A stretch of DNA of 64,000 bases from Sipunculus nudus (lineage: Eukaryota; Annelida; Sipuncula; Golfingiida; Sipunculidae). Below are positions 1-64,000 of the stretch, one piece after another (within the stretch, counting starts at the first letter, position 1; the number at the start of each line of letters is the position of its first letter). Both the position numbers and the translations under genes were made by a program. The stretch lies in contig CM049311.1 in the NCBI GenBank assembly GCA_026874595.1, positions 13,297,676 through 13,361,675 of the forward strand, given 5' to 3'. Under the pieces are notes generated by a model that saw only the letters and a program-made list of their open reading frames with translations, was not told where the DNA came from and made no database searches.

Positions 1-1220
1 CGATAAAATATGAGGAGAGTTAAATCATTTGTTGCGGGGGAGGAACATCAATTTCTGTGTGTCTGTAAATATTTTGATCTCAGTATTAATTAAGGTAATT
101 ACCAGATAAAGTCAAGCATGTGGAAGAATAAAGTTTATAGGTCCATAGCCGGTAGGCGGCGCTGTTTTATCGTAAATGATACGCTATTTCAAGCATTTTA
201 AACTTCTGCTTGTAATAATTTGTTAAGTTATAGGGCAGTTAAGACCGGACAAATATGTTGAGATCTGAGGAATATTCAATATATTGTTGAAAGGCAGGTG
301 AAGAGACTAGAGACAGGGGTTATTCCATAGGTCACCACAAAAAAAAGTGTAAACCAAACATAATGAGTATGTAGACTATACCAGGAGAGGGATATTGCGA
401 CGGTTTATAATGACATGTGTTGAGGATAACTAAATCTTTATACGGACTTTAAAGGTACAGCCTGCAAAAGCTTGCCTGTACGCATGAAAATCGACATGTA
501 GTGTTGTTTCTAAAATTCTTCAAAATGCCTATACATTTTACAAATACGTTTTTCTTGCATTTCCAAGTTTATGCGGCTCTGACTTGCTCTAATGATGCAT
601 GGGTAACTACATTCCCCAAGCAGTGGTTATACACTGCAGTCATTCCAGATCTCCTTCTGTTAACTCAGTGGAGAAACGGATCGATCCACATATCTCGAGC
701 GGTACAGAGACAAAGGACCTTGTTACCATTTTTTGATATACGGACGCAGTGTGATATAGCTGTTTTTTACGTCACCGATCCCACAGTGCAGTGTTTTAAG
801 CCACATCCCGCATATTGTGTACTGCTGCCGAAATCCGAATATCGTACCATCAGTAGAAGGGATGTAATGTGTACACGTGCATTGCCATGATTCGGCTCCC
901 GCGGCTCTTGTTTAGAACGAACCCAGGACGTTTAATTCTAATCTCGAAACTATACATCAAATCACTGTTAACACTCCGTGTTCATTAACGATCAAAGAAT
1001 AATGCAGGTGCGTCACTCTGCTAATGATTAAATCTGAATAGCCACTCTCAAAAGGTTATTTCGTGTGCATGTCTGTTTCGATATAGTGAGAAACTGAAAC
1101 ATTAACAACCAAACTATATAGTTACCAGATAAATAAAAATAGAACTAACATCATGGGTGTACTTAGTCAACGACCAGCTGTTTAAATAATGTTTATATTT
1201 ATTCTGGTATGTCCATGAGG

Positions 1221-1274
<54 letters not shown>

Positions 1275-4200
1275 AGTTCCGCCCTATTATGGGGGTTCAA
1301 TTACTATTGATGTAGTGCTTTACAATGCATCTACTGCTATTGCTATTATGATTATATTTTTTATTTATTTCTATAACTATTAATATATTAATATACATTG
1401 CTTCTTTTACTTTTACAATTACTCTTACCTTACTATCAAACAGTGGAATATTAGCATACTCTGACCTGGCTATATACCATACCATACCGCATCCCCATCC
1501 CCTTTTAGATAGACTAACGTATTTATTACATGTATATGTGATAATAATTAAGTTGGTCTTCACATGTGATAACTCTTCCTCTTTACCTACACATTAACAA
1601 TAGACAAACAAAACTCTACCATATCAATGTGTGTGCATGTGTGTGTGTTTAAAGAAACAGCAGTATCTATCTCATAAAAGGAGTAGTTTTTATTTTGTCC
1701 ATACGATATTCAGCATTGAACTTCAGATGGAAAACCTCAGTGACAATAACCGCCGGACATCACCATTTACTGATACCTGTTAGGTGCTACCCACGAAGCT
1801 CCGTTTAATGATGGCGGAGCTTTGCGGGGAATAACAATTAAAGACTATACGCAAACATCTGTATTAAAAATGATAAAAAAATACAAATCATCTCCGACAA
1901 TTAGTCGTTTATTTCATGTCTGAAGTACGTGTTTATGAAGAAGTGTTTGTACAAATACCTCAGTACATAGCAAAAACTGGTACTCGAGTACATTTAATAT
2001 TTCAGTATTTGTGCCTGTTCTGAACTTAAGCTGTAGTAAATTTACTCAAGTACATTTCAAAGTACTCTTCCCCAAAACTGTTATATACTGCTGAATCATG
2101 AATATAAATTTATCTGCTACATTTCAAGTTAAGAACAGGAAATATTTCTTAAATGCATCAGTTAAACCATATACAATTATATAACAGCTCATTGTTTCCA
2201 GGGAACAATATAAACAAAATTATGTCACAAGAAGCTGATCTGGAACAATGCATTTTTTTAAATTTGAGGCTCCTAACACTGGCATTTCGACACTAAGGAC
2301 CTGTTCAATTACCAGGTTAGTTAAATAAACATGAAATATTGCGTTTTTCCTTAAAATATGATGGTATCTTCCAATATTTCAATACAAAACTGTTTGCTTA
2401 CTCTTGTTTTTAAGTGGCAAGAAAGCCTGCACCAGACACGATTAGTGCCAGAAATATAAAAATGGTACTGTACCAACAGGACAAGTTAAAACATTTCCAG
2501 CTTCCAACTCGTGCTTATTCTGTTTTCTCTCTATTGGTTCTTCTAACTCTTATTATTCCAAATGTTTCATACTTCAAGTAAAATTCAATGATATGAGCAA
2601 AAATGCTACTTAATTTGACATCATACTGGCGTTCCTTGATTACATACGTGCCAAAAAAGGAATATGGATGCCACATACAATGGCAATGCTATAAATATTT
2701 ACCAGGTAAGAAATAGTGTACATTCCGCCAGACAAATATACAGGAAACAGTATCAACTCAAATTAAAAAAAAAGTGCAGGAATTTGCTATGGATTAAATA
2801 AAATAAATTAAATTGGAAGACAAATAGATTGGCAGATATTGTGAAAACATAACCTTCGTTTCTTGTATTATTATTAACATTAAATATAACTGCTAATCCA
2901 AGAAGGTAAACTATTAATTTTTCTCAAGACTTTCATTCATATACTCAGTTATTCATCTTGTAAACTCTTAATTAGCCCAAAACATTGCATCTGAAAAAAA
3001 AGAAACGGAGATATAAAAAACGCCATGACGATAGAATAGTTTGATGCAACGTATACACGCGTAAGAGGGAGCTTACTAGAACTTTAAATTTTTTGTCAAG
3101 AAACAACATTTACATCATCAAAGTCACTTATAGCACCCATATATCAATTTTATTAGCTGACAAGGTGTGCGCTGTTTCTTGATTACGTAAGTTTTGTGTA
3201 ATATGTCATGCCGAGTCCTGGTCTATCGTAGCAACAAGCAATACACCGCACACAAAAATTCTCAGAGTTTCTCTAATTAAAATCAGGTGTTCAATGAATT
3301 TGGGAAGTAGATAATTTATTGAAACAGTTTCGGACGTGCTCCAATTCATTCGTCTTATAATAGACCGACAAAGTGAAAGAAAACTATATTTACCTTAAGC
3401 TACTTATTTATTAACAGTGCATTTATTTATAAACCCTTTGCTTCCTGGTTGTGAAAAAATTGAGTTGTGAGAAACCGGTATGATGTAATTTTATTTATTT
3501 TTTTTATTCCTTATAGAGCTCTGCCTTTGATGACACATTGTACACCCAGTGAACTTCTTGGCCACCATGTTATATGACAGAAAACATTTTACGTCAGTAA
3601 TTTACCTAGCCAAGCAAAATAACATAAATTGGCAAAAAAAATACGAATATTTTTTTTTAAATAAAATCATTTGTTTCGTTGTTCTTTATTATCATGGCCT
3701 TTACGATGGCGTGTATATCATCCGTATATAGAAACTACATATATTCGCATATTAAAATATATAAAAGACCAAAATAACGTTCTGGATATGGTTTCAAACA
3801 AAACGACTTGGAATTTTAAATTACAACCGCAGTCTACGTCTAACATACTTATTTAAATATATGGGTGTACCAATACCCATGTTTAACTATTTCTGAATTA
3901 CAGATATGTCTACATTACTACATGTGAATGGTAAACCTGCTGAAAGGAGGCCTTTCTTGCTGCTGAAAATATGAACTCATGAGAATTCGGATGGGATCCC
4001 CCTCCCTAGAAAAAGATACCGTCACTCTCCCAAAATATAAGATCCTGCACTCTAAACTTTTTCCGTTCATCGCCCCTGACAAGGAGATAGAGGACAGTTC
4101 TCACCTATCACAATATTATGCTTTTCATCAACTCTCGGAAATCATCATAGACATATTTTGGTTATGTGAAAGGTTTAGTCGGGTGAATTTGCCGTTTAAC

Positions 4201-4470
4201 CCCTATAAATTGATGCAAAGTTTTTAATGACGTTTTGTTACTATTTAAGACAGGAATGAAGTCACGTGATCAGTTAGCAATGCTTGAGTTGGTGTTAATT
4301 TCTTGACCCGAAATATATAAGGAGATACGAATATCATAGCTCTCGATGAAAAATAATTGTTTATGGTCATTTTGGGGTCATTACTTTCTTCCTTCCCACC
4401 CATTTAGTGTGTAGCACTCTGACGTCACCACCGTGAAGTCACTTCTCTGGTTCCTATAAAAGTGTGTAAA
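1..4470. other. AT-rich stretch without a supported gene
   Basis: No spliced gene or conserved domain was recognised on either strand. The longest open frame (501..890, plus, 129 codons, GTG start) is slightly richer in GC than its surroundings, but shows no known motif and no clear splice sites. A second plus frame at 3979..4227 is equally anonymous. A short hairpin, GCTCCG and CGGAGC around a 10-base loop, sits near 1798-1820. I regard the stretch as intergenic or intronic. Confidence 0.4.
1221..1270. repeat. (TA)n microsatellite
   Basis: Uninterrupted TA dinucleotide run of about 50 bases. Confidence 0.95.
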
Positions 4471-4477
4471 TACACAG

Positions 4478-4592
4478 ACGGGTCGGGGATCTGCTGCAGC
4501 TTAGTGGTTAAAGCAGCTGACCGGAAATCGTTAGGTGATGGGTACGATTCCCACCGGCAGTGAACCCACTTTTCTCCGTGTATTCACGTTTC

Positions 4593-4641
<49 letters not shown>
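4478..4641 (+). repeat. tRNA-derived SINE with (AT)n tail
   Basis: The block at about 4485-4562 resembles a tRNA. An A-box-like segment (TTAGTGGTTAAAG, 4501-4513) is followed about 30 bases later by a B-box-like segment (GGGTACGATTCCC, 4539-4551). After a short non-tRNA part the element runs straight into an (AT)n run (4595-4641), as SINE 3' ends often do. I prefer SINE to a functional tRNA gene because the acceptor ends do not pair convincingly. Confidence 0.65.
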
Positions 4642-4644
<3 letters not shown>

Positions 4645-4919
4645 TATTACTAATTAAAGCGTGTTTTTATGCTATCGCAGCCGTCAGATGTGATCTGTTA
4701 ACGTAGGATTCATGTCGTTATGTCATAATGTGTTGACGCAATCAGCCATGTCAGGAATGTATAGATATTTGGGGGGAATAGATAATTTTGTGGTTCCTGT
4801 AACAGGATTTAAAAAGCAGTACCGGCAAGTACTATTACTAGTTTCCCTGGGGTTGGTGTTATGACCGTGGGGGTGAAGATAAGCCTGATTGAAGGCCTGA
4901 TTCTTTTTAGGCCAACTCA

Positions 4920-5050
4920 AAAACATTAAACAAGCTGTTACGAAGACAGATTGCTTGGTGTAAAATACTGGGCGTTTCAACCGCTTCGATAGAAAAGCAA
5001 GCTTCACTAGCGGGTCAGTTCGGCCCGCTTTTATGTCACCCCGTAACACA
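4920..5050 (-). repeat. tRNA-like SINE family B, degraded copy
   Basis: On the minus strand this matches the neighbouring copy at 5175-5345: it starts with GTGACATAAAAGCGG, continues with CGAACTG and the A-box-like TAGTGAAGCTTG, and ends with the shared GTCTTCGTAACA. The B-box region is lost. It lies head to tail with the other copy. Confidence 0.6.
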
Positions 5051-5059
5051 CCCCTCTCA

Positions 5060-5345
5060 AGAGCGTTCTCCTATCAGAACAAGAGTCCCAGGAGTCACAT
5101 CTTCATTGAACTAGGCGGCGGTAATTTCCTAATAACTTTAAACCACCATTCCCCGGGCCACACAGTTTTTCGTCATCCCGGACGTGCCACCGTTTGTTAT
5201 GAAGACAAATTGCTTAGGGGAAAATAGTGGGCCGATTCGGGATTCGAACCGATGTCCGGCGTTCCAACCGCTTCCCTAGAAAAGCAAGCTTCACTAGCGA
5301 GACAGTTCGGTCCGCTTTTATGTCATGCCGTAGAAAGTATATCCC
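5060..5345 (-). repeat. tRNA-like SINE family B, better-preserved copy
   Basis: On the minus strand an A-box-like TAGTGAAGCTTG is followed by a good B box, GGTTCGAATCCC (about 5235-5246), then CGGCCCA and a shared tail containing GTCTTCATAACA. About 120 bases of unique 3' sequence follow before the degraded copy begins. A third copy in the opposite orientation lies at 47450-47605. Confidence 0.65.
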
Positions 5346-6076
5346 GCGCATGTACTTGTTTGTGTATTGCCAATCGTTATGGTGTTGTGTCATATGTAAG
5401 TATATCTGAGATTGTATTGGTTGCCTTTTGTTACTAAAAAATGAAATATCATACCAAACAGCAAGGGCAAAAATTATTAAAAAAAAAAAAAAAAAAACAA
5501 TACGCCGAAGGCGGAACATTTTATGGTTTTATTCACCATTGAGTCCAAATGTCAAAACAAACGTAGCAAGAATATTTTAAAACCAAATAAAAAAACTTTC
5601 AACCAAAAATTATATACACAAAGCATTCAATAAGAACACTGCTAAAGTACGTTATAAGGACACATGGCTAACAAGCAAAATATAATTAAGAGACATAAAC
5701 AACCAGCTGTTGAATGGAAAAAAATAACGCAACGCAGCATATCGGATACAACTTTTTTTTTTAAATATCAAAACAAAATCAGAGCAGATTTTTATTCATA
5801 TTAAACAACTGTCACTTCCATTCATATTACAGTCAACTTAATAGATTTATCCCATTTTCTTAAAACAGTATTTCAGTTGATTACAGCATCTTCCAAGGGA
5901 TCTTTCTCACAAGCTTTCAAGCACAAATCTGTTAAACTTTGCCATTAAGTTAGAGAATATAATATCTCCATCAAATTTTATCCTTTATTTGAAACCTTAT
6001 ATTAATAAGTTGTTACAGGACATTTACACTAAGAATCATTCGTTAACATATAAAGAAATGTTTAAACCTAAGTAGG

Positions 6077-6082
<6 letters not shown>

Positions 6083-6160
<78 letters not shown>
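6083..6160. repeat. (TA)n-(GA)n compound microsatellite
   Basis: A TA run (6083-6118) passes directly into a GA run (6119-6160). The same compound arrangement recurs at 39593-39692. Confidence 0.95.
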
Positions 6161-6162
<2 letters not shown>

Positions 6163-8103
6163 TACGTGTTGATATGAGTGTGGAGAGAGAGGAAATGGGA
6201 GGGGGTTAGATAATATGTCGGAAAGGCTTTTGCAGGCACCTGAGAAGTAAAGTTTCCTAATTTACTTTCTTCACATGTGAGCAGACAAGAATGGCACCAT
6301 TAGGAGTTGGCTTTCAGGACGCTCCTATAATTGTTATCATGATCACGATGAAATCTTTTGATATATTCCTGGGCTTGGCAGAGCTCTCGTGTACAAGAGG
6401 CAGAAAATATACTGTTACCGTAAAGATCATACATAAAAAGACAACACAGACAATGTCTTCCTGATAAGGTATTGCTCACGAGGTCAGCTGCACACGTACA
6501 TTAAACGTGCCGGGCGACTACGTGCAGGTATTTGGTGAGTGATAACAACCACATGAACATATTACATGGCCTCAGAAGATTCCAATAATGGGCGATTATC
6601 GTGATAACTAATGTAGCGGAAAGACTTTCATTACAGTTTGTATTATCTCAGCGGTCACTTCCTATGGTAGGATATCGTGGCTATATTTATTTTCCCTTTA
6701 TAACATCTGTAAAACACATGAGGTTTGGCTTCTTTTGAAAATTCTCAAAATAAACCCTGATATTAATTTTTTTGTATACTTGGGATTTTGTTTATCTGAA
6801 GTTAGACAAGGCAAATAAAACCATGGCTTGTTTATCGCGTTTTCTCACAAGCCGGGTCCAAATGGAGTGAAGCCAAAATTACCCGTCCAAACAGTCCCAA
6901 AAAAACATTTGGACATCATGTCTTCGATTTGCCACAGATTTAAAAATAACATTTGACTGTTTACATCATTTTTTTTAAATTATGCTTAACATACCTAAAA
7001 TTGAGACAATAGGTCTTTTTAAAGGCCTCTTGACCTAACAGCTAGAGCCAACGAGAGCAGGCTAAACCATTCACTACTCTCTGTCACAGGTCATGTAAAC
7101 AAATAGGACCACGTAATCGGTAGATAAAAACCTTGTGTCGGTGCCTTCTCACACTCACATCTCGTCCAATCTATTGTAACCAGGGCCTCCAAGAGTAACT
7201 TTGATGCAATACAATCAGGTTTCCAGGGCCCCTCCCCGAACTCTTGTTATTGTACTCATTCAGTTTTGTGAGTAAATTCCGTGCTTCTTCTGTTTCAGTT
7301 AGTATCTAGCCTATGGAGTATAAACTTAATGCACTGGAGCGTTTGTTTTTCTGCATTAAAGCCATGTACATCATAGTGAATATACTTTATTCATCACGTT
7401 ATACTGAAAAATGGAGATATTTAGAATATACAAATATGCTTGTATAAAAAAAGGCGAGAGCTTTAATTTATAATATTATAATGTAGATAATTTTTTTTTA
7501 TATTTCGGTCACATAGTCAACCTTAACCTAAACCTTAACACAGAAGGCAAGCTAATTCTGCCTCTTAAGAGAAATCAGATAATCAAAAGTTATCAGGCAG
7601 GCATCACTCTCCCCTTAAAATAGGCAGCGTTGCCTATACAAGACGTTTTCAAAGTTAAAGTTCATGCTTTTTATGCTATCTACCCTATCAACAAATACAG
7701 TTTTCACAATAACGACACTACAAACTTAAAACTGGAGGGGTAAAAATATTATGAGAGATATAATCAGTATAAAATATTAATATGATATATCAACACCGCA
7801 GGCAAAGTAATATATTCGCGCACGTCAGATTATAACATATTCTGTTGCAGGATCAGTTTCGCCCCTCCAGAGACAAAACTCTAATGAAAAATGAAATATC
7901 TACAATCACTACAGCGGAAGCAGTATCAATGAATGTTGTGATTCTGTGAAACATCTGTTTTTTTTAACATACAAAATCTCACGGTTTACAAAAATCACCC
8001 AGTATCATATTCCACCAAACAGATCAAAGAACCCGTGACACCTTTCAAGGACACCAACAAGGTGTAATAAAAAGCGTTTAATAAAAACTAATATCAAGCT
8101 TAC

Positions 8104-8235
8104 AGTACATTGTGTATTGAAGATTTCATATAGGTATTTCTCCTCAGTACGAGCTCGGCGGGCGGTGTGCTGACACGTTTTGTTTCGTGTCAGGTCTGAT
8201 ATCTTAGACGAGTAAAGCATTGTTCTGTATATCAA
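8104..8235 (-). other. Possible orphan coding exon
   Basis: A minus-strand open frame richer in GC than its flanks ends at a good donor (ACT then gtaagc at 8103) in phase 0. The encoded stretch is polar and probably helical, with residues such as TCQHTARRARTEEKYLY. A possible acceptor (tatacag) lies just upstream, but would enter in phase 2, and no partner exon was found. It could be an exon of a third secreted helical protein, an exon of something unrelated, or chance. Confidence 0.2.
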
Positions 8236-9342
8236 TATTTAGTCAGTCGTCGGTGAAGGAAGTATTGATTACATCGTAAAGATGAGCACAGATTGTATTG
8301 GAAAGATATGTTCCTGAAATGCAAGCAATGAAATGACATTTGCTGACATGAGATTCATGTTAGAAGTGCATGAAGAGTTGTAAATTTCAAAAGATAATTG
8401 TGTGTATTTTCGACCACGGTCTCTTTACTCTTTATATATATATATATTTATATGTGTGTGTGTGTGTTTGTTTTTTTTGTATATATATTCCTTGTCATCA
8501 CTTGCTTTACTGATATGAATGTTTCATAGAAATCACTCTCTGAAAATTATTATAATTCTGGGCCTGAGACTTGTTTAAGTTTTTAACGGAATAATACACT
8601 GGACTCATGTCAGTCTTATCCTCCTCGGAAGTGAAATGACTGGTTATCTTTATATCAAAGGCCGCCAGTCAGCCATCGTTTCACTGATCGTTAACTAAGT
8701 CTCGATTGTCCCGGCACAATAGGAAAAAACTCCGAATATTGGACTTTGCCATTTTCTCTCGCGAATCGTTCGCATGCCCTATGAGAACCCTGCTTAATAC
8801 GAAGCATTTATTGAACATAAACACAAGGGCATTTACAGGTATATGCGGACTTTGGTACCTCTTCACTGGTTTCCTTTGATATTGTACTAGACTACACCAG
8901 CGAGGTACAAGTCAGGTCAGAATTGATAAGAACTTGATATGAACGCAATAACCTGTCACAATCATTGTACGAGGGTTTTAGTCAGTCACCGGAAAATATA
9001 CCTGACACACTGAAACCGTAAATATATCTGGCAAAACACACTGACACAGTAACTGACATCGACACACAGCTGTTCAAAAAGACATGTATGATATAGGTGT
9101 GGCATTCATATACATTGTATTTTGTGTGTATATATATACTTATTATGCTCAAAAAATTCATTTATTAACCTGGTTGTATATCTGAGCTCTTATTTGAGGA
9201 TCTAAACAATTTGTTCTCTTTCTTACAGGTCTGAAAGTTCTGTTATTGTATTAATGGCAGATAAGAACTCTTCACAAAAATAAAAACACATAAAAGTAGA
9301 TACAATACTTTATATTTACAAATAAATTGTTTATACACATCC

Positions 9343-9545
9343 CAGGGTCATATCTAGTAATAAAAAAGGAGGGTTCCAACTCAGGTGGATTAATGACAAA
9401 ACCAAAAAAAAAGGTCCCCTGGTCATGAAATTGGGGAAGGGGGGGGGGAGGCAGACAGGTAACAATAAATGGTCTGGAAACCTTAAATAACAAGTTTGCG
9501 GTCCCCCCCCCCCACCCGGATCTGCTTCTGCACCCATACATCATA
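9343..9545 (-). mobile_element. G-run MITE-like element
   Basis: A block with long G and C homopolymers on either side and GGATC-type ends (CCCAGGGTCATATC on one side, CCCGGATCTGC on the other). It resembles, in opposite orientation, the elements at 40726 and 45428, which start GGGCGGATC and end in C-rich sequence. The hAT-like affiliation is inferred from end motifs only. Confidence 0.4.
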
Positions 9546-9578
9546 TATTTAAATGGGATAAATAAATTTATATAGATC

Positions 9579-9630
<52 letters not shown>

Positions 9631-10352
9631 TAAACATATTTTTACTAGGTAGCCCGTTCAGACAAGATTGTCTGATCTGCCACTGGGTCCTGTTGGCTAT
9701 ACAGTTTATACGATGTAAAAAAACATGTAAAATGCAATTACAATTAATAAAAGTGACTGAAGATATAATTATGAAGCAAAATGTGTTATTAAACACGAAA
9801 ATCTATAACTATGACATGCAAAGTAATATACAGCAGGATATGATATTAAACATGAACATATATAGACATGGCAATCATGAGTGTGACATAAATATGAAAT
9901 ATAACAGAATATGGAATAGCATGCATTATATGACATATAAAGCACATAGGAGGTTTAGATTTATTACATGATACTTTTATTAAAACCTGTAAGGAGGAGC
10001 AGTTTCTTTGAGATTCATTTAATGTGTTCAAAAAATAAGGCCTCGACCTAAAATTATTTTGTTGAGTAGTCTGTCCGAGGTTTGGTTACATAAAAATTAT
10101 TGCAATAACTAGTGTGTATCATGCTGGTGGACTTGGTGAACAAAAATGAACCGGTTGGTCATATCGGATGGACATAAGTTATTTACACATATAAACATAA
10201 GGATGCGAGCCGGATATTCATGTCTTGTTCAACAGATTTAATGCCAAGGGACTGACGGATATCTGTAATGTTACGGTCATAATATATATTGCGACTCATA
10301 ATACGTGCGGCTCGATTTTGAAGTCTTTGAATGAAAGTCAGACATGAGAGTG
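9579..10352 (-). mobile_element. 5'-truncated LINE fragment (end of ORF2 plus 3' UTR)
   Basis: On the minus strand, 10350 to about 10185 encodes the typical C-terminal tail after a LINE reverse transcriptase, including RLQNRAARIM and IRLASLC. Decayed frames follow (CPSDMTNRF). A non-coding stretch then ends in an (ATT)n run on the plus strand (9579-9631), which read on the minus strand is an (AAT)n tail of the kind that ends CR1/L2-like LINEs. No catalytic reverse transcriptase motif remains, so it is a dead insertion. Confidence 0.65.
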
Positions 10353-10541
10353 ACAGAGAGACAGTTAAAAAGACAGAAAGACACAGAAACGGACTAAGAG
10401 ACAAATTTTAAAGAATACACTTGGAAAATAGATTGATTATTAGGAAGCCCACTTTTGAAGAAGGGGAGAATGAGAAAACTTGAATACAATCACATTTATA
10501 TTTACAAATCACAACAGAGTGTGAAATACCCTTTTCACTTC

Positions 10542-10543
<2 letters not shown>

Positions 10544-10596
<53 letters not shown>
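10544..10596. repeat. (AT)n microsatellite
   Basis: Pure AT dinucleotide run. Confidence 0.95.
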
Positions 10597-10598
<2 letters not shown>

Positions 10599-10891
10599 CA
10601 ATACATCAGCAAAACAGAACGTAAATCTCTAGACAAGGTCAAGTCTATCTCTATTTTGTCTACACTTAGAATACGGTGAGAAATTTCTCACACATCAAGC
10701 ACACTTCCTTCAGGGATCAAGTGCATGTTGTTATATTTATATCAGATTGTGCCTTAGTGGATATGTTATTATCTTTGTTATCTACATTATAATGTTACCG
10801 TTATTTTATTTATAGATTGCATTAGTATATTAGCTGTTTATGTTTTTTTCGCACAGGCTTCTTCGTCAGATGGTCAGGCAACACTCTTCCG

Positions 10892-10895
<4 letters not shown>

Positions 10896-10951
<56 letters not shown>
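10896..10951. repeat. (AT)n microsatellite
   Basis: Pure AT dinucleotide run. Confidence 0.95.
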
Positions 10952-11326
10952 GTCAACAGTTTACTGAGACTTGTCTTGTGTGTGTTTATTATTGAAGATC
11001 ACTAGCGTCTGAAATTCTCATATTCATTTACTTCTTGTTAATTGTTGGGTTTATCATTATCAGGTATTATGTAGGCTAAAGACCCGACCAAGACAGAGAC
11101 TCACATCTTGGGTTTTTTGGACTGAGAATAAAGAGGTGACAAAGACTAACATCAAGGTATTCGAGACCCAATCCGAGACCATACGTTTATCCTACTGTAA
11201 TTTACTTACATTCACCAGAGTTAATATTCCCCCGAATTATAAATTTAACTTGTACAAACAGACATTCGGGGCAGATATAGATCAAACAGACAAACACAAT
11301 AGATATATGCTATCTCTTAGCCCCCT

Positions 11327-11963
11327 GGCCCGCAACTGAGCGACAATGGAGGGTAGATTATGAAGTGTACGGCTTTAGGAAAAGGGTCAAGGGAAAAAAT
11401 CACTTCCATTTCTGTGACCTAGGACTAATATTTTAGTTATTGAATTATTAGCCATAAAGGAGATCAATCGCAAACAGAAAATGGTTGAAGAAAAAATATT
11501 AAAAAAATATATTGATATCGATGGTTTTGCATTGATAATGAGTTTTTATCGAAATATGAATATAGAAATTAACTCATCAACGCTTATATGCCTCCACGTC
11601 CTACAGGGTGCAAACCGCATGCGCATGTCTCGTGTAATGCATGCATAATTAAATATGCATTGCTGCGTGGACTAAAGTCGAGACTACAACCGAGACCGAG
11701 ACAAATTTACTCCAAGTCCTCTGTCCTAATAAATACTTACACATTACTGATGAAGATGACTAATGAATCAGCTAATCATCACTTGCTTGGTAGTCACCTT
11801 GTAGTTTAGGTGTTGTACGGGGCCTGGATTGCGAGGGGTAAAACGCTTGACTTTCTCCGATTCCTCCTATTTCGTCCACCTCTACAGAAGACCACACCTG
11901 AGCCATGGAGAGTGCCGAGATAAGTTATAATATCTGTATAATCCATGTCAAATAAATATGTAT

Positions 11964-11995
<32 letters not shown>

Positions 11996-12842
11996 GGGGA
12001 TGTTTGAGAGTCGGTTTGATCTCCACCCGGCGCTTCAAAGACTAAAAAGACCGAAGGCCATAGAGAACTTAAAATATTCGTTCCAATATCAAATATGCTA
12101 ATATCTCGATTACCTAAACTTGTATTATTATATCTGACTCTTCTGATATCCGAATACCTTGATATCAAGTTATTGCTTCATCATCAGTTTAATAACAAAA
12201 TAATCCATTGAAACTGAAGCATGCAGTCTTTTAAGCAGATTTGGAAATTTTAAAGCTTTCATAATGTTTGTGAATCCCTTGTTGAAGTATGCGCTCCCCT
12301 GGGTGCTCTCAACTTGGTTATTGTGGTTGTTATGGAACTGGGAGTGTAAAGGAAGTCATATACTACCTTTCATGGAGAGATAAATCCCCATTCCAATTCA
12401 AGATTCAGCACAAATGCGAAAGTAAGGCATAGGCTGAATTGGCAATAAACAAAATGACCCATGCAAGGACACGTGTGGGTAGGAGATAAAATGTTCACTT
12501 TCGTACTAAATATAGCCAAGGTTAATGCAACTGATTAACCCTGCAATGTCGCAAAATGTCTTTAAATGTTTTACAATTATTGTTGAAAAATGTTGTACAT
12601 TGACCTACTTATGTTCCCCTGAGTGCAGATCAATGGATTTTAAAATGTATCTTTTTTTTCCCCGTATGTCATTTGCTGTTTGCATTATATCTCCAATATG
12701 GCTGAATTTCAATAGCTGAGATCGGGGCACGATAATACTTCTAGGTTACAGATTTACATCTGATATTTATCTTTGACTTTTACCATAGTTCCAAAGCCGT
12801 ACACCCCTTAGCTTTTCTCCAATTATCGCTCAGTTGCGGGCC
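11327..12842. mobile_element. Non-autonomous DNA transposon with long terminal inverted repeats
   Basis: The outer 17 bases, GGCCCGCAACTGAGCGA (11327-11343), recur exactly as the reverse complement at 12826-12842. Similarity continues inward: GTGTACGGCTTT on both sides, then the CTGTGACCTAGGA region against CTGTAACCTAGAA, giving imperfect inverted repeats of roughly 100 bases. The roughly 1.5-kb interior has no transposase frame, only short open frames and a small CA/TA microsatellite near 11965-11996, so it would depend on an enzyme from elsewhere. The superfamily cannot be assigned because no clear target duplication was found. Confidence 0.65.
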
Positions 12843-13030
12843 GGGCGAGGGAGGTGGAAAAAGGGGGCTTCAAGAGATTGCTTGAAGGTTTATTAAACTG
12901 TCCCCATTTGCGATTTATTGCTACGCGATGCGATTCGACTTAAATCGCAAGTGACCTGGCCTTGTAACGAGCCTTGCGACCGCCAGTCACAGTCAATCGC
13001 AAGGTTTCGATGAATTAGTGAATATGAGGT

Positions 13031-13322
13031 ACCAGGTGTCTGAATGTTGTGGTTACTGATCCTCATATATGAATACGCCATAGGGTTGGGGATCTTCAGA
13101 CCCTTTGGTATGATATTGTTTCCTTTGCTTTGGATCATGAAGAAGAAGTCACTGTCTATCTGGGCTTGCTTCCTTGAGATGTTAATGAGGCTCCATATGG
13201 TTCGGCTGATTGCAGTGCCTTACCTAATTATGTAAAGTTTTGAATTGCCGTGCTAGTCTGTTACCTACAGAAAAAATGTAATGCTTTACAGGATCAGTAA
13301 CCACAACATGAAGACACCTGAT
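13031..13322. repeat. Inverted repeat, about 33-base arms
   Basis: The arm at 13031-13063 (containing TTGTGGTTACTGATCCT) recurs as the reverse complement at 13290-13322 with a few mismatches. The roughly 225-base spacer holds no gene. It could be a small MITE or a hairpin remnant. Confidence 0.6.
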
Positions 13323-13855
13323 AACTTATAAATTATGTTTCCTAATCCACCGATCCCATTATTGAGCAAGCACGGACACCACTTAACAATAGACCTCACA
13401 AGCTATGCCATAATCTTTGTGAACGGGGCAACACTGGGAACTGCTACCTGTACTAAGGAACAGCCCCATTCACGCCTGAGGTAGAGGGCCGAGCACCCGA
13501 AAGATGGTATATAAGAATCTACACGGAGCTAGGCTTAAATAGTTGTCAAACATTTAGATAACTGTTTTCTGTGTTATTAGTATGTAAAGTTTCTATCTTA
13601 TCTTTGACGGAAAATGTTATTTTCCCAACAAATGTTGGTTTGTTTATCAAGAATTAAGTTTCACCCCAAACGGCCTAAAGGATTCTTGGCCAGAGTTCAA
13701 TATGGTTCTCTATTATAGTCCGTGGGCTGGAGGGACCATCCTCAACCCACCTCCCCCTTTGCCTTATGCCTATACTTTGATTTTAAGAATGTTAACATTG
13801 AATACGATGGGACTCACTAGTGGTTCCTGGCCTTTTTTTTTGGATAATAAAGACT

Positions 13856-15025
13856 ATTTCGTCACCGATTTTAGGGGTAGGGGAAATTAAAATGACCATA
13901 CCTCTTTAACCTTTCAATCTAAGTACCCACAGAATCGTTGCATTTACCAGGCCCATTCAGATGATATACAAAATATGCTAATTAGGTTACTATTGAGGTC
14001 AACAGTGTTCAAAGGTCATCAGATTTTCCCGTAGGCCAAAATCCAGACACTAACGACTCACGATGTGAAGGAAATAGATCAACTGATCAATTTATGGCCT
14101 GATTTGGACATTTTTTTGATCACACATATTTAAGTATTTCTCAAAATTAAAGCACCTTAGCAATCAACATTGGTGCAATATTCAGGATTTTGTGGGAAAC
14201 GCCATGTTAGTTGTAGTGGAGATTAAAGTGACCATAACAAATCAATTTTAATCTAGAACAAGAGAATACCCATAGATAGTTGCGTTGAGGGTGGTAGTTA
14301 GAATGATATCTTAACTAAACATACGACATTGGAGCAATATTTAGAATGTGATGATAAACGCCATGTAAGTGGAAGGGGAAATTAAAATGGCAACAACTCC
14401 ATAGATTGTGACCTAGAACAATAATGTACTCATCATATTGTTACTTTGCATGTCAATTAATGTGATGTATAAAATATACAAATATCATAGGTCAGTATTC
14501 AGGTCAGCCAAAAGCTAGTAAATAACGATTACTTCTTGCTCTCTTTAGTATTCAGATAGATTTTGGCCCGAATCGGTTTAGAACATATATTCAGACAGAT
14601 ATAGATCTTATGCAATGCCCAGTCTAATGGTATGAGAGTTAAGTATGTATCGGTGTCAGCATGGGTTCAAAAGCCATGAAATATTCACTCTGAACAAAAT
14701 ATTTGACAGTAGTGGTTCACCAATACTTTGTATGCCGGAAATAGGTTAAAGGGCCATAAATAACAGGTTCAAAATGACAAAGTTCTAACTAACTTGTTGC
14801 ATTTACCATGTCCGTTCAGATGTTATCTGAAATATGCAAATAAAATCAGTACTGGGGTCAGCAGGGGTCAAAAGATCATTGGATTTTCTCTCGGTCAAAA
14901 TCAATAAACATCGGAGTCGTTTTCCTCTGTATGGAGGAAATAGATCAAACAATCAATTGTGCATTAAAAGGTAATGGAATTATGGTAAGTTTAATATTCC
15001 CTACCCCTAAAATGGGCGACGAAAT
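13856..15025. mobile_element. MITE/DNA transposon with 36-bp terminal inverted repeats
   Basis: The left end (13856-13891, beginning ATTTCGTCACC) and the reverse complement of the right end (14990-15025, beginning ATTTCGTCGCC) match at 32 of 36 positions, sharing the block ATTTTAGGGGTAGGG. The 1.17-kb body contains about three diverged copies of a roughly 430-base unit: compare GGTCAACAGTGTTCAAAGGTC near 14000 with GGTCAGCAGGGGTCAAAAGATC near 14855, and repeated GGGAAATTAAAATG near 13880 and 14385. No transposase is encoded. Confidence 0.7.
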
Positions 15026-16875
15026 TTTCAGTTGTTATGACAGCCCGGTAACACTTGTGAGTCCCAGTTTTTCAATGTCAACGTCATTAAAATCAAGTCT
15101 AGTCATATAACAATAAGGAAAAAGAGGCTTGGCAAATTGGGGGAGGGGGAGGGGGGTCTAGGTTGGTACTTCAAGCTAACCGACTATTAGGTTCGAACCC
15201 GTTTTCAAGTTCACCTGTAATAAAAAGTTACACACGTCACCCAATTCAATACCTTAGCAATTGTGTTTCTTTTAATTATCCGATGTATAAAGGTTATACA
15301 TTTCAGAGGTAGACATCGCTTCTTATGTCATCCGACAAAACTGACCTGACCAATAATAGTTGTCAAATGCATTCACTCAGTGTAACAACGTTTAAAAATT
15401 GATCACAGAAGTGGAGTGCACACTAAAGCCATAAAGGATGCATTAAAAAAAATGTCAATACGATAACCGCATAACGCGGAAATAAAGACCGTCAAGGTAT
15501 TTGTCAATTCAGCGTAGCCATGTGTAGTTGATCAAACAGAAGCGTCGCAACTTAAGGCATTTCTTTAATGTCTTGGGTTATTAAAAACCATTCTTCTTAC
15601 TCACACCAGGGATTCGTAATCGGGAGTTCAAAGTGGTTATACCGTAATTGTAGTAAAGTGACTAACTTTAAGCTATTTATATATTTCATTGTCTCAAATA
15701 CTATATTCTCTGCATTCCTGTGTCATCTGTATTGTCATTTTATGCCTACATATACAAGGTTCCAGGATATTTCTCAACTAAGATATAAGTGATACATCAT
15801 AAGCTGTAAATACATCACTCTTACATATTTGTTCTTTAATCTTGTTTTTACATTCATTTTAAAATGGATTGATGCTTGCTGAACCAGCATCATTTTCAGG
15901 ACCTCATTCGACGCTTTCAGTATGCAGATCGCCATTGTGGCAATGGCGTGATATACCGCCTACACCCGACCCACGTACTGAACATTACATATAAAAGATT
16001 TAAAAAATTTCCTTCACCTTGACATAACAAAGACAATTAAAATAAAAAGTAAGGGATCTAATGCAAAAGTAACAGTCCTTTTTATATTTATTATTTTCAT
16101 TTTAGCTAAATCACTTAATTAATAGATATTACAGCACATGTCCTAAAAAGAACTCTTGAAAAGGGACCCCGTTTCATTGTCATACACAAAAAAATATTTT
16201 CTAATTCACTTGTACTTACAGTAGTACTTATAGGTGGGGGCGGATGCAATATGGTTAAAAAGATGTATGGTCTGATTGACAAATATGTCATACCAATACA
16301 AGTGTCCTGTTTAGGTATTATATTTTGTTATATATTTTCTACTTTGCTTATATTTATCGGAAACCCCTTTCGGGGGCGGGTGTAAATATTTGATAAAGAT
16401 GTACGTCTCCGGCTTGCAAATATGCCACTAATAAGTAGTTGGGACATAAAAAAGGGCACATACCAATGTCCCTGAGCGTTTATTATTTATATTTACCTTA
16501 CACCCTTAAAACAAAGCCGACAGTGCAGAGAATCAATGCGTGTATTATAGAACGGACAATACACGAGAACAGTACGTGCTTTATACGGGCTTGGCCACGC
16601 TACAAATTCTACGTCTCGGCCACTTAGATAAGAATGCATACTTTAAAATGTGTATCTTTTCTCCCAAGATATACACAAGTATTATATTACTTTCAAAGCA
16701 AACTATCTATAAATACTGCTACTATACTCCTACCACTATTTTATTTCCTAAAAAAACCGTCAGATCCCGGTCATGCATAAACTATACAACCAAAACGTGA
16801 CTAATTTTTAATTACGACACGCTTTATTTCCCATCTTGAAATAAAATGTGCAAAACATTTCAATCTCCATCGTAT

Positions 16876-17184
16876 TCACTCACAAGGTGGACAGTAAATC
16901 ATTGGTTGTATACCAGACGCGGCATCGCACTGACACGAGTAGTCGGATACTACTACATACACAACAGAAACATCGGCTGTTTTACTACATATGCGGTAAA
17001 TTATTCTGTCGTAACATAATATAATCAATATTCTCTTTAAAAAACACCTTCCGGTGACCTTTAACAACAATAATAAAAAGTCATTCATTACATAGTACCA
17101 TACTGTCACTTCCCTCTCACGAAAATGATTAATTACGTCTGCCCAGAATGTATATCGTGAGGAATCTACATCAGAGATCACCAT
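16876..17184 (-). CDS. Hypothetical 102-residue open frame
   Basis: I do not recognise this frame. It begins with ATG just downstream of the CpG-richer block at 17190-17530, has a hydrophobic middle (a run like DFLLLLLKV), and ends with a Cys-rich tail (YSCQCDAA ... YCPPCE). No domain, no conserved motif and no certain splice site is visible. It may be a chance frame. Its position beside a possible promoter block is the only reason to list it. Confidence 0.2.
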   Translation of the reverse strand: MVISDVDSSRYTFWADVINHFREREVTVWYYVMNDFLLLLLKVTGRCFLKRILIILCYDRIIYRICSKTADVSVVYVVVSDYSCQCDAASGIQPMIYCPPCE

Positions 17185-17376
17185 GTCGAGCCGCCAGCTA
17201 GCCTAAGTAAATACACGATGAATCTTGTATGAAGTCTTTTATCATTACCGCCGGCGTGGTTTTTATCGAGCCGTGCCCTGCGTCATTCTAGAGTATTTGC
17301 ATATAATTCTCCGGGGAATACCCCTTTCGGTGGTATGACGTATCCTTATCGATGCCTCGATATCGCTGCACCTACA

Positions 17377-17384
17377 TGACGTCA
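17377..17384. promoter_or_regulatory. Palindromic CRE core
   Basis: TGACGTCA within a CpG-containing block, the consensus for CREB/ATF-type bZIP factors. An identical octamer occurs at 40221-40228. Function is not shown. Confidence 0.3.
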
Positions 17385-18111
17385 TGGGCAACCCCACGAG
17401 CAAATACGTGCACTGACGCTCAAGAAAGAACACACGGTTTACGGCCTATTATCTCCACGCGTGCAAATGATGGATGGCTTTACTAACCTTCCGCCAACCA
17501 CTCCACAGGGCCGCCATCTATTGGCAAATAGCAAAACATTGTTGGTCCCAGGGTCCTATAAACATTCATCAAAGGTCAATTTAATATTCATCATAGGTCA
17601 AAAGTAAATTTACCTGCTTCGCTTGCTCTGATTTTTTGTGACAATCGTTTTACCTGAAGAAAACATTCAGAGACAATGAACAGTGTTCCTAGAAAATAAC
17701 GGAGGCCTCGCTTCGCACGCGCATGGGACTCCCTCCATCCGGTCACCACAGCATACGGCATGTGATCAGCGATTTCGTAACGTTGAATCCCCTATAAAGA
17801 TTTATATTAATTAATTCAACAGGTTTCTTAAGTTATACGTTCTGTGTTGAAAGGTGTTTACTCTCAACTTCATGCCACAGGGAATTATTTACGCAATAAC
17901 ATTTTTATGTCTGATGTATAATGGAATGTCACGGATCATGCGTGCTTAATTATTTTCAGCGAATGAGTTTTTTAGGGCTTCCCCGGCTGAGGCCAGTGGG
18001 AAAAATCAATGAATGCAACGGTCTCATTCTCAAATCACATGTGCCAGATGTCACTGTATTCGTTTTATCTGTATTAGGGCCAACATTATTTTTAAAAGCA
18101 CATTTATAACG

Positions 18112-18480
18112 GTGGTGTCAACTTATCTTCAAAGGTGGGGGATGCCTAGCATTCGTGGTGTGTTGGTGTGTTTATATTTATAACTTTCATTGTCTATATG
18201 ATATTTTTTATAATGTTACATTAAGTAAAAGGTTATAAAAAAATAGGTATTATGTTTCCAATATATGTTAATTCTGAACCAGGTTTAGATATACAATATT
18301 TCATGGTAAACTCAGAAATGAAACCAGAGTCTTTAATTCTAATTAATTCTATAATTCCTTTCCAACATATATATAATTCTCTGAATAGCAGAGATGAATG
18401 ATCACAGTGACCACCCCATCCCCACCGCAGGCCAAAAGGGTGAAGGGATATATTCCCCCTTCACCTTGATTGATGCCCAT
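18112..18480 (+). repeat. Dispersed MITE-like repeat, copy 1
   Basis: It matches 53163-53594 in the same orientation, e.g. ATATGTTAATTCTGAACCAG against ATATGTTAATTCTAACCCAG, followed by GTTTAGATATA and AGAGTCTTTAATTCTAA in both. The ends (GTGTCAACTTATC and TTGATTGATGCCC) are a worn version of the inverted ends seen in copy 2. Confidence 0.65.
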
Positions 18481-21400
18481 GATTAAATACAAAGGCTATA
18501 TTGACAATTGACATATTTGAATCTGAGGATTTAGTTGTGAAATTGTCCAATAAGGTTCAAACGTTTATATGATTTTTTTATAGATTTCATTTAACTTATG
18601 ATCACCAGGTAAAAGAATGAAGCATTGTTTTCACCCGGAAGTGAATAGCATCATGTTTATTTCCAGAAACAGAAAAAAAATATTCAGAGGTATATTTCTC
18701 AGAGACAACTAATACTTAAACTAAGGAAATTACGAAAATACGTGATTTTTCAAATAAAAATATTCATAAAAAGTGCCTAATTTGGTCTCACCAGAAATAC
18801 ATGCCCAGAATTCTTGAAGGTCCAGGGCAGTACGAACCTTCCCTTCAAAAGTAAGTACTGGGGAGACATCTGGAGGAGACTGATCAAACTACATTATTCT
18901 GGGGAATTGCGCACAAGCGAAGGGCTTCCCCCATGTCTTGCATTTATATTTCTGTTAACATTCTACTCAACCAACCTTCTCAGATGGCTGTCCTTTTTGT
19001 CTCTTTGTTGTTGTAATTGTTGTTTATCTCTTTGTTCCGTAATATGTTAAAGTATGGAATCCATTACGCGCAGTCGTCCGCTGTATGTCACATATTCCCT
19101 TGAGCCGGCCAACCCACGTTCAATACATCATGGGATTGGCTCTTTCAGACTGATATAAATTGATCGAGCTTATAATAGAGTCGGCTAACTCGATTTAAGA
19201 AATTTAATTTTACTATTTAAGAAATTACAAGTATGAACTGCTGCTTATGGTCATATGGAAAACATAAATGAATCCCCAAATATAAAAGTAATCATATGAT
19301 ATGTATATGATGTATATGATGTATATGAAAAGAATTAATTATATTGCTACTCATATATTTAATTTTGAAAATCTTTAAATTATAATAATGAAAACATACG
19401 AGAATATCAATACAGTTAATAATATATGCTATTGATAAATTTAACCAAAATATAAAAATGGTTCTTCCCCTTTTAAAAATGTGCGAGCTACTTTATGTGC
19501 GTGCAAACAAGCGAATGTAAAAATTTATATCTGATGAAACATTATTGTAATATTTTCTAACCTCAGAACAAGAGATACAATTGCCACAGCATAAATGAAA
19601 ATTTGGAATGGATGAGAGAGTATCAACTGATTAATCATTAGTTCGGGTTATTATGTAAATAATATTATCTGGTGAATTTTTCTGACCACCAAGTTTTCAG
19701 CAACTATCAAATCTTTTCAATTTACACTTTTGAACTCCATTTAACCTGAAAGAAGAAAATCTACCTAAGACCCTATAATAATTCGCACCTATGCTCAAGG
19801 TATTTTACAACAGTTTGTAGCCTTTGAAATAACTGGATAGCCAAATCATACTTTTCGACCTTACTCGGTGTTTTTTTATTATTCTGTTGCATATAATTAT
19901 GGGATTATAACGTGGTGGGCGCCAAAATGGCTGCCAATCGTAATCCAAATACGTCACACAAGGACACCAAACAGCAAATCAGGTGAACTAGAGGTTTGGA
20001 AACGGCACAACGCTTAACGCTCAAAACGCTCTAGAATCGTTCTAGTTTATCGTGCTGCTATTCAAACGGAGGGAGCCTGAGTTTCGGGACCGATATACGT
20101 ATACCTCATCTGTTTACTATCACCCTCATCGCTCGCACTGGATGCTGATTTCAACTTTAGCACCTCTCATGAGCTCTGAATTGTCGTTCACGTTCTCTCT
20201 CTCTCCTCCTAGCCCTCTCATCGAGCCCAGAATCTTCTCGCTGCTTGGCCACTTAAGCCTGTACACGCTTGTTAACAAATTCCTGTAAATCCTCGTCATT
20301 GTACCCTTACGTCTGTCAACGTTCGATAATGGAATCCACAGCGACTCTATTGTATCGACTAAACTAATCTATTATGCAAGTGAACCGTGTTATATATACA
20401 CACATATTCGAAAACGAAAACAATAACCGCTGACAAAGTGAACCGGTGGTATTCTTATAATCACACTAGGGTTACTTCGACCTTAAAGGACACATGGACG
20501 GATGGATGAACAACGAGTATGTGATGCCAAAGTCTGTGTTAACTAATCAAAAGAAAACACTAACCTGTCGTGCGACCTCGCTAAACAAACGACCACAATC
20601 CAAGGTAAATTAACTAAACTTTACAGCTCTAACTGCTTAATCTCTACTCTAGTCTGAGCAAATGCTAAACGCATAACAGTGGTTTACCATATCACTGAGT
20701 GACTATCATGCATAAAACAGAAATGTGTCACATAAAATATTAACCTGGATTAACTCTACGCGGAGTGTGTATATATAAGGTCCAGCACTGACTTTCAAAT
20801 TCAAATATTACAAACATTAAACAATTCCGAGGTTTTATCAATATTCAATATGAAAATTTTACATATACCCCGGAAATACATTTATTTACACGATGTTAGC
20901 TCTAAAACACTTAAATTCGCTTTGAATGCACCCTCGCCATAAAAATAGCGAGAAATCCTGAATGCACGTTCGTGATGAAATGTGGCGAAAAATCCTGAAT
21001 GCACGCTCGCCATGAAATGTCACAACGCTTGGGATGTGAACGTCCAGGTGTTTTGTAACAGTCAAATTAACTTGCTGGCTACATACACACGTCTTTAAAA
21101 AAAGAAACTCTAAGACCTGTGAAGTAACAATATAATAACAAGGAAAAAAGATTCTTACATATCTCTGGTGAGGCGTAGCACCTACACACGCATTAAAGAT
21201 AAACACAATTAAACACCGAGTCCTCTGATTCACTACACATGATGTATTCCTCCTTGAGAATTCACCTGCATGGTTACATGACAGATGCCCTCACGTGGTC
21301 GTATTTGTTCTATCGATAAACACAGAGGGTCCCTGGCACCAGTACATGTGCCCAAGGATGTAAGAGGATCCGCTTTAACGTACGTATTTACTGTTCTTGC

Positions 21401-22080
21401 ACGGCGCGAAGAATGAAGAATGTTCTTGATGAGCCCAGAGTCAAAAGCTCCCATAGCTGAAGTCTAATGGAATCATTCAGCACTACGTAGGTACGCGTTT
21501 CAAAACAGTTCTAGGTCTGTTCCTGGAAGCACCCTACTACCGTCTGGTAGCACCCTACACGGGATTATATCAACGGAATGCAAGTCCATCTGCAAAAATC
21601 AGCACTCTGAATCCTTTACAGACAATACAAAACGATCTTCCCCAGACACTGACTGTCATCACACATAAAGACGCCATCCCTCAGCTGTATCAACGCGTCT
21701 AGCAGACTACACCAAAACTAGCGCGCTGCTTGGGCCCTTTAAAAAAATATTGGTACCCACTGCTTATATGCAACTGCTGACAACAAAGCTACGGCTTGCT
21801 TTTTATCAAATCATTACTTCCATCCACGTTGAATTTCCATCATAAACATCCATTTAAATGTTGTCAGGAATTTTTTCAAGATATATTTAAAAGTGTGGAG
21901 TCTCTTATGTACGAATGACCGGGGAATATGGACCGAAAAATGCAAACACGGTTTTGGGTGCATCTTACCATAGCCCCCCCCCCCCCCCAAGATTGGCTTT
22001 TTCCTCAGAACTCTTTATTTTTTTACTTTGATCGTCCACTATATCTTCCACAGGCACATTACATGCATGCATACATACAA
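18481..22080. other. Stretch without a supported gene
   Basis: No domain or spliced structure was recognised. It contains a short minisatellite at 20925-21030. The plus frame at 20052-20288 and the minus frames at 20886-21454 look like chance. Confidence 0.4.
20925..21030. repeat. Short minisatellite, about 38-base unit, 3 imperfect copies
   Basis: Three successive units carry TGAATGCACSYTCG followed by an AAAT/GCGA-type segment and AAATCC. Confidence 0.6.
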
Positions 22081-22081
22081 A

Positions 22082-22200
22082 CTACAGCCCTGTGCGGGCC
22101 CAGACCCGCCCCGCGGGCTGACTTTTTCACGATTTTGTGGGGCGGCATGGGCCAAATAAAATTACCTGCGGGGCGGTGCGGGCTAAAGGCTGCATTGGAA
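22082..22200 (+). mobile_element. Left part of a G-rich inverted-repeat element
   Basis: It begins ACAGCCCTGTGCGGG and contains GCGGGCTGACTTTTT, GTGGGGCGG and GCGGGGCGGTGCGGGC. The same motifs in the same orientation recur at 27180-27390, whose right end, read in reverse, starts AGAGCACTGCGCGGG. The two blocks look like halves of one element split by the LINE between them. Confidence 0.45.
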
Positions 22201-22381
22201 AAATAGAATGAGATACAGAACATGGCGCTCGTTTGAGACCATGACATAGAGCTGACTCTTCAGTTCCATAGCCTTCCCCCTTTCAGCCAATTAGCTATTC
22301 ATCAATGAAAGCAGACAGACACGTGCGCTACAATCCAAGAAACGCTAGCACAGCTAGTTAAAACGAATATGGATCTAATGA

Positions 22382-23579
22382 GTGATCTATCCGAAAAAAA
22401 AAACAGAACGGCTCCAAGAAGTCCTAGCTGAAAATAACGAACTTAAGTCCAAACTAAGCCACTTGCTTATAGAAAAACATTTCCCGCCTCTGACTACCAA
22501 TCAAACAGCCAGCACCAATGCATATGCCTCCTTACGCCATTTGCTCATCGGCGACTCCTTACTTAGAGACAGCTCCAGCAAATCCTTCGATGACTGTCTT
22601 TTCAAGAGGTGGTGCCAAACTAACCGATATCAAGACTGTTCTATCTGATATGGTGGATAACGGTTACGAAACTGTGACGATAATGTTGGGTACCAACGAC
22701 GTTTCCAGCTCGACTGCTGTAAAGAGTGACTACAGGCAGGTCATTCATGAAGCCAAACGTGTCGCGCGTGCGGACGTAGTCATCGGGTCAGTGTGCCCCC
22801 GGATGGACTCTCAGTCGGAAGCCGTTATCTCTCTTAATACAGATCTAAAATTGTTAGCTAATGAGCTGAACTGTCAGTTCAAGGACAACGATCCAAACTT
22901 CACTCTGAAAAATGGTTTCCCCGATGATTCGCTTTACCTGCGAGATGGCCTTCACTTAACACGCCGTGGGACAGAGAGACTGCTAACAAATCTCGGATTG
23001 GACGACCGCGTTCGCTTCAGGCTCCGCACCATGACGATGACCAGACAGCGACGTTACTTTGAAGGAGATAGGACCAGTTTTCATTGTGACCCTCAGTCGA
23101 CATTTTCCCCACAAGCACCCCAAATTAGGCAAACCGGCTGGCAATCTGCCACTGGCAATCAAATCCTGCTACCTGAATCGCGTCTCTTCAATAATCGGCA
23201 AAATCGGAACTTTCCGGCAAACATCACAGATCGGCAACCACGACTATTTTCACCACCGAATTTAAGACCTTATTCCCAATCGAATTTTAATACCCATCGC
23301 ACAATGCCGAACCCACAGACAGTCCGTGGTCCACATCCACCTCATAGAGAAATGTACGATGAACGTCGCGTTCCTACCCATTCCGAGTCATTGAACGACT
23401 ATCCTACTTCATCGTTTCGACCACCCAGACCAACCAGACCTAATTTCTCACCAGATGCTGAATCGTCATGCAAACACTATGGTTCCCAAAACCATGTTTT
23501 CGCACGGTGTTTCTACAGTTCTCCTCTACAGTGTTTCTTGTGTAAAAAATTGGCCACAAAAAGCAATACTGTCCTTTGA
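22382..23579 (+). pseudogene. LINE ORF1: coiled coil, SGNH hydrolase and zinc-knuckle protein
   Basis: The reading starts with a coiled-coil stretch (RLQEVLAENNELKSKL, about 22410-22460), then the first SGNH block (LIGDSLLRD, near 22545). A frameshift near 22600 moves the rest into another frame (22518..23579). That frame carries GTND (residues 58-61 counted from 22518) and the catalytic Asp/His block DGLH (143-146). Together these supply the Ser, Gly/Asn and Asp-His elements of SGNH hydrolases. A long Pro/Arg/Asn-rich linker follows, then a Cys/His cluster (CKHYGSQNH, CFLCKK) that looks like a zinc knuckle damaged by a late frameshift. In CR1-like LINEs this protein binds the element RNA, and the esterase may act on membranes or lipids. 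Confidence 0.7.
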
Positions 23580-23589
23580 ACTCGCACTA

Positions 23590-26491
23590 GGGCAACTGTA
23601 ACCGCCGCATAAAGGGATCCAGATGTGATCAAGCCGAACGAAATAAAGGCTTGAGATTAGTCCACTTAAATGTAAACATTCTTTTAAATATTATTGATGA
23701 ACTAAGATATTTTTTAACATCCGAAGGGAAAGCGATTGATATAATAGGACTCAGTGAAACATTTATGAATAAATCGCACCATGATACTGATTTTCAGATT
23801 GAAGGATTTAACATGATACGGAGAGATAGACCCGACCGACAAGGTGGCGGAATTATTGTTAATTTACGTGAATGTCTACAATACGATTACTTAGACAATT
23901 TAACTTCAGACACTGAATGCATATGGTTAAAACTGAAATTACAATAGACGAGATTTGATTTTATGCCATGTATATAGACCGCCTGATTCTTTAGCCTGTT
24001 GGTATGATAATTTTGAAGAACAATTAATTCAAGCATATGATGCAGGTACATATACTGTTATCATGGGGGACTTCAATGTTAATTTATTAGCAGATTGTAA
24101 CAACAGGTTAACTGACCTCATGAGTTCCTATGGTTTGACGCAAGTTATTTCCAAACCAACCCGTGTCACAGAAAATTCAAAAACACTTATAGACCATATC
24201 TATGTTTCAAACGATGACTACGTTCTTGAATCAAATGTCTATTCTCTCGCTCTCAGCGATCATTTCCCTGTTAGTATCGACTGGAAGGTACCTTGCATTA
24301 AGTCTAGAACACATAAATCCATTACCTATAGGGATATGAGTAAGTTCCAGATTGATAACTTTACATTATCTATTGCAGAATTATTTACACAATCCTTTGC
24401 ATTTAATGACGCTGAGTCACACGATGTCCATGAAGCTACTGAGCAATTCACACGCATATATAAGAATATTATTGATGCGCATGTACCCATAACATGTAGG
24501 CGAGTAAAACGCATTTCTCAACCAAAATGGTTTACTGAAGAGATTAAGAACCTCATACGCACCAGAGACTTCTTTAAACGCTCTGGTATTTTTTCTCACT
24601 ACCAGAACTACCGTAATACTGTTGCTAATAGAATTAAACAAGCGAAACGGAATTATTGTCGAGATGTTTTAAATAATTGTGCCGGCGATACCTGTAAATT
24701 ATGGCGTCACATGAAAGAGATTATAGGAACCCAGAAGTCGAGTTCCCCGTGTATGAATTTTAACGGTGAAGATTTAACAGACTCAGCTGAAATTGCAACG
24801 CGTCTAAATTCTCATTTCGCAGAAGCTGTTCACAGATATATTGATACAGACTATGAACCAACACCCGAACTCTTAACATACTTACATGAAAAAGTAGACA
24901 ACCAAAATAATTTCAATATACCAATGATTTCATGTCGATTTGTATACAATGAATTACAGAAACTAGGTACAAACAAAGCGGTAGGCCTAGATGGTATCTC
25001 CCCTCGATTTCTAAAGGCGGCGGCTTCTCATATAGCACCTGTTCTTACGAAAATATTCAATATTTCCTTGAGTTCTTGGGAATTCCCCAGATCGTGGAAA
25101 AGGGCTAAAGTAAGTGCAATACATAAAGGAGGTGACGCAAAAAAATCCTGATAATTATCGACCGATTTCAGTTCTTAGCTGTTTATCAAAAATACTTGAA
25201 AGACACGTTAATAACTTCTATAAGTATCTAACGTCCCGCGATCTAATAACTTCGAGTCAATCGGGCTTCAGAACACAGCATTCATGTTAAACCTGCCTTA
25301 CAAAAATAGTCAATGATTGGGTTAATTCTATTGATATAGGATATCTTGTTGGTGGCGTAGCAATAGACTTTTCTAAAGCTTTTGATTTAATTCCACACGA
25401 TATACTTCTTAGAAAACTTCAATTATATGGATGTTCAAATACCACTATGAAATGGTTTGAATCTTACATTCTAGACCGCGTCCAATCCGTTAGTTATCTT
25501 GGGCAAATATCAGCTCCCGTTCCTTGTGTGTCTGGAGTACCACAGGGCTCAATCCTCGGCCCCCTCATGTTTCTTCTTTACGTTAATGATTTACCACTTC
25601 ATCTTACTCATTGTCAAATGGAAATGTATGCAGATGACACAACATTATATGTATCTGATAAATGTGTATCTAGTATTGAGGGAACTCTGAATTCGGATTT
25701 ATCAAAAGTTAACACATGGTGCACAACTAACCGATTTGTCATCAATACTAAAAACACACAGGCAATGCTAATATGTTCATCTCAACGTAAGAGACAGATT
25801 GAGACAGGCACTCTAAATGTACATATAAATGGTGTGATGATACCAAATGTGGATCAAATCAAACTTCTAGGTGTTTTTTATTGATAGCTCATTGTCTAGG
25901 CGTACTCATATCACGCATGTAAATAACCGATGTAGTAAGCTATTAGGCCTCTTGTGGAGATCTCAACAGTACCTGAACCGTAGATGTAAAGTATTATTTT
26001 ACAATTCTTACATATTACCTTCCATCTGTTATTGTATAAACATATGGGGACAGGCATGTATCTTATACATAAACAGCCTCTCCCGTATCCAAAAACGGGC
26101 TGCGCGTATTATTCTAGGTCTTCCTATAGAGACCATTAGTGATGCTATGTTTTATGAATTAAAATGGCTCAATTTTGATAATGTCGTCCGATATAACACA
26201 TGTACTCTAATGTTTAAGGTTTTTAACTGTCTCACTCCTCAGTATATGCTTAGTCTTTTTCCTTTCGAGCCAGAGAACTTTCGATATTCCTTAAGGTCAA
26301 ATTCTCAGGCAAGACTGGCTCTGCCTTTTGCTTGCACGGAGACCATGCGGCGGTCCTTCAGATACACGGGTGCCAGTATGTGGAATAACCTTCCAGAATC
26401 AGTAAAAGTTTCAGGGGAACTACAATCCTTTAAACGGGCACTTAAGCAATATTTATTTCAGATACAGACTGACCACAGAGTGTCATCTTAG
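23590..26491 (+). pseudogene. LINE ORF2: endonuclease-reverse transcriptase, broken
   Basis: The endonuclease begins near 23655 (LVHLNVN, IIGLSETF, GGGIIV). A stop at about 23945 separates it from the next piece (23955..25151), which carries MGDFN (residues 37-41) and SDHFP (101-105), then a linker and the start of the reverse transcriptase (GLDGISPRF). A frameshift near 25140 and an in-frame stop near 25290 follow. The next open piece (25447..25884) has GVPQGSILGP (30-39) and the catalytic YADD (61-64). A final frame change near 25875 leads into the C-terminal tail, with RIQKRAARIILGLP. All domains are present and the catalytic residues intact, so decay is recent to moderate. The product would nick DNA and copy element RNA at the target site. 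Confidence 0.85.
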
Positions 26492-26721
26492 AATATTTTA
26501 TTTTTTAGCTACCATGCCATGTATTTTAGTTATTTTAGTTATTCAATTTTATCGTATAATGTATAATCGTCGACTTTATCATTCCATGTTCTTAGACAGT
26601 CGATCATCATTATGTATTTCTGTTTGAATCAGTTTCTGATTTACATATTGAGATTTTATATGTATTTACCTATGTATGTAGAAAATGTTATTTGTAATAA
26701 TTCTCGAGGGCCCCAAGTGAA

Positions 26722-26741
26722 ATTAGTGCCTTGGCACTAAT
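26722..26741 (+). other. LINE 3' UTR hairpin
   Basis: ATTAGTGCC and GGCACTAAT form a perfect 9-bp stem around TT, about 35 bases before the (TAAA)n tail. Stem-loops near the 3' end are typical template-recognition signals for the reverse transcriptase in CR1/L2-type LINEs; that role is inferred here. Confidence 0.7.
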
Positions 26742-27164
26742 TGGGTTTGTATGATACCCTCGTAAAATTATGTTTATAAATAAATAAATAAATAAATAAA
26801 CAGGATTAAGAAACTAATTGCTTTATGCTTGGTTTATAATTTAAATTTCCGTATAGAAACGTATGCATGAAAAATATTTTTAAACTTTACTTATGTCGTT
26901 AGCTAAATGTCAAAAGGCAATATTTGATTGGTGACTGATATTTCCTTTTATATGACAGTAAATAATTGTATTTTTGTAAGTGGTAATCCTTAAAAAAATC
27001 TGTGACAATCCGTCCTCACCAGCGAAAATAAAAACCCTGGAAAAGTCATACGATCAGAAAACATGGCAATGCAACCTTACACACAAGATATGGTCATCCT
27101 TTATAAATATATGAAAATAAATCAAAATTTGTTTAGTCGGCTACCTTTTTGGTTGTCCCTTATG

Positions 27165-27400
27165 TTTGTCTGTTGATTGCATGCGGGCTTACTTTTTGGT
27201 AAAAAATGCGTGGTGGGGCGGATGCGGACTGAAAGCTAAATATGCGGGGCTGGTGGGGGGGGGGGGGGGATTTATTCTTTATATGTGCAGGGCGGTGCGG
27301 GTTTTCACAACTGTGGGGCGGGGCGGTCGCGGGCTGAAGGTTTGTTTTGCAGGGTGGGTGGGGGCTCTAAATTGCGGCCCCGCGCAGTGCTCTAATACAT
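27165..27400 (+). mobile_element. Right part of the G-rich inverted-repeat element
   Basis: Repeated GCGGGCT, GTGGGGCGG and GCGGGCTGAAGG motifs with long G runs, ending GCCCCGCGCAGTGCTCT. Read backwards, this end resembles the left end at 22082. It is the partner of that block across the LINE. Confidence 0.45.
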
Positions 27401-28640
27401 ACATATATACAGACAGACAGACATGCATACAGACAGATATACATACATACATACACACATACATACACACATACATAAAACCACACGCATACACAAACAT
27501 GCAGACTTGTATATGCTGATACAAATAACGATACATAAACAGAGGTGATATTAAACACATGAATAATGCTTATATAATTTATTATTAAGGAGATACATTT
27601 GTTTGAGTAAATATTCTACTTAACTAAGCGTGCTAAAAGTACATATGAGTCAAATAATACTAAATATTAAATTCCACATGTGTCATTTTAATAGCATAGA
27701 AATATATAACAACATATTGCATCAAGGTAAAGAATACGATATATTTTTTTGTAAAAAAAATACGATATGCTTGTTAAAAATTGAATCATAAAATACTCAA
27801 AAGACTAGAGACTGACTTTTAGAAAAAGCATATAAGATACCCTTCATGAACTGACGAAAATATGATGGCATTAATCACATTAATCTCATTAATCACAAAA
27901 GCAGGACACAATCATGAAAAAAAATACCAGGTCTTATTAGTAATATAGTAATAATACTGTGAACGGCTTAATTAACACACTAATATAAACTACTTTTTTA
28001 CTTAATTTATGGTAACGATGTTATATTCTAACATGAGGGACAGAACGTTAATTATGTTGAACGTTATAAGGAGTAGAAATTGCAGCATATGTAAAGTTAA
28101 ATAAATTATAAGATTTGTAAATTAATCACATGATATGTACGTCTATACATTTTGTTATTGTACATATATTAAAGTTTGAAACTCTTTATAAATTGTAATT
28201 CAGAAATAAAAGAAGTATAAAAATAAATTTAATATAACAAAATATGAAAGAAATTGCTGTTGAGTATTTTCCCCCCTAATTATACAATGAAATATCCATA
28301 CTCAAGGTCCGCAGCCATCTTTGAGAACAACAATTGGAATTTAAACAAAAAATTGTATTTTCAATTTATGTTCTTAATCATGCCCGTGTTCAGAGGTACG
28401 TAGCTAAGTTCCCACGCGGTTATATATAAGTATAATCATTTTGAATTCATTAGAGTTAACTTATTAAAAAGTAAATGAATAGAAATGATATAATTACATA
28501 CATTAAAATCTAAAACAATATGTTGTTCAATGATTTTAGCAAAATAAAACACTCAAATTTGAAAAAAAAATGTCCACGGCCATCCTATAATAACTATAAA
28601 AGACAAGTATTGAAAAATGTACAACATATAAAGATGATTT
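27400..28640. other. AT-rich flank downstream of gene 1
   Basis: An ACAT/ACAG microsatellite (27400-27480) is followed by very AT-rich sequence without open frames of note, then a poly-G run at about 28647-28664. Confidence 0.5.
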
Positions 28641-28681
28641 CATAATGGGGGGGGGGGGGGGGGGTTGAAAGCACACTTAGT

Positions 28682-28687
28682 TTTAAT
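28682..28687 (-). promoter_or_regulatory. Gene 1 poly(A) signal (ATTAAA)
   Basis: ATTAAA on the minus strand about 90 bases after the gene 1 stop codon, with no AATAAA closer to it. Confidence 0.45.
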
Positions 28688-28776
28688 AGCCGGGAGATGA
28701 CGCTTTACACCGGACATCGTGGATATGTATGGTTCAGCATTAATTCAGCATAATCATGGTTGGCAAGATCCAGGCA

Positions 28777-28959
28777 TCATAACTCTTTTATTTGACTGTA
28801 AGGAAACATTTCCATGTATACGATCTGTGTCTTCAGTAGAAAGACTTGTCTCCTTAAACTGAACAAAAGTCCCAGGCGGAAGTCTTGAACACTTACACTG
28901 TCTGGTTTTTTAGGCAAGCTCACATTCACCTCGGAGAGTGGCTCCTCGCATTCATTCAG
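28777..28959 (-). CDS. Gene 1 exon 4 (last helix, stop)
   Basis: Acceptor ttcttttctag, phase 0, 60 codons plus TGA. It starts LNEC and contains the sequon N115-V-S and then the long C-terminal helix. Over 26 residues from LG to FPY it aligns with gene 2 without a gap, with identical L, G, F, R, Q, Y, F, P, Y and another shared L/G-type core. Confidence 0.75.
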   Translation of the reverse strand: MNECEEPLSEVNVSLPKKPDSVSVQDFRLGLLFSLRRQVFLLKTQIVYMEMFPYSQIKEL

Positions 28960-29138
28960 CTAGAAAAGAAAGATCGTATTATTGACAGTTTACTGTATAT
29001 ATATATTATAGAAAATAACTGATTAACATTTACAACTACAGTCGAACCTGTCTGAGAACCCACCTGTCTAATATAACCACCTTTCTGTTAAGACTACCTT
29101 TGGCCAGTCCTACGGCTGGTCATATTGGACAGGTGTCA

Positions 29139-29194
<56 letters not shown>

Positions 29195-32100
29195 ATTATG
29201 ACTTGTTAATATGAAAGAATCCTTCACCACGTAACAAAAAAATGCACGTGTTAGAAATTAAATACAGATGTTCTGCTTTAAATAAATCTTTATAAATCAT
29301 ACTTATTTTCTAGATATTTTTATGGACTGAAAATATTGGTAATTACACGTCCAATATCTCCAACCTGTATGTGTTGATTCTCACCTTTGCCTTAAGAATT
29401 TCGTCAACAGGTTCTAGCTTTTTAAGTATCTTGGTCGCTAGGTCAGTCTGTTCGGTCTCGTTTGTCAGTTGGATTGCCTGAGCTACCCGCTTCCTCATGT
29501 ACATAATCTGGGCCTAAAATGGAACGTGATTCTCGTTAATGCATCTATTGATTCACAATGATTAATCTTTACGCCTGTTTATCTGTTATCATGGAGGGGG
29601 CATATCTCAATTTAGATCACCTTATTCTCTCCGACTTGATTGTATTAAGTTTTATTATATTTTATGGACACATGCAATCTCTTAAAGATGATAATAATAA
29701 TATTCTATTATCATCATCATCATCATTATTATAATAACTATTATACTATAATAACTATTCTTATAATTAGAATAAGCATTAATATGTATAATACAAAATA
29801 ATTGGGTGATTCATTTTCATGAAGGAACATGTCGCAAAAATGAGAAAACGTGTGTATCGAGGAAAATGTCAAAAGTAAATCTTATAACTGAAAAGAAAAT
29901 AACATGCTGGTTGTGTATCAAAGGAAACTGCCATCTTATCCGTTGTATTTAGAACCAGCTATTGCCTAAGTGTCTAATGCTGCGTTTGTTTCCTCTTGGA
30001 TATATGGCGATCACCGGATGTCAATTGGTTCAAACGACTAACAACCCTTTCTACGAAAGTAGCAGAACAAAAGGACCATTTGCCGGATGTATAGTTTCTC
30101 ATAGTAACCAAACAGGAACTGATTTAGAAAATGCTCCATGTATTTGTTCAATTATATTACACTAAAAACTATAGCAAGTAAAATCTAGGTTTTGTTATTT
30201 GCTCTTTGGATGCCGTCAAATGCCGTTGATAAAGGTGAAGGTCGCCAAGCGGGGCGTATGGTGATACTCCAACAAGCTCCAGTTCGCCAGTGGTAAAATC
30301 ACTGGGAGTCTGGGACCACGTGTTAAACGCTATTTCAATTTGTCAGCGCGCTCACTGGGCATACTCTGCCTCTCCAGAATACGGCTTTGCTGTTTAGGGA
30401 TCGTTGGATTCATAATCTGACCCAACAATGCACCGGGTCTTCTAAATAAACCAGTGGCGTAATAATAAATGCAGTGAAGAGGACAAGGCAGTCCGTTTAA
30501 GTGTGTTCGATAAGAAGTATTTCAAGGCAAATTACAATTTTTTTTAGAGAGAAATGTAACTAGAAGATGTTTCCTTTACATGTTACCAATTTTAAAGTTA
30601 GGTAATTGAGACAAGTAGTCCCGGCCGTCCCACAATACCTAAACAGAAGAGATTCGTTTCGAGCGGAGTTCGAGTTCATATTTACCATATAACCTAGAGG
30701 TAAGGAATATAGGAGTGTTATATCTAAAGTGTCTCATATGAATATAACACCATAAGAAGGGCGGGCGGTCAGGAGTGTTTAAATCTAATTTTTTACCATG
30801 GTTACGTTGTCCTTTACAGGCTTGGAAACGTAGGGCAGGTGTGTCAGCCATCTGATTTCCTGCCTATTGGCAAACATTTTGCAGTTAGTCCAGTCTTCTA
30901 AACCGACTAAATCACACTGGAACACCAAGTTAAAAGGTACATGATCATTTAGAATAATATAATGTAATACCTAACCGAAGTATCAAAGCAAAATCATCCC
31001 TGCACACGAACTAACTATCAAGTTCCCCTGTTTCATACGTTGTTATGGTTCCGATCTTGCGTAGACATGGAAACTCCCAAACAAGGAGCAGTTACATGAA
31101 AGAAGAAACACAGAAAAACACAGGTTGGAAGCTTGAAAAATCTAAATTTTTTGTTAAGTTGCGGGTTACGATTAGCAGGTGGCGTGCGCGCTTTCTTTAT
31201 GTTTTGCTCATCGGATCGCGCCCAAATCAAGACTATTTCCAATAATGTATAGGGGTAAGGAAAAGTATTTACATCAAAATCTTGAAAGATACCAGAATAA
31301 ATAAAATAAACACCATACTCCAAGTATATTTAACATGCTTAAGGTATGTGTATAGGCCCCTTATAACAAAGGTCAAATATGCACACATTTAAAACAGATA
31401 TAAAGCGAAATCAATAATTTAGATAAGTTGTTCTGCGACGATTTGTCCTAGCAAAGACGTTCATCGTATTAACCTATGCTTATTTCTGATAAAAATCTTA
31501 ACACCTTTAAACATACAGAGAGGGGGAGAGAGAGAAAAAAAGAGCGGGGGGGGGGGGGAACAGTATGAATGGTTATCTTACTTACGTGGGCCTGCAGAAG
31601 GCAATCTGTGTAATTGTCCAACTCATTATCCTGAAACAGGATGCGGCGAATCTCTGTGGTTCTCCATCCGTCCAACACGCAGAGGTCTTCCATGACAGGA
31701 GCGACTGGTATCACGTGACAAGTGGCCAAAAACATCCACAGGACTCCTGGAAAAACTAAGTATTAATGGAAAACTTTCATACGTCTGTCAACTATTCACG
31801 TCAATTTTACTTCTGTCTTAAAACTAATATATGTCATTGGAACGTATCTATGTAAACACAAAATTAGGTCACTGTGACCTATATTATGCAAGCTACAGGG
31901 TGAATGCATAATTTAGAGCACCCTAAAATAATCAAAGATAGGATTATAATATGATCACGAATCGAGTTTAAATAATTAAACATATATTTTTTTTATCAAA
32001 AGCTTATTTAATTTATAAAATATTCTGAAGATTTCACGTGTTCTAATATATAATGTTATGTCTGTTGTCAGGTACCTGAGGCATCCTTTGGGCAATGACC

Positions 32101-32782
32101 ATCAGCTTTTACGGACTGAGGATGGACTGTCAGTGTAGGCTATAGGTAGCGCCACATGTACTGGCTTTGTTTCTGTGATCTTTGCAATATCCTCCGAAAA
32201 AAACTCACAATTTAAGAGCCAAATTTCATGATTAGGATGTGAAATTAAATAATTACAAAATCACAGTTTTTTTCAATTCTGTTTTAATTTAATTTATTTT
32301 TATTTTGATTTTAAATTTTCATTTATTTATATTGTTAAGCTATTTTTGGAGAGCCAAAAAGGTTTAATTCATTTTAAATTCATTTTTTCTGTGTGGTATA
32401 TAGATCTAAGATCTTGAACCGGACTGTTATTCTCTGAGAAGATTTATATGAACTGTTCTCTGGATTATATGCTTTAAAAGACTTTTTGTCGCTGTGACAG
32501 TGGTGGTATCCAGGTACTGTACACTTTATTTATATACGTGTGTTGATTGACTGTTGTACTGTTGTTATACTGTGTAATTATATTGATTTAGTGTATTGTA
32601 CTGTTAGGATTGTCTTAAGAAGAAATTATAATTATTTGTTAACAAACAACCACTGACTTCTTTATTCATTCCCCTAGACATTTCACGCTGCCTAGTGTTA
32701 CAGAATCTGATCTTTTTTATCTCCATAACTAAATTTATGCTGGTCACGACTACGTGATCTGTTGAATTTAGGTTCCGTAACA

Positions 32783-32814
<32 letters not shown>

Positions 32815-34376
32815 ATATATATATGTTTCACAACTTTTCCTGTTCAAAGTGTACCTTAGTTCAAAAACATTTAATATCCCTTAGCAATCTGCCAATTTAA
32901 GTTTAGCATCATGCCCCATGGCGACCGGCTTAATGATCAATGGATCGTATTATTTTAGCAACTAAAATTACCGTCAGTTTAAACCCCATTTCCTGTTCAC
33001 ATTAAAAATGAATTATAACGGTTATTTTTGGTCATGATCCAACCTATTCTTCTTTCATTCTTTCATTTGTAATTCAAGAAGATTAATCCAAACTATTTTC
33101 TTTATTATAATATTTTTTCGGTAATTAAATAACTAAGATTCCAATTCTAATTTCGTTTTTATCTGGGATTAACAGTCAAAATAAATCATCAAAAATATTG
33201 TTTTCGTATGAAATCATAGGCGCACACCTATAGCACCATTTCGGCCATTCGATATTAAGAGTCTATGACCAGCGTAAAGGCCAAATTATAAGTGCTTCCT
33301 GAGTCAGGTTGTCACGGCTAGTGGACCTTCAGACTGATGTGTACAGGTCGGGTTTCCATGGGCAGAGTTCACAAGGGCCGAGTGCAAGGGGAGTCGTCTT
33401 AGACAAATTCCATCGGGACCCACCTCAAAATAAGATAATTTTCTCATGATTTATGGTAATAAAAGCGAGCCCCTTTGTGGACACAGCAAGGATCATTCCC
33501 GATATGTTAGAACATAAACATGTTATTGGCATTCTGTGCGAGGGCCAGAGAGGAGTTACATGACGACGGCCGAGTGCCACGACCAAAGATTATAAAAGAG
33601 TTAACAAGGTTTTATAAATCTGCATTTTTGCTCAATATATTTTTCTTATTTTAGGCATTTTTATTGTGACTGTAAAAGATATCAGTCAAGGCCCCTACGA
33701 TTAAGTGTTTTCTGATTAACAGCAAGTCGGCGGAACTGAAGTAGATTAGCAGTAATTCACTCACCATTATTCTTCCATGAGGTGGTCAGCCATTTAACAT
33801 GATATTAAGCAAAACACATAAAACATCTTGAATTACAATATATCTATTAGGCAACAAACACAAGATATAAACCTCGTCTGGATTGTAAGATTTTCCCCAT
33901 AAGGCAACCAAATCATTCAGCTTTCACACAAATTCAGTTGTCTGACGGTCTGGACAGAAGTGAGTAAAAAAAGATAACGGTACAAAAACCTTGTTTATCT
34001 TTCGTAGTGATATATGGCTGATATATTCCACCCTCCAACCATCTATAATTCTATCCACTAAGAGTGTAGCAACATTATAAAATAAAATGAACACACCTAC
34101 ATCGCGTTTTTTAAAAGCATTGCTTTTGACATGTGCCAAAACGTGTTGGAAGAACAAAATGGGTGGGTGAATCAAAATCTTATTCGATGATTTCAAACAC
34201 GTAAATTTTATCCAGATGGGAAAATATTTTAAATTGCTATAAGAACAATCAAATCTTTCTTTTATACGGTTTGGAAAAGATTTTGCAATTGATTTGTGAA
34301 AGTCGTATAAAAATAGGGAATAACAAGCCTAGCTCGAAACCGTCAATAGTCACATACCTTGGACGATTCGAAGCAT
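28777..34376 (-). CDS. Gene 1: secreted helical protein, candidate IL-6-like class I cytokine (joined exons)
   Basis: CDS = 34376..34358, 31746..31586, 29513..29385 and 28959..28777, 163 residues. I recognise no exact ortholog. Residues 1-22 form a signal peptide (MLRIVQG, hydrophobic VLWMFLATCHVIPVA). The mature part is rich in predicted helix: TTEIRRILFQ (36-45), AQIMYMRKRVAQA (61-73), ATKILKKLEPV, and a long last helix (about 129-155) with LG at 132-133 and FPY at 155-157. Cys 29, 55 and 107 and sequons at N78 and N115 fit an extracellular protein. All splice sites are GT-AG. Introns 2 and 3 are phase 0; intron 1 is phase 1 after a 19-nt exon, as in IL-6 and LIF genes. The last exon is homologous to that of gene 2. 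A helical growth factor of another family remains possible. Gene structure is more certain than family. Confidence 0.7.
29061..29135. repeat. Imperfect hairpin in gene 1 intron 3
   Basis: CACCTGTCTAATATAACCA (29061-29079) and the reverse complement of 29117-29135 agree at 17 of 19 positions. A (TA)n run (29139-29197) follows. The arm contains ATAACCACC, which resembles the 17-base unit of the satellite at 53.8-56.3 kb. Confidence 0.6.
29139..29197. repeat. (TA)n microsatellite in gene 1 intron 3
   Basis: Nearly pure TA run. Confidence 0.9.
29385..29513 (-). CDS. Gene 1 exon 3 (middle helices)
   Basis: Acceptor ccattttag, donor gtgaga, 129 nt, phase 0 at both ends. It encodes basic and hydrophobic helical residues with the sequon N78-E-T and ends KLEPVDEILKAK, comparable to KLRNLELIIIKE at the same place in gene 2. 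Confidence 0.75.
31586..31746 (-). CDS. Gene 1 exon 2 (signal peptide core and first helix)
   Basis: Acceptor cttagtttttccag and donor gtaagt are both strong. 161 nt; with exon 1 it makes 60 codons exactly. It holds the hydrophobic core, Cys29, a WRTTEIRRILF helix and Cys55. Confidence 0.8.
32783..32824. repeat. (AT)n microsatellite in gene 1 intron 1
   Basis: Nearly pure AT run interrupted by one TT. Confidence 0.9.
34358..34376 (-). CDS. Gene 1 exon 1 (19 coding nt)
   Basis: ATG in good context (CACC before it), six codons plus one base, then donor gtatgt. An ATG 13 bases upstream is out of frame with exon 2, so this ATG is chosen. Joining G to GA of exon 2 gives Gly7 and continues the signal peptide. 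Confidence 0.65.
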
Positions 34377-35080
34377 GGTGAAATCCCATGGTATTGCAGG
34401 TACAAGAGAAATGAGCAAGTTTCACAAACTTATCTGGTTTGAAACGGTACATTGGTGGTGCCCTATTCATAGCCATCAAAGATCTGTTTTATGCCACCGC
34501 CCCCCCCCCCCCCCCCCTTAACACGAACGGATAAACACACCCCAAATCCTCGTTAAAACACGATTTCTGCTCTATTTGATGACATTGATAGTCTGATAAT
34601 ACTGCGTGTTGTTTCAATCGTATCCCTCGCCGCTTTCAGTGAGCCGAATTAATTGAATAATCAATGAGCGTTTACATATTCAAAGGCCATGCGTCAAGGC
34701 AGGTATACTGATGTATGGTACGTCACAAACGAAAGTGCAACGGTTTTGTATCTGTGTAATTTTGATCAAAGCTTATTCGTGCATTTCAGGCATGAACCAA
34801 CGCATTACAAACACTACCTCACGACCACTCGCACACGTGGCGCGTGCAATCCACGTCTTTAATGCTAATACGCACGCTACTCCTCCGCAACAACACTGAT
34901 TATTTATGTAAAACCAATACACAGAGATAAATCCCTAGCCGTGACAACACCACTCAGCACTTAAATGAGACTTGACAGCCAATAGGCTGGTCGCAGACTC
35001 TCAGATGTCAGAAGGCAGAAACAGTGCTAACCAATCCCACCATCAAACATCACGTATTAAAAAATATATGAGTGTGTATG
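34377..35080 (-). promoter_or_regulatory. Presumed 5' flank of gene 1
   Basis: This interval precedes the gene 1 start codon on the minus strand. It contains a run of C bases (34500-34517 on the plus strand) and a CpG-richer block near 34800-34880. I see no convincing TATA box, so the transcription start is unknown. Confidence 0.25.
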
Positions 35081-35460
35081 TTGCTTGTTGTAGGTGTATT
35101 TATATTACAGTTGGTTGGTGTAGGTGTATAATTGTATTATGTTGGTGCTGCAGGTGTATTACGTAAATCAAGAGAAAAATTCAATTATTAAGACAAATTA
35201 GCCTAATTGGAGCTCCAGAGACTGCGCTTCTCATTTCTTAGCAGTTTTTTCCCCGACTTTACTAACGAAAATGAATCCTTATTTCACAAGGCCAGATTTG
35301 GTTCTTTTAATAAGGAGTATCTTTTAAAAAAGTTGTGAAGATGTCAAGTTGTGAAGTCAAAATATCACGTGTCACAAGTTTGTATCCCAATTTTCTGTTC
35401 TGTCGTCGGTCCTAAGCTTTGAAATCTTGATACTTGTTTTGAGGTATAGTCATCAACCTT

Positions 35461-36130
35461 TGCAGCCTTGATGCACCTTTTCAAGGGCTAGGTCAAGTTC
35501 GAACATGGGTGACCTTGACGCATTTTTCAAGGTCATGGCAGCAATATTGTTCAAATGAAGTTAAGGCAATAAAAAAAAATAAGGTACAATCACCAAAGTT
35601 GCCGTGTTGATGCCTCCTATCAAGGGCTAGGTCAAGTTCAAACAAAGGTGACGTTGATGCATTTTTCAAGGTCACAGTTGCAATAATGCTAAAATGAAGT
35701 TAACGAAATAATTCTATTAGGATTTGAAGTAGGGTACAGTTACCAAACTTGCAGCATTGATGCAGCTTAAGAAGGGCAAGCTCAAATTAGAATACGGATG
35801 ACCTTGATGCATTTTTCAAGGTCACGACAGCAATAATGCTAAAATGATGTTTACACAATTACTCGAATAGAATTTGAGTCGCGGTACAAAAAACTTGCAT
35901 CATTGATGCACCTTGTCAAGGGCCAATTCAAGTTCGAACATGGATGAACTGATGCATTTCACAAGGTCACATAGGTGAAAATGATTAAATGATGAAAACG
36001 CAAAACTGGAAAAAAATTTGAGGTAGGATACAGAAACCAACCTTGCAGCATTGACGCACCTTACAAAGGGCTAGCTCAAGTTCGTGACGCATTTTTCAAG
36101 GTCTCATAGGCGATAATGCTAAAATTAAGC
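35461..36130 (+). repeat. Tandem array, about 145-base unit, 4.6 copies
   Basis: Units start near 35464, 35607, 35754, 35899 and 36047 with the theme GATGCACCT..CAAGGGCTAG..CAAGTTCGAA. Each carries a version of TGACCTTGA..TTTTTCAAGGTCA, an inverted pair of extended AGGTCA half-sites. Copies are clearly diverged, so the array is old. Confidence 0.8.
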
Positions 36131-36599
36131 ATTCCGTCGATTGTTCCCCTCGCAGTTTCTTAACAAACAAGGTCCATGTTTGTGGTAGGTTATTATGAGA
36201 TAGAACGATTGTATTGGTTAATATAAAAGATAAAAGGAAAACTTAGTATCGTAAGTAGTCCCTGATGGGAAAAGGAAAGGCCTAGACTAAGGTCCAATGA
36301 ATAGGCCTAGACAAAGGTCCATTGGTCCGGAAAAGGAGGGTCAAGGCCGCAAAAAATGGTCTGACGGCCGTGAAAAACGACTTCGGCGGCTACAAAGAAG
36401 GGGGGGGGGGTCCAGACCCACTGAATCGCTGCTTGATAGCAAGGCGACTCAAACGTGATACCAGCGACCAAGTTAATTGACTATATGTATCTTCTTTTAA
36501 CTTTATCAACCCAAAGAAACGATTGTCATATTGGGGTTTGAACATAATTTAAAATTAATTAAATACCATGCGAATCTCAGTAAAATTTCCCCCCAGAAT

Positions 36600-37565
36600 C
36601 TGGCGTTCGTAAACACTCTGCTATTACCCATGTTAATTTGCAATGAACACGGTCACTGTAATAGGAGAGAAAACCAACTTGTTTCTGCAACTGAACTGGT
36701 ATAGATACTTGCAGCATAAATAAAAATACATGGAGAGCAACTGGGAACGAATTACATTATTATTAATATTATAGTTTTAAATTTTTGTACATAATAGTCT
36801 GTGCTATCAACCACGGTTAAAATGACTATGAATTCTAAATGTCCTTATACCCATCCCGGTTTGAATCATGTAAGTGTAAATGAAATATAGGACCTACGCT
36901 TATCATGCCGTATTAAGTTTTTGATATTAAAATTATCAGCTTGATTCTGGTAAAAAAAAATCCAATAAATACAGAGAGGGAGTACGCCCACAAGCCTTCT
37001 TGCTTTTTTTCCCCACACTGGCAAACGAGTAAATGACATTTTTCGTCTTCATTTTAAAAGAGTTTACCGTAAGTAACGGAAAATTGCGATTTCCGGACAA
37101 GCGTATTTGAACCGAACACGGCAATACTAGTACTAATTGGAGAAAAACCTAATTCGTTTCAGCAACCAGCATGAACTGATACAGAATAATGAAAAATTTA
37201 TGGAGAGCAGGTGGGAACTAATTAATAATCCTTTTCAGTATTTGTACGGGAGTTCGTGCTAGCAACCAGAATTGAAATGACTATGAATTCATAATGTGCA
37301 TATACACCGATCCAAATTTGAATAATGTAAATATAAATAAAATATACGCTTTTCATTCACAGCTAATTGCTGGTGAAAAAATCCCATATAACACAGAGGT
37401 GAGTACTCAAACAAGTTATCTTGTTATTTTTGCCCTACGATGGGCAAAAAAGAGTTTACCGTAAGTAAAAGAGTTTACCGTAAGTAAAAGAGTTTACCGT
37501 AAATAAAAGAGTTTACCGTAAGTAAAAGAGTTTACCGTAAGTAAAGGAGTTTACCGTAAGTAACG
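36600..37565 (+). repeat. Tandem duplication of about 470 bases with internal 19-base minisatellite
   Basis: The segment from about 36610 to 37080 recurs from about 37090: GGAGAGCAACTGGGAACGAA against GGAGAGCAGGTGGGAACTAA, and CAACCACGGTTAAAATGACTA against CAACCAGAATTGAAATGACTA. Both copies end in GTTTACCGTAAGTAACGG. In the second copy this end has expanded into about six units of AAAGAGTTTACCGTAAGTA (37448-37565). Confidence 0.75.
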
Positions 37566-37569
37566 GTAA

Positions 37570-39120
37570 AAGTCGATCACCGGACACGAAATTTTCAGAA
37601 TAAAAATATAATATCAGCCGTAAAAGCGTTTATTTCACCTTTATTACAAAGTATATTTGTACGAAAAGTCGTTCCTTCATGTCAGGGCATATACAAATAA
37701 CAGCATGCAGATACAATTAACGTGTGTGTGAATGAAAATATATAGCTGTAAAATTTACTTTGAGCAGAAATGTATTTATATAGGCCGAAAGCAGATATGT
37801 GAAACTTTATGTGGAATTAATAAATTTGTAAATTTGGTCGAATAATATACTTTATATTTGCCTATATTTTGCTATTTACAATAAAAGGAATTGAAAACTG
37901 TTAACAGTTTGTAAAATGTTTTAGAATTTGGAATTTGAAATCTCAAAATTTTCATTAAAAATAAAAAAATTGCGAATAAGTAAACTATTTTAATAAATTT
38001 AGTACACAAATATTTTATTTAGATACATGCGTTGTTAAACATATAAAGGCATCTAAAAAATAAAAACATAATTGAAAAAATTAAGATTGCATGAATATAT
38101 TGGTTAAGATTAAATTTCGAAATACAGTTAAATTTTTTTCAAAAGAGCAGAATAATATTCAATGGCCGTTTACTGGCTTTGTCTCATAAGATATCCACAC
38201 ATTTCAGACTTTTAATATATTATCATATTTGATTTTGAAGGAAGCTGGTAGAATTGTATTTTTTATATCTAGGTCACATTTACATATGCCAATGGTATAT
38301 TTAATACACATAATTAAATGATTTAGCCTTTTTATATTATTTTATAAGGATGTTTAAATTTTATTTTTATTTTGAAATGATTAAATGTTCACTGGATTTT
38401 GGATATGTCATTTCATATCAACCATGTACCCCGCATTAGCAGGCTGATCATATTCACCACCATCTTACAAATATATGAGCAAAAACACTTCATGAAGATC
38501 CAATTAAGGTCTTCGGAAGAGGATTTAAATGGAAGAACAATCAGTATAATTAATAAAACATTCAAGGATATATTTAAAGGAAAATTTAGAACTGCACCAA
38601 ATTTTAATCAAGCGTTCCACATCAGATTCAAATGCATCCTATATAGGGCTAAACTATATATGTAGAATTGTATAGAAGGACATCAGAGTCAAAGGAGACA
38701 AGAGGCCTATTACCCTGGATGCTGAACAATAACCAGTTAATCACATGTTCGTATACAGAATATAAATATTATGAACGCATTATGCATGAAATATGGCAAA
38801 ATATATATAATTATTATAGAAATATTACAGAATATTTGCAAAGCAATACAAGAGCCACTTGTAAAATGTATAGCCTTGAAATGAGTGATTGATGAAATTC
38901 GATTATTTACGTAACCATAGACATATGGCTATTCAAACGGTGAAGGGGCGAAACTGTTAATGTAATTACTGCACACATCCAGAATTAAAACTGCACATTT
39001 CCACTTAATACTGCACAAATAAGGGTCAACATTACGTCAACATATACCTGAAACAAATACACACGCACACACATAACAAACAACGCATGCAAGAATGGCA
39101 ATGGTCGCCCTGGAAGTAAA
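37570..39120. other. Very AT-rich stretch
   Basis: Two adjacent plus frames (38399..38665 and 38668..38892) are open for 88 and 74 codons, unusual for such AT-rich sequence. They lie in different frames, show no domain and no clear splice sites. They could be a decaying gene or transposon, or chance. Confidence 0.25.
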
Positions 39121-39124
39121 CGAC

Positions 39125-39355
39125 TTACTTTTCATGACGTTTAAATGAAGCAATCTGTAGAGTATCTATCAGGTTCGGGTCATTAATGGTTTCTTGAATG
39201 TACAACTGACAAAGATGGCAAGGTCCCTCGTATTTAAAGTCTATTGACGGAAGTGCGTACTGCGAAGGCTCGGTTTCATTATGACGAAACCCATTTCCGA
39301 GTCGTGAATCTTGAATTGTTTCGAGAGTTTCGTTATCATGCATTTTTAACTCCAC
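39125..39355 (-). other. Possible orphan coding exon between the two cytokine-like genes
   Basis: A minus-strand frame richer in GC than its flanks is open for about 76 codons and runs into a near-perfect donor (gtaagt at 39127). It encodes EGPCHLCQLYIQETIN followed by more helical residues and a sequon (NET). The CxxC start of a helix recalls saposin-type domains, but the partner Cys are not present. The donor phase is 2, unlike the phase-0 introns of the cytokine-like genes. I could not find partner exons. Confidence 0.3.
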
Positions 39356-39587
39356 TTAAACGTTACATCATCTCAAATATCAGATTGTATTTTTGGAGTA
39401 AAAATTTAAGCAAAATACGCATATCCGAAGAATAAATGTAAATCAGAAAATACAGAAAATAAAATTGGAAAGAATCAGCGAAAATTTAATCATCTGCAGT
39501 GCGCCAATACAGCACTTCACAGTTTACAGATTGGTTCAACTAAATCTGAACAGTTTTGATAATCTCCTAAAGGAGTTTGTTTTTGTT

Positions 39588-39592
<5 letters not shown>

Positions 39593-39681
<89 letters not shown>

Positions 39682-39692
39682 AAGAGAAAGAG
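39593..39692. repeat. (TA)n-(GA)n compound microsatellite
   Basis: A TA run (39593-39619) then a GA run (39619-39692), abutting the SINE downstream. Confidence 0.95.
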
Positions 39693-40012
39693 CACAGGAA
39701 TCAAGGCCGTGAGTTCGAATATCAGCCTCAGCCGAGGCGGTGGGATTCTTCACTTTCAGCTCCCACCCAGGGTGAGCGCCCTGCAGGCTTATTGGAAAGA
39801 CAGTGCCAAACGGCCGTGCGCCCTTCCGGATTTCTCAGTGGTTTGGCCCAGCAATTGGGACGATTACACACCCAGGGCCCGCAAGCGGGGTAGTCGCCCT
39901 GCCTGCCACCAGGACATAAACTGTCAGGGGATGTGTGACATACTGCCCTGTCACGTAGTCCGAAACCGGAATGGAATTCTGCAGATGTGCATAAACTTAG
40001 TTAAGCAAGCAT
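39691..40012 (+). repeat. tRNA-derived SINE family A, copy 1
   Basis: It starts with AGCACAGGAATC and a B-box-like GTGAGTTCGAATATC. Its body contains GGGACGATTACACA and GGGCCCGCAAGCGGGG, and its end GGAATTCTGCAGATGTGCAT. All of these recur, reverse-complemented, at 47600-47914. The A-box half is missing, replaced by the GA microsatellite. Confidence 0.65.
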
Positions 40013-40220
40013 AAAAATGAAGGTGGTTACCTCAAACAAAATGATGTTAATATACATGTTTAATTAAATATTATCTGTCAGGCCATCTGTTACGTGTTCC
40101 TCTGATATAAAAGTACATTAAAATATAGTGCATGCAAGCACGTCTCCGCATAAACTCGTAAATCCATTGTCAGGAGGACTCCGATGACCTGCACAGGCTG
40201 ATGAGTATATTCATACATAA

Positions 40221-40228
40221 TGACGTCA
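40221..40228. promoter_or_regulatory. Palindromic CRE core
   Basis: TGACGTCA within AATGACGTCATT, the same octamer as at 17377. No gene start is tied to it. Confidence 0.2.
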
Positions 40229-40725
40229 TTAATGACCCATTCTTGTAGTGAATCATTAATAGCCATATTTAAACATGAAAAGAAACAGAAAACAAGTTAA
40301 CAAATTAAAAATGCTTGCGACACGAATGTTCACGAATCCATGTAGTTCTCTGAATAGATGTATGCTATAAAAAATTACACAAGTTTAGGAGCACCACTCT
40401 TACTCTTATAATTCCATAGCAAATAATGGAACATTCACAATCTGTAACAAGCGTTGCCGGAGTTACATAATTATATATAATTAGACCCATGAACACGCGT
40501 GTGTACATACATAGCACGGACGCAATTAAACTTGGGTAGACTTCAGCATTGGCGCGTATAAATATAGCCGTACTTTCGACGAGACCTGTCACGCTGCAGC
40601 GCATTAGAGCACGCCGATAGATATTATATCGTTTACGTTATTAAACGTTATTAGCGCCATGCATATCAGCGTGCACGCGCATGTTTATTAAAAAGTTAAT
40701 GCTATAACACAGATTCGGCTATCAG

Positions 40726-40905
40726 GGGCGGATCTAGGATTTAGTAAAAAGAGGGGTCTGAACAACGAGCACAAATGACAAACCCTAATAAAAGGTCCCA
40801 GGTCACAAATATTGGTCAGATAGCTTTAAAAAATGCGACGGCTATAAAAAAAACGGGGGGGGGGGGGGGGGTGTCCGGACTCCCTGGACCCCGTGTGGGT
40901 CAGCT
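40726..40905 (+). mobile_element. hAT-like MITE fragment with G run
   Basis: It starts CAGGGGCGGATCTAGGA, typical of ends of small hAT-type elements, carries AGGGGTCTGAA and a long G run (about 40855-40872), and ends TCCCTGGACCCCG. It resembles 45428-45620 and, reversed, 9343-9545. Confidence 0.45.
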
Positions 40906-41464
40906 GCTAGCTATTTACATTAGCTAGCTATTTAGAGGATAAACTTGCTTTAAAAAAGGGCAATGCCATTTTAACATTACCATTTATTAATCATTTAGAT
41001 AGTCTTTAAATTTTTATAAAGAGTCTTCTTCTTATTTTTGATCTTTTATAATATTGAGTCTAACCTTGCTATATGTAACCTAAATAACTGTCTTAATCAC
41101 GTTTATATCTTGATTTAATAATGAGTTATATTCGTGTTCAAAAGACGTATTCTTAAAATAAATATATAATTTCTCAAGCTTTATTATTTTATCATTCAGA
41201 TAAAATATTTGGACGGGTGTGGTGGTAACGTATAGGGATTTTCCCAAAAGCATATACTAAATAAATGCTTTCGAGGAAAATGCTTAAAGTAACTTAACAG
41301 TATACACTTAATCAGTATTCTTAAGATTTAATATTGTTTCTTGACGTTGTTTCAGGATTCTATGGTCATCTGTTGAAAGCCCCAAGCTCAGAAACACAGT
41401 GTTGTAACGATTAGCTTTCTTTTTTTGTTGTTGTTGTGTCCGCAACATGGCCCATGGGTATTAT

Positions 41465-41472
<8 letters not shown>

Positions 41473-41496
<24 letters not shown>

Positions 41497-41505
41497 ATCA
41501 TAAAG

Positions 41506-41580
<75 letters not shown>
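41473..41580. repeat. (AT)n microsatellite, two blocks
   Basis: AT runs at 41473-41498 and about 41514-41579, separated by a short ATAAAGAT segment. Confidence 0.9.
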
Positions 41581-41581
<1 letters not shown>

Positions 41582-41582
<1 letters not shown>

Positions 41583-42975
41583 TCCTGCGTAGATAAAAAT
41601 CTAGATAAACCACAACGTAAATCCCGCGTACATACTCGCGTACATTTTCATATAGACCACAATATTCCTAATCTATGTAGGAAATACGTTCCAATTTCCG
41701 TTCAATATATCGGGGCTACCCTACGATTGACGCTCAACAGTTCCTAATATTCATCAATGACATAATGTTGAATCTGCTCATAAACTCCTGCTTTCATTTT
41801 CTGTTGCTCATCACCGAATTCACAGTGCTTCTTTTATCAACTACATGGCCTAAATATAGCTCACTCTTTATTAAATGATGATCAAGATATCCGTGAGATT
41901 AGAATTCGGTTTTGTTTTTCATAATAGAACCTTGGTTTCGGGTATATCCTAAAATATAAATGTCATGATAAAAAGTCAGGATAAGAATAATTACGACAAT
42001 TTTCGACCAGAAATCTCACGTTGACGATTGACGCAACTTCCCAAGTATTGAAGTATACCAACGCCAGGGTAAACCCACACTGTAATAATAATAATAATGA
42101 TAAAATTAATAATGAAAGTAAAAATGAAGATCAAAATAACAATAAAGGTGAAAGTAAAGGTAGTAATAATTATAATAACAATAATATTCCGATTATATTG
42201 CGGTAATTCAACAAAATTGTCATCAGTTTTAACAACTTTGAACATAATTTGGTCCACTCATTACTAAGAGTTATAGTGCTCGGTTTCGCCTTTTGTTCTG
42301 GTATATGTGGTAGCGTATTTAGATATGTTTCATTGTATCAGTTTACAGGAATAATGTGTTGTCTGGTATATATAACATATAATATATGTTATTTATTCAC
42401 TACCATAAAACTACATGAAGATGTAAGTGAAGAGCAGTTTATTCTATGTTCACCTGACAATTGATCTTCATCATCACAAGATGTAATGAGGCAAAATTAA
42501 TTCATCATCACAAGATGTAATGAGGCAAAATTAATTTATAAATGATTTCTTTCTTTTTCTTCTTTTTTTGTCATAGAGCAGAAGGTAAAATTTCCTCGGA
42601 CGGACTATAACCATAAGGTCTGATAAGTCGACTTGATCATTACCTGATAATAATATAATAATAATAATACAATATTTTGTTTCATAAAATGCCTTTGAAA
42701 TATCCATCACTCAGTCCTGTTGAGTAGCGCCAATACATGCGAAGATAAAACATATAATGTTAAAATTTAAGAAAGCTTAAACAAGTGATTACATTGAGAT
42801 TAATAATTAAAATTGGATCAGTGGGATATACTTTTAATTGCAGCTTAGAGTTCATGATGTTCCCATTATAAATATAACTAAATGTAGGCTCAGATTATGG
42901 AGAGCATAACTATAAATTTAAAAATACGACCCGAAATGGATAGGTTTTCACTTGTCTTTTGAAACTGTTAAAATC
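41582..42975. other. Stretch without a supported gene
   Basis: It contains AAT/AAC-rich microsatellite sequence near 42085-42180 and a tandem 40-base duplication (TTCATCATCACAAGATGTAA, twice, at about 42466-42535). No domain was seen. Confidence 0.4.
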
Positions 42976-42979
42976 ATAG

Positions 42980-43500
42980 TTATCACACATGCGGAGTTCT
43001 AAGGATAACTCGTTCTATAGTTTTGGCGCAGCCACTGAATAAAAAACGATGGCCATATGTTCTTGTATGAGCAGCTTGTTGGTACAGAAGATGCTGGTCA
43101 CTAGAGCGTAAACTATGTGATGATTTGTATCGATGCATAAGCTCAGCAAGGCAGCTTGGAGCACTACAGTCACATCTGTGTATGATACAAAGCACTCTGA
43201 AGCTTATTAATTCTCTGTGGAACAGGCAGCCAGTGGATTTGCTATAGGATGTATGCGTTACTATCTTGTTTACTTTTCCTTACTACAATCCTTGCTGCCG
43301 TGCTGAACTCACGCTGAAGCCGGGATGTTAACCAGGAGCGAGTTACAGCTAGATGTAATAAAGGTGTGCATGAAATTTTCAGTTGCTTCTCTGTCGAGCA
43401 CGTTTCTGATGGCAGCAAAGTTGTGTGGCGGAAGTAGCAGATTTTGCACACAAACATTACTTGGCAAAATAACAAAAATTGTTGATACATTTAAACGATA
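42980..43500 (-). pseudogene. LINE reverse-transcriptase C-terminal remnant
   Basis: Across three frames the minus strand encodes, in order, the usual tail of a LINE ORF2: a match to the HAFITSR-CNSLLYGIP region (seen as MHTFITSSCNSLL), QREFSTAARIVV, HWLPVPQRI (near 43226-43245), LLYQQAAHTRTYG, and a trace of the APKLWN segment. The frame changes several times and no catalytic part remains. It is an old dead fragment. Confidence 0.6.
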
Positions 43501-44376
43501 TGACAAAATGTTATACACAAACTTATTTTAATCAAGTTGTTTTGTTTGATACAACACAAAGGTATAGAAATGCACAACTACCATGTTGGAGGTAATTGGA
43601 ACATGTACAATAGGTGGGCCATACAGAGCAAAACCCTGATCGCACAGAACAAACTTCTTTCTCAGGGGATTTAGATAGCATATACACTACCATAAAAGGA
43701 ATTTGAGGATGTACATGTATATGAAAATTATGATGACAACATGAAATATTGAAGTAGATAATAGCCTCTTCGGTTTAAATCATGTCACCTTACAGAGGCT
43801 TTTATTAATATTGTGTTCACAAACGCTTCATATAAGCGGTATATATGTTTGCACAGTTCTTAATCTTTAAACTGGTTTCTACAGGCTGTTTTAATATTTT
43901 AAGGCCAGCTGTTAAATGTCTTAGAAATATTAACTCAAGTTTATTATTTCCCATATGTATTTTTGTTGTTTATCGAACTTGTATATGTAAATAATGCGTT
44001 TATAAAATCTTAGACAGACAGATAAACATAATTATTGTTGAACAAATTCTAGGAAACCTTTAAAATCTTCCAGCTTAACATGTGCAAGTATCTTGACACT
44101 TAGAGAATTATTCCGCGTGGTTTCGGACGGAGAGGGGTACATTGATAATTGAAAACGATGTCATGATACGTGATACATGAACTTATTTAAATCAATTTGT
44201 TTGATATTACAAAAAGTCATTATACATAACTGCACAACTGTTTGAGGTAATTAGAAAATGTACAAAAGGTGGGTCAGGAAATTAAAAAAATCGTTTAATT
44301 TTGATAGATAAGCCGCAAAGAAAGCCATCTTAATAGCCGCTAAGCTGATCACTCTGTAAGCCAAGCTCTGACGTCG

Positions 44377-44379
<3 letters not shown>

Positions 44380-44439
<60 letters not shown>
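44380..44439. repeat. (AT)n microsatellite next to the Penelope-like element
   Basis: A pure AT run 100 bases beyond the hammerhead-like motif on the minus strand. Confidence 0.9.
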
Positions 44440-44441
<2 letters not shown>

Positions 44442-44537
44442 GAAATGATTTGCGGGTGAGCAGTCTTTCCTCCGCGGTCACACAGCGCTCTATGTTTTGC
44501 AACAGAGCATGATATGATAGATATGTGATGAATCTGG

Positions 44538-44578
44538 GTCACGACTGTCGGGTTCGCCTCGTCGGCTCGTCAGGTGAC
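44538..44578 (-). ncRNA. Hammerhead-ribozyme-like motif
   Basis: Read on the minus strand: GTCAC, then the catalytic core CTGACGA, a hairpin GCC-GACGA-GGC, then GAA, a short C-rich loop ending GTC, then GTGAC. The flanking GTCAC/GTGAC pair forms stem I, GCC/GGC forms stem II, and GTC marks the expected cleavage site. The order is that of a type I hammerhead, the type reported in Penelope-like elements. The usual GAAA is one A short, so stem III is weak and activity doubtful. It lies directly after the Penelope-like ORF on the same strand. Confidence 0.6.
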
Positions 44579-44588
44579 TGAAATTCAA

Positions 44589-45040
44589 CTATGTGCGATA
44601 TTGGTTTTTATAATTTCTTTTTGCACGGTTGGGAGCCCTTGGGCCATGGCGGCAGGTGGAAACAATTTCCGAACGTTTGTTCAAAAGGTTCTTTTGTTTT
44701 GAGCTCATGATTGCTAGTTTCTCTGCCAAGCACAGATTGCACTGACGTGAAGAGGTCAAAAATGTGTTTGACTGCTGGATTATAGACCAGGTGATAGTGA
44801 ATCTTTGTTGCTTGTCTTTCAGGGTCCAAATGTATTTGGCAAGCTCAGTTTCGTTTGAATGGGTCCTGTGCGTGAATGATTTCTTGTGGTTGTAATACCT
44901 TTGTTTGAAGATGCCACCGGTCATGCCAACTAGCAATCAGTGAAAATATAGAAGGTGAGGGCCTAAATGCCGGAAAGTATAAGAAACTACAGATCATTTT
45001 AACAAGAAATATAGGATATATTGGTGGTCGGTGGAACGCC
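44589..45040 (-). pseudogene. Penelope-like element, GIY-YIG endonuclease end
   Basis: A 115-residue minus-strand frame (44936..44589) carries VGMTGGIFKQRYYNHKKSF, then ETELAKYIW, a W-S-I segment, and CNLCLAEKLAI followed by LLNKRSEIVSTCRH. This is the GIY-YIG endonuclease domain found at the C-terminus of Penelope-like reverse transcriptases, with the CxxC-EK block typical of the group. Upstream, to about 45040, only decayed frames remain, and no reverse transcriptase is present. The copy is 5'-truncated and dead. The hammerhead-like motif follows 11 bases after the frame ends. Confidence 0.75.
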
Positions 45041-45427
45041 ACCTGTAAAATATTAATTTTGTGTCATGTTTGTTACTGCTTATCAGCTACTAAGGAGGAA
45101 AACACCCAGGTGTTCACCTTTCCCACCGATTGATACAAAATTTAAAGTTGCCCCCCGTGTAGGTGTTTGCCTGTCTGGGACGGGCGGAGAGGCGTTATTA
45201 CGAATCCAGCATAGCATATGACTAAAATATATTTTAAAACAATATACCAGACGGAGGGCCTTAGCGATGCAGGTCAAAATGGTACATCTTAAAGGCAGCT
45301 ATATACCTACCGATTCTACTGGATTCATTGACTTTTTGCTTACACCGCTTCCATATAATGAACTCAGGGCAATTCGTCTTGCAAAACGTTCTTATATAAT
45401 GCTACTGCGACGGATGTATGACCTTGC

Positions 45428-45620
45428 AGGGCGGATCCAGGGTTTGGGAAACTAGAGGGTCCAACACAGGAAGGCAAAGAGAATACCTATAAAATGTCTT
45501 ATGCTTCGGAAAGAGGGGGACTAAATCGCTAAAAATGGTTGAACTGCTTAAAAAAGGTTATTGCGGCTCTAAGAGGGAGTCCGGGCCCCCTTGATCATCC
45601 CGCCCCTCCGGCCCTGTGGA
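45428..45620 (+). mobile_element. hAT-like MITE with CAGGGCGGATC start
   Basis: It begins CAGGGCGGATCCAGGGTTTG and ends CCGCCCCTCCGGCCCTG, an imperfect inverted pair. The interior shares the gene-free, G-rich layout of the 40726 element. No target duplication is evident. Confidence 0.5.
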
Positions 45621-45944
45621 TGCACCACTGCCTTGTATATCTACAAGCTGTTAATTACAGCAATGTTGACAAGGGTAGAAATGCTGTATTCTAAGGTGGT
45701 TGGTTGCCTATGTGCTGACGATGAAAGGTCTCTTGTTGCAGAACTCTGGTCTGTCTGACTTGCCGCCAGATCTGCTTTTTGAGTGTGTTTTGATTATTTT
45801 GGTTCGCCCGTACATATTATAAATACATGAATATAAACAAAACGAGCAGCCTGTGTATAGAGGCATCGACATTTCCTAGCATATATTTATAAAAGGATTA
45901 TCTTTAGTTAATTGATGTCAGATATCGGAACAGGCCCTGTTACA

Positions 45945-46200
45945 ACTGACAATGTAATAATCATCTTATATTGTAAAACTAATAATGTAATAACTAATCA
46001 ACTAATAATGTAATACCAACTGATAACGTAATAAAGAATAACCGACAATGTAACACTAACCAATTATGTAATACAAAATCAACCGATAATGTAACAACAT
46101 TTACTAACTGATCACGTAATACAAAACTACCTGATAACGCAACAAACTTCCCTAACCGTTAATCTAAAACAAAATTAATCGGAAACGTAATAACACTTCA
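45945..46200 (+). repeat. Imperfect minisatellite, 18-25-base unit
   Basis: About ten irregular units on the theme ACTGATAATGTAATA. Confidence 0.6.
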
Positions 46201-47280
46201 GGGAACCTGAACAGTCCAGAGAAGCCACTTTTAATCCAATGATAACCCAATGTGTTAGACCTTCCAAATGTTTCATGGACCTCGGAGTCCATTCCATGCA
46301 TTTTTTTAGCTCATCCCTGTATAAATCGCGGTCCCTTTTGCGTGGCACATTTCATATCGTGTATTATCATTATATATAGCTAAACGTGAGGACATCAGAA
46401 CTTAGGATTTCAGAAAGTTCCTGGCAAACTGAGATATCTAATGTATGAATTTCATTCATCGACGGCCCAAATATAAAAGGTTCACAATCGTGTTTGCAAC
46501 AGTTCTGAAGCACGATTTTCTCAATTTTTAACACTGTTATATGGGCAGATGATAAGCCTTGTTGGTTTTTTTTTGCAGGGGTTGATAGCAAAATCTTTGA
46601 TTTGCGGCCAAGAACTTTCAGTTGTTTTCAAGTGCTTAAAACACACAAATATGCGCTCGCAGTATATAGGTCAAAATGACCTGATTTCTTTTATGCATGC
46701 AAGTATATTAAATAATGACCTACATTGATATTAAGTCAAACATTTTTTGGGTCTATCATTTACGATCTGGCCTTGTTGAAAATTGACCAGTCATAATTTC
46801 TGAGTAGAAACAGTACAACCAAATATGCGTAAAAGGAAGCAAATATGGATGGCACCTGGAGCCTTGCATGCCTAAAAGAACAATCCTGGATTTATAAACT
46901 TGTCAAATTTTAAAAGATATCATGCAACAATTACTGATATATCTTTGTTTAAGTATGGATTTCAGGTTAATTCGGCTGCCACATAAGTATATTTGCAAAT
47001 TTGTCTGCAGCAGCTGTGAAAACTCAGATTTTCTTCAAAATCCCATGGTGATAGATGCATTGTGTAAACAATGTACGTACATCAACAGCCCAAAACGTTA
47101 AAATTTCGCATTTGTAAAGTCAACAGTTCTGACGGACTGGCTGGTCTCATTTTATTACTTTTTATTTCGGCTCTCTGAAAGTCAATTGATGTATGGGTAC
47201 GACGCTTTGTCCTTCATCCGTCTGTTAGCAAGGCACACATCGTAACTACTCTGGAAGATTTACAGTCCACAATAAAAAAA
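46200..47280. other. Stretch without a supported gene
   Basis: AT-rich. The minus frame at 46370-46591 is open but unrecognised; it includes CCKHDCEPFIFGPSMNE. Parts of 46640-47120 recall the 335-base repeat of 51.2-52.6 kb (GGTCAAAATGACCTGATTTC). Confidence 0.35.
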
Positions 47281-47375
47281 TATCTTGTTGGAAAGTGAAA
47301 TAAGGTCACTGCGACCTATATCCCCGAGCTATTGGGCTTGTTAGTACCCCAGAATAGTAAAAAAATGATAATAAA
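47280..47375 (-). repeat. Single inverted copy of part of the 335-base repeat
   Basis: On the minus strand it reads TCTGGGGTACTAACAAGCCC followed by AATAGCTCGGGGATATAGGTC, which matches the start of each unit in the 51.2-52.6 kb array. A shorter trace lies near 31865. Confidence 0.6.
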
Positions 47376-47449
47376 ACCTCCAGTATTATGATTTTAAAAA
47401 CAAATTATGGTGAAACTAAACGCCTCCATTTTAACTCAACTACTTCTAT

Positions 47450-47605
47450 TGTGACGGGGTGACATAATAGCGGACCGAACTGTCTCATTAGTGAAGCTTG
47501 CTTTGCTAGTGAAGCGGTTGGTACGCCGGATTTGTACGCCACCCACATGGGTTCTAATCCAGGATCGGCCCAATTTTTTTCCCCCGAGATATTTGTCTTC
47601 ATAAC
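47450..47605 (+). repeat. tRNA-like SINE family B, copy 3
   Basis: Same order as the copies at 5 kb but on the plus strand: GTGACATAATAGCGGACCG, TAGTGAAGCTTG, GAAGCGGTTGGTACGCCGG, a mutated B box (GGGTTCTAATCC) and GTCTTCATAACA. Confidence 0.65.
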
Positions 47606-47914
47606 ATTATGTACATCTGCAGAATACCATTCCAGTTTCGAACTACTAGACAGGGCAATATCACACGCTTTCTCTCATTTTATAGCATGGCGTTAACCAG
47701 GCCCGGTGACTACTGCACCCGTGGGCCCTAGATGCGTAATCGTCCCCGTTGTTGGATCATACCACCGACAAACCCCCGAAAGGCGCACTCGTTTGTGAGT
47801 GAAACACGACCGCGGGGCACGACCTTCCCATTAAGAATGCAGAGCGCTGAGATTCAAACTCACGATCTCCCGACCCTGAGTCCTGTGTTCTACCCGTGAG
47901 CCACGGAAGCTGGT
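47600..47914 (-). repeat. tRNA-derived SINE family A, copy 2
   Basis: Minus strand: an A-box-like GTGGCTCACGGGTAGAA, a B-box-like GTGAGTTTGAATCTC, then a body with GGGACGATTACGCA and AGGGCCCACGGGTG shared with copy 1 at 39691. It is more complete than copy 1 and abuts family B copy 3 in a tail-to-tail arrangement. Confidence 0.7.
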
Positions 47915-48149
47915 TGTATCTTGATAATTGATGCATGGAATCCCATGAATTTTGCCTTAAATATCGACCGTGACTAGTTTTGTCAGTACCCAAAAATTGG
48001 TGGCGCCACATGTATATTTCCTACTTTTTACAATTTTTTTCTATTTTTAGCCTATTAAATGACAGCAATCATGTTAGTTTCACAGCTGTGGTTCATCTAG
48101 TGTCCCGAAACCTGGTGTGTTTATTGATCATTTAGCGGATGCACTATAG

Positions 48150-48660
48150 TAATCACCCTGTCCGTCCGTCTGTTCGTCTTACCGTCCGTCCGTCCGTCCA
48201 TCCACTAATTTGTTTCCAGTTGATTACTCCAGTTTCTATTGACCTATGGATTTCAAACATATGTATAGCAAACCACTAAAGCAAAAACCCTATTAATTTT
48301 GTTGTCATCTGTCGAGGTCACAGGACCCACTTATTTAAAAAGATTGTGGATGCATTTTTAGCCAATCGTTTCGCCCAAAACCTACCATCTTAAGCGTATA
48401 GGTGACCTGCCAATATGGAAAGAACCTTATTGATTTTGGGGTCACAGGGTAAAAGGTCAAGGGCACAGGGGCCATCTGTCCACAAATTAGTTTCAATGTG
48501 ATTTTTTTTTTCTTTAAAAGATTATGGATGCATTTTAAGCCAAACTTTTCATCACAAAACTTTCATTTTCAAGATGTTACTCACCTGCTAATACGGGAAG
48601 TGTCTTTTCGACTTGGGGTCACGGGGTCAAAGGTCAAGGTCACAAGACAGTAAACAATAT
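48150..48660 (+). repeat. GTCC microsatellite and two roughly 175-base repeat units
   Basis: A CCGTCCGTCCGTCCGTCC run (about 48181-48199) is followed by two diverged units, each with AAAAGATTRTGGATGCATTT and GGGGTCACRGGGT..AAGGTCAAGG. This style of repeat is common in bivalve genomes as far as I recall. Confidence 0.55.
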
Positions 48661-48849
48661 TTATATATTATTTTGATATAAGAATTCATAATGTCCATTC
48701 AGTATCAACATAATATTACAAATATTTTTGCTTTTCAATTGTAGGAAAAATTTAAAAATATATATGCATAATTATACATACAACTATATTAAATATGACA
48801 TACTCAAAAGAAATTTTATACAAAATAACGACATACACATGGTGTCCCG

Positions 48850-48945
48850 TGTTGTGGCGCGTCTTGAACCTCTGAAACCAGCTCTTGCTATAAGTCTATG
48901 ATGTCCAGCTTAAGCACTGAACCTTGGCGCAGCATCACATTATAT
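48850..48945 (-). repeat. tRNA-like sequence, probably a SINE head
   Basis: Minus strand: an A-box-like GGTTCAGTGCTTAAGC and, about 45 bases on, a B-box-like AGGTTCAAGAC. The acceptor arms do not pair, so I do not call a tRNA gene. Confidence 0.35.
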
Positions 48946-48959
48946 AGTGACCGGTGAGT

Positions 48960-49865
48960 TTGGGATTTCCTGCGTTGCAAAAACAAAGAAAAGGCATTTC
49001 CTACATTACCTGATTATTTGCTAGCCAGGCGACTTTGCTAATTCTTTCAAAATTTTATGCTTTCCACTTTTCTCTAGGTGCCAGATTATATCAAGCAATT
49101 TGTCCGTGATCTAATGACTCCTCGGGAATGAGATATGATTGGCGATATCCTGCTGAGTTTTCCGAGGTTGTAGCACGGCATAATTATCTGACCATGTCAC
49201 ACTTGTTGTTTGTTTAAATCGAGTACAGTGCGCTTACGTTTCCTAGAATCCACATTGACACAAAATGCCTTCACAAAACCTGCTTTCCTATAAACTATAC
49301 ACGAATTCTATAACACAATTTTTAAGAACAAAAGAACAACTTCAATTAATTATTTTTAATTAATTTCCCTTTAAAGGAAGTTGTTTGTGATCGCGACAGA
49401 ATCTTTAATAAATGCGACAACTAAATAAAGTTATTACTATAGTGACGTTTCCCCAAACCTAGGCCGTTATATGCACTGGGCGCTATTGCAAACAATACTT
49501 GATTAAACCAACAATCCTTTGAGAACGCTGTTGGGTTATTAATTAACACCAAAAAATCTCTGCGATCATGTGAGTCGTTTGTGACATTTGCAGCGTGATT
49601 CCAGGCGCTCCGCAAACAAGGACCAACTTTCATAGCTATGTTATTTTTTTTTATTTCCGCATTAGTAGGGTAGGGAAAGTGGCGGTTTTCCGAGGGAGTA
49701 GGGCACATTTAGGCGGATAAACGGGTGACGAATACACGATATTACACTTTACTATACTGTTTTTCAGCCACTCAGACATTAATAAAATACGTTGTCCACT
49801 TATGCGCACATAAGTCCATTTTTTTTCTGATGGTCTATAGTCCTTCATTATGATATGAGTATCTT
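48960..49865. other. Stretch without a supported gene
   Basis: Two overlapping minus frames (49421-49708 and 49651-49848) are open but anonymous. No splice sites or domains were recognised. Confidence 0.35.
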
Positions 49866-49869
49866 AAGC

Positions 49870-50170
49870 TGATGACCACTGGCTTGGACGACCATCCCGG
49901 TAATACGAGCAGTCCGTTATAACGACCATCCCAGTAACATGACCACTCCCCTATAACGACCATTCCGTTAACAGGACCATTCACCTATAACGACCATCCC
50001 GGTAACATGACTACTCCCCTATAACGACCATTCCGTTAACAGGACCATTCACCTATTACGACCCTCCCAGTAACATGACCACTCCGCTATTAGGACCATC
50101 CCGGTAACACGACCAGCCAGCTATGACGACCACCAGTGTAATATGACCGCCCAACTATAACAACCACCTA
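49870..50170 (+). repeat. 17-base-type minisatellite, small array
   Basis: Units such as CTATAACGACCATTCCGTTA and ACATGACCACTCC repeat across 300 bases. They belong to the same family as the large array at 53805-56340 and lie just beyond the 3' end of gene 2. Confidence 0.8.
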
Positions 50171-50464
50171 GACACGAGACAATCCTTCAAAAGTTTAGTC
50201 GATAGGTGGGAGACGAGGTCAGTCTTTTTTTTTTTCTTTACGCCCCCCCCCCCCCCTGTCATTTTCTTATTCCCTTCGTTTTTTTTATTATTATTATTTT
50301 TTTTTTGCTTCTCAGTTTCTTGCACGGTATTATGATGTATTTAACACAAGAAGATTATTCGTCCAACATATACATATATGAAGTGTCCAATCATTCCTTA
50401 TTTAGGACGACAATTCCTTGTAGCGAAGACTTGGCCAGGGGTCTTGCAAAGACAGATGCTCAAG

Positions 50465-50470
50465 TTTATT
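50465..50470 (-). promoter_or_regulatory. Gene 2 poly(A) signal (AATAAA)
   Basis: AATAAA on the minus strand about 140 bases after the gene 2 stop codon. Confidence 0.5.
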
Positions 50471-50609
50471 ACTTGACAGGCTGTCAGAGTAGCCTTTTTT
50501 AAATGATTCGTTATAGGTTTCATTTTGTAAACATACAATAGTTTTTACACCTTCGGAGCAAAGATTAGGATCACGTGAGCAAATATCAGATACATATTGT
50601 TGGCTGAAT

Positions 50610-50777
50610 TCAATACGGGAATTGTGTGACGTAGGCGAGTTGTGATCTGATCATTTGGTAAAGACGTTGTGCGTTAAACACAGCCCCGAGTCCGTACATC
50701 CGGAGAGAAGTGCTCGGCAAATTAGATGGTACGTTAAATGAGATGGATTTTCCAGGAGACATGTTGCAATGGTGCAT
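50610..50777 (-). CDS. Gene 2 exon 5 (last helix, stop)
   Basis: Acceptor attttgtgcag, phase 0, 55 codons plus TGA. It starts MHHC, comparable to LNEC in gene 1, then a short loop with VPSNLPS, then the C-terminal helix ending QFPY at the stop. Gene 1 carries six more residues after FPY. Confidence 0.75.
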   Translation of the reverse strand: MHHCNMSPGKSISFNVPSNLPSTSLRMYGLGAVFNAQRLYQMIRSQLAYVTQFPY

Positions 50778-53282
50778 CTGCACAAAATATAGAAAAAAGG
50801 AATAATAAATAAAAAAATAAAAGAATAATAAAAAGTGTACAGCAATAAGTAACACTAATACTACTACAACTACTACTTCTACATCTTAAATTTATGATAA
50901 TAAATATCAATAATTATTATCATGATCACTACCATTTTCATCTTAGGTTTTCATATTTTGTAATGGTATTATTAAATTTATCATTTAATAACAAACCTTT
51001 GATTTAGATAATATATATTATTAGTTATAACAAGTAACCCATGAGTCATGACGCTCAGCCGACTGACATGTTGACAATATGTCTATGCAAAGGCAACTAA
51101 TTAAAATAATGTAGGTGGCATCGTATAGTTCATGCATATTAGCTCAAGTTCATCAAGACCCATAAGCACACCAAATTTGATGACAATCCAATCAGCCGTT
51201 CCTGAGGAATCTGGCAAGTTGTGTGTATTTTGCATTATTTCTGGGGGGCTCAAACATGGCCTGTAACTCAGGGAATATAGGTCACAGTGACCTAATTTCA
51301 AGTTTCTTAGGAGAACTTTGAAGAAACTCTCAGGATGTCAAGTTAGAAGTTTCCAGGTACGGTGGTTATGATTTGTGTTAACAGATGATCGCATCTTTAA
51401 AGGTTTCAAAAATATAGAGAAAAATGCTAAAAAATGCTTTTAAAAAATCCGGCTGGCGCCAACAGGCTGCAGGAACAGATGAAACACTCCATTAAAATAT
51501 GCATACAAAGAATCATGGTGATCAATGCATTAGTTGTTCAGATACTGGAGCTAGTGTATCAAATTTTAAATTATTCTGGGGGGGGGGGGGGGTACTTTCG
51601 AGCCTGTTAGCTCGGATGATATGGGTCATAGAGACCTAATTTTAGGTTTCTAAAGTGAACTTTTGAGGAGCTCCTAGGATTTCACGATAAAAGATTCTAC
51701 GTCCAATGGTTATGATTTGTGCCATGCTTTGGTACCAAATTTTCAATTTTTTCTTGGGGGTACTTATAAGCCCCATAGCTCGGAGAATATAGGTAACCGA
51801 GACCAAATTTCAAGTTTCCAAGGAGACTTTTCGTAGACCTCCCAGGATGTCAAGTTAGGATTTTCTAGGCCCAGTGGTTACGATTTGTGCCCTGTTAACG
51901 AAATACCGTATCTTTAAAGGTCTCAAAAATTGAAAAAATGCGTAAAAATTCCTAAATTTCCAGGTAGGGCCACCAGCCTGCAGGAACTAATGTAACACTC
52001 CGTGATTATTATGCATGCAAAGAATCATGGTGATCAATGCATTAGTTGATCAGATACTAGGGATTTTGTATCAAATTTTTAATTATTCTGGAGTACCCTT
52101 GAGCCCCATAGCTCGGAGAATATGGTTAGCAGAGACTTAAGTTCAGGGTTTCTAGGAGAATTTTTTATAGAAATCCCAGGATGTCAAGTTAGAAGATTCT
52201 AGGTCCAGTGATTACGATTTGTGCCCTGTTAACGGACGACCACATCTTTAAAGGTCTAAAAAATAGAGAAAATTGCGTAAAAACTCAAGAAAAAAAATCC
52301 AGGTGGCGCCACCTTTCTACAGAAACTGATAAAATACTCCATGATGAATATGCATATACAAAATCATGGTGATCAATGCTTTAGTTGTTCAGATACGGAA
52401 GCTTTTGTATCATGTTTTAGATTATTCTGAGGGTACTTTCGAGCCTGTTAGCTCAAACGATATAGGTAACAGATACCTAATTTCACGTTTCTTAAGTGAC
52501 CTTTTGAGAAACTCTCAGGATGACAAGTTAGAAGATTCTAGGTCCAATGGTTATAATTTGTGCCATTGGTTAAATTTTATTTCAAATATGGCCACTAGAT
52601 GACGCTAAAACGAGTCGCGGTACTTCTAATCGTAAACCTACTAAAATTACCGAGGAGCCCGATTTTGATGTGTGTGTGTGTGTGAGTGTGTGTGTGTGTG
52701 TGTGTGAGTGAATACAGATAGATAGATAAATATATATATAAAGATAGATACATACATGTATTTATATATGTGTGTGTGTGTGTGTTCAAATCATATGAAA
52801 GTTATAACTTATACATACATTAAGGGCAATAAAGACGTGACATATTCAGACCTCTTTTATGATAATGAGCTCCAGGTTCCTCAGCTTGTGTTCTAGCTGA
52901 GTACCGAGCTGTTTCTTTAAGCGGCAGAAGAACTGCTGGCCCTCGCTGGAGGCAGGCATGAGACAAAAGAATTTGCTGTTCTGCTGGCCGCGGTAAAACC
53001 TGTCAGCCTGGTCGGATTCTAAACTCATCAGTCCAGATGTCAGGTTCTTGGTGGCCCGCACACCCTCCAGGAGATGCTCCAGTTGTTTCTGCTTGTTCCG
53101 GAAAATGATTCAAGAAACAGGTTAAGTTGCGTAAGCGATCATAAAACGCAGTGATGCAAGACCAGTAGCGTCAATTTATCTTCAAGGTTTGGGGGTTCGG
53201 GGGTTGGGTTTGGGGGGGAGGGGGGAGGGGGGCGGGGGGAGTCCAAGGCCTAGGAGCGTAATCAAACTTTTTTTATAAACAA

Positions 53283-53328
<46 letters not shown>

Positions 53329-56300
53329 TCTCTTCGATATATTTAAAAAAAAATTTGTAAGGTTTAAAAAAGTATTAATAATCTTTCCAGTATATGTTAA
53401 TTCTAACCCAGGTTTAGATATATAATATGTCATATTAAACTCAGATATTGAACTAGAGTCTTTAATTCTAACTATTAATATATTTCATTTCCAATATATA
53501 AATATTATTCTCTGATTATCAGGGGGTGATATCATTGGCTATCACCCCTTGCCAAGGGGATATACACCCGATCTCCCCTGTATTGACGCCTCTGTCAATT
53601 GGAATCGAGTCCGGATTCAAGTCCACTTTGTTAGGTACTCGGACTCGGACTTCTATAAGACTTGCAGGTCCTGTGCTAGGAATTGTACTGTGAGGTAACA
53701 AATCGAGAACCAAGTTAGGAAAAAGCATTTGTTAAACTCACATTATTATAAAAAAAATTCAGATTTCTATTTAAAATTATTTTAAATAAATGAAGTGTGT
53801 TTTGGACAGTAACACGACCTTCCACCCGCTATAACGATCACCTATTAACACTAACACCCTACTGAAACAACCACCCAGTAACACGACCATCCCCCGCTAT
53901 TACCACCATCCGTTAACATGAGAAACCCCCGCTATAACGACCAGTAAGTAACACGACCATCCCCCGCTATAACGAGCACCTGTTAACACGAGCATTCCAC
54001 TATAATAACCATCTGGTAACATGAGCATCACCACGCTATTACGAGCACCTGTTAACACGAGCATTCCACTATAATAACCATCTGGTAACATGAGCATCAC
54101 CACGCTATTACGACCAACTGGTAACACGTCCATCCCCCGCTATTGTGACCACCTGGTAACACGAGCATCCCACTAAAACGACCATCCGGAAACACGACCA
54201 TCCCCCGCTATTGTGACCGCCTGGTAACACGAGCATCCCACTAAAACGACCATATGGTAACACGACCATCCCCCGCTATAATGACCACCTGGTAACACGA
54301 GCATCCGACTAAAACGACCATCCGGTAACACGACCATCCCCCGCTATTGTGACCGCCTGTAAACACGAGCATCCCACTAAAACGACCATCCGGTAACACG
54401 AGCATCCCACTAAAACGACCATCCGGTAACACGACCATCCCCCGCTATTGTGACCACCTGGTAACACGAGCATCCCACTAAAACGACCATCCGGTAACAC
54501 GACCATCCCCCGCTATTGTGACCGCCTGGTAACACGAGCATCACACTTTAACGACCATCCGGTAACACGACCATCCCCCGCTGTAATGACCGCCTGGTAA
54601 CACGATCATCCGACTATAACGACCATCCGGTAACACGACCATCCCCCGCTATAATGACCACCTGGTAACACGATCATCCGACTATAACGACCATCCGGTA
54701 ACACGACTATCCCCCGCTTTAATGACCACCTGGTAACACGATCATCCGACTATAACGACCATCTGGTAACACGACCATCCCCCGCTATTGTGACCGCCTG
54801 GTAACACGAGCATCCCACTAAAACGACCATCCGGTAACACGACCATCCCCCGCTATTGTGGCCACCTGGTAACACGAGCATCCCACTAAAACGACCATCC
54901 GGTAACACGACCATCCCCCGCTATAATGACCACCTGGTAACACGAGCATCCCCACGCTAGAACGACCATCCGGTAACATCAGAAACCCCCGCTATAACGA
55001 CCAGTAAGTAACACGACCATCCCCCGCTATTGTGGCCACCTGGTAACACGAGCATCCCACTTAAACGACCATCCGGTAACACGACCATCCCCCGCTATAA
55101 TGACCACCTGGTAACACGAGCATCCCCACGCTAGAACGACCATCCGGTAACATCAGAAACCCCCGCTATAACGACCAGTAAGTAACACGACCACCCCCCG
55201 CTATAATGAACACCTGTTAACACGAGCATACCACTATAATAACCATCTGGTAGCATGAGCATCACCACGCTATTACGAGCACCTGTTAACACGAGCATAC
55301 CACTATAATAACCATCTGGTAGCATGAGCATCACCACGCTATTACGACCAACTGGTAACACGACCATCCCCCGCTATTGTGGCCACCTGGTAACACGAGC
55401 ATCCCACTAAAACGACCATCCGGTAACACGACCATCCCCCGCTATAACGAGCACCTGTTAACACGAGCATACCACTATAATAACCATCTGGTAGCATGAG
55501 CATCACCACGCTATTACGAGCACCTGTTAACACGAGCATACCACTATAATAACCATCTGGTAGCATGAGCATCACCACGCTATTACGAGCACCTGTTAAC
55601 ACGAGCATACCACTATAATAACCATCTGGTAGCATGAGCATCACCACGCTATTACGACCAACTGGTAACACGACCATCCCCCGCTATTGTGGCCACCTGG
55701 TAACACGAGCATCCCACTAAAACGACCATCCGGTAACACGACCATCCCCCGCTATAACGAGCACCTGTTAACACGAGCATACCACTATAATAACCATCTG
55801 GTAGCATGAGCATCACCACGCTATTACGACCAACTGGTAACACGACCATCCCCCGCTATTGTGGCCACCTGGTAACACGAGCATCCCACTAAAACGACCA
55901 TCCGGTGACACGACCATCCCCAGCAATTGTGACCGCCTGGTAACACACGAGCATCCCACTAAAACGACCATCCGGTAACACGACCATCCCCCGCTATAAT
56001 GACCACCTGGTAACACGAGCATCCCCACGCTAGAACGACCATCAGGTAACATGAGAAACCCCCGCTATAACGACCAGTAAGTAACACGACCACCCCCGCT
56101 ATAATGAACACCTGTTAACACGAGCATACCACTATAATAACCATCTGGTAACATGAGCATCACCACGCTATTACGACCAACTGGTAACACGACCATCCCC
56201 CGCTATAACGACCATCCGGTAACACGGCATTTCCGCTATATTGACCACCCTTTCATAGGACCACCCCTATTTTGACCATTCACGACCACCCAGATATAAC

Positions 56301-57995
56301 GATATATATACTTGACCACTTTGCTATGACGACCAGCGCGGCAACATATAGAGACGATTGAGCGCACGACGTTGACTCCTTGATAAATCAAAAATTGCCT
56401 AGCTGGGAATTAGTGGAATTTTTTTTTATATTAGAAAGCTGTGCTGTAAGGAAAAGAACGTAGCCTGGTATTGTTACGGCAGCTAGCTCGTGACTCGGTA
56501 AACAGAACTACCGATATGTGCGAGAGTTTGGCAGTTGTTAGTATGGAAGTGACATCTGGCGGACGGAGATATAACAAGATAATGTATCGAAATCAAATAA
56601 TAAACCTAGTCTCAACAGGCCAATAGCTGCATACGTCTGAATCTCAATCTGCTACGAAGTCAATACGATTAATGGACATTGAAACTTAAATAATGAATTT
56701 AAAGAACAGATAGAAAAAAAGGGGTCATTTGAAAGAAATTCCCGTAAATGTGTGTTGGTCTGCTCATCAAAGCAAATAACAATTGGTTTTCTACACGGAG
56801 GTTATTATTCATTAATTACACCTATCTTCGAAATTGACCTGACCTTTACCCTTTGAACTGACCTGGATTATCTCCTTGGTGTCTGAACTGTTTTGGACAC
56901 AGGGCGGTTGCACTGGTGGAAGGAAGGGACGCCATTTCGATTCCTGCATTCCAGCAAACTCGTGACACGTTTGGCCTCCCAGGGATTTCCTTACACTTGA
57001 CAAGGAGCACTGTCACGTGACATAAACTCATCAATAAAATACTTATGTAGCAATGTTTAATAGAGTTGGCATTTTTACATATATTTACATATGATAACAT
57101 ATATTCATAGATGCAGATGTCGGTCGTGTTACTATTAATATAGGCCTACGTCAATCTTTTCGCATGCACGCACAAATTACAATAATAATAATGATAATAA
57201 AAATACAAATAATAATAATAATACAAATAATATAATTTTTTATGAGACTGTTGCTGGGATATGGGGAATAATGGAAAAGAGTATGTTAGGTTGTCCCGGG
57301 CTTTTTTTTAATACAATGGTATTTTAATACTCTTGAAATTCTTTTCACGTTCCAAGTAAAGAGAAAACATAATTCGTCATAACACTTTCTAACTCCTCAT
57401 GCTATTTCATCACACTAATTCACCGAAAAGCCTCCACCAACATGTGCCGCCCTGGGCGGACCGCCCGTGCCTCCCACACTTTGTTCATGACTCGGTCATT
57501 ATAATTACTATTAATGGTAGTAGTAGTAGTGGTGGTGGTGATGATAGTTGTAGTTGTAGTAGTATTGTCACCACAATTATTATTAATACTACAATTAGAA
57601 GTAGTTGTAGCAGAAGTATAAGATTAGAAGTAGTGGTAGTAGTAGAAGTAGTAGTAGCAGTATTATTGTTTATATTATTATTGTTTTCATTGGTATTATT
57701 GTTATTATAATGATTATGGACATGATTATGATTATTACGTCTAAACCTACTGCGATATACAATAGGAGAATTGGTCACTGAAGCTAAAATAGTAAATTTA
57801 CAGAACAGATAAGAATATTAACGGGACATTTGAAATAAATATGCGTAGGTTGGTGTTGGTCTATTCATCAAAGCAGATATAATTGATGCGTATCTTTTGT
57901 TTTCTACACGGAGAAGGCTTTTCATTAATCTTTAAAAATAATATGGACTAATCTATCGTTTAAATTGACCTGACCTTTGACCTCTGATCTGAGTG

Positions 57996-58063
<68 letters not shown>

Positions 58064-58795
58064 ATTATTACAATTATTTTTAATATAAAAGTTAATAGTA
58101 GTAATAGCAGTAGTAGCAGAATAAGTAGTAACAGCAGCTGTTGTAGAACGCATAGTAGAAGTAGTATTGTTAATATTATTATTGTTATTATTGTTATTAC
58201 AATGATTATGATTATGATGATTATTGTTATATCTCAATCTACTGCGATATACAATAAGAGTATTGCACAAATGAAGCTAAAAAATTGCTTATGATTATGA
58301 TTAATATTATCATCATCATATTAAAGGTAGGCGTCAAGTACTCACGTATGTGACGAGCAGCTGCTCAGTGATTGAGTAGACGATGCTCGCCTCCGTCATG
58401 ATGGTCTGGTTCAGGCTGGCTACGTTACAGTGGAGTGACGGTTTTGAGTTGTCTATCGGTTTAGCAAAACTTATATAAGCAATCCCGGAGAGTAACAGAC
58501 GGACGTGGAACCATACCTGGTCTGTGGATAAATATAATAAAAAAATGTCTAGCAAGTTCTGAAACTGATTCTAATTAACGCCAGTCTTGGTAATATATGG
58601 TTTATAAAACAGTGCTGCCATCTATACTTGTACGTGGTACTAATTTTTTTATGCATTATTTATGGCAATCGAAGTGAAACCGTCGGTGCCTTTCATCCAC
58701 ACACACATGCGCACAAACGGCACCGTTTGTCCAATACGGTTTATTAAACAGTGCTGCCACCTATACTTTTATGTGGTACTCATCTTTTCTTGCAT
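50610..58795 (-). CDS. Gene 2: paralog of gene 1, candidate IL-6-like class I cytokine (joined exons)
   Basis: Best model: 58795..58780 (exon 1, weak), 58521..58346, 56943..56863 (tentative), 53091..52852 and 50777..50610; about 226 residues. Residues 9-25 form the signal peptide core (WFHVRLLLSGIAYISFA) with an ideal S-F-A cleavage site. Helix A is NQTIMTEASIVYSITEQLL; exon 4 has two helices (QKQLEHLLEGVRATKNL and QQFFCRLKKQLGTQLEHKL); the last exon has the final helix with LG and FPY. Four N-glycosylation sequons (NQT, NSS, NLT, NMS) and five mature Cys suit a secreted ligand. Introns are phase 1, then 0, 0, 0. Gene 1 lies 16 kb downstream on the same strand, so this is a tandem pair. The IL-6-family reading is inferred from architecture and helix pattern only. 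Confidence 0.65.
51240..52570 (+). repeat. Tandem array, about 335-base unit, in gene 2 intron 4
   Basis: Units start near 51240, 51575, 51755 (after a partly deleted unit), 52090 and 52427 with TCTGGRGGTACTTNNGAGCC, followed by TAGCTCGGANNATATAGGT, GGATGTCAAGTTAGAAG and AATCATGGTGATCAATGC. Divergence between units is moderate. The array fills most of the intron between exons 4 and 5. Confidence 0.85.
52668..52790. repeat. (TG)n and (GATA)n microsatellite
   Basis: TG runs at 52670-52710 and 52769-52785 flank a GATA/TATA-rich part. Confidence 0.9.
52852..53091 (-). CDS. Gene 2 exon 4 (helices B and C)
   Basis: 240 nt, phase 0 at both ends. The acceptor is a tandem AAG/CAG, allowing one optional Gln. 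The donor is gtctga, weaker than the others; without splicing the frame would stop three codons later as KEV. GC content is clearly above the surrounding introns. Two Cys (KFFCLM, FFCRL) may pair. Confidence 0.7.
53163..53594 (+). mobile_element. Dispersed MITE-like repeat, copy 2, in gene 2 intron 3
   Basis: The ends CAGTAGCGTCAAT (left) and, reversed, CAGAGGCGTCAAT (right) match at 11 of 13 positions, with the CAG..CTG termini seen in hAT-type elements. The interior matches 18112-18480 and contains a (TA)n run (about 53286-53332) and G runs. Confidence 0.65.
53805..56340 (+). repeat. Satellite, 2.5 kb, nested 17/34/68-base periodicity
   Basis: The basic unit is about 17 bases on the theme TAACACGACCATCCCCC / TATAATGACCACCTGG. 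Units alternate to give about 34- and 68-base periods. Larger blocks recur too: AACATCAGAAACCCCC near 54975 and 55150, and close variants near 53920 and 56045. Minus-strand open frames across it merely reflect the periodicity. It lies wholly within gene 2 intron 3. Confidence 0.9.
56863..56943 (-). CDS. Gene 2 exon 3 candidate (loop between helices A and B)
   Basis: An 81-nt frame between an acceptor (tggaatgcag) and donor gtcagt, phase 0 at both ends. It encodes WRPFLPPVQPPC and NSSDTKEIIQ, Pro-rich and suited to a long AB loop. Alternative acceptors upstream break the phase. Gene 1 has no such exon, so it may be optional or wrong. Confidence 0.4.
57505..58066. repeat. Triplet microsatellites (GTA/ATT)n
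   Basis: GTA-rich sequence at 57505-57720 and a pure ATT run at about 57995-58066. Confidence 0.85.
58346..58521 (-). CDS. Gene 2 exon 2 (signal peptide core and helix A)
   Basis: Acceptor tttatccacag, donor gtgagt, 176 nt, entering in phase 1 and leaving in phase 0. It encodes the hydrophobic core, Cys in SLHCNV, a sequon (LNQT) and a strongly amphipathic helix ending EQLLVTY. Confidence 0.75.
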
Positions 58796-58820
58796 CAGTT
58801 AAGGTCCAATGATCGTCAAA
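58590..58820 (-). repeat. Tandem duplication carrying gene 2 first-exon candidates
   Basis: The segment around 58597-58660 recurs at 58737-58796, sharing ACAGTGCTGCCAYCTATACTT and GTGGTACT. Each copy contains an ATG, 16 nt before a gtacca donor. Confidence 0.6.
58780..58795 (-). CDS. Gene 2 exon 1 candidate (16 coding nt)
   Basis: ATG, four codons and one base, then donor gtacca. Phase 1 fits exon 2 and the joined codon is Asn. A second candidate of identical length and donor sits at 58656..58641 in a tandem copy of the region. The donor is weak. Confidence 0.35.
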
Positions 58821-58923
58821 CAACCCTGGTTTAATTTAGCTTTATAATTCATATTAAAATGAATTTAAGCCACAATGTTATACACATTTTTGGAATCCTT
58901 AGAATATCATCTGTGATACGATA

Positions 58924-58925
<2 letters not shown>

Positions 58926-58968
<43 letters not shown>
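58926..58968. repeat. (AT)n microsatellite
   Basis: Pure AT run. Confidence 0.95.
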
Positions 58969-58969
<1 letters not shown>

Positions 58970-58973
<4 letters not shown>

Positions 58974-59570
58974 ACATAATACATATATGAACATTGTGTC
59001 AAAATTTTGCTTTGAAGATTTTAAATAATACTTTAACTGCAAATAATTTATTTTATATATCATAAACGTAATATATCTCACATTTAGCAAATAGTATGTA
59101 TGTAAAAATAGTATCACATGAAAGGATATACATATAACTTCAGCCTTTTTTTATTGTGTGATTAAATTTTTTTTTCTATTGAATTTTCAATTGAAAAAAT
59201 ATGACAGAAACAATGCATATTTAAAAAAAGGTATATAACTGTTAAACTAAAACAGATATCGAAAAAACAAGAAAAAAAAAACGCATTTCAGATTACATGT
59301 CGACATACCTATATGCAAAATTTGAAAACTACATTTGGGGGTTTTTGAGAAATATTTTGCCGAGGCCGTGTAGTCTCTTGCACTGTTGTTTTGAGAAAAT
59401 GGCCAAAAACTGTTTGTGAAGGGTATCTCGTTTTCAACGGGAAACAGGAATATCAGCGCAAGTGACAGTCGTATACCTTCATTATATATTCTGATCTGAA
59501 TTGGTCTCGATAAACAAAATTGAAAATTAAATAGTTTTTCATGGTGAAAAAGATAAAATTTTAACAAGAA
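58970..59570. other. Upstream flank of gene 2
   Basis: AT-rich with no recognised gene. It may hold the gene 2 promoter, but no TATA box or initiator could be assigned. Confidence 0.3.
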
Positions 59571-60205
59571 ATGACAATTCAAGAACTGTCAAACAGAAGT
59601 AGGCGAAGCTTACTGCTCCGAGCTCCAAACAAAGCCAACGTCTCTGCAGTGGCATGCGAGACAACAAAAGAATTAATGGAAAAACGAAACATCAAAATAC
59701 CAACCGCCAAAGTCCGAGACCTTCAAATGAATATATCAGGACTAACAACGCATCAACAGATACTTTAAACTCAAACCACACAAAATAACATGAATAAACA
59801 AAGCACACTAAAACTAATGCAACTAAATGCAAACTAAATCAAGCAAAAAAATTAAAATTTGAAATTACTTAACTGAGCACAATATAGACATAGTTCTATT
59901 CTCAGAAACAAAATTGGAACCTGACACTCACTTTACATTGGGTAGCTACACCCTATGTCGAAAACACAGGAAAAGTTAAGGAGGCGGAGTAGCCATAGTA
60001 ATAAATAGCAAACTTGACTACTCCATAAATAACTGGTTTAACAAATCAGAGGATGAAATCCTATCAATTAGGATAAATGGGATTGAAGGCAATACGCCAT
60101 ACATAGACATCATTGTCTACTACAATCCATCCCATGAAAATATAAACAAACAAATAATTAGAAAAATTTAAAAAAAAAGTGCACACTTTATTATCATGGG
60201 GGACA
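59571..60205 (+). pseudogene. 3'-truncated LINE: end of an ORF1 and start of the endonuclease
   Basis: A 65-codon frame (59571..59768, Arg/Lys/Thr-rich) looks like the end of an ORF1. After 40 bases an endonuclease starts with LMQLNAN and continues through HNIDIVLFSETKL, GGGVAIVI, IIVYYNPS and IIMGD, with two stop codons. It breaks off at IIMGD, before the remaining catalytic residues. Clade not assigned. Confidence 0.65.
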
Positions 60206-60209
60206 ACAC

Positions 60210-60840
60210 TGTTTTTATTTACAAAATTTATTTTGTGTGCATAAAAGTCTAATGTTTGCATTTTATTTATTCCGGCGGCGCTTGACAGGTTGTGATGTTG
60301 CTAGCTGATCTATGCGATCGTTCGCCACTTGGAAGACTGCAGGTTTTTCGCCCGACACACAGTCACGTGATTCTTGGAATCCCTCCTTGCGGGTTTGCTA
60401 GGGTTGATGCTTCTTCAACCAGTATATTAGAGTAGTCTTGTTGCTTGTTATAACATTTCATATCAAGTGATATCTCAGTCGAAAACCACTCCGCTTAGTG
60501 ATTTGTAGAAATAACTGTGAAAAAAAGCCTTTGAAGCCCTTTATAATCGCCCTCCAATTTTTTTTTTGTAGGACTGAGAGCCAGCCGCGATAGTGGTCAG
60601 CTTTGTTTGTTGTTCACACACAGCAGATTGCTTCTATTTAGCAGGCCTAATCACAGTTGCTGTTGTTTAGCAATTCTACAGTTTACTCATATTTCAAACA
60701 GCGTGTCTGGCTGCAGTACCATTACATCATAAAACGTAATTAGTCCCGGTAATCACGTATAATTGTTTACCCCGTGCAATCATGGCACTTATATGTCCAT
60801 AGTATGTACGCAGTCTCCCGAAGTGTTAGGTGGAAGGTTG
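60210..60840. other. Stretch without a recognised feature
   Basis: Moderately GC-rich at 60260-60420, with no open frame or domain that I could support. Confidence 0.4.
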
Positions 60841-61011
60841 TCGTTGTTAACCTTTATTTCCCCCGACAAAGCGAAGATCAACATACAAAAATGTCAATAC
60901 AGAAGTAATACAAAAGCATTCCAAATTACAAACCAATAACCAGAAAGGTGAAATAGAAAAACATTTCATGTTGTATGGCATACAGGCAATTAATATGTTA
61001 TTTGATAATGA

Positions 61012-62007
61012 TCAATATAGTTCATGAAGAATCTTCTTAGACTCTTTAAAGAAAAGAGAGACCTCATTTAGTAAAGCGGCTGAAAAGTGTTCGAGTTCGG
61101 AAGATTCATTTAATCCATATACAATTTCCGCTTTTATCAAGGCTCTTACGAGTTCAATGTCCGACAGGGCAACCAATTGTGCCCCAACCTGAACGGGTAA
61201 TTTATCACAAATAAAGTTCCACATATGTTCTCTCTGGTTAATTGTAGCAGTACAGGATTCAACTATATGTACTACTGCATTGAAATATAATTTTCCGCAA
61301 CGATGACAAAGGAGCTGATGTTGCATATAAAAATTTTCCAGATTCACAAGTATCTGCGCTAAGTACCTGAACCTAGGCAATGAACCAGGTATCTGACTTG
61401 ATGTTACCCACAGAGCAGACGGCGAGAAGCGATCACCGTGAACCTCGAAAAAATTAAATAAGGTCAAATCTCGCGAAACGCTAAATTCATGCATGGTATA
61501 ATCATAGTTCACGGTACTTTCAATTACTTTGCATCTCCATTCGTCCCTGTCTGGAAAGGGTTCACGACCGATTTAGCAGTTATAAATGGTATCAAGCAGT
61601 TCATATTTGTTTAACAGTCGATACATGTCGGCGGTAAATCCGCATATTTTAAAACTTTTATTCAACAAAAAGTTAATGAAACGGTATACCACGATTTTCT
61701 TGCAAGGATTTGAAATGATTAATCTGTACAAGTTGACCAAAAAAATTAACTTTGCTTTATCAATATAAGATTCTAAACAGGGTATACCTACCATTGATAA
61801 AGGAATATTAGTTCTAACAGTTGGCTTGAAGTCCTGAGAAATCTTAACACAAAACCTGTGAAATCTTTCCAATATCAAGAGTTTAGTCTTATTTAAATTA
61901 TTCCATAGCTCACAGCCAAATAAAGCACCCGGAATTACAATCTGTTTGTATAGCAACATACACGAAAGTGGGTTTAAACCCTCTGGCCGAACACCGATAC
62001 CAGCCAA
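61012..62007 (-). pseudogene. LINE ORF2 C-terminal region with CCHC motif
   Basis: Two frames (62007..61573 and 61512..61012) continue the protein after the reverse transcriptase. The first has the usual post-RT helical region (LLYKQIVIPGALFGCELWN, LERFHRFCVKISQ). The second has CHRCGKLYFNAVVHIVESC, a CX2CX9HX4C arrangement like the C-terminal zinc finger of several LINE clades, then LPVQVGAQL. A break near 61540 and one near 62010 interrupt the reading. Confidence 0.7.
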
Positions 62008-62019
62008 TGACAGAAAAGA

Positions 62020-63894
62020 TCATTTCCCCCTATGACACGCGTTAGCAACAGATTCTTTGTGCGTGAAGTCAGTCTGCAAATGTACACCAAGATGCACGTG
62101 AATCCTCGCCTGTCGAATAACGTCCTGTCCTAAATACCACTCTCGCTTTGAATAATATTTATTAACTGTCAAAACACTCTCCCCAAACGTCAGAATAACT
62201 GACGTTTTGGGGTTGAAGTTTAAACGCCATTTTGAACTGTGAGCATAGCATATATTGATCATATTTTGAAGACCCTGGGGGGTAGGCGAGAGTAGCGCAA
62301 CATCATCAGCCTGAACTGGAGAACCCACATAAGTACCGGCAATGCAGGCTCCAAATTTAGAATATCGTAATTCTTCTAAGAGATCATTTATGTACACCAA
62401 AAACCACCAGGGTGATAAGACCCAACCCTGCCGTACAGACTGTTTAACATTGAACCATCTACTTATATAGCCATCCACCTGAACCGCGCTCTGAACATTA
62501 GTATAGGAAGAAACAAAAAGCCTCCAAAATTTACACTTAATTCCTAAATTGAAAATCTTATATAGAAGGCCATCGTGCCATACTGAATCAAAAGCTCTCT
62601 GATTATCGAGGCAGCACAGATATATTTTAGATCCCTTTTCTCTGAAATATGAAATAACTTCTTGAACTATAAAAGAAGCATGTAATGAGGACATTTGTTT
62701 TTGGTAAGCAAATTGTAGACTGTCGGGAAACTGGATCTGATTCACCTTTATAAATTTCAAGAAACGTTCAAGAAATCTTTTTTCGAAAACTTTATAAATA
62801 ACAGACATGAGCGAAATTCCTCTGTGTGCATCCGGTTTTGTACTGTTCCCTTTCCCTTTTGGTATGGTTACAATAAGGCCGCGCTTCAAGCTAACTGGAA
62901 TTTCTTCCGTGTACAACATTAAATTGAAAAGGTGACACAGATGATCCGTCAATGCATTCCCACCAAAACTGAGGTGCTCATTTGTTACACGATCAAGACC
63001 GCCGGATTTCCATTTTTTAAGGGCCTTCACCGCATTGCGCACTTCTAGTGGTGTTACAGCGCCATCTAGGAGCTTGTTGCTACAACTAAATGATACCTTT
63101 TTCATGTGGCCAACTTGCGCGACCACATGGTGATAACAGCCCCAATCAAAATGATTTTGCTGTTTAGGGGTATATATATTTTCGAAATAGTCAGCCCACC
63201 CTTCTGCAGTATCTTGTGGATTATACGAAATATGTCCTGGAGAGAAAGAAATACCCCCTATATGTTTACGTTTAAACTTTCTTCTCTGTTTAACCATTGT
63301 CCAAAATCTATTCATATCAAGTTCTGGGTTATCGTGCAGCTCTTGAAAGAGCTCTTCCTCGACAACTTTATCAATATGCCTCACTGCACGTCTAAATTCA
63401 CATTTCGCTAGTTTATACGAACGATATTCACTGCACTCCCAGCCACGCGGTCTGCCAGCTTCCAACCATTTTATTCGTGCGAATCTCATCACGTCATGTT
63501 TAGGTTTAGCTAAGGTTTTCCATTTTGGTTTAAGGTATTTTTTAAATTTTCGGGGTGGTATAGTGCAGTTCGCACTCACATGTAAACAATTTGTTAAGTT
63601 TTTATAATAATCTTCCAAAGTAGCTTCGTTACAATGAGCTTTATCCGGTCTGGACAGCTTGTTTAGGTTAGCTTGTAGCACACAGGTGTAACTATTTTTT
63701 ATTTGAACGGGAGTTACTTTTTTCCAGTGAAGGGATCCCGTTTGAAGTGGCATGGGTTGAGGAACACAAATACACATGTTGAGATTAACTGCCACGGGAA
63801 GGTGGTCAGAATGGTTAAGTTCGTGGTCATCGTAAATTCTAGACTTTGAAATTTGACTTTCTATTTGTGGTTCAACCAGAATATGATCGATCAA
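62020..63894 (-). pseudogene. LINE ORF2: endonuclease end and reverse transcriptase
   Basis: Residues 29-34 (SDHLPV) are the last endonuclease block, preceded by IDHILVE. The reverse transcriptase shows GLDRVTNEHL (299-308), IPKGKGN, HRGISLMSVIYK (358-369), a first catalytic Asp in CLDNQRAFDSVWH (about 428-440), RQGWVLSP (488-495) and the ADD box (529-531). The residue before ADD is Gln, where Tyr or Phe is usual. Upstream of 63894 the frame is broken: TTG is only the first sense position after a TAA, and the YTYDAG stretch lies in another frame. The product would nick the target and copy element RNA. Confidence 0.75.
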
Positions 63895-64000
63895 GGTTCG
63901 ATCGATTGCCGCTTACACCCGCGTCATAAGTATAGATGGACCTTCACGCATTGGATGAATCATCATAGATATCATATTGACGTCTTTTAGAAAAGATTTA

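Follow-up and report, generated by a model that had tools for sequence, protein, structure and literature searches.

The window analysed here is a 64,000-nucleotide stretch of the Sipunculus nudus genome (contig CM049311.1, positions 13,297,676 to 13,361,675). It carries two spliced genes of secreted-protein type, A and B, both on its minus strand, whose exon boundaries are predicted from the sequence and from agreement with paralogues. The DNA of the window is rich in repeats. The features, in the order in which they would be transcribed, are:

34487-34493, minus strand: CATAAAA box of gene A
34358-34376, minus strand: most likely coding part of gene A exon 1, chosen by eye (19 nt, six codons and one base)
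31586-31746, minus strand: gene A exon 2, encoding the last part of the signal peptide and predicted helix A, with a phase-1 acceptor
30797-30916, minus strand: gene A exon 3, with Cys at residue 1, a second Cys and QE...LP.V; resembles an AB loop
29385-29513, minus strand: gene A exon 4, encoding 43 aa in which helices B and C are predicted
28777-28959, minus strand: gene A exon 5, with Cys at residue 4, then a loop and a hydrophobic, helix-like terminal stretch, closed by TGA
58346-58521, minus strand: gene B exon 2, encoding the core of the signal peptide and predicted helix A, with a phase-1 acceptor
56863-57009, minus strand: gene B exon 3, with homology to the third exons of A and the remaining seven genes
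52852-53088, minus strand: gene B exon 4, encoding 79 aa that include the B-type insertion and its two extra Cys; weak donor GTCTGA
50610-50777, minus strand: gene B exon 5, with Cys at residue 4, then a loop and a helix-like terminal stretch whose last residues are FPY, closed by TGA

Every boundary of exons 2 to 5 in both genes is of the AG...GT form, with fitting phases 1, 0, 0, 0 (phase 1 for the intron before exon 2, phase 0 for the three that follow); the two spliced minus-strand genes proposed by a sequence-only reading of this region are both there. That reading also held that the last exons are homologous. Indeed, when exon 5 of A was searched against the window by tblastn with composition statistics off, B came second at E 3.7e-6 and the next match stood at E 0.14, placing the homology beyond chance. 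The Cys that it placed at residue 4 of this exon is present in A and B and is invariant in all nine intact genes described below. A recount of the 26-residue stretch between LG and FPY, however, gives 9 identities rather than the 10 claimed, and the LG pair, put forward as the mark of a helix start, occurs only in A and B (the corresponding residues are PA in gene C and LA in the remaining six). With the G not conserved, the argument from LG falls. Exon 3 of B fills the gap that separates the exon for helix A from the long exon 4; like exon 3 of A it starts with Cys, and the second Cys, QE and LP.V are all present.

The two genes differ at their starts. For A, the exon that we infer encodes M-L-R-I-V-Q plus one further base, G, and is followed by the donor GTATGT; it was picked by eye from 45 candidates, on the basis of the same layout in C to I. 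For B, a scan of 15 kb upstream yielded nothing convincing, and the first exon proposed earlier, with its ATG at 58795, was discarded by eye: part of the stretch recurs nearby, and its donor is weak. Because exon 1 was not found and the exon 4 donor is weak, B alone among the genes might be a decaying copy whose frame is still intact.

We searched the genome's own contigs (1.43 Gb) with A, B, E and C as queries, taking the best candidates, so that the locus counts are lower bounds. The family comprises at least nine intact genes together with degraded copies, and most of it lies in one 0.33-Mb cluster on the window's chromosome (13.072-13.399 Mb). The cluster holds at least 12 loci, including eight with exons 2 to 5 all intact (A, B, C, E, F, G, H and I). 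The sequence-only reading was right about its tandem pair of genes and too modest, the pair being part of this 12-locus cluster. The remaining loci are:

L038, in the cluster: degraded, three in-frame stops in exon 4
L043, in the cluster: degraded or broken, exon 5 match ending short of the FPY end
L058, in the cluster: degraded, stop in exon 4
L059, in the cluster: fragments
Gene D, same chromosome, 2.16 Mb: intact, outside the cluster
L045, L046 and L047, contig C1: B-like fragments

Weak matches in the same search fell on contigs C3, C5, C7 and C13 (E 1.5 to 9.8) and on C8 (E 0.39).

Exons 2 to 5 and the phases 1-0-0-0 are common to all nine intact genes; in G, H and I one boundary each was moved by one codon after the splice sites were re-read. 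The genes fall into an A-type (A, C and D; n=3) and a B-type (B and E to I; n=6), the latter with an insertion of about 30 or more residues in exon 4 that brings two additional Cys. Profiles of the two types align over 152 columns with an hhalign E of 2.1e-12 and a score of 81.5, the best of 100 column shuffles reaching 20.5. All nine genes agree at fourteen alignment columns (L54, C59, C73, E81, L88, P89, Q109, V117, C190, P203, R224, Q232, F239 and P240, in the numbering of gene B counted from exon 2), three of them Cys. Sequons, which the sequence-only reading had reported for A and B, are found in eight of the nine proteins, D being the one without. Chance open frames might have been suspected in a repeat-rich window where B has no convincing exon 1 and a weak donor after exon 4. 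For the family, this suspicion is refuted: nine loci share exons, phases, Cys and the end of the frame, the two types are joined by the profile match above, and dN/dS is below 1. We regard its residual probability as negligible.

The protein is indeed under constraint. By the Nei-Gojobori method, applied as point estimates with no significance test, dN/dS was 0.18-0.62 and below 1 in all 18 computable pairs out of 36. Nine of the 18 have dS below 1, and their ratios run from 0.31 to 0.62; the other nine have dS above 1.9 and hence unreliable ratios. For the closest pair, E and F, dN was 0.042 and dS 0.137, a ratio of 0.30. The family diverges fast, with 18-56% pairwise identity in 35 of the 36 pairs. 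Fast divergence, several degraded copies in the cluster and the lack of a sequence relation to known families are also what one would expect of a lineage-specific family of secreted helical proteins that are not cytokines, such as gamete-recognition, mucus or pheromone proteins, evolving by birth and death in a cluster. We consider this explanation unlikely, though the strongest of the alternatives, given that dN/dS is below 1 in every computable pair, that the Cys framework is kept and that the gene plan is close to that of long-chain cytokines.

A short first coding exon with a phase-1 donor was picked in eight of the nine genes, 19 nt long in seven and 22 nt in C (6-7 codons plus one base). 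In the same eight genes a TATA-like box lies some 70-120 nt ahead of the start codon. These exons were chosen by eye among 7-86 candidate starts per gene, and direct similarity between first exons is seen only in G/H and in the recent duplicates E/F. Because the candidates are many, the box stands without a shuffle control and the similarity is confined to these pairs, each single choice is provisional, and the evidence for the first exons lies in the agreement among the eight genes. As to the signal peptides claimed earlier for both A and B, a hydrophobic leader over exons 1 and 2, a plausible signal peptide by eye, is present in eight of nine genes including A; the ninth is B, which is without a convincing exon 1.

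The resulting gene plan resembles that of vertebrate long-chain class I helical cytokines. The coding exons of gene A are 19-161-120-129-183 nt and those of gene E are 19-170-147-237-171 nt. In human, the coding exons are 19-191-114-147-168 for IL6, 40-164-108-147-156 for CSF3, 13-146-87-180-156 for EPO and 10-161-120-165-198 for GH1, all with phases 1-0-0-0; in each case the lengths add up to that of the protein and compute to these phases. The new family thus shares with IL6 and CSF3 five coding exons in phases 1-0-0-0 and a short first exon, which in IL6 likewise consists of six codons and one base. Further likenesses are a Cys pair opening exon 3 (in IL6) and, going by the predicted helices of the new family, the placing of B and C together in a single exon and a final exon that combines a loop with a helix-like stretch in the place of D. 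Exon 3 opens with T-C-x5-C in IL-6, whose letters match PDB chains, and with T-G-C-x3-C in EPO; in the new family it opens with C-x(7-19)-C. In IL-6, exon 4 holds helices B and C, and exon 5 holds a loop and helix D up to the stop; the sequences suggest that exon 5 of the new family is similarly built, with a loop and a terminal helix reaching the stop.

There are also differences. The new family has no detectable sequence similarity to IL6 or CSF3, and neither of these has the B-type insertion in exon 4. In contrast to IL-6, the new proteins have a Cys at residue 4 of exon 5, and a Cys near the start of helix A that is placed gene by gene rather than in one aligned column; in these two respects they recall LIF rather than IL-6. 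EPO and GH1 follow the same five-exon 1-0-0-0 plan, EPO also with a Cys pair opening exon 3, but their disulfide layout differs and Pfam gave no match to the EPO or GH1 families.

Four amphipathic helical segments would be expected. In the nine proteins together, 35 of 202 overlapping windows reached p ≤0.05 for amphipathic periodicity, about 10 being expected, and these lay in exon 2, at the border of exons 3 and 4 and at the end of exon 4, the places of helices A, B and C. The counts were 19 of 203 for the B-type proteins alone and 17 of 165 for the A-type proteins alone, where exon 3 contributed an additional segment. At the place of helix D, the final and very hydrophobic stretch failed the periodicity test in the set of all nine and in the A-type and B-type sets.

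Sequence comparison did not bear out the identification of A and B as IL-6-family cytokines made in the sequence-only reading: neither Pfam, nor PDB sequences, nor profile comparison yielded a credible match to a cytokine. Among the Pfam matches of the nine proteins there was no cytokine family (IL6, LIF_OSM, CNTF, interferon or IL-10), and the PDB sequence search of the family proteins gave no credible match. Against human LIF and CSF3, 20 and 83 of 100 shuffles, respectively, scored higher than the family profile. Human IL-6 aligned to the family profile better than 100 of 100 shuffles (hhalign E 0.0086, probability 4.7%, 19 columns); we rejected this alignment because it lays IL-6 helix A on family exon 4, a mismatched helix. 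The class I part of the identification thus stands as a class I-like gene plan, whereas membership in the IL-6 family as such is not established, and the plan does not favour that family in particular because EPO and GH1 share it.

Class II helical cytokines, of the interferon or IL-10 type, are likewise secreted helical bundles from clustered genes, and the oyster protein CgIFNLP, described as interferon-like (PMC8218723, PMC9756803), has been placed among them as class II-like (PMC9756803). This reading stays alive for the new family because human IFNL2/3 start in a closely similar way, with a very short first exon of four amino acids and a phase-1 intron followed by phase-0 introns (PMC2654155). 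The same source, however, describes the IL-10 type as having five exons with no split codon and IFNL2/3 as having six exons, against five exons in 1-0-0-0 here, and no Pfam interferon or IL-10 match was found for the family proteins. It also describes the all-phase-0 plan as shared by the class I cytokines IL3 and IL21, hence not exclusive to class II (PMC2654155). We consider a class II assignment improbable, bearing in mind that our receptor search covered class I-like receptors, which makes the test between the classes asymmetrical.

In the same genome, the IL6Ra-bind profile found seven weak places, none above the cut-off. Vertebrates carry many receptors of this type, so this result fits an invertebrate. 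One of the seven, at 57.937 Mb on contig C4, is a class I receptor-like gene. Its joined exons encode DLQCVSRDFDDLLCRW (D1), followed by an fn3 domain and what looks by eye like the beginning of another. D1 contains the C...C-x-W pattern (CVSRDFDDLLCRW), and the place of the WSXWS motif is taken by LWSEPQ, a variant rather than the canonical form. The 242-aa segment matched fn3 above the cut-off (E 7e-9) and, below the cut-off, PF09240 (E 0.001) and the purple acid phosphatase N-terminal family (E 0.002); EpoR_lig-bind gave E 0.33. Against gp130 the segment is colinear over D1-D2 (E 0.06). Its best PDB match was an fn3 stretch of DCC (E 9e-5) and not a cytokine receptor, followed by IL-31 receptor alpha and neogenin (each E 0.003). 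The fn3 part alone is thus not specific, because DCC fn3 matches it best, and it is D1 together with the domain order that argues for a putative class I receptor. Exons encoding a STAT domain are present as well, STAT_bind matching above the cut-off on two contigs. The JAK-linked profile found no match in this genome and none in any control genome either, so that absence is not shown.

The best explanation of these observations, to which we give a probability of roughly 0.7, is that the products of A, B and no fewer than seven related genes are secreted class I helical cytokines of the long-chain kind, acting on a receptor of the gp130/Domeless type. A TATA promoter would drive a five-exon gene in which a phase-1 intron splits the signal peptide after 6-7 codons. 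The mature protein, of roughly 180-220 aa, would fold as a four-helix bundle, with helix A in exon 2, an AB loop closed by the exon 3 Cys pair, helices B and C in exon 4, and the CD loop and helix D in exon 5. The ligand may then bind and pair a gp130/Domeless-like receptor, for example the product of the receptor-like gene on C4, which would signal via JAK and STAT. On the further step, that they are genuinely homologous to the long-chain class I cytokines of vertebrates and serve as clustered invertebrate immune ligands for a gp130-like receptor, we are evenly divided.

Two invertebrate systems offer parallels, which we draw by description alone. The Unpaired proteins (Upd1-3) are described as secreted invertebrate ligands of the gp130-like receptor Domeless (PMC13203501). 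CgIFNLP is molluscan and helical-cytokine-like, and its receptor is described as having activated human STAT reporters (PMC8218723, PMC9756803); it differs in being about 15 kDa and class II-like in its description. According to a 2026 survey by BLAST (E 1e-5, ≥30% identity), IL-6 family cytokines occur in vertebrates only, receptors of the IL6R type occur from Mollusca onwards, and IL6R, JAK and STAT co-exist in Mollusca; its authors note that other ligands may exist (PMC13203501). Among the papers listed by our searches of the open-licence PMC literature, a gene family such as this one is unreported in the titles and abstract openings. Nine genes and a gp130-like receptor in one genome provide concrete candidates for invertebrate ligands of the IL-6 type, and searching by exon plan and Cys framework, instead of by sequence identity, is applicable to any invertebrate genome. 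If the homology is true, the 1-0-0-0 plan of IL-6, EPO and GH would be older than vertebrates, and the 'missing' invertebrate ligands of the IL-6 type would have been overlooked only through sequence divergence.

Regulatory motifs were sought in the promoters and 3′ ends of seven genes each, F (a duplicate of E) and B (which has no exon 1) being left out of the promoter set and F and G out of the 3′-end set. There was no consistent excess of kB, GAS, AP-1, C/EBP or STAT motifs in the promoters or of AU-rich/ATTTA elements in the 3′ ends. In the genome as a whole, a molluscan haemocyanin profile found no match and found none in any control genome either, so that here too absence is not shown, and a COX1 search brought up apparently bacterial contigs. 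One kB pattern had 3 matches against 0.4 expected, all of them in gene I, a count reached by 3 of 100 shuffles.

Gene B, one of the window's two minus-strand candidate secreted-cytokine-like genes, is accompanied by two minisatellite arrays with unit sizes of ~34-35 and 68 bases, the larger of which takes up much of the length of intron 3. Two open frames in the window resemble, by eye, reverse transcriptase or LINE pieces.

Window 53809-56230: larger minisatellite array, within gene B intron 3
Window 49888-50166: smaller minisatellite array, just downstream of the gene B 3′ end
Window 25871-26491, plus strand: reverse transcriptase/LINE piece-like frame
Window 61012-62019, minus strand: reverse transcriptase/LINE piece-like frame

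Fragments with ~63-76% identity to gene B exons 2-3 were found on C1, another chromosome-size contig of the animal's own assembly (G000), at C1:50206203-50241021 and C1:80257812. Some contain stops, and the fragments are apparently dispersed copies of gene B.

Among G000 contigs C60, C61, C62, C66, C72, C74, C75, C89 and C123, putative COX1-type open frames of 577-578 aa occur at nine places on eight contigs. On C123 (112 kb), the translation of one frame resembles, by eye, a cbb3-type oxidase subunit. This animal assembly probably includes bacterial contigs, which may represent several bacterial genomes, as symbionts or contaminants.
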